IMG/VR virus record: IMGVR_UViG_3300036850_000055
Span: 1 to 22,389 of that record
DNA: 22,389 bases
DNA from: a virus
Strand: one strand, 5' to 3'
Numbering within the stretch: the first letter of the stretch is position 1; the number at the start of each line of letters is the position of its first letter. Made by a program: the position numbers and the translations under genes. Positions 1 through 22,389 of this stretch are shown in pieces. The notes under the pieces are model-generated. The model was not told the DNA's origin. It saw nothing but the letters and a program-made list of their open reading frames with translations, and ran no database searches.

Positions 1-12
1 GTTTCCGTGGCC

Positions 13-39
13 CCCCACCGATGGGAAAAACGGGTGGGG
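13..39 (-). terminator. Hairpin after the HNH gene, probable end of the leftward early unit
   Basis: Bases 13-20 (CCCCACCG) pair with 31-39 (CGGGTGGGG, one bulged G) around a loop that is A-rich on the + strand and T-rich in the transcript. It lies a few bases beyond the HNH stop codon, where a terminator of the leftward early transcript would be expected. There is no T-run after the stem, so it is not a textbook intrinsic terminator. It could instead be a structural element near the packaging site. Confidence 0.45.
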
Positions 40-43
40 TGCC

Positions 44-322
44 TCACCAGTTGCGCGAGCGCAGCGACTTTCGAGGTGCGGGTTTCTTTCCGCGGCCGTA
101 GTTGCCTGTGCACTCGTACCCGTGTGATGCGATCGTGCGGCGCGTACCGTGCGCGGCCTTGAGGTTGGCGGGTGACCATGCGAGGTCGGGCCGTTGGTCG
201 TATGGGATCACGTGGTCTGCGGTGTCTGCTCCGTCGTGTCCGCAGAGCCAGCACACGCCGTGGTCTCGGCGGATGATCCACGCGACGAGGCGCATCCACC
301 GTGGGCCTGATGGTCTGCTCAC
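44..322 (-). CDS. HNH endonuclease, small phage type
   Basis: A 92-residue protein with a zinc-binding HNH nuclease core: a CWLC knuckle (C24, C27), the first catalytic His in DHVIP (H37), then N53 and H58 in NLKAAHGTRR, and a basic C-terminal tail. The GTG start at 322 overlaps the upstream stop as GTGA; a longer ATG start at 379 has no better ribosome site. In HK97 and relatives (known) an HNH protein encoded beside the terminase genes helps the terminase cut cos DNA. Here the gene is last on the minus strand, and if the window ends are joined it sits just before the small terminase, which suggests that packaging role (inference). A free-standing homing nuclease is the alternative. Confidence 0.85.
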   Translation of the reverse strand: MSRPSGPRWMRLVAWIIRRDHGVCWLCGHDGADTADHVIPYDQRPDLAWSPANLKAAHGTRRTIASHGYECTGNYGRGKKPAPRKSLRSRNW

Positions 323-735
323 TGTGCGCCGTGGTGTGGGCAGTGTCGGGCGATGGTGAACCACGAGAGCACGGGGCATCGGGGGTACCACACGGCGTAC
401 GTGTACTCGAGCTCGAGGGGATCGGGGTCCACGTCGTACGGGGTGGTGGGTGATGGTGCGGGTACGACGAGGTACCCGGACTCGGGTGTGTTCATCACGT
501 GGTAGATGCACCGACAGGGGCGGACGGGTGGTGCGCTGTGGTGGGTGGGTTGTCCGGGGTATGCGTGCGCCTCGAGCTCGAGCCGGGCCGGCCACGGGAT
601 CGGGTAGCCGTGCATGATCGCATCGATCGCCCAGTGGTGCCGGGCCGCCGTGATGAATGCCTCGAGCTCAGCTCGGGTCGGGATGTGGAAGGGGTCGGGG
701 TGGCGCACGTGGTAGACGCTGACGGGGTAGCTCAT
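319..735 (-). CDS. Hypothetical early protein, 138 residues
   Basis: I do not recognise this protein. The ATG at 735 overlaps the upstream stop as ATGA and the TGA at 319 overlaps the HNH start as GTGA, so it is translationally coupled on both sides. The N-terminal half carries a helical segment with AELEAFITAARHHW. The C-terminal half is rich in Pro, Tyr and Cys/His, with CRCIYH and a final CPHHG, so a small metal site is possible. There is no signal peptide or membrane segment. Its place between a 96-residue protein and HNH suggests an early or packaging-related accessory role, but nothing more can be said. Confidence 0.7.
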   Translation of the reverse strand: MSYPVSVYHVRHPDPFHIPTRAELEAFITAARHHWAIDAIMHGYPIPWPARLELEAHAYPGQPTHHSAPPVRPCRCIYHVMNTPESGYLVVPAPSPTTPYDVDPDPLELEYTYAVWYPRCPVLSWFTIARHCPHHGAQ

Positions 736-1022
736 CGAACGAGCCCCTCGAGCTGGCAGAACTCCGTGTGTGGCCGGCCGGGTGTCTGGTGGCAGATCCC
801 GCACTCGTCGGACAGGCGGCCGTAGCGTGCGGTCGCCTCGATGGTGCCCTCGTCATTCACGCGGGATATCCGCAGCGATGCGAGGTCGAGTTTGTCCGGG
901 TCGAATCCCTCGAATGCGGTTTGGTCGAATAGGCGGGATACGGCTTTCAGCACCGACGATGCGGTGGTTATCTGGTGGTCTGATACGCCGCGGATGATGC
1001 GGCGGGTGTCTGCGAGTTGCAT
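732..1022 (-). CDS. Hypothetical early protein with C-terminal Cys cluster, 96 residues
   Basis: The ATG at 1022 is preceded by GGAGG at good spacing and the stop overlaps the next start as ATGA. It is the first gene after the repeat-bearing gap at 1023-1174 and so may be first in its own transcript. The N-terminal two thirds look helical. The C-terminus has CGICHQ followed by a further Cys about 12 residues on, so a small zinc site is plausible. No family is recognised. Confidence 0.7.
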   Translation of the reverse strand: MQLADTRRIIRGVSDHQITTASSVLKAVSRLFDQTAFEGFDPDKLDLASLRISRVNDEGTIEATARYGRLSDECGICHQTPGRPHTEFCQLEGLVR

Positions 1023-1123
1023 CGTGCCTCCGGGGTGGTTGTCCACAACGCGGGGCCGGCCCTCTGTGGTTGAGGTGGGACGGGACCACGTTGACCTAGA
1101 TATGGGTATGTACTACTCCTAGG

Positions 1124-1189
1124 CCCCTACAGATTGTGGGTGCTGTTGCCCCCTCAGATCGTAGGGACGAGCCCCTACAGTTTGTGGGG
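1124..1189. repeat. Three related 17-18 bp repeats with flanking AT-rich stretch (origin or operator candidate)
   Basis: CCCCTACAGATTGTGGG (1124-1140), CCCCTCAGATCGTAGGG (1150-1166) and CCCCTACAGTTTGTGGGG (1172-1189) are clearly related and lie in the same orientation; starts are 26 and 22 bp apart. Each is roughly dyad-like at its outer ends (CCC...GGG). The third overlaps the stop codon of the winged-helix gene. Beside them 1091-1120 is about 60% A+T, against roughly one third for the window. Iterons next to an AT-rich stretch and a winged-helix gene suggest a replication origin; operator sites for the downstream 96-residue gene are the alternative. Confidence 0.55.
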
Positions 1190-1534
1190 CCTGCCGATGG
1201 TCAGTTTCCACACCTGACGGGTGCCGAATCCGGGGTTATCCACAACCCTGCACACAGCTCCCGCGCGGACGAGTGCCGCGGTGTGTCGCCTCACCTCCTC
1301 CATCATCCATTTACGTGCGGATTTCGCTTCCGGACTGTCGTCGTGGTCGTTTGGTGGCTTTCTTCCGAGCCCTTCCGAAAGATGTTTCCAGCCACGCCAG
1401 TAATGCCCCGCGGGCTTTTCCGGGTCCGTGCTCGAGTCGAGTGAGTACGTCGCCATGCGAACGAGGAGCTTGAACGGTCCCGGTGGTAGGTGTCCCCAGT
1501 CGTCAGACACGGCGCGTACGAGCTGGTTACCCAC
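1175..1534 (-). CDS. Winged-helix DNA-binding protein, possible replication initiator or regulator
   Basis: About 119 residues. The pattern is that of a winged-helix domain common in actinobacterial phages and plasmids: a GPFKLLVRMATYSLD first helix, YWRGWKHLSEGLGR, a long helix starting near EAKSARKWMMEEV, then LVRAGAVCRVV and a wing ending QVWKLTI. Proteins of this type bind DNA as initiators or regulators (family knowledge; the exact role is not shown here). The start is uncertain: GTG at 1534 overlaps the RusA stop by 8 bases and was chosen for coupling; an ATG at 1561 is possible and neither has a strong ribosome site. The 3' end overlaps one of three iteron-like repeats, consistent with binding next to its own gene. 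Confidence 0.7.
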   Translation of the reverse strand: MGNQLVRAVSDDWGHLPPGPFKLLVRMATYSLDSSTDPEKPAGHYWRGWKHLSEGLGRKPPNDHDDSPEAKSARKWMMEEVRRHTAALVRAGAVCRVVDNPGFGTRQVWKLTIGRPHKL

Positions 1535-2036
1535 GCTCGCGGCCGGGCCGGATCCGCACAACCACGCCGGGACGGCTCAGAACGTCGGCTGAGAGCGTCT
1601 CGCGGAGGATGACGGGGTGAGGGTCCCAATACGCCTTATCGACGTACAGGGGCCGGACCTGAGCGTCGTTGCGCAGCACCCCGGCATCTTGGAGCGCATC
1701 GAGGACGAGCCGCGCGAACTTGTCCGAATCGCCTGCCCCTTGCAGCGTGGGCCACAGCGGGGCACTGTTCGCGACCCGGTGAGCGTTGCGGCCGGTCCCG
1801 TAGTGGCTCCGCGGCCGCGACAGGCTGAACGTCATCTCTACGTAGACGCTCTGGTGTTGGTCGGCCTGCTCGTGCACGAATCGTCGCGCCCCCGCGGTCA
1901 CGATCTCGCGCCACCCCTCGTTGTCCACGGACTCTACGAGCTGGTGTTTCACCTTGCCCCGAGCCCCGATGCACTTCATCGAGCCCTTCGGTTTGGGCTC
2001 CCCGTAGAGCTTGAATCCCCAATGGCGGGTGATCAC
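1527..2036 (-). CDS. rusA: RusA-family Holliday-junction resolvase
   Basis: A 169-residue cytoplasmic nuclease that resolves four-way DNA junctions made during recombination-dependent phage replication. The RusA signature is clear: GEPKPKGS near residues 12-19, GDSDKFARLVLDAL at 102-115 with acidic D103, D105 and D113, then LRNDAQV (D124) and a late conserved Lys (K134). Asp residues in these positions bind Mg2+ in RusA (known). The GTG at 2036 follows AGGAGG at about 7 bases, which decides the start over longer in-frame reading. It works logically with the RecT-like protein and exonuclease upstream, although a hairpin at 2064-2103 separates it from them. Confidence 0.88.
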   Translation of the reverse strand: MITRHWGFKLYGEPKPKGSMKCIGARGKVKHQLVESVDNEGWREIVTAGARRFVHEQADQHQSVYVEMTFSLSRPRSHYGTGRNAHRVANSAPLWPTLQGAGDSDKFARLVLDALQDAGVLRNDAQVRPLYVDKAYWDPHPVILRETLSADVLSRPGVVVRIRPGRERG

Positions 2037-2063
2037 CTGTAGCCTCCTGAGCTGGGTGGTTGT

Positions 2064-2103
2064 GACGGCCCGGCCGATCCGCAGGGGAGTCGGCCGGGCC
2101 GTC
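2064..2103. terminator. Perfect 14-bp hairpin between the Cys/His protein gene and rusA
   Basis: GACGGCCCGGCCGA (2064-2077) is exactly complementary to 2090-2103 across a 12-base loop. It lies directly after the TAG of the 123-residue gene and before the rusA ribosome site, in the only clear gap of this long, overlapping leftward unit. It lacks a U-tract, as many terminators in high-GC Actinobacteria do. It probably ends or attenuates the upstream transcript, so rusA output may be lower than that of recT. Confidence 0.6.
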
Positions 2104-2110
2104 GTCTGTG

Positions 2111-2482
2111 CTACCGGTCGAACGAGTGCGGGCCGTCGTGCCCCGCATCCCGTGTGCACTGCACGCCGCTCGAGATGTTCGGACACTGCGGGGTGTCCTC
2201 GATCCGAGCGTCAGGTACGTCCTCCGGGGTCGAGCGCATCTTGTCACTCGAGGTGATCCCCGCATCGAGGATGATGACGAGCCGCTCAGCGGTGGGCTTG
2301 TACTCCACGTCCCACGCCATGCCGACGAGCTCCTCCGCTACCTGTGCGCTGTACGCGTAGAGCTCGGATTCACCGACCCCGGCCGCCGTACATGCTTGGT
2401 CGATCGCCTCCGCGACGATCGCGACCGCGACCGCCCTCGAGCCGATCGTGATCCGGCCCGGCTTTCGGTTGCCTCGAGCCAC
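2111..2482 (-). CDS. Hypothetical protein with C-terminal C-x8-C-x4-GHxGxH motif, 123 residues
   Basis: The GTG at 2482 directly follows the previous TAG and has GGGGAGG upstream. The N-terminal 85 residues look like a mixed helix/strand domain (VAIVAEAIDQACTAAG, then AERLVIILDAG) with no recognised family. The last 25 residues carry CP-x7-C followed by AGHDGPH, a likely CCHH metal site. The same arrangement, with the same spacing, occurs inside the RecT-like protein of this unit, and related versions occur in two rightward genes. This suggests a shared small binding module. Function unknown. Confidence 0.75.
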   Translation of the reverse strand: MARGNRKPGRITIGSRAVAVAIVAEAIDQACTAAGVGESELYAYSAQVAEELVGMAWDVEYKPTAERLVIILDAGITSSDKMRSTPEDVPDARIEDTPQCPNISSGVQCTRDAGHDGPHSFDR

Positions 2483-2731
2483 CTACAGCACCTCCCCGGC
2501 GATGGACGCTCGCACGAGGCAATCTTTCGCCTCGAGGAGCTTCCGCAGCCCGGCCGTCAGCTCCGGGCTGTCCGGGATCGTGAGGAGCATCCCGACCGCG
2601 AGGGAGCACACAGCCTCCGACGTGACCCGAGCGTGCCCCGTGAGGTGCTCGTACGTGAACCAGCTCGCGACCTGCCGGACCGACTCGTGACGCCCCTCGA
2701 GCGCCTCTGCGAGCTCATCCATCCGAGTCAT
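2483..2731 (-). CDS. Acb2/Tad1-hairpin-like small protein, candidate cyclic-nucleotide sponge
   Basis: An 82-residue, mostly helical protein. The pattern FTYEHL, then about 28 residues to PDSPELTAGLRKLLEAKDC and VRASI at the C-terminus, matches small phage proteins now grouped with the Acb2/Tad1 hairpin domain. Acb2 proteins (known) form oligomers that bind CBASS cyclic nucleotides, and some also Thoeris signals, so blocking host abortive defence. That this protein does so is inference from pattern memory, not alignment; many actinophage members are untested. The ATG at 2731 has GAGGA upstream; a second ATG at 2722 is possible. It overlaps the preceding gene by 17 bases. Confidence 0.6.
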   Translation of the reverse strand: MTRMDELAEALEGRHESVRQVASWFTYEHLTGHARVTSEAVCSLAVGMLLTIPDSPELTAGLRKLLEAKDCLVRASIAGEVL

Positions 2732-3056
2732 CCCCGTCCTCGAGCGCCCCACCGTTGACCTCCTCGAGCGGGAGCGGGTTCTTCCCCGTCCGCTCGTAGA
2801 ACGCCTCCTCCACGGTGCGCCGGAACTCACCGTCCGGCAAGGATCCGTCCGTGGTGATCACCTCCACCTGACGCATCCGCAACCGCGGGACCGTGGTGCC
2901 GGCGTCGTAATCGACCTTCGCCTCCGGTACGTCGAACACCACCCAGCACCCCAACATGAGGGTGTGGTCGTTCGCGATCTCCTCCGCGTAGTGGTCGAGG
3001 CCGTTCCACTCCTCGCCGCCGGGGAGCTTCCCCGACACGCTCACCTTTGCGCTCAC
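2715..3056 (-). CDS. Hypothetical early protein with acidic C-terminus, 113 residues
   Basis: The GTG at 3056 has AGGAGTG upstream at good spacing. The sequence suggests a small alpha/beta protein: MSAKVSVSGKLPGG at the start, strands around MLGCWVVFDVPEAKVDY and RMRQVEVITTDGS, then a helix FRRTVEEAFYERTG and a very acidic end (LEDGDDSDG). No family is recognised and no catalytic motif is visible. It lies between a CxxC protein and the Acb2-like protein in the tightly packed recombination unit. Confidence 0.75.
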   Translation of the reverse strand: MSAKVSVSGKLPGGEEWNGLDHYAEEIANDHTLMLGCWVVFDVPEAKVDYDAGTTVPRLRMRQVEVITTDGSLPDGEFRRTVEEAFYERTGKNPLPLEEVNGGALEDGDDSDG

Positions 3057-3060
3057 GCGC

Positions 3061-3381
3061 TCACTCCTGATCTGTCGGCAACGCCAACTGTTCGGGCCGT
3101 GGCACTTCGGGACACACGTCCTGATGTGGGATCCACAGCGTTTCGTACGACTCGGGGGCAGTACCGGGGATCCGGTGATGCCCCTCGAGACGGTTGTTCA
3201 TCACGGTCGCCGCGATGGTGGCGCGTCGGTCCGTGAGTGGTGCCGGCTTCATCCCGACCGGCACCGAATCCGTGGGGGTGATGAACACCTGACGGGTGGG
3301 TGTCGCGCACTTCGGGCACTCGGAGCGGTCCCACGGCGGGAGAGCAGGCTCCCGCCGCTTGGGCCGCCGCATCCGAGCCAC
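3061..3381 (-). CDS. Hypothetical protein with N-terminal CPKC knuckle, 106 residues
   Basis: The GTG at 3381 overlaps the upstream TAG by one base, with GAGG upstream; an ATG three codons later is also possible. The N-terminus is strongly basic (ARMRRPKRR), followed by a CPKC knuckle near residues 22-25 and a VFITPTDSVPVGMKPAP segment; another Cys comes near residue 90. One CxxC alone does not make a complete zinc site unless the late Cys or a His joins in. The basic start and possible zinc knuckle suggest nucleic-acid binding, but this is only inference. Confidence 0.7.
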   Translation of the reverse strand: MARMRRPKRREPALPPWDRSECPKCATPTRQVFITPTDSVPVGMKPAPLTDRRATIAATVMNNRLEGHHRIPGTAPESYETLWIPHQDVCPEVPRPEQLALPTDQE

Positions 3382-3653
3382 TAGTTCAACCTCGCCCGGC
3401 GCTCGCGCTCCCGGTCAGCGAGCTCGAGCTCGTCCGCGTTGTCGAGCAGGCTCGCCGCCATGTGCCGTACGACGAGGTGGTCCACCGGGCCGTAGAACCA
3501 CACCAACGTCCCGGATTGGTCGTACGCGCGGAAGAACCCTCGAGCCGTCACGCGGTCACCGATGAAATCGAACGCCCCGCTCGCCCCGTCCGGTAGCTGT
3601 GGCTGTGGAATCGCCCTGACCGGGTGATCGTCGGGCAGGTCCTCAGGCTTCAC
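3381..3653 (-). CDS. Hypothetical early protein, 90 residues
   Basis: Not recognised. The GTG at 3653 has GGGAGG upstream and lies 11 bases inside the recT-like gene. The middle (FDFIGDRVTARGFFRAYDQS, then GTLVWFYGPVDHLV) looks like a small beta-rich fold, and the C-terminus is a charged helix rich in Glu, Arg and Leu. There is no membrane segment. Coupling to recT suggests it is made together with the recombination proteins. Confidence 0.7.
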   Translation of the reverse strand: MKPEDLPDDHPVRAIPQPQLPDGASGAFDFIGDRVTARGFFRAYDQSGTLVWFYGPVDHLVVRHMAASLLDNADELELADRERERRARLN

Positions 3654-5385
3654 GGTTCGCCTCCCACTCCTCCGCCGCACGCTGAATCAGCGCCTCGAGC
3701 TCGTCCCGGTCATTGATCCGGGCAAGCGCCGACAGGAGCTTGGAACCGTCGTCGGCCGACAGACCCCCTGACGCGCTCGAGCTGATCGCGTTGAGCGTCT
3801 CCACGCGACGGCCCAGGATCGCGCTGCACGCGTGATGGATCTCCGCGCGGTCCTTCACCCCCAACGACCCGAACGCGGCCTCGAGCGCCCGTTTCTGGCC
3901 GGGGTGGATGCCCTCCACAACGTCGTCCACCACCTCACCGTCGAGGACCTCCTCCGCGGCCTGCTCCATCTCCGCGTACGCCTCGTCGGTCCCGGTCGCC
4001 GCTACGTCGTCCGGCGAGCGGTCGCCCTCGCTCATGAGGTTGGTGTCCTGCTCGAGCAGATCGCCTGAGCACGAGTGCCACCCGTCCCGGTCGTTCCACG
4101 CGTGCGAGTCGTGCTCTTTCTGGATCTGGCACCGACGCGCGTCCACCGGGTCGCCCATGCCCCCGCCGTAGGTGTGTTTCCCCTCGTGCCCCTCGTAGTA
4201 CCGGCAACGGTGTCCGTGCGAGGTGGCCGGGCACTGTTCCGGGGGTACGTCGGCAACTGCCTGCTCGCGGTCGGAGAGATGCTCCGCCGCCAGCTCGACA
4301 CCCGTGCACCAATGGCGCGCGTAGTCCGCTGACCAGAAGTGCCCCGCCGGCGTACCGTCCTCGAGCTTCGGGCCGTGGTCGCCCTCGATCCCGCACGGGG
4401 CCACGTCGTACCCCACGCAGCGGTACTGCTTGCGACCACGCTTGAACGTGTGCTCGGGGTGCGCTCCCTCCACGCCGGCGAGCTCACAGAACGCGGAGGT
4501 CAGCTCGGGTGCTGAGTCGGCCGGGGTTGAGCTCGTGCTCGCGCGCCCCTCCCCAGGGGTGGACTCCCCGACCGGCTCAGCGGTCGCCGGCTCCCCGGTG
4601 GCCGGGCTAGAACCGGCGATCTTGTTCGAGGGTAGCGGCGGACGTGGCGCGGACGGCACCGACCCCGACACGGGGGGAGTGGGGGCCGGGCCGCCCGCTG
4701 GTTTGGTCGTTCCCTTCCGCGGCCGCCTCGAAACCGTCCCGCCCGATGCCGGGGCCGGGCTCGAGGGGTCCGCCGGCGACTCGTCGTACAGGTCGCCGTC
4801 ATCGAGCTCCTCCACGCTCGGGAGCCCGTGAGTCACGTCGGCAAAGATCAGCCGGCACAGCTCCGCGGTAGCCCTTGCCTCGAGCATCTGACGGGGGTGA
4901 CGCTTCCAGTTGTTCTTACCGACGAGCCCGGCCCGCTCCGCCATGGCGATATTCCACGTGACCGAAGTCGGGGAGCCGTACGCCGGCGTTCCGTTGATCG
5001 CGTTCCGGCCGATCCACCGCCGCCCGGTCGCGGTGACCTGCATCGGGACCGAGAGGTCGTAACTCAGCTCGTGCCCGGCCGCGAGCACCATCGCCCGCAT
5101 GTGCTCAGCCGACAGCGACGGCCGTCCCTCCACTACGTGCACCTGTGACAGGGCTTGCATCGGGGGCATGTCCAGCTCGCGGCCGAACAGAATCGCCGCG
5201 GTGATTGCGGCCGGCTTGGTCCGGATCGCGACCGGGACGAACTCCGTACCGGCGACCTGACTCGCGAGCTCCGCCACCGGCTGAAGAACCCGGATCCACC
5301 CGTCAGTCCGCTCGTTCGCGAGCTCCCCGACCACCAGCTCCCCGCGGATCTGCTCGCCCTTGTGTACTTCCATCTCAGCGCTCAT
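3643..5385 (-). CDS. recT: RecT-like single-strand annealing protein with long Cys/His-rich extension
   Basis: 580 residues, about twice the usual RecT length. Residues 1-200 are the RecT-type core: TEFVPVAIRTKPAAITAAIL, ELDMPPMQALSQVHVVEGRP, LSAEHMRAMVLAAGHE, GKNNWKRHPRQMLEARAT and FADV. Residues 200-295 are a Pro/Ser/Thr/Ala linker. Residues 300-440 hold repeated Cys/His groups, including C385-x8-C394-x5-H400-x3-H404 (GHEGKH), C331..H337 and C419-x5-H425-x2-H428. Residues 490-580 form a helical domain with SAILGRRVET. RecT proteins anneal single strands made by a partner exonuclease, which here is the gene just upstream (ATGA overlap, GGAGGAG ribosome site). The metal-binding role of the extension is inference. 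Confidence 0.85.
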   Translation of the reverse strand: MSAEMEVHKGEQIRGELVVGELANERTDGWIRVLQPVAELASQVAGTEFVPVAIRTKPAAITAAILFGRELDMPPMQALSQVHVVEGRPSLSAEHMRAMVLAAGHELSYDLSVPMQVTATGRRWIGRNAINGTPAYGSPTSVTWNIAMAERAGLVGKNNWKRHPRQMLEARATAELCRLIFADVTHGLPSVEELDDGDLYDESPADPSSPAPASGGTVSRRPRKGTTKPAGGPAPTPPVSGSVPSAPRPPLPSNKIAGSSPATGEPATAEPVGESTPGEGRASTSSTPADSAPELTSAFCELAGVEGAHPEHTFKRGRKQYRCVGYDVAPCGIEGDHGPKLEDGTPAGHFWSADYARHWCTGVELAAEHLSDREQAVADVPPEQCPATSHGHRCRYYEGHEGKHTYGGGMGDPVDARRCQIQKEHDSHAWNDRDGWHSCSGDLLEQDTNLMSEGDRSPDDVAATGTDEAYAEMEQAAEEVLDGEVVDDVVEGIHPGQKRALEAAFGSLGVKDRAEIHHACSAILGRRVETLNAISSSASGGLSADDGSKLLSALARINDRDELEALIQRAAEEWEANREA

Positions 5386-6224
5386 GCGCTCTGCTCCTCC
5401 TCATCGCGTAGCGGCTCGAGCGGTTGCCCGATCCGCGAGTCATCCCGGATCGCGGTGAGGTCGCGTGCCACCTGTAGCACGTACAGGAACTCGGTGAACG
5501 CGTCCTCGTCCGCCTCCACGGGCACGAGGTCTACGCCGTCCGGGGTGATGTGGACGACGTACGCCCCATCGAACATCGGGGTCGGAGTCTCGCTCGAGGG
5601 GCCGTCCGGGTACCACAGGTCCGTATGCCGGTACGCCGCGAGCTGATAGACGTTCTCCTCGTAGATCCGGTTGGTGCGCTTGAAATCCACGAGCGCCCGA
5701 ATCCCGCGACGGCCCAACACCCCGGCGTTGTCGAGGGTGCCGGCGTACCGGTGGGTGACGTTGACGCACGGCACCTCGCCACCCCACCCGACGTACTCCT
5801 CCCGGTCGAGCCACCGAGCGAGCATCTCCGCTTCCGGCCGGGCCTCGTCCGGCACGTACACGTCCTCGCCGCGAACGAGCTTTTCCGCGACCTTGTGGAG
5901 ATCGGTCCCCTTCATCGCCGCGCGCCGTTTCGTCTGAAACTGCACGCCCTTCAGCACCTCGAGCCGCTCGGACACCTCGAGCTTGGACAGGCGCGCCCAA
6001 TGGTCAACGGCGTACTCCGCGGTGACCCGACCGGCCCACCCGGTCAGGCCCGGTTTCGCGATGATGTCGAGCGCGGTGGTGACCCCGATGAGCTTGTGGG
6101 GATCGGTACGGCGGTACCGACCGGGACAGTCGCAGTCGAGCCGGTACGCGTGCCCCCCGGATCCGAACTTGTTGACCTTGAGCCGCGGGCTAGTTGAGCC
6201 GGCTCGAGCCGCCGAAGCGCTCAC
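5382..6224 (-). CDS. PD-(D/E)XK exonuclease, Cas4/RecB-like
   Basis: 280 residues. The nuclease core is visible: GTDLH with H110, E150 in GGEVP, GTLD with D165, then D180-F-K182 (the D-x-K of the motif) and the following helix YEENVYQLAAYRH with Q194. This order is typical of Cas4/RecB-type phage exonucleases, which chew duplex ends to give the single strands that RecT anneals. CDCPG near residues 31-35 might bind metal, but no full iron-sulphur set is seen. The GTG start at 6224 has AAGGAG at good spacing and begins 35 bases inside the preceding gene. It is coupled to recT by ATGA. Confidence 0.85.
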   Translation of the reverse strand: MSASAARAGSTSPRLKVNKFGSGGHAYRLDCDCPGRYRRTDPHKLIGVTTALDIIAKPGLTGWAGRVTAEYAVDHWARLSKLEVSERLEVLKGVQFQTKRRAAMKGTDLHKVAEKLVRGEDVYVPDEARPEAEMLARWLDREEYVGWGGEVPCVNVTHRYAGTLDNAGVLGRRGIRALVDFKRTNRIYEENVYQLAAYRHTDLWYPDGPSSETPTPMFDGAYVVHITPDGVDLVPVEADEDAFTEFLYVLQVARDLTAIRDDSRIGQPLEPLRDEEEQSA

Positions 6225-6660
6225 GCGTGAGCTCCTTCCGTTTCTGGTCCGCCGCGGCCGCGAGCCGGGCGAGCGTCGTGCTGACCGCGTTGTCTACGTC
6301 GTGGTGGATCTGCTCGACCTCCGCGCGGACGCGCTCCTCCACGAGGTGATCGAGCCGCTCCGCGAGCCTGAGTGCTACGTCGGCCGGCAGCATCGAGACG
6401 AGCTGTGTCGCGAGGTACGGCCGTCCGAGTACGGCGTTCAACCGGTCCCGGAGCTTCCACTCGTGGGAGTCGCGGAGGAGCTCGCGGAAGTCCACCCGGC
6501 CCGTGTCCGTCGCCGGCGCGCGGAGCGTGACCGAGCCGTCCGGGTTCGGCGGGGTGCTGATCACCTCCTCGATGAACTCGCCTACGGCCGCCTGATCGAG
6601 CCGGGCTTGTTCGGCCCGCTCGAGCTCCGCGGCCGCGTCGCCGTTGCCCCAGTCGCTCAC
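6190..6660 (-). CDS. Hypothetical helical protein, 156 residues
   Basis: The GTG at 6660 overlaps the upstream TGA as GTGA and has GGGAG upstream. The protein is almost entirely helical and charged, with a long C-terminal helix (LDHLVEERVRAEVEQIHHDV and onward) likely to form a coiled coil, and a basic end. No family is recognised. Being upstream of, and overlapping, the exonuclease gene suggests it accompanies recombination or DNA binding. Confidence 0.7.
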   Translation of the reverse strand: MSDWGNGDAAAELERAEQARLDQAAVGEFIEEVISTPPNPDGSVTLRAPATDTGRVDFRELLRDSHEWKLRDRLNAVLGRPYLATQLVSMLPADVALRLAERLDHLVEERVRAEVEQIHHDVDNAVSTTLARLAAAADQKRKELTRERFGGSSRLN

Positions 6661-7235
6661 TTGACGAGCTCCCACCGGGCACCGTCGCAACGGACCTCCA
6701 CCGCGTAGTCGGTGGCCTTGACCGTGAGCACGGCCTGAGATCCGGCCGTGTAGAGGTGGTTCGCGATGATCGAGGTCAGCTCGCCGTCTGTGTCCTTGAG
6801 CCGGGCCGCGTAGCACCCGAACGAGTCGGCCGGGACCGTGGTCCGGTAGGTGCCGGGCTTCACGTCCTTCCCCACGAACAGCATCCCGTCACGGGGAACC
6901 GTGCTCGGGGCAACCTTCTTGGTGCCGGGCTTGGTGGTCGGGCTCGGTACGGCGGGGCCGGGTGGGGTGGACGGGGGTGTGATGTGCGGAGCGCTGTCCG
7001 CCTTGGTCGCGTCGATCGCACCATCGAACATCAGCGCCGTGCAGCTCCCCACGGTCAGGATGCCGAGCAGGCAGAGCCCGACGACGATCGCGACCACGCG
7101 GCCGGTACGACGCTTCCGCGGCGGGGGCAGGGGCCGGAACGATTCCGGCGGGACCTGCCCGAACGGACGCTGTTCGGGGGTGCTGTAGGGGCCACGCTGG
7201 TTCGAGCCGTAGCCGTACTGGTTGTTGTCGTTCAT
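6657..7235 (-). CDS. Membrane-anchored protein with external actinobacterial-type domain
   Basis: 192 residues. A Pro/Gln/Tyr-rich cytoplasmic N-terminus (about 1-40) is followed by KRR and one membrane helix, VVAIVVGLCLLGILTVG. After it comes a Pro/Thr linker and a C-terminal domain starting at DGMLFVGKDVKPGTYRT that contains GCYAARL and ends with VRCDGARWE. The two Cys probably form a disulfide outside the cell. Domains with GTYRT and a Cys-Tyr pair are common in secreted actinobacterial proteins. The ATG at 7235 has AGGAGG. Placed after the XRE regulator, it could be a superinfection-exclusion or surface-modifying protein (inference). Confidence 0.75.
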   Translation of the reverse strand: MNDNNQYGYGSNQRGPYSTPEQRPFGQVPPESFRPLPPPRKRRTGRVVAIVVGLCLLGILTVGSCTALMFDGAIDATKADSAPHITPPSTPPGPAVPSPTTKPGTKKVAPSTVPRDGMLFVGKDVKPGTYRTTVPADSFGCYAARLKDTDGELTSIIANHLYTAGSQAVLTVKATDYAVEVRCDGARWELVK

Positions 7236-7280
7236 CGGGATCTGTCCTCCTGAGTGGTACTTCACGGTGGGTGGTGGGTG

Positions 7281-7493
7281 TCAGTCGTTGAGGAGCTTGG
7301 ACGGCTCCACCTCGAATACGGCCGCGATCCGCTCGAGCTTTTCGAGCGTGATCGCGGTCTGACCGGCGAGCATCGCGGTCACGCTGGTTCGGCCCATGCC
7401 GATGCGTTCCGCGAACTCCTCCTGTGTGATCCGCCGGCGCGCGAGCTCCGCGCGGATGTTGGCCGCGGCGCGGCTGTTGAGGGTGTCGTTCAT
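7281..7493 (-). CDS. XRE/Cro-type helix-turn-helix regulator, 70 residues
   Basis: A single HTH_3 domain: RAELARRRITQEEFAERIG then GRTSVTAMLAG (recognition helix), and a closing ITLEKLERIAAVFEVEPSKL. It has no extra dimerisation domain, which suits a small Cro-like or phage repressor-like protein. It is the first gene of the leftward unit, and its ATG at 7493 sits almost at the predicted transcription start, so the message may be leaderless. It faces a three-gene rightward operon across 112 bases with two 8-bp palindromes, so it probably controls one or both directions. Whether it is a lysogeny repressor is unproven; no integrase is present. Confidence 0.88.
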   Translation of the reverse strand: MNDTLNSRAAANIRAELARRRITQEEFAERIGMGRTSVTAMLAGQTAITLEKLERIAAVFEVEPSKLLND

Positions 7494-7500
7494 GGCGAGG

Positions 7501-7530
7501 ACGCTAGACCTCGAACCGGCGACATGTCAA
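7501..7530 (-). promoter_or_regulatory. Candidate leftward early promoter
   Basis: On the minus strand TTGACA (7530-7525) is followed after 18 bases by TAGCGT (7506-7501). The -35 is perfect for the main actinobacterial sigma factor; the -10 matches only in part. Transcription would begin about 1-2 bases before the ATG of the XRE gene, giving a leaderless message, common in Actinobacteria. The -35 overlaps the palindrome GACATGTC, a natural operator position. Confidence 0.5.
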
Positions 7531-7571
7531 ACATTCCGACCATCTAGACCGGTCGCTTGCACATGTAGTAC
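7504..7571. promoter_or_regulatory. Divergent control region with candidate operators
   Basis: Two 8-bp palindromes of form GAC-NN-GTC are present: GACATGTC (7521-7528) and GACCGGTC (7547-7554). The heptamer CTAGACC occurs twice (7504-7510, 7544-7550), each followed 17-18 bases after its start by ACATGT (7522, 7561), so the region looks like an imperfect duplication with a 40-base step. These are likely sites for the XRE regulator. A weak rightward -10, TAGTAC (7566-7571), would serve the small rightward operon, whose first gene has AAGGGGAG before its ATG. Confidence 0.45.
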
Positions 7572-7605
7572 GGTCTCACCGTTCACTCAACCGAAGGGGA
7601 GCACG

Positions 7606-7968
7606 ATGAAAGAGACACAGCGCACCGAGTACCGATGGACGCTCGAGGAGGACGAGCGGTTCTCTTGGGTCAAGGGGTCGTTTGCCCACGAGGGTCACGC
7701 GTTCACCGTGGAGGAGATGAGCCTCGAGCACCGCGGAGACGGGGAGTCCGTGGTCTACCTCCGCGGGCCGTGGGAGAACGGGTACGACCCGGAGCCGCGG
7801 ACCGGCGCGGATGGTCAGGAGGTCAAGCACCGCGGCGGATGGGAATTCCTGTACGCCTACGTACCGACCGACGCGGGCCGGATCCGGGAGCTCCCGCTCG
7901 AGGTGCGGGACGTGCTCGCGACCGCCGGCCTCCGGATCCCGCTCGAGGTGGACGGACACGGGTTCTGA
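7606..7968 (+). CDS. Hypothetical protein of the isolated rightward operon, 120 residues
   Basis: Not recognised. The ATG at 7606 has AAGGGGAG 4-5 bases upstream. The protein is acidic and soluble, with likely beta strands (RFSWVKGSFAHEGHAFTVEE, then ESVVYLRGPWENG and WEFLYAYV) and a short C-terminal helix. Its TGA shares a base with the ATG of the next gene. It is the first of only three genes that run rightward, with its own control region and terminator, so it may be accessory cargo. No catalytic motif is visible. Confidence 0.7.
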   Translation: MKETQRTEYRWTLEEDERFSWVKGSFAHEGHAFTVEEMSLEHRGDGESVVYLRGPWENGYDPEPRTGADGQEVKHRGGWEFLYAYVPTDAGRIRELPLEVRDVLATAGLRIPLEVDGHGF

Positions 7969-8081
7969 TGGTCCGGCCCGAGAATCGGTGCGGCGCGAAA
8001 TTCGTCGTACGCGTGATCGGCGGGATCCCGTTCTACTCGTACTGCCGCCGCCGGAAAGGTCACAGAGGAGCGCACCGATGA
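7968..8081 (+). CDS. 37-residue protein with Cys/His GHxGxH motif
   Basis: Too short for most gene callers, but supported by overlaps on both sides (ATGATG at its start, ATGA with the next gene) and by its sequence. It begins MVRPENRCGAKF and ends YCRRRKGHRGAHR: C8-x17-C26-x4-GH-x-G-x-H. The same ending occurs in the next gene, and in the 123-residue early protein and the RecT-like protein. It is strongly basic. A small zinc-stabilised nucleic-acid or protein binder is plausible, but unproven. Confidence 0.65.
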   Translation: MVRPENRCGAKFVVRVIGGIPFYSYCRRRKGHRGAHR

Positions 8082-8242
8082 GCAAGGATCCGAAGCACAC
8101 GCAGAAGTCCGACGACGAGCTGTTGACCGCCGCGGCCGCGCGGTTCAACATCAACCGGCCGACGTGCCGCCAACGCTTCGGGATCGGGAAACGCAAGGTC
8201 TGCACCCTGCCGAAGGGGCACAGAGGAGGCCACAAACAGTAG
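8078..8242 (+). CDS. 54-residue protein with Cys/His GHxGxH motif
   Basis: The ATG overlaps the preceding stop (ATGA) and GAGGAG lies upstream at good spacing. After an N-terminal acidic helix (SDDELLTAAAARFNI) come C32-x11-C44-x4-GH-x-G-x-H and a final KQ. The C-terminus is basic and closely resembles that of the 37-residue neighbour, which suggests duplication or shared function. It ends about 45 bases before a strong hairpin. No family is recognised. Confidence 0.7.
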   Translation: MSKDPKHTQKSDDELLTAAAARFNINRPTCRQRFGIGKRKVCTLPKGHRGGHKQ

Positions 8243-8284
8243 GCTCGCGAGCGTGGATCCCCCCATCGGATCCGCCTCCTGAAA

Positions 8285-8323
8285 CGACACACCCCCCGGA
8301 CCACCGATCCGGGGGGTGTGTCG
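8285..8323. terminator. Bidirectional hairpin between convergent transcripts
   Basis: A perfect 16-bp stem: C plus GACACACCCCCCGGA (8285-8300) pairs with 8308-8323 across the 7-base loop CCACCGA. It sits between the end of the rightward operon (8242) and the end of the leftward late unit (8327), where a two-way terminator is expected. There is no U-tract on either side, as is frequent in Actinobacteria. Confidence 0.85.
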
Positions 8324-8326
8324 CGT

Positions 8327-8488
8327 TCACTCGGGGTCTGCCGAGCCTACCGCGTCCGGCGGGGCATCGTCGGCCGGCCACTCGGGGTCGCCCGGCAACG
8401 GCGGATACCCGTCCTCGATGCACTGACGGGGGCACTCGGAGTGGACCACGGTCCCGATGAGGGTGTCCGGGTGTCCGGGGCAATCCAT
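8327..8488 (-). CDS. 53-residue Cys-containing acidic protein after the holin-like gene
   Basis: The ATG at 8488 overlaps the stop of the holin-like gene as ATGA and the TGA lies just before the hairpin, so it is very likely the last late gene. The protein starts MDCPGHPDTLIG, contains ECPRQC, and has an acidic Pro-rich end. Three Cys and one or two His could hold a metal ion. It is soluble with no membrane segment. Function unknown. Confidence 0.6.
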   Translation of the reverse strand: MDCPGHPDTLIGTVVHSECPRQCIEDGYPPLPGDPEWPADDAPPDAVGSADPE

Positions 8489-8760
8489 CAGCTCCACCTT
8501 TCCGGGTCGGGCTGTGTGTCCACCGCGAGGTACGCCGGATCCCCGTCCGCCGTCCGGGGGTCCGCGAGCGGTGTCGTCTTGGTCTGTGCGAGCTCGCCGC
8601 CGCCGACGACGAGCGCCCCGCCGGCGAGCGCGATCCAGAGCGCGGCCTTATCCGCACTCAGGAGCCCGTACGCGACCGCGAGAGCGAACCCCGGAGCACA
8701 GAGCCCGTAGAGGTACACCCGGACCGGCCGACGACGCACAGCCGCAATCAGGCCCCTCAC
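8488..8760 (-). CDS. Holin-like membrane protein with two membrane helices, 90 residues
   Basis: A basic start (RGLIAAVRRRPVRVY) leads into two hydrophobic stretches, LYGLCAPGFALAVAYGLL and AALWIALAGGALVVGG, separated by a short charged turn, then a polar C-terminal tail. This is the usual class II holin plan, and the gene directly follows the endolysin (3 bases after its stop). The GTG at 8760 has only a weak ribosome site, so coupling to the lysin gene is likely. Holins open the cytoplasmic membrane to release the lysin. Identification rests on topology and position. Confidence 0.7.
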   Translation of the reverse strand: MRGLIAAVRRRPVRVYLYGLCAPGFALAVAYGLLSADKAALWIALAGGALVVGGGELAQTKTTPLADPRTADGDPAYLAVDTQPDPERWS

Positions 8761-8763
8761 AGG

Positions 8764-9492
8764 TCAGCTCGCGGGCTTGGTGTTGGCCGCGATCGTGCCG
8801 AGCACCTTGAGCTCCGCCTCACGGTGCGCGCGGGCCTCGTCCACGAGGGTGTCCGCGGTCCCCTTCTCGTCGCTGAACAGCGCCCGCCCGTACTCGGTCA
8901 GCGCACCCAGTACGCCGGCCTTCACCGCCGCGGTGATCTGCTCCGGAGTCGCCATGTCGAACCAGTCCTCTCCTGATGTTGAGCCGGGCTCGAACGCGCC
9001 GGCCTCGATCAATGCTCGCACCTCGTCACCCGGACAGTCGGTGCCGTCCGGCCGTACCGCGGAGTGGGGCCGGATCGCGGTCCCCTCCTCGTAGATCTTG
9101 CGGAAGTCGGCCACCACGCCGCGCGTGGTCTCGATCATCTCCGGGGTGGGGTCCTCGCCCGTGCCCAGGATCAGCAAGATCGCGCCGTACTCCTCGTTCA
9201 CCTCCTCGTTGCCGTTGGCCCCTGACTGAGTGAGGAGCCCGCGGAGCGTCCACGCGCGGCCGGCCTGATCCACCGCGACTTGATACGCGATATCGGACCA
9301 CCCGCGGTCGTCCATGTGGTACGCCTGCCACCCGCGGAGCGCCTCCGCCACGTCGGCCGCCTTGATCAGCCGCCTCGAGCCCATCCCCGGCCAGTGCAAC
9401 ACCGCGCCCTGCACCCTCGAGGGGGTCAGCTTGCCCGGACCGCCTTCGGGAGCTCGAGCTCCCCACGCGGACCGCGGTAGATACGTCACCAT
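8764..9492 (-). CDS. Endolysin, N-acetylmuramoyl-L-alanine amidase (Amidase_2/PGRP type)
   Basis: 242 residues. It cleaves the amide bond between N-acetylmuramic acid and the peptide stem of the host wall. The zinc ligands of the type-2 amidase fold are visible: H33 in VLHWPG, H143 in RPHSAV and C153 in TDCPG, with YHMDDRGWSDIAYQ as the typical central stretch. Residues 170-242 are a helical tail with no recognised wall-binding domain. An ATG at 9501 touches its own AGGAGG, so the second ATG at 9492, nine bases from that site, is the likelier start. Flanked by two membrane proteins, it forms the lysis group. Confidence 0.9.
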   Translation of the reverse strand: MVTYLPRSAWGARAPEGGPGKLTPSRVQGAVLHWPGMGSRRLIKAADVAEALRGWQAYHMDDRGWSDIAYQVAVDQAGRAWTLRGLLTQSGANGNEEVNEEYGAILLILGTGEDPTPEMIETTRGVVADFRKIYEEGTAIRPHSAVRPDGTDCPGDEVRALIEAGAFEPGSTSGEDWFDMATPEQITAAVKAGVLGALTEYGRALFSDEKGTADTLVDEARAHREAELKVLGTIAANTKPAS

Positions 9493-9505
9493 CGTTCCCA
9501 TCCTC

Positions 9506-9814
9506 CTATCCGCTGATACCGAGCGCCGGACCGATCACCGCGCCGGCGAGAGTGCCGCCGAGCATCGCCACGCCGGCCGCTACCCACATGCGCCGTTCGA
9601 TGCCCCGGAGCCGGGACTCGTGGTCCGCGAACGTCGTCACGCCTGACTGTAGACGGCCCTCGATCACGTCCAGCTTGCCCGAGCGCTCCTCGAGGAGCCT
9701 GAGCCGTCCCTCGTGGTCCGCGTGGTTGCTGTTGTAGGTGTCGAGCTTCGCCTCGATCCTGATCATCCGTTCGATCAGTCCGGGGAGCTGTTCTGCTGGC
9801 ACGCTCATGCTCAT
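9506..9814 (-). CDS. Coiled-coil protein with C-terminal membrane helix (XhlA/holin-accessory-like)
   Basis: 102 residues. An N-terminal coiled coil (QLPGLIERMIRIEAKLDTY, then EGRLRLLEERSGKLDVIEG) is followed by one hydrophobic helix, VAAGVAMLGGTLAGAVIGPAL, at the very end. The same plan is seen in XhlA-type lysis proteins. It lies just before the amidase and overlaps the glycine-rich tail gene as ATGA, so it is either a lysis helper or a tail-associated membrane protein. Position favours lysis. Confidence 0.65.
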   Translation of the reverse strand: MSMSVPAEQLPGLIERMIRIEAKLDTYNSNHADHEGRLRLLEERSGKLDVIEGRLQSGVTTFADHESRLRGIERRMWVAAGVAMLGGTLAGAVIGPALGISG

Positions 9815-10482
9815 CAGTAGACCGTACGGACGAGGATGCACCCCGCCGATCCGGCCCCACCCGCGAGGTTTGCCGTCGTACCGAACGCGCCACCGCCGCC
9901 GGCTCCGAACCCATCGGCCACGTTGCCGACACCCGCGGCGGTCCGCGGCCGTGCACCCGAGCCGTACGGCCCCGAGCCACCGAGCCCGATGAGCGCAGCG
10001 ATGCCCGCGAACACCCGGCCGTTCGCGCCCTTCGTACCGGGGAAGTGCGCCACGCCGCCGACGCCGCCCGAGCCGCCGTTGCCGCCGACCGAGATCCCCG
10101 CGCCGGCTGTGGAGGTCATCCCGCCACCACCGAGCCCACCGAGCGCCGTGACGCCCTTGAAGATCGTCGTACCGCCCGTGCCGCCCGTGCCGCCGCCGGC
10201 AGCACCCGCAGCGCCGGCCGCGCCGATCGTGAACGCCTCGAGCGCGTTGAGCTGGTCCTCACGGAAGAACGCGAGGAAGATCTCGCCGGCCCCGCCGTAC
10301 GCTCCCTCCGACTGTCCCGACCCGGCCCCCGTGATGCCGCCGCCTCCGCCACCGCCGGCGACACCCGCGACCCAGATCCCACGGAACCCGGCCGGACGTG
10401 CCCAGTTGCCGGTAGCCGTGAGGAGCTGAACGTTCGGGTCACCCGGCGCAAAGATGATGTCGCCCGCGTCGTAACCGGCCAC
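9814..10482 (-). CDS. Glycine-rich tail-tip protein, probable receptor-binding adhesin
   Basis: 222 residues, very rich in Gly and Ala. A short N-terminal part (DAGDIIFAPGDPNVQL, GNWARPAGFRGIWVAGV) probably attaches to the tail; about 180 residues of glycine runs follow, spaced by short aromatic or polar segments, ending with GCILVRTVY. Such polyglycine sandwiches are known from phage adhesins, where the loops decide the receptor. The gene lies right after the large tail protein, as expected. The GTG at 10482 has AGGAAGGA upstream. The low-complexity repeats favour rapid loop change. Confidence 0.75.
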   Translation of the reverse strand: MAGYDAGDIIFAPGDPNVQLLTATGNWARPAGFRGIWVAGVAGGGGGGGITGAGSGQSEGAYGGAGEIFLAFFREDQLNALEAFTIGAAGAAGAAGGGTGGTGGTTIFKGVTALGGLGGGGMTSTAGAGISVGGNGGSGGVGGVAHFPGTKGANGRVFAGIAALIGLGGSGPYGSGARPRTAAGVGNVADGFGAGGGGAFGTTANLAGGAGSAGCILVRTVY

Positions 10483-10495
10483 GTCGTGATCCTTC

Positions 10496-13327
10496 CTAGT
10501 ACGCGAACCGTGGGGTGTCCCACAGCTTGACTTGTGTTCCGGCGTCGTGGCCGCTCACGACACCGTTGACCGATCGAACGACAGGGGTGAAGGTCTGCGG
10601 GCTCGCCGCGCCCGTGATGCCCTGCACGGTGATCCGCTCCCCGTCCACGTCGATATCGAACGGGAACATAGCCGGGTCCGTCGTCCACCGCCCGCCGTCC
10701 GCCGTCGCGACGATCAGCGAGGTCGCCGCGTTGCCGTGGAACACCGTGAGCGTCGAGCTCGGGGAGTCGAACCGCGCGGTCCCGAACTGCCCGACTTGGT
10801 ACGGCTCGCCCGGCGCACAGTTGAACGTGATGACCCATGTCGCGTTGTCGAACGTCTCGGTGTACCCCAACACGATGAGGTCGAGCTCGTCCGGTATGTC
10901 GGCCGCATCGATGTTCTGAATGAGCATCCGGTCGCCCGTGTCGAGCGCGAGGATCGCCTCGAGGAGCGCCGGGTCGTCTTGGATCTCCTGAGCGCCCAGG
11001 TTGAATGTGACCGATGGGAACCGGGCCGCATCGAGCGTGCCGAGCCTGAGCCACCACGAGGCAGCGCCGGGGAGCTGTGCGTCGGTTTCGACGTTGACGG
11101 TTACCTCGTCCTCGTACTGCCCGATACCTTGCGGCGGGTCGAGGGTGCTCATCGGGCCGGTGGTGAGCGCGAGGTTGAACGAGCCGCCGTCACGCCTCGA
11201 GGCGGTCACGTCGTTCCGGGTGCTCTCGTCGTCGTCAACCGGCTCGAACGGTGGCGCGACCACCTTCGCCGCGTAGTCGATCACCACCGCCGGGTCCTGT
11301 GCGTACATGCTCGCCCGCGTCCGGTACAGGAGCGCGAGGTCGTCACGCGTCTCGGTCAGGATCCCGAAATCCGTTGCCTCCGCATCCTTGATCTGTGCGA
11401 GCCGCGGCTCCGCGAACTGTGGCCCCATCGCCGTACTGACCGCCGGGTCACCGACGACGCTGACCGCGATGTTCCCCTCGTCGCACACCCGCTCGATCCG
11501 CTCCGCGGCCGTCTCGCCGGCGTACCCGAACGCGGCCTCTACGGTGTCCGCGATCGCCGGGATCTGCGCCGGGTCCGCGTTCGCCCACATCGCGAGGTGA
11601 GCGATGTTGGTCACGGTCTGGCCGGTGAACCGGGTGTAGAAGAACCGGAACAGCGCCACGCCGTTAGGCGCGTAGCCGGCCATGGTCCCCGACTTCACCA
11701 CGGTCCCGTCGATGTAGACGGCAAAGTCGGTGTCGGCCCCGTCCGCGGTGATCTGGAATCGGCAGTGATGCATGTTCGCGTCTTGGAGCTCGGTGAACGG
11801 CCCGACCACTGAGAACCCGAATTCGGTCCCGGTGTCGCCGGCGCGGAACCGTACCTCGAGCGTGCCGGCGTTGGTGCTGGTGTCGAAGATCAGCCGCCAC
11901 ACGTTCACGTTGTAGTCCTGAATCTCAACGGTCATCACACCGAGAGACGTGGACTGCCACACGAAGTCGAGCGCGTAATTGTCGTCGCCGCTCGCCACGT
12001 CGCCACGCATGTAGGACTCGCCCGTGGCGTTGAGCTCCATCCCCGAGCCGATCCAGCTCGAGCCCATCTCGCGGCCGTACGTGAACACAGGCGACTGTAG
12101 GAACCCCCCGGAGTTGAGGACCTGTTGCGGGAAAAACCGGGTCGAGAGGTAGTAGTTCAACGGGGCGAGGTTGAGGCTGTACGTCGTGCCCTCCGCGCCC
12201 TCGAGCGGGTAGTACGCCGCGAGCGCGTCCACGTTGTCGGACCGGAGGATGAAGTCGCGGAGCCCAGTCTTCACCGGGGCCTTGCCCTGCCCGAGCCGGC
12301 GGAGGATCCCGTTCGCGGTGATCGGGACGTACTTGTCCGAGTGCGACGGATCCCACCGCGGGGGCCACTCCGCGACCTCACCGACGAACCGGGTCCACGT
12401 CTTGCCGTACCAGATCCGGGCCGCGTCCGGGCCGCCGTTGAACGACCATGTGTTGCCCTGAGCATCAACGAACGAGCTCGAGGAGAACGGAACCGGGTCG
12501 AGCTCCTGAGCGCTGAAGTCCGGCGATGCGACCACGGCCCCGCCGATCCCGTTCCGCATCTCGAACCGGTAGAACGTACCCGAGCTCGAGCCGTAGCTCG
12601 CGATGCTCGAGCCGAACGCAGCGCCGACCCGGACCGGAATCGCGTTGTCGAAAATGCTCGTCGTGCCGGCCTGCACGATCGTCGTACCGAACTGAGTCCA
12701 CGGTCCGGCGATGCTCGGAGCGGTGTAGAACGTCGCAGTGTTGCCGCCGGCACCGTTGTCCACATCGAGGGTGACCCGGACCGCCTGACGGCCCGTGCCG
12801 GGGATCGCGATGCTCGACTCAGCTTGCATCGTGGGCGGAGCGTTCACCCCAGTCCACCAGTTGAGCCGCAACCGGCCGGCGACCCCCAGGAGCGACCAAC
12901 CGAGCTGCCCGGTGAAGAATGCGAACTTACTCGCGAGATCCATATTCAGCGTGGCCCAGTCGCCGTCAGGCTCGAGCTCGACTCGGATATCAATGTCGCC
13001 CGTGACCGAGAGCCCCGCGGTGTCGTTCGCCTGAGCCCGGCCGGCACCGTTCACCACCATCCCGAGCGTGGTCGGGTCCTTGACCACCGACACCCGTAGC
13101 GGGGTGTTCCGGCCGAACTCGCCCGCGATCGGGCTGTTTGAGTTGCGCGGGCTGAATACGCCGCCCTCGTTGTTGAGCGTCAGGTTCCCTTGTGACGGCC
13201 CGGCCGCCTGCTCGGTGGCGGATCGGCCGCGCGTCACGGTCACCGGGTCGCGGTTGAGCCGCTTGGTCGAGATGTTCGCCCAGTCGGTAGCCCGGAGCTT
13301 GAGCTCGGTGAGGATCAGGTTTCTCAT
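10496..13327 (-). CDS. Large minor tail protein, probable tail-tip hub with LamG-like domain
   Basis: 943 residues, the largest protein here. The N-terminus (MRNLILTELKLRATDWANIS) resembles the start of distal tail/hub proteins. Residues about 90-260 and again about 390-570 have the jelly-roll style of LamG/concanavalin domains (VWRLIFDTSTNAGTLEVRF, TDFAVYIDGTVVKSGT). The section with DFGILTETRDDLALLYRTR is typical of large minor tail proteins of Streptomyces-type phages. It starts ATGA-coupled to the tape measure. Because no separate distal tail or tail-associated lysin gene follows, it may combine these roles, and it may bind host polysaccharide (inference). Confidence 0.8.
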   Translation of the reverse strand: MRNLILTELKLRATDWANISTKRLNRDPVTVTRGRSATEQAAGPSQGNLTLNNEGGVFSPRNSNSPIAGEFGRNTPLRVSVVKDPTTLGMVVNGAGRAQANDTAGLSVTGDIDIRVELEPDGDWATLNMDLASKFAFFTGQLGWSLLGVAGRLRLNWWTGVNAPPTMQAESSIAIPGTGRQAVRVTLDVDNGAGGNTATFYTAPSIAGPWTQFGTTIVQAGTTSIFDNAIPVRVGAAFGSSIASYGSSSGTFYRFEMRNGIGGAVVASPDFSAQELDPVPFSSSSFVDAQGNTWSFNGGPDAARIWYGKTWTRFVGEVAEWPPRWDPSHSDKYVPITANGILRRLGQGKAPVKTGLRDFILRSDNVDALAAYYPLEGAEGTTYSLNLAPLNYYLSTRFFPQQVLNSGGFLQSPVFTYGREMGSSWIGSGMELNATGESYMRGDVASGDDNYALDFVWQSTSLGVMTVEIQDYNVNVWRLIFDTSTNAGTLEVRFRAGDTGTEFGFSVVGPFTELQDANMHHCRFQITADGADTDFAVYIDGTVVKSGTMAGYAPNGVALFRFFYTRFTGQTVTNIAHLAMWANADPAQIPAIADTVEAAFGYAGETAAERIERVCDEGNIAVSVVGDPAVSTAMGPQFAEPRLAQIKDAEATDFGILTETRDDLALLYRTRASMYAQDPAVVIDYAAKVVAPPFEPVDDDESTRNDVTASRRDGGSFNLALTTGPMSTLDPPQGIGQYEDEVTVNVETDAQLPGAASWWLRLGTLDAARFPSVTFNLGAQEIQDDPALLEAILALDTGDRMLIQNIDAADIPDELDLIVLGYTETFDNATWVITFNCAPGEPYQVGQFGTARFDSPSSTLTVFHGNAATSLIVATADGGRWTTDPAMFPFDIDVDGERITVQGITGAASPQTFTPVVRSVNGVVSGHDAGTQVKLWDTPRFAY

Positions 13328-14466
13328 CGGCCCAACACCACCTGTACGTCGCCGCCCTCGATCCGGATCGCCTCGCGGAGGATCTGAATCAGGAGCTTCC
13401 CTACGCGGCCGCCGTCCGACCGGAGCACGATCACCGGGCCGCCGCTCGAGCCGCGGCCGCCGGTCACCCGCTCGCCGGCCTTCAGCACCGCGAGAGTCTC
13501 CGAGCCCATCGCGCCGGACACCACGCCGCCGGTGTGGAAGTACGGGATAGAGAACGACTTGCCGCCGACTTGCGGGATCCACCCCGGCACGGTGAACCCC
13601 TTGCCGCCGACTGTGCTGTTCCACGCGTTGCGTACGCCGTTGAACGCGGCTCGGAAAGGAGCGGTGATGATGTTCGCGACCCCGGACATAAACCGGCCGA
13701 TCGCCCCCGGTACGGCCTTGATCGCGTTGAGGATCGAGTCGCGATGCTTCCAAATCGGCTTGATCACGAGGGAGAACGGGGCGAGCAGGATCCCCAGGAT
13801 GTTGCGCCAGTTGTCCCGGATCCAGTTGAACACCGACACCGCGACGTTCTTCACCGCACCGAGCGCCCCGTTGACCACCTTTCGGAAGGTCTCCGACTTG
13901 TTGTACGCGTAGATCAGGCCCCCGACGAGCAGGGTTAGCGCGGTGATGATGAGCCCGATCGGGTTAGCCCTCATCGCGACGTTGAGCGCCCATTGTCCGG
14001 CCGTGAGTACCTTCTGTGCGGCCGCGGTCGCGAGCGCTGCACCTCGAGCCGCGACGTTGGCCGCGGTCTGCCGGACCGTGCTCGCAGCGCTCGAAATCGT
14101 GGCCTTGTTGAGGTTGCCGAGAGCAGGGATCAGGAACGAGGCCAGACCGCCGGCGAGGTCGGCCGCGCCCTGCCCCACGGTGACGAACCCCTCGAACAGG
14201 TTGCCCTTCATGATCTCCGCCGTACCGGCCCCGATATCGGCCGTACCGGTCAGCACGTCCGCGAACCCCTGAGCCTTGCCCTCCGCGCCGTCAGCCGCCT
14301 CCCCGGCCCGGCCGAACCCGCTCTCCGTGTCGTCCGCGATCCGTTGGCTCGAGGCCCCTACGTCGTCGCTCAGCTTGCGCGACGACTGCCCCACCGAGTC
14401 GAACGCCTTCTCGAGCTGACTCGCATCACCCGCGAGGGTGAGGGTCACCTGTGGCTTGCCTGCCAT
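13324..14466 (-). CDS. Tape measure protein, short (380 residues)
   Basis: Starts MAGKPQVTLTLAGDASQL, followed by helices (about 20-100), hydrophobic stretches near residues 115-130 and 175-205 (PIGLIITALTLLVGGLIYAY) and a repetitive region with FNWIRDNWRNILGILLAPFS, all typical of tape measures. The C-terminus is Gly-rich and ends with GGDVQVVLGR. Its ATG at 14466 has GGAGGTGG upstream. Tape measures set tail length at about 1.5 angstroms per residue (known), so 380 residues suggests a tail near 55-60 nm, short for a siphovirus. It follows the gp10-like gene and precedes the tail hub. Confidence 0.88.
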   Translation of the reverse strand: MAGKPQVTLTLAGDASQLEKAFDSVGQSSRKLSDDVGASSQRIADDTESGFGRAGEAADGAEGKAQGFADVLTGTADIGAGTAEIMKGNLFEGFVTVGQGAADLAGGLASFLIPALGNLNKATISSAASTVRQTAANVAARGAALATAAAQKVLTAGQWALNVAMRANPIGLIITALTLLVGGLIYAYNKSETFRKVVNGALGAVKNVAVSVFNWIRDNWRNILGILLAPFSLVIKPIWKHRDSILNAIKAVPGAIGRFMSGVANIITAPFRAAFNGVRNAWNSTVGGKGFTVPGWIPQVGGKSFSIPYFHTGGVVSGAMGSETLAVLKAGERVTGGRGSSGGPVIVLRSDGGRVGKLLIQILREAIRIEGGDVQVVLGR

Positions 14467-14468
14467 GC

Positions 14469-14873
14469 TCAGTCCACCTCCACGCCGGCGGACCGAGCCG
14501 CCTCCAGTAGTGCCGCCTCTAGGTTGACAGCGAGCTCGTCCCGATGCTTGAAGTACGACGCGTAGATGTACCGGCCGTCCTTCCTGAACGGCCGCGTACC
14601 GGCTCGAGGAGCCGTCCCGCCGAAGTCCAACCACGGGTAGTACGGCACCCGCTTTGAGCCGCCCGTGATCCGGAACGCCTTCTGTGTGGACTGTGCACGC
14701 ACGGACGCTCGCGCCCGGCCCGATCTACTCGGGATCCCGACACGAGCGTCCGTGATGATGGTTTGGCCGGATTGGTTGAACGCGACCCGGAGAACCTTCG
14801 GGAGCTGACTGTCGATCGCCTTGAGGCCCCGTACGAACTCGTTGAGCCCCTCGATCCGGATCGCGTCCGCCAC
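14469..14873 (-). CDS. HK97 gp10-family head-tail/tail-completion protein
   Basis: 134 residues. The pattern IEGLNEFVRGLKAIDSQLPK, then ARVGIPSRSGRARASVR, GGSKRVPYYPWLDFGG and GRYIYASY matches the HK97 gp10 family, which acts at the head-tail joint or tail terminator. The GTG at 14873 has GGGGAGG upstream. In HK97-like phages this gene normally lies between the connector and the major tail gene; here it follows the tail chaperones and directly precedes the tape measure, an unusual place. Confidence 0.85.
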   Translation of the reverse strand: MADAIRIEGLNEFVRGLKAIDSQLPKVLRVAFNQSGQTIITDARVGIPSRSGRARASVRAQSTQKAFRITGGSKRVPYYPWLDFGGTAPRAGTRPFRKDGRYIYASYFKHRDELAVNLEAALLEAARSAGVEVD

Positions 14874-14877
14874 GTGG

Positions 14878-15391
14878 TCAGCCTCCCCGCTTCAGCCTCT
14901 CTAGCTCCTGCTGTTGCGCAATCCGCGCGTAGTACATGTTCCACCGCAGGAATTCAGCGTGGCTCATCGTCCGCCGCAGCTCGCCCACGGTGCGCGAGAG
15001 TTTCACCGCGAGGTAGTGCTCGAACTCGAGCTCGACACTCTCACTGAGCGCCAGGTACGCGGCTTTTTTCGGCTCCCTGCTCGAGCCCGCTGATACGCGA
15101 GATGGTCTTGGTGACCTCCTCGAGGTCGCCGCCGGCCTTCTCGACCTTCTGCCACTGCTCGACCTCGCCCGGCGTCATCGTCGGGTGCACGAGCCCGAGC
15201 GCCACCATGTGCGCCTCGAACTGAGCAAACGTGAGCTTGCTCCGCCGGCGCGCGTCCTGTAGCCCGAGCACCTCCGCCCGGTTGAGCGCCCGAACCGTGA
15301 CCACGCCGGCGTACGTTTTCACGTCCTCCGTTTCGTCGCCACGGGTCGGGTCGCCCGCGAGTAGCGCATTCTTCAGATCCACATCACCCAT
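14878..15391 (-). CDS. Tail assembly chaperone, long frameshifted form
   Basis: Ribosomes reading the 116-residue chaperone are expected to shift frame at the six A bases 15069-15064 (CCGAAAAAAGCC on the coding strand) and continue in a second frame to the TGA at 14878. The added 61 residues start AAYLALSESVELEFEHYL and contain GELRRTMSHAEFLRWNMYYA, the classic second chaperone. The frame relation requires +1 (170 residues) or -2 (171 residues), not -1. The long and short forms coat the tape measure during tail assembly (known for lambda G/GT). No start codon with a good ribosome site is seen for the second part alone. Confidence 0.75.
15041..15391 (-). CDS. Tail assembly chaperone, short form (116 residues)
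   Basis: Lies between the major tail protein and the tape measure region, the normal place for the lambda G-type chaperone. It begins MGDVDLKNALLAGDPTRGDE, has VVTVRALNRAEVLGLQDARR and ends at TGA 15041, just after the slippery run. The ATG at 15391 has AGGAGG upstream. Its C-terminal seven residues after the A run (SRVPGAQ) are used only when no frameshift happens. Confidence 0.88.
   Translation of the reverse strand: MGDVDLKNALLAGDPTRGDETEDVKTYAGVVTVRALNRAEVLGLQDARRRSKLTFAQFEAHMVALGLVHPTMTPGEVEQWQKVEKAGGDLEEVTKTISRISGLEQGAEKSRVPGAQ
15064..15069 (-). other. Slippery A6 run for tail chaperone frameshift (+1 or -2)
   Basis: The zero frame reads GCC GAA AAA AGC; the continuing frame reads AAA GCC GCG. 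A lysyl-tRNA on AAA (15067-15065) can re-pair one base forward (15066-15064) or two bases back (15069-15067) because all six bases are A. Confidence 0.7.
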
Positions 15392-15403
15392 CGGTCAGTC
15401 CTC

Positions 15404-15808
15404 CTATGCCTGCGGTGTGTCGTCCACTTCGCCGTCGATCGTCCACTCGGACGACCACGTGACCATATCCGCGACCGGCGCGGTCTGGACGAACGAGGAC
15501 AGGATCGCGGTGAACACCTCCTGAGGCTTGCCGGTCCCCGCGCCCTCGAGCTGACGGGTCACCTCCGACTTGAGCCCCTTGAGCGGCTTGAGCACGGCCG
15601 CCGGGCCGGTCAATGCCGTGGAGTCGTACACCCCGCTCATCGTGAACTTGTTGTCCAGCAACCCGCCGTCGTACCGGTGAGCGTCGTTGCCGTACGTCGT
15701 GGTGTCGTGGGTGTCGGCCGCTTCGGTCAGCTCCGAAGCGTTGGTGTATTGGCTGAGGTCGGACGCGCCGACCTTCACAACCGTGTTCTTTCCGTGCACG
15801 TGCGCCAT
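15404..15808 (-). CDS. Major tail protein, short type (134 residues)
   Basis: Begins MAHVHGKNTVVKVGASDL and continues ADTHDTTTYGNDAHRYDGGL, with a final strand region VTWSSEWTIDGEVDDTPQA. This is the short tail-tube protein common in actinobacterial siphoviruses; it stacks in rings to form the tail tube. The ATG at 15808 has GGGAG upstream and directly follows the previous stop. Position between connectors and chaperone agrees. Confidence 0.85.
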   Translation of the reverse strand: MAHVHGKNTVVKVGASDLSQYTNASELTEAADTHDTTTYGNDAHRYDGGLLDNKFTMSGVYDSTALTGPAAVLKPLKGLKSEVTRQLEGAGTGKPQEVFTAILSSFVQTAPVADMVTWSSEWTIDGEVDDTPQA

Positions 15809-15809
15809 A

Positions 15810-16220
15810 TCAGGCACTCCCGCTTCCTGTGATGTCGAGGATGAACGTCGCGGTCAGGTAGTCGATTGCGTTCCACGCGATCACGTCGAACTCGATGCTC
15901 TGAACTCGCAGCGTGTAGAACGCGACGTACGGCGTTGTCTCGTCCTCGAGGACCTGTTTGACCGAGTGGTCACCCGATCCGGCCACGTACGGCGCGACGT
16001 TGGTCCGTGAGGCCCTGCTCGACACCTTGCCGACAGCAAGCACCACCGGCAGCGTGTACCGGTCGGCCCCGCGGCCGTACGTCATGTCGAAGGTGACCTC
16101 AGGCAACGACACCACGGCGTGAGGCGGGTTGATCGTGTCCACCGGGCCGTCCGACACCCGGAGTCCGTCGATCGTCTCGAGCCGGGTCGCGATCTCGGTC
16201 ATTACCGCATCGAGGTTCAC
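15810..16220 (-). CDS. Tail terminator / head-tail connector protein
   Basis: 136 residues. N-terminal MTEIATRLETIDGLRVSDG, then PPHAVVSLPEVTFD, a long Asp/Arg-rich middle and a strand-rich end VIAWNAIDYLTATFILDITG. This fits the minor tail or tail terminator protein between the connector and the tail tube gene. The GTG at 16220 overlaps the upstream stop as GTGA; another GTG at 16232 is possible. The family assignment rests mainly on position and shape. Confidence 0.7.
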   Translation of the reverse strand: MNLDAVMTEIATRLETIDGLRVSDGPVDTINPPHAVVSLPEVTFDMTYGRGADRYTLPVVLAVGKVSSRASRTNVAPYVAGSGDHSVKQVLEDETTPYVAFYTLRVQSIEFDVIAWNAIDYLTATFILDITGSGSA

Positions 16221-16810
16221 GCGGACCACCACCGGCGTACGTAGTCGGCCACCATGACCGCCACGTCCGGGTCCACCTTCGCGAGTAGCCGCATCTCCGA
16301 GCCGGACTCAGGCGAGCCGGCGACCCCGAACGGTGCATCCGACCGCTTGAAGAACCGCGCGGTCTGGAGGAGTGACGCGTCCTTGATCGTGTCCGGGACC
16401 GTGGTCCACCCGAACGGGGCGAGCACGCCCACCCCGCCGTACGTGGTGTCCGGCTTCACCGTGCTCCCGAACACGAGCTCCGTGTACGGCCGGCCCTCGC
16501 TCGCCGCGTTGAGCGGAGCGAGCCGGTAGTCAGTGATGGTCGCCCCGCTCGAGGTGACCTCCACCCCCGTCAGGTCTTGGAGGTCATCGATCGAGATGAA
16601 CCATCCGCGGTCGCAGTCGTATTGCGCGGTGTAGTACCGCACCGCGGCCGCCTCGAGCTTGCCGAACTGCCGGTTTGTCGCGCGATCGATCGCACGGGAG
16701 GCGGCCGCCACGTCGAGGCCCAACCGAACATCGTCCGCCGTGTCGGTTTCGGGGATCCGGAGATACTCCTTCGCCTGCTCCACCGTGACGTAGTTGGGTT
16801 TCCAAGCCAT
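16217..16810 (-). CDS. Head-tail connector (HK97 gp6-like adaptor)
   Basis: 197 residues. It starts MAWKPNYVTVEQAKEYLRIP, the usual opening of gp6-type adaptors (helix 'VTVEQAKEYL' before a helical bundle), then DVAAASRAIDRATNRQFG, and a C-terminal half with helical SLLQTARFFKR and VMVADYVRRWW. These adaptors form a ring below the portal to which the tail joins. The ATG at 16810 has GGGAGGG upstream; the gene follows the capsid gene by 27 bases. Confidence 0.85.
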   Translation of the reverse strand: MAWKPNYVTVEQAKEYLRIPETDTADDVRLGLDVAAASRAIDRATNRQFGKLEAAAVRYYTAQYDCDRGWFISIDDLQDLTGVEVTSSGATITDYRLAPLNAASEGRPYTELVFGSTVKPDTTYGGVGVLAPFGWTTVPDTIKDASLLQTARFFKRSDAPFGVAGSPESGSEMRLLAKVDPDVAVMVADYVRRWWSA

Positions 16811-16837
16811 GGTTGCCGCCCTCCCGTGCCGGGTCGA

Positions 16838-18187
16838 TCAGACAGCCGCGGTGACCTGCACGCGGCGGACCGACTTGCTCTGAGTGCCGATCGCGCCGGG
16901 GGTCTGCCGGACGATCACGCCGGTGTAGCCCCAGATACCGAGCACGATGGACTCCGGGCCGCTGACCTCCTCGAACCGGAACCGGAGCATGTTCGACTCG
17001 AACAACACCGTGTCGCCGGCCTTCATCGCGCCGTAGCTCTCCGGGTAGGCCGTGGTGCCGAACCCGTCCGAAGCGATGATGCCGAGCCCGGCGAGCCGGC
17101 CGTCAACCTGCGGGGTGCCGACACCGATGACGTTCATCGGCCCGGCCGACTCCGCCGGCACGAGCGGCCGCCCGGTCGAGTCCTTCAGCTTGAGGAACTC
17201 GCCCCAGCGCCGGACGTTCATCCAGATCAGATCGGCCGGACGCTTGCGGGCCTGACGGACCGCGATCGCGAGGTCGATCACCGAATCGTAGGCCGCGCCG
17301 GCAGCGTCGAACGCGGCCTCGTTCGCGAACGTGGTCACGGCCGCGCCGGCAGCGGTGACGATCGCGCCCGCGACCTTCGCCTCCACCTTGTCGTCGTAGA
17401 CCTCGATCAGGTCCGAGTAGATGAGCTGGTCCACCGCCGGGGTGGACATGTCGATCATCTGACGGCTCACGGTCTGCTTGCCGGCGGTCGGCTTGGGGGT
17501 GACCACGTGAACGTCGGAGTCCCACGCGTCGGCCCCGCCGACCGGGTCGTTCTCGTTGACCTGCTCCGCGACCACCGCGTCGGTGCCGGCCGTCTGCCGC
17601 GGGAGCGTGATCGGCCGCGGGTCGTCCCCGAGCGGGATGTTCCGGACCGCGTTCGCGATCCGCCGGCCCTGCCGGGCGAGCGTCTCGAACTCGTCGGTCA
17701 GCCACTTCGGCGGGACGATGCCGACGCCCTCACCACCGGTGTCGAGCGCGCGCATGTGCTCCGAGAGACGCTGTGCGGACACCTCGTCCTTGTTGACGCG
17801 GGACCGGTACAGGTCGCTGAAGAACGAGTGCTGTCCGCCGTCCTTCGCGCTCCGGTAGTGGCCGGGGTCGCGGTCCTTCGCGCTCGTGCTCGAGCTCTCG
17901 CGGCCGCCGCCCAGCGACCGGACGCGCTCGTCGTTGCTGAGCGTGTCGCCGGCGAGCTCCTCCATCTTGCGGTTCCGCTGTTCGATCTTGGTGAGCTCCT
18001 CGATCTCCTCGAACAGCGACTGAGCCGTGGTGTTCTGCTCGCGTACGAGCGTGGCCTCCTGCTCGGTCAGCGCCCGGCCCTTGGTGCCGTCGCCGTTGTC
18101 GTGCTCGCTCGCGCGGTTGTGGATGCCCTCAATCGAGGTCTTGAGCGCCTCGTACTGGGTGCGCTTCGCCTTGAGGTAGGGGTTCAC
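16838..18187 (-). CDS. Major capsid protein, HK97 fold with N-terminal scaffold region
   Basis: 449 residues. Residues 1-100 are a charged coiled-coil delta/scaffold domain (LFEEIEELTKIEQRNRKMEE), then a linker rich in Ser, and the capsid core from about residue 120: GIVPPKWLTDEFETLARQG, RPITLPRQ, VTPKPTAGKQTVSRQMIDMS, and ending in the strand VLGIWGYTGVIVRQTPGAIG. The protease encoded just upstream probably removes the scaffold region. The GTG at 18187 has GGAAGGA upstream. It is separated from the protease gene by 151 bases with two hairpins, so its expression may be controlled separately. Confidence 0.95.
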   Translation of the reverse strand: MNPYLKAKRTQYEALKTSIEGIHNRASEHDNGDGTKGRALTEQEATLVREQNTTAQSLFEEIEELTKIEQRNRKMEELAGDTLSNDERVRSLGGGRESSSTSAKDRDPGHYRSAKDGGQHSFFSDLYRSRVNKDEVSAQRLSEHMRALDTGGEGVGIVPPKWLTDEFETLARQGRRIANAVRNIPLGDDPRPITLPRQTAGTDAVVAEQVNENDPVGGADAWDSDVHVVTPKPTAGKQTVSRQMIDMSTPAVDQLIYSDLIEVYDDKVEAKVAGAIVTAAGAAVTTFANEAAFDAAGAAYDSVIDLAIAVRQARKRPADLIWMNVRRWGEFLKLKDSTGRPLVPAESAGPMNVIGVGTPQVDGRLAGLGIIASDGFGTTAYPESYGAMKAGDTVLFESNMLRFRFEEVSGPESIVLGIWGYTGVIVRQTPGAIGTQSKSVRRVQVTAAV

Positions 18188-18254
18188 GGTGCAGTCCTTC
18201 CGGGTCGTGGTCGATTCACACGCCGGGGTGTCTGCTGTCCGCCTGACCGGGGTG

Positions 18255-18285
18255 CCCCGGCTCGAGAGGGAAGCTCGAGCCGGGG
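18255..18285. terminator. Perfect 12-bp hairpin between protease and capsid genes
   Basis: CCCCGGCTCGAG (18255-18266) pairs with 18274-18285 across the 7-base loop AGGGAAG. It lies in the 151-base gap downstream of the protease and upstream of the capsid GTG. It lacks a U-tract. Likely roles are attenuation, or a 5' end that stabilises a capsid message. Confidence 0.6.
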
Positions 18286-18307
18286 GGTGTCGCCTCAGGA
18301 GAGCAGG

Positions 18308-18329
18308 GGTGCCGTACGCCTACGGCACC
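18308..18329. terminator. Perfect 9-bp hairpin just after the protease gene
   Basis: GGTGCCGTA (18308-18316) pairs with 18321-18329 across a 4-base loop CGCC, ten bases beyond the protease stop codon. With the second hairpin at 18255 it forms a tandem pair before the capsid gene. Confidence 0.55.
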
Positions 18330-18338
18330 GATGGTAGA

Positions 18339-18953
18339 TCAGAGCAACGGAAGCGGTCGGAGTCCCTCGATGATGCGGCGGGTCTCCTCGAGCGACCGGA
18401 GCGCCAGCTCGTGCGGGTCCTCGTCGGGTTCGAGATCCCACTCCGGGCCGCCGTCCGGGAGCGCGAGCGAGCGTACGCCGGTCATCACCGCGCCGGCCTT
18501 GCCGTACGCGCCGGCCATGACGACGGCCACCTCCGACGCGTCCGCTTTCACCCGCTCGGTGATCGGGCCGCCGGCGTCCGGGACCATCCGGTTACGGCGT
18601 TCCTTGAACCCGACCGAGAGCTCCCGGAGCGCACCGTCGCGGACGAGCTCGAGCGTCTCATCACCCATCGCGGTACGGCTGACGCGCCACTCGCCGTACA
18701 GCCCGGCCGCGTCGTCGCGGAGGAGCTTGGTTGCGCCGATCAGCACGCCGCCGAACGGGAGATGATCCCGAGCAAAGGCGATGCGGTTCGCCGCCCGGAG
18801 CTGGTGGTTGAACGCGCCCCGTGCGAACCGCTCGCGGATTCCCTCGCTCGGGACGTTGATCGTACGGCCGTACGGCACAGCGATGCCGACGATCGTCCGG
18901 CCGTCGCCGTCCGAGCGGACCTCGAGGTCCGGGGTGAACGAGCGGTACAGCAT
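18339..18953 (-). CDS. Prohead protease, HK97 gp4/S78-like
   Basis: 204 residues. The HK97-type protease core is clear: IVGIAVPYGR near residues 21-30, catalytic H64 in ARDHLPFGG, and the catalytic Ser S113 in RELSVGF, followed by EVAVVMAGAY. It cleaves the capsid scaffold region during head maturation and is inside the procapsid. The ATG at 18953 has GAGGAG upstream. It sits between the small Cys-rich gene and the capsid gene. Confidence 0.93.
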   Translation of the reverse strand: MLYRSFTPDLEVRSDGDGRTIVGIAVPYGRTINVPSEGIRERFARGAFNHQLRAANRIAFARDHLPFGGVLIGATKLLRDDAAGLYGEWRVSRTAMGDETLELVRDGALRELSVGFKERRNRMVPDAGGPITERVKADASEVAVVMAGAYGKAGAVMTGVRSLALPDGGPEWDLEPDEDPHELALRSLEETRRIIEGLRPLPLL

Positions 18954-18954
18954 C

Positions 18955-19158
18955 TCAGCTCCTCAGGTCAGCTCGGGTCACGAAGTGTCCGGGGCACAGC
19001 CCGTCCATCGTCGCTTCGCGGTGGCAGGTCTCGAGTCGGCACTCAACCACGTCCGGGACCACGCAGTCGTCGGTGTCAGCCGGCGACTCCGGTGTCGTCG
19101 GGGCCGGTGTCCTCCGGGTTGTCGTCGCCTTGGTCGCCTTGCTCTTGCTCGTCGCCAT
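18955..19158 (-). CDS. Small Cys-rich head-region protein (67 residues)
   Basis: The ATG at 19158 has a strong AGGAGGTG at ideal spacing although it lies 83 bases inside the end of the portal gene, in another frame. N-terminal 30 residues are Lys/Thr/Pro-rich (ATSKSKATKATTTRRTPAP); the rest has ECRLETCHREATMDGLCPGH, with Cys pairs and a final His that fit a zinc site. A protein of this kind often lies between portal and protease in actinophages. Function unknown. Confidence 0.7.
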   Translation of the reverse strand: MATSKSKATKATTTRRTPAPTTPESPADTDDCVVPDVVECRLETCHREATMDGLCPGHFVTRADLRS

Positions 19159-20374
19159 TGTCGGCACCTCCTGTGTCGTCATTCTGCGGTACGGCGGGTG
19201 CCGCCGCGGGGAACTCGTCGCCTCCATCGAGCGGCGGGAGCCCATCGGCCGCCCGGAGCTCGTTCGGGGTGCGCGTCTTGCTCGTGACCTGAATCTGACC
19301 GATCTGAGCCTGTGTCAGGAGGTCGGGCCGGGTGAAGTCGTCCAGATCCGGCAACACCCAGAGGTTCGGGTCCATCCACAGCCCGGAGAGCGCCGCGGTG
19401 AACCGGCCCAGGTAGCCGCGGAGCCCCCACTTCACGAACTTCACGTCCTCCGCGTTGTCGTTGCGGTACGTGCGGTTCGAGGTCTCCGCGCCCAGGTCGG
19501 ACGGCTGTAGCCCGAAGATGAGCGCGGTCTCGAGGAGGCTCATTTTCCGGGCCTCGATGAGCTGTAGCTCGGTGGGGTTCCACGCGAGCGCCTCGAACGA
19601 GGTCGTTGCGTTGAGCACCTGAATTTGCCGGGAGCGCTGGTTCCGGTACCACTGCCGGCGCATGTCGCGCGCCTCGTCCTCTTTCAGATCCGGGTTTTCC
19701 GACTTGAGCAGACCGGACGGAACCCCGTCGCCACTGCCGGCGGCCGCGGCCTGCCGGTTGAGCTCGAGCGCGAGATCGAGCGCGCCGGCCCCTGCCCCGT
19801 TCCACCCGCGGAGGTGCGCCTCGAGGACACCCCACCCGCGTACGTCGGACGGCTGACACGGCCCCTTGATGTGGAAGATCTCCGACCGCGGGTACTCGGT
19901 CCCGCCGATCTGATAGCGGATCGCACCGAGCGGGAGCCCGGTCCGGCCCTCGTACCCGACACGCCGGACCCCGACTTGGTTCGCGGGGATCGGGAGGATC
20001 CCGTCCGGTACGCCGTCCTCGTCCCTCGAGGCGATGAGCCCGACCGCGTTCCCGTGCCAGATCAGATCGAGTGCCCAGCTCGTGAACGTCGTCATGAGCG
20101 ATTCCGGCGGGGCAGGCTGTTGCAACAGGAGCGGCCGCGGGAGCCGGATCCGCCGGTTACGGATCACCCGCCACAGGTCCCAATTGACCGAGCCGATCGC
20201 CTCCGAAATCTTCATCGAGGCGCGCCACGCCGCCGGCAGACCGAGCCCACCGCCGTACACCTGTAGCGGGACGTTGATCGGGTTACCGTCGATGATCATC
20301 TCGAACCCGGAGCCGGCCGCGCGCGAGAGCTGGTCATCGGACTCGGTACGGCGGAACGACTTGCCGAGCCCCAT
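19076..20374 (-). CDS. Portal protein, HK97 gp3-like
   Basis: 432 residues. Typical blocks: LPAAWRASMKISEAIGSVNW (clip/N-terminal region), LMTTFTSWALDLIWHGNAVG, IFHIKGPCQPSDVRGWGVLE, then the GLLKSENPDL and EARDMRRQWY region and EARKMSLLETALIFGLQPSDLG, followed by NRTYRNDNAEDVKFVKWGLR. The last 30 residues are very acidic (Asp/Glu/Gly). The portal forms the DNA entry ring at one capsid corner and docks the terminase. The ATG at 20374 overlaps the previous stop as ATGA. Its 3' end overlaps the next gene. Confidence 0.95.
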   Translation of the reverse strand: MGLGKSFRRTESDDQLSRAAGSGFEMIIDGNPINVPLQVYGGGLGLPAAWRASMKISEAIGSVNWDLWRVIRNRRIRLPRPLLLQQPAPPESLMTTFTSWALDLIWHGNAVGLIASRDEDGVPDGILPIPANQVGVRRVGYEGRTGLPLGAIRYQIGGTEYPRSEIFHIKGPCQPSDVRGWGVLEAHLRGWNGAGAGALDLALELNRQAAAAGSGDGVPSGLLKSENPDLKEDEARDMRRQWYRNQRSRQIQVLNATTSFEALAWNPTELQLIEARKMSLLETALIFGLQPSDLGAETSNRTYRNDNAEDVKFVKWGLRGYLGRFTAALSGLWMDPNLWVLPDLDDFTRPDLLTQAQIGQIQVTSKTRTPNELRAADGLPPLDGGDEFPAAAPAVPQNDDTGGADNGDEQEQGDQGDDNPEDTGPDDTGVAG

Positions 20375-20520
20375 CACAACCACCCGGCCTCAGCCGCGGT
20401 GCCGAGAAGGACCAACAGCGCCCCCGCCACCAGCACGGCCCAGACCGGGCCGGCGAGCACACCCAGAGCGCCGACGAACATGAGCCCGCCGATCGCTTGG
20501 ATCACAACAGATCGCTTCAT
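20374..20520 (-). CDS. Small membrane protein between terminase and portal (48 residues)
   Basis: Starts MKRSVVIQAIGGLMFVGALG and continues with a second hydrophobic stretch, VWAVLVAGALLVLLGTA, so two membrane helices with a short turn. The ATG overlaps the large terminase stop and the TGA overlaps the portal ATG, both as ATGA. Although too short for most callers, the coupling and sequence character support it. Such small hydrophobic genes are met here in actinophages; their role is not known. Confidence 0.7.
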   Translation of the reverse strand: MKRSVVIQAIGGLMFVGALGVLAGPVWAVLVAGALLVLLGTAAEAGWL

Positions 20521-22025
20521 CAAAACACCCTCGATCGTGGTCGTTCCGGCTCGACAACCGGGGGGTGATCGGCACCCCACAGCGCTAGTGTCGCTGACGT
20601 GACCGGGGTGATCGGTTCACCGGTGGTGTCGAACGCGAGTCCCTGACCCAGCTTGCGCCACGCGACGTGTGCGAACGCGTCCACCGTGTCGGCATCACCG
20701 TAGTGGAGCACGGACGGCCGAGCCGCCTTGATCTGCTCGTGAAACCGCACGCACGCCGCGGAGTAGTCCGGCGCGGACACGCGCTGCACCTCGTAGCCGG
20801 CCCGCTCGATCTCGTCCGCCGTGTCTCGAGCGGGTCCGGCGTTGTTGCACGTCACCCGCTTGATGCCGTTCCGCTCGAGGTAGCCGATCACCGCGGCCGC
20901 CACCCACCGAGTGCCGAGCCCATGTTCGATGCACTCCACGAGCCCCACGCCGCCGGCGTCACGCCACCCGGCGGAGATGCTCGCCGCCCGGAGCTTGGGG
21001 TCTACGTCGAACGCCAGGAACGGTGTCGCCGCCGGCGGGATCCGCAGGAGCGTCGTCGTCGCGGTCACGATCGCGGAGTGGAACAGCCGCTCCCCCTCGT
21101 CCTCCGTGGAGATGTTCCCGTACGAGCGCAGCACCCCGACCCGGCCGATCATCTCGTCCGCGAGGTCATCCCGAACGAACTGCTCGAGCTTGTCCGCCGT
21201 CATCAGCGGGTGCACACCGACCGCCGGGTGGTACTCGAGGATCAGCCGGACGAGCTCCTCGTCATCGAGCTCTTTCGTCTTGATCCCGTTCACCACCTCC
21301 GGAACCGACCACTCGAAGTACGCCGTACCGCGGTTCGCGCCCAGCTCGACCGCGCGCCGGCCCTCCTGCCGCTCCTGATTCAGCCAGATCGAGAGCTCGG
21401 TTCCCATCGTGGAGATGAGCCACGCCTGAGCGTTCGTCGTCAGGAACGTCGGCCGGTAACCCGCCTTCATCTTGGTCGCCGCGGCCGCGTCGTACCACCA
21501 GAGCTCATCGAGGCTGAGGAGGTCGATCGCTTTCGAGTGGAGCTTGTCACCGTTGGGCGGGATCGGCACGAGGGTGCTGTTCGTCGGACGCCAGATCAGC
21601 CGCTCTTTGCCGGTGGTCGTGTAGGCCCGGATCTTGCCGGCGAGCGGGCTGAGCTCGAGGAGCCGGCACGTCTCGCGCCACAGCTCGAGCGCCTCCTCGC
21701 CACCCTGAGCGCTCATCCACAGCCGCCGGTCTTTCCCGGTGGCCATGCGGTCAACCTTCACCGCGGTATCAAGCGCCGACTTCCCCGCCCGGCGCTGAAC
21801 CGTCAGAACCACCTTGTCGTACGCCCACCACCCCGTACGCGGATCCACCTCGAGCGCCACGTCAGCGACGTACTGTTGCCACGGCATCAACGGCATACCG
21901 AGCAGGCGCGCCATACGCCCCACCCGCGGGCCGTACGTCAGCCGCTCAGGAGTGCGCCGCGTGGCCCATCTCGGGGCCGCTCCCCACGATTTCGGCCAAC
22001 TCCCGGTCAACATCGTCGCCGTCAT
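20520..22025 (-). CDS. Terminase large subunit
   Basis: 501 residues. The ATPase and nuclease cuts and packages genome DNA at the portal. ATPase: LMPWQQYVADVALEVDP adenine-binding region (about 47-62), Walker A VQRRAGKS (GKS 81-83, an RR variant) and Walker B LLSLDELWW (D173-E174). Nuclease: acidic cluster LAFDVDP with D340 and D342, then a late GLAFDT. The ATG at 22025 has GGGAGG at 8 bases and lies 80 bases within the small terminase gene. The N-terminal RRTPERLTYGP segment is typical of actinophage terminases. Confidence 0.95.
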   Translation of the reverse strand: MTATMLTGSWPKSWGAAPRWATRRTPERLTYGPRVGRMARLLGMPLMPWQQYVADVALEVDPRTGWWAYDKVVLTVQRRAGKSALDTAVKVDRMATGKDRRLWMSAQGGEEALELWRETCRLLELSPLAGKIRAYTTTGKERLIWRPTNSTLVPIPPNGDKLHSKAIDLLSLDELWWYDAAAATKMKAGYRPTFLTTNAQAWLISTMGTELSIWLNQERQEGRRAVELGANRGTAYFEWSVPEVVNGIKTKELDDEELVRLILEYHPAVGVHPLMTADKLEQFVRDDLADEMIGRVGVLRSYGNISTEDEGERLFHSAIVTATTTLLRIPPAATPFLAFDVDPKLRAASISAGWRDAGGVGLVECIEHGLGTRWVAAAVIGYLERNGIKRVTCNNAGPARDTADEIERAGYEVQRVSAPDYSAACVRFHEQIKAARPSVLHYGDADTVDAFAHVAWRKLGQGLAFDTTGEPITPVTSATLALWGADHPPVVEPERPRSRVF

Positions 22026-22260
22026 CGCCGTCGCCTCCCGGATCCGGCGGGACCGGCGTGCCGTCCGGCAACTCAGCCATGAGCGAGCGCAGCTCCCGCG
22101 TCAACCTCACCGCCTCACCCGCCGTCGTCGCCTCATCGAGCCGGGCCGCGACCCGGAGCGCGAGCACGGCGGTCAGCTCGTGCGCCGGCCGCCACCGATC
22201 GTCGGATCGCGCCGATTTCAGCACCCGACGTACCGCCGTAGCGACCTTCAGAGCTCCCAT
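21946..22260 (-). CDS. Terminase small subunit (probable)
   Basis: 104 residues. A helical N-terminal part (VATAVRRVLKSARSDDRW, ELTAVLALRVAARLDEA, EAVRLTRELRSLMAEL) fits the DNA-binding/oligomerising helices of small terminases; the C-terminal part is acidic and Gly/Asp-rich (PGGDGDDGDDVDREL). It is the first gene of the late unit, directly before the large terminase, which it overlaps. The ATG at 22260 has only a weak ribosome site. Assignment is mainly from position. Confidence 0.7.
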   Translation of the reverse strand: MGALKVATAVRRVLKSARSDDRWRPAHELTAVLALRVAARLDEATTAGEAVRLTRELRSLMAELPDGTPVPPDPGGDGDDGDDVDRELAEIVGSGPEMGHAAHS

Positions 22261-22291
22261 AGCGCCGATGGTACGGCCCGGAAACGCGCGA

Positions 22292-22325
22292 GGCGGTCAC
22301 CAGTCCCGCCCGACTGATGACCGCC
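22292..22325. promoter_or_regulatory. 34-bp imperfect palindrome upstream of the small terminase (packaging-site or operator candidate)
   Basis: GGCGGTCACCAGTC (22292-22305) pairs with GACTGATGACCGCC (22312-22325) with one mismatch and a 6-base loop CCGCCC. The region 22261-22389 holds no gene; joined to bases 1-43 it gives about 170 noncoding bases between HNH and small terminase. Cos phages carry their terminase-binding and nicking sites here. No clear late promoter was recognised, so a regulatory or hairpin role is possible. Confidence 0.5.
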
Positions 22326-22389
22326 GATGCGCGGTGAGGCGCGCGCCCGGCGAGCATAGCGCGGCCGCTCGCGGAGAAAAAACCGAAAG

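What the first reader, a model, noticed from the sequence alone, without database searches (positions are those of the whole stretch)
1..22389. Extreme excess of CTCGAG, in all three reading frames
Reading through, I counted about 81 CTCGAG sites, roughly one every 275 bases. Base composition alone would give about 8 at 66% G+C. It is not only the Leu-Glu codon pair: it also appears as TCG AGC or TCG AGG (Ser-Ser, Ser-Arg; e.g. the tail hub at 11196, the lysin at 9373) and as GCT CGA or CCT CGA in at least six genes (2473, 3539, 6203, 14043, 14603, 20825), where the rare Arg codon CGA is used. Two copies also form the stem of an intergenic hairpin (18261, 18274). This looks like selection or bias on DNA itself, such as a modification target, a binding motif, or a host-driven mutational pattern.
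Basis: partly seen in the sequence, partly recalled or inferred. Interest (0 to 1): 0.72.

Follow-up and report, generated by a model that had tools for sequence, protein, structure and literature searches.

The report
Phage genome rich in CTCGAG
A small uncultured phage and its close relatives carry about ten times more CTCGAG than base composition predicts; roughly two thirds of the sites follow from their proteins, codon choice and the purging of many other restriction-type words, but a smaller part is a real, clade-specific preference for this DNA word whose cause is unknown.

Summary
The count is right: 81 CTCGAG in 22,389 bp (7.6 expected from composition, 13.3 from dinucleotides). A collinear relative (82% nt identity) also has 81. 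In coding phase CTC|GAG the count (50) equals what amino acids, codon usage, tetranucleotides and avoided words predict (44-50). In the other two phases it does not: 24 sites against about 5, repeated in K364 (20 vs 5.5) and four more contigs (15 vs 3.1). Intergenic density is as high. Out-of-frame sites are mostly not conserved between relatives (8 of 23), so this is a density bias, not a set of fixed elements. In 91 actinobacterial chromosome samples (2.0 Mb) out-of-frame counts equal the codon null (184 vs 185). Related actinophages go the other way: the Dubu clade has none. Best reading: a phage genome reshaped by restriction-site avoidance, in which CTCGAG is permitted and also favoured at DNA level. 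Avoidance alone does not explain the favouring. Mechanism and host are unproven.

The parts
1..22389 (.). Whole virus record: 81 CTCGAG (3.6 per kb); palindromes GTCGAC, GACGTC, GGCGCC, CCCGGG, GGGCCC, CAGCTG, CTGCAG, AGGCCT, GCATGC absent
406..417 (-). Two adjacent in-frame CTC GAG pairs (CTC GAG CTC GAG)
2473..2478 (-). Out-of-frame site GCT|CGA|G using the rare Arg codon CGA; five more at 3539, 6203, 14043, 14603, 20825
9374..9379 (-). Out-of-frame site C|TCG|AG using the rare Arg codon AGG in the lysin; one of 18 of this phase
11196..11201 (-). Out-of-frame site C|TCG|AGG in the large tail protein gene (PHROG 5313)
18255..18285 (-). Intergenic hairpin whose stem holds two CTCGAG; relative L016 keeps a hairpin here with another stem and has a CTCGAG outside the stem, so the structure rather than the word in the stem is kept
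20520..22025 (-). Terminase large subunit (used to find relatives)
16838..18187 (-). Major capsid protein (Pfam Phage_capsid)

Best explanation
Two layers. (1) This phage clade has cleared its genome of many short words that look like restriction targets (nine hexamer palindromes at zero; CCWGG, CTGGAG, CTCTTC, GACNNNGTC and others strongly depleted). Together with a CTC-rich codon usage this makes Leu-Glu be written CTC GAG and accounts for essentially all 50 in-frame sites (shown by modelling). CTCGAG must be a word that its hosts do not cut, since related actinophages purge it (inferred). (2) On top, CTCGAG is favoured as DNA: about 19 extra out-of-frame sites and about 5 extra intergenic sites, some using the rare codons AGG and CGA (shown statistically). 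These are gained and lost at different places in relatives while the total stays at 81, so what is kept is density, through genome-wide selection or mutation, not particular elements (turnover shown, cause inferred). The most likely cause is a host-linked pressure favouring a safe, perhaps modified, word; that last step is unproven.
For: 81 in both 82%-identical genomes and the same rate in four more contigs. Strict purge across 66 kb. Purge-conditioned sampling gives 43-50 in-frame sites against 50; Leu-Glu 50/55 CTC GAG and CTGGAG 2 against 22. Out of frame 23-24 against 4.7-4.8 with tetranucleotides matched, repeated at 20 vs 5.5 and 15 vs 3.1, while CGTACG and GAGCTC are largely explained by the same model. 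Chromosome control 184 vs 185 out of frame in 2.0 Mb. Turnover: 5/17 and 3/6 out-of-frame sites conserved against 37/50 in frame. L012, homologous at 43-68% aa identity, has CTC/CTG 42/66, tolerates CTCCAG and CTGCAG, and has no CTCGAG excess. CTCGAG is absent from the Dubu-type and almost absent from the Elkhorn-type phage contigs.
Against: Avoidance models leave the out-of-frame excess unexplained (6+18 vs 0+2.7), so a second, unnamed cause is needed. Among 53 phage contigs the number of purged palindromes does not predict the strength of the most enriched one (rho 0.05). Given the flank preferences of the TCGA core, the full palindrome is hardly more common than its half sites predict (162 vs 148), so the favoured unit may be the pentamer TCGAG. 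That the purged words are restriction sites is inferred from their form; no host or enzyme was identified.
Confidence: 0.55

Rival explanations
1. Pure shadow of avoidance and codon usage: every CTCGAG is what is left over once restriction words are avoided.
For: In-frame count fully reproduced. Alternatives for Ser-Ser such as TCC AGC and AGC AGC fall on depleted words.
Against: Out-of-frame 24 vs about 3-5 in all avoidance and tetranucleotide models. TCG AGG (6 of 27 Ser-Arg pairs) has no avoided competitor: TCGCGG is itself above expectation.
Confidence: 0.2
2. CTCGAG is a modification target: a host or phage methyltransferase marks it, and a high density of marked sites helps the phage (for example against a restriction system that spares marked DNA).
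For: Density rather than position is kept. CTCGAG methylation occurs in actinobacteria (Micrococcus luteus SA211, PMC6346199) and is encoded by some giant viruses (PMC7253447). Related phages treat the same word as forbidden.
Against: No methyltransferase recognised among the searched proteins of the window. No modification data. C-to-T neighbours of the site are not depleted (CTTGAG 12 vs 13.2, TTCGAG 22 vs 18.4), so a Vsr-type repair of methylated C is not supported.
Confidence: 0.2
3. Context-dependent mutation or repair bias of the host that creates CTCGAG.
For: Sites are gained and lost at scattered places, also against codon preference. The sampled genomes of one family near in codon usage (that of G010) have 63 out-of-frame sites where about 41 are expected (my sum over).
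Against: 91 chromosome samples together show none (184 vs 185). Host not identified.
Confidence: 0.2
4. A binding site for a phage or host protein, or an oriented architecture motif.
For: Palindromic word, also intergenic; 7 of 8 intergenic sites conserved.
Against: Random spacing (CV 0.98), no dyad extension beyond six bases, out-of-frame sites not conserved, hairpin kept without the word in its stem. A palindrome cannot be oriented.
Confidence: 0.07

Closest known systems
Restriction-site avoidance in phages (Rusinov et al. 2018, PMC6286503)
   Same: Complete loss of palindromes of the orthodox Type II kind; [quoted passage not shown]
   Different: Depletion of asymmetric words (CTGGAG, CTCTTC) is also seen, whereas that paper found no avoidance of Type IIG sites.
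GCCGGC excess in Arthrobacter phages of the Elkhorn type
   Same: Small actinophages with purged palindromes and one very common permitted palindrome (93-125 vs 44-66 codon null).
   Different: Different word; in those phages CTCGAG is nearly absent. Frame and tetranucleotide tests were not run there.
CTCGAG methylation (XhoI-type) in Micrococcus luteus and giant viruses (PMC6346199, PMC7253447)
   Same: Same hexamer, used as a modification target.
   Different: No methyltransferase or modification evidence here.

Membership tests
Restriction-site avoidance (orthodox Type II) | Palindromic restriction-type words absent or far below a proper null | tested here: met
   Nine palindromes at 0 in 66 kb; five (window) or six (K364) at 0 with 5 or more expected by codon null
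Restriction-site avoidance (orthodox Type II) | Host encodes enzymes cutting those words | not testable with these tools
   Host not identified
Vsr-type over-representation of a methylated site | T:G-derived neighbours (CTTGAG, TTCGAG) depleted as the site rises | tested here: not met
   12 vs 13.2 and 22 vs 18.4
Host-like oligonucleotide usage | Chromosomes of possible hosts show the same excess beyond codon null | tested here: not met
   91 samples, 184 vs 185 out of frame; the true host may not be among them
Position-specific regulatory or binding motif | Sites conserved at fixed positions above background | tested here: not met
   Out-of-frame 8/23 conserved against 40-42% for any hexamer; intergenic 7/8 conserved
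Modification target | Modified base at CTCGAG | not testable with these tools
   No read-level data

The most novel reading that the evidence does not exclude
This phage clade is under genome-wide positive pressure to carry a high density of CTCGAG as a DNA mark, independent of position and coding, the reverse of restriction-site avoidance: a word that relatives must purge has become one worth having, for example because it is modified and shields the DNA.
Probability: 0.22. Interest if true: 0.72.

Novelty: new variant of a known kind. Interest (0 to 1): 0.42.

Why it matters
Avoidance of restriction words is well known; over-representation of one such word beyond protein, codon and tetranucleotide constraints is rarely shown. 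If the residual is real selection, it would point to a DNA mark that phages gain rather than lose, and the contrast between related phages that forbid CTCGAG and this clade that favours it gives a direct way to look for the host factor. The purge list is also a fingerprint of the restriction systems its hosts carry.

Tried and rejected
Codon-only explanation: rejected for the two shifted frames. Avoidance-only: two purge-conditioned samplers, still short out of frame. Tetranucleotide composition: short out of frame, though it explains CGTACG. Vsr-type repair: neighbours not depleted. Palindrome-length selection and regular spacing: none. Strand-biased AGCTTG and TTGAGC words: codon context of CTC, not a motif. 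General rule that purged phages over-use a permitted palindrome: no correlation. Host search by tail protein, terminase and codon usage gave only distant prophage genes (24-44% identity) in bacterial genomes and no host. An early hint of chromosomal excess in G064 faded with more sequence (25 vs 17 out of frame).

Full report
What the window is. A 22,389 bp virus record from IMG/VR, held without host. Most genes lie on the minus strand: terminase large subunit, portal, S78-type protease, major capsid, tape measure, large tail protein (PHROG 5313), endolysin, then RecT-like annealing protein, exonuclease, RusA-like resolvase and a Cro/C1-type regulator. Distant relatives by protein are Arthrobacter, Gordonia and Streptomyces phages. 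Close relatives are other IMG/VR contigs: K364 (IMGVR_UViG_3300003320_000364, 21,916 bp, 82% nt identity, collinear) and four shorter ones.

The observation. CTCGAG occurs 81 times and is the most over-represented 6-mer of the genome against a dinucleotide model. K364 also has 81, and L002, L003, L015 and L016 have about the same rate. An assembly accident is unlikely, since the contigs come from different metagenomes.

Nine palindromes are absent from all six records (66.4 kb): GTCGAC, GACGTC, GGCGCC, CCCGGG, GGGCCC, CAGCTG, CTGCAG, AGGCCT, GCATGC, with 9 to 77 expected each from dinucleotides; CTCTTC, TCGNCGA, GACNNNGTC, CCWGG, GAAGAC and GCCATC are absent or strongly depleted. In the window CTGGAG is 2 against 22 and CCTCGG 0 against 26 by synonymous shuffle. 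This is the pattern of restriction-site avoidance.

Splitting the signal by reading frame. Synonymous shuffles keeping junction dinucleotides expect 43.0, 0.3 and 1.6 sites in the three phases; observed 50, 6 and 18. When sampling also forbids the purged words, the in-frame expectation is 43-50 but the other phases stay at 0-0.1 and 2.8-3.7. Fitting penalties to 69 depleted words gives 46.1, 0 and 2.7. Matching all tetranucleotides gives 46.3, 0.3 and 4.4; with purge added, 44.8, 0.8, 4.0 for the window, 47.7, 0.5, 5.0 for K364 (observed 52, 5, 15) and 44.2, 0.6, 2.5 for the other four (observed 51, 5, 10). So the in-frame part is explained and the out-of-frame part is not, three times over, though the three sets share ancestry. 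Intergenic density is also high: 9 in 2,320 bp and 8 in 1,935 bp, against 1.69 per kb by a third-order Markov model of the family.

How the in-frame part arises. Leu-Glu is CTC GAG in 50 of 55 cases and CTG GAG once. CTGG/CCAG is the most depleted tetramer (79 vs 141-211). In L012, a homologous cassette at 43-68% amino-acid identity, CTCCAG and CTGCAG are tolerated, CTG outnumbers CTC, Ser-Ser is mostly TCC AGC, and CTCGAG is near expectation (2 vs 1.4). L012 still lacks GTCGAC, GACGTC and GGCGCC, though with only 3-5 expected each.

How the out-of-frame part behaves. It uses rare codons: 6 of 19 AGG codons sit in TCG AGG, and all 6 xCT CGA pairs are followed by G. Sites are not kept: 5/17 and 3/6 conserved in K364 against 37/50 in frame, yet K364 has its own. 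Given the flank preferences of TCGA the whole hexamer is 162 vs 148, so TCGAG may be the favoured unit. Spacing is random and there is no longer dyad. Of the two hairpins between the protease and capsid genes, the one with CTCGAG is kept in L016 with a different stem.

Controls. In 296 actinobacterial genomes CTCGAG ranges up to 2.8 per kb against 3.6 here. In 91 chromosome samples, 2.0 Mb, the frame counts are 2325, 45, 139 against 2157, 28, 157: no out-of-frame excess overall. Three chromosome samples have none at all where 9-16 are expected. Dubu-type phage contigs have no CTCGAG in their genes, and Elkhorn-type contigs almost none but a GCCGGC excess. The size of the purge does not predict the size of such an excess.

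Interpretation. Layer 1, avoidance plus codon usage, is well supported, although that the purged words are restriction targets rests on their form and on the published pattern (PMC6286503). Layer 2, a DNA-level preference, is shown statistically; its cause is not. Host mutation bias, a modification mark, or avoidance of words not in the model remain possible. The site is a methylation target in some bacteria and viruses, but nothing here shows modification. Searches of the held literature found no report of CTCGAG excess in bacteriophages; the library is incomplete.

Limits. Genes were called by a simple codon model, supported by protein matches for the large ones. Thresholds for the depleted words were chosen on the same data. 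Restriction-site names come from general knowledge. Host unknown. The six family records are related, so their counts are not independent.

Noticed in passing
window 18308-18329 (-): A second hairpin, GGTGCCGTAGGCGTACGGCACC, just downstream of the protease gene, is invariant in all six aligned relatives.
   Followed up: partly
L111-L190 (Dubu-type terminase contigs): None of the Dubu-type contigs analysed has a CTCGAG in its genes, and many lack GCCGGC and CCGCGG as well: CTCGAG appears forbidden throughout that phage group.
   Followed up: partly
L020, L191-L195 (Elkhorn-type Arthrobacter phages): GCCGGC is about twice its codon null (93-125 against 44-66), a second case of one strongly over-used palindrome.
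   Followed up: partly
L012 1-7179: A homologous cassette of lower G+C with a different set of purged words (CGGCCG absent, CTGCAG and CAGCTG present), suggesting fast change of the forbidden list within the family.
   Followed up: yes
window whole: CCTCGG is absent from the window's genes (26 expected), while the six family records together hold 28 copies: a possibly recent, lineage-specific purge.
   Followed up: no
L096, L099, L103 (chromosome samples of G110, G164, G249): No CTCGAG in 20 kb where 9-16 are expected by codon null: strong avoidance in some large actinomycete chromosomes.
   Followed up: no
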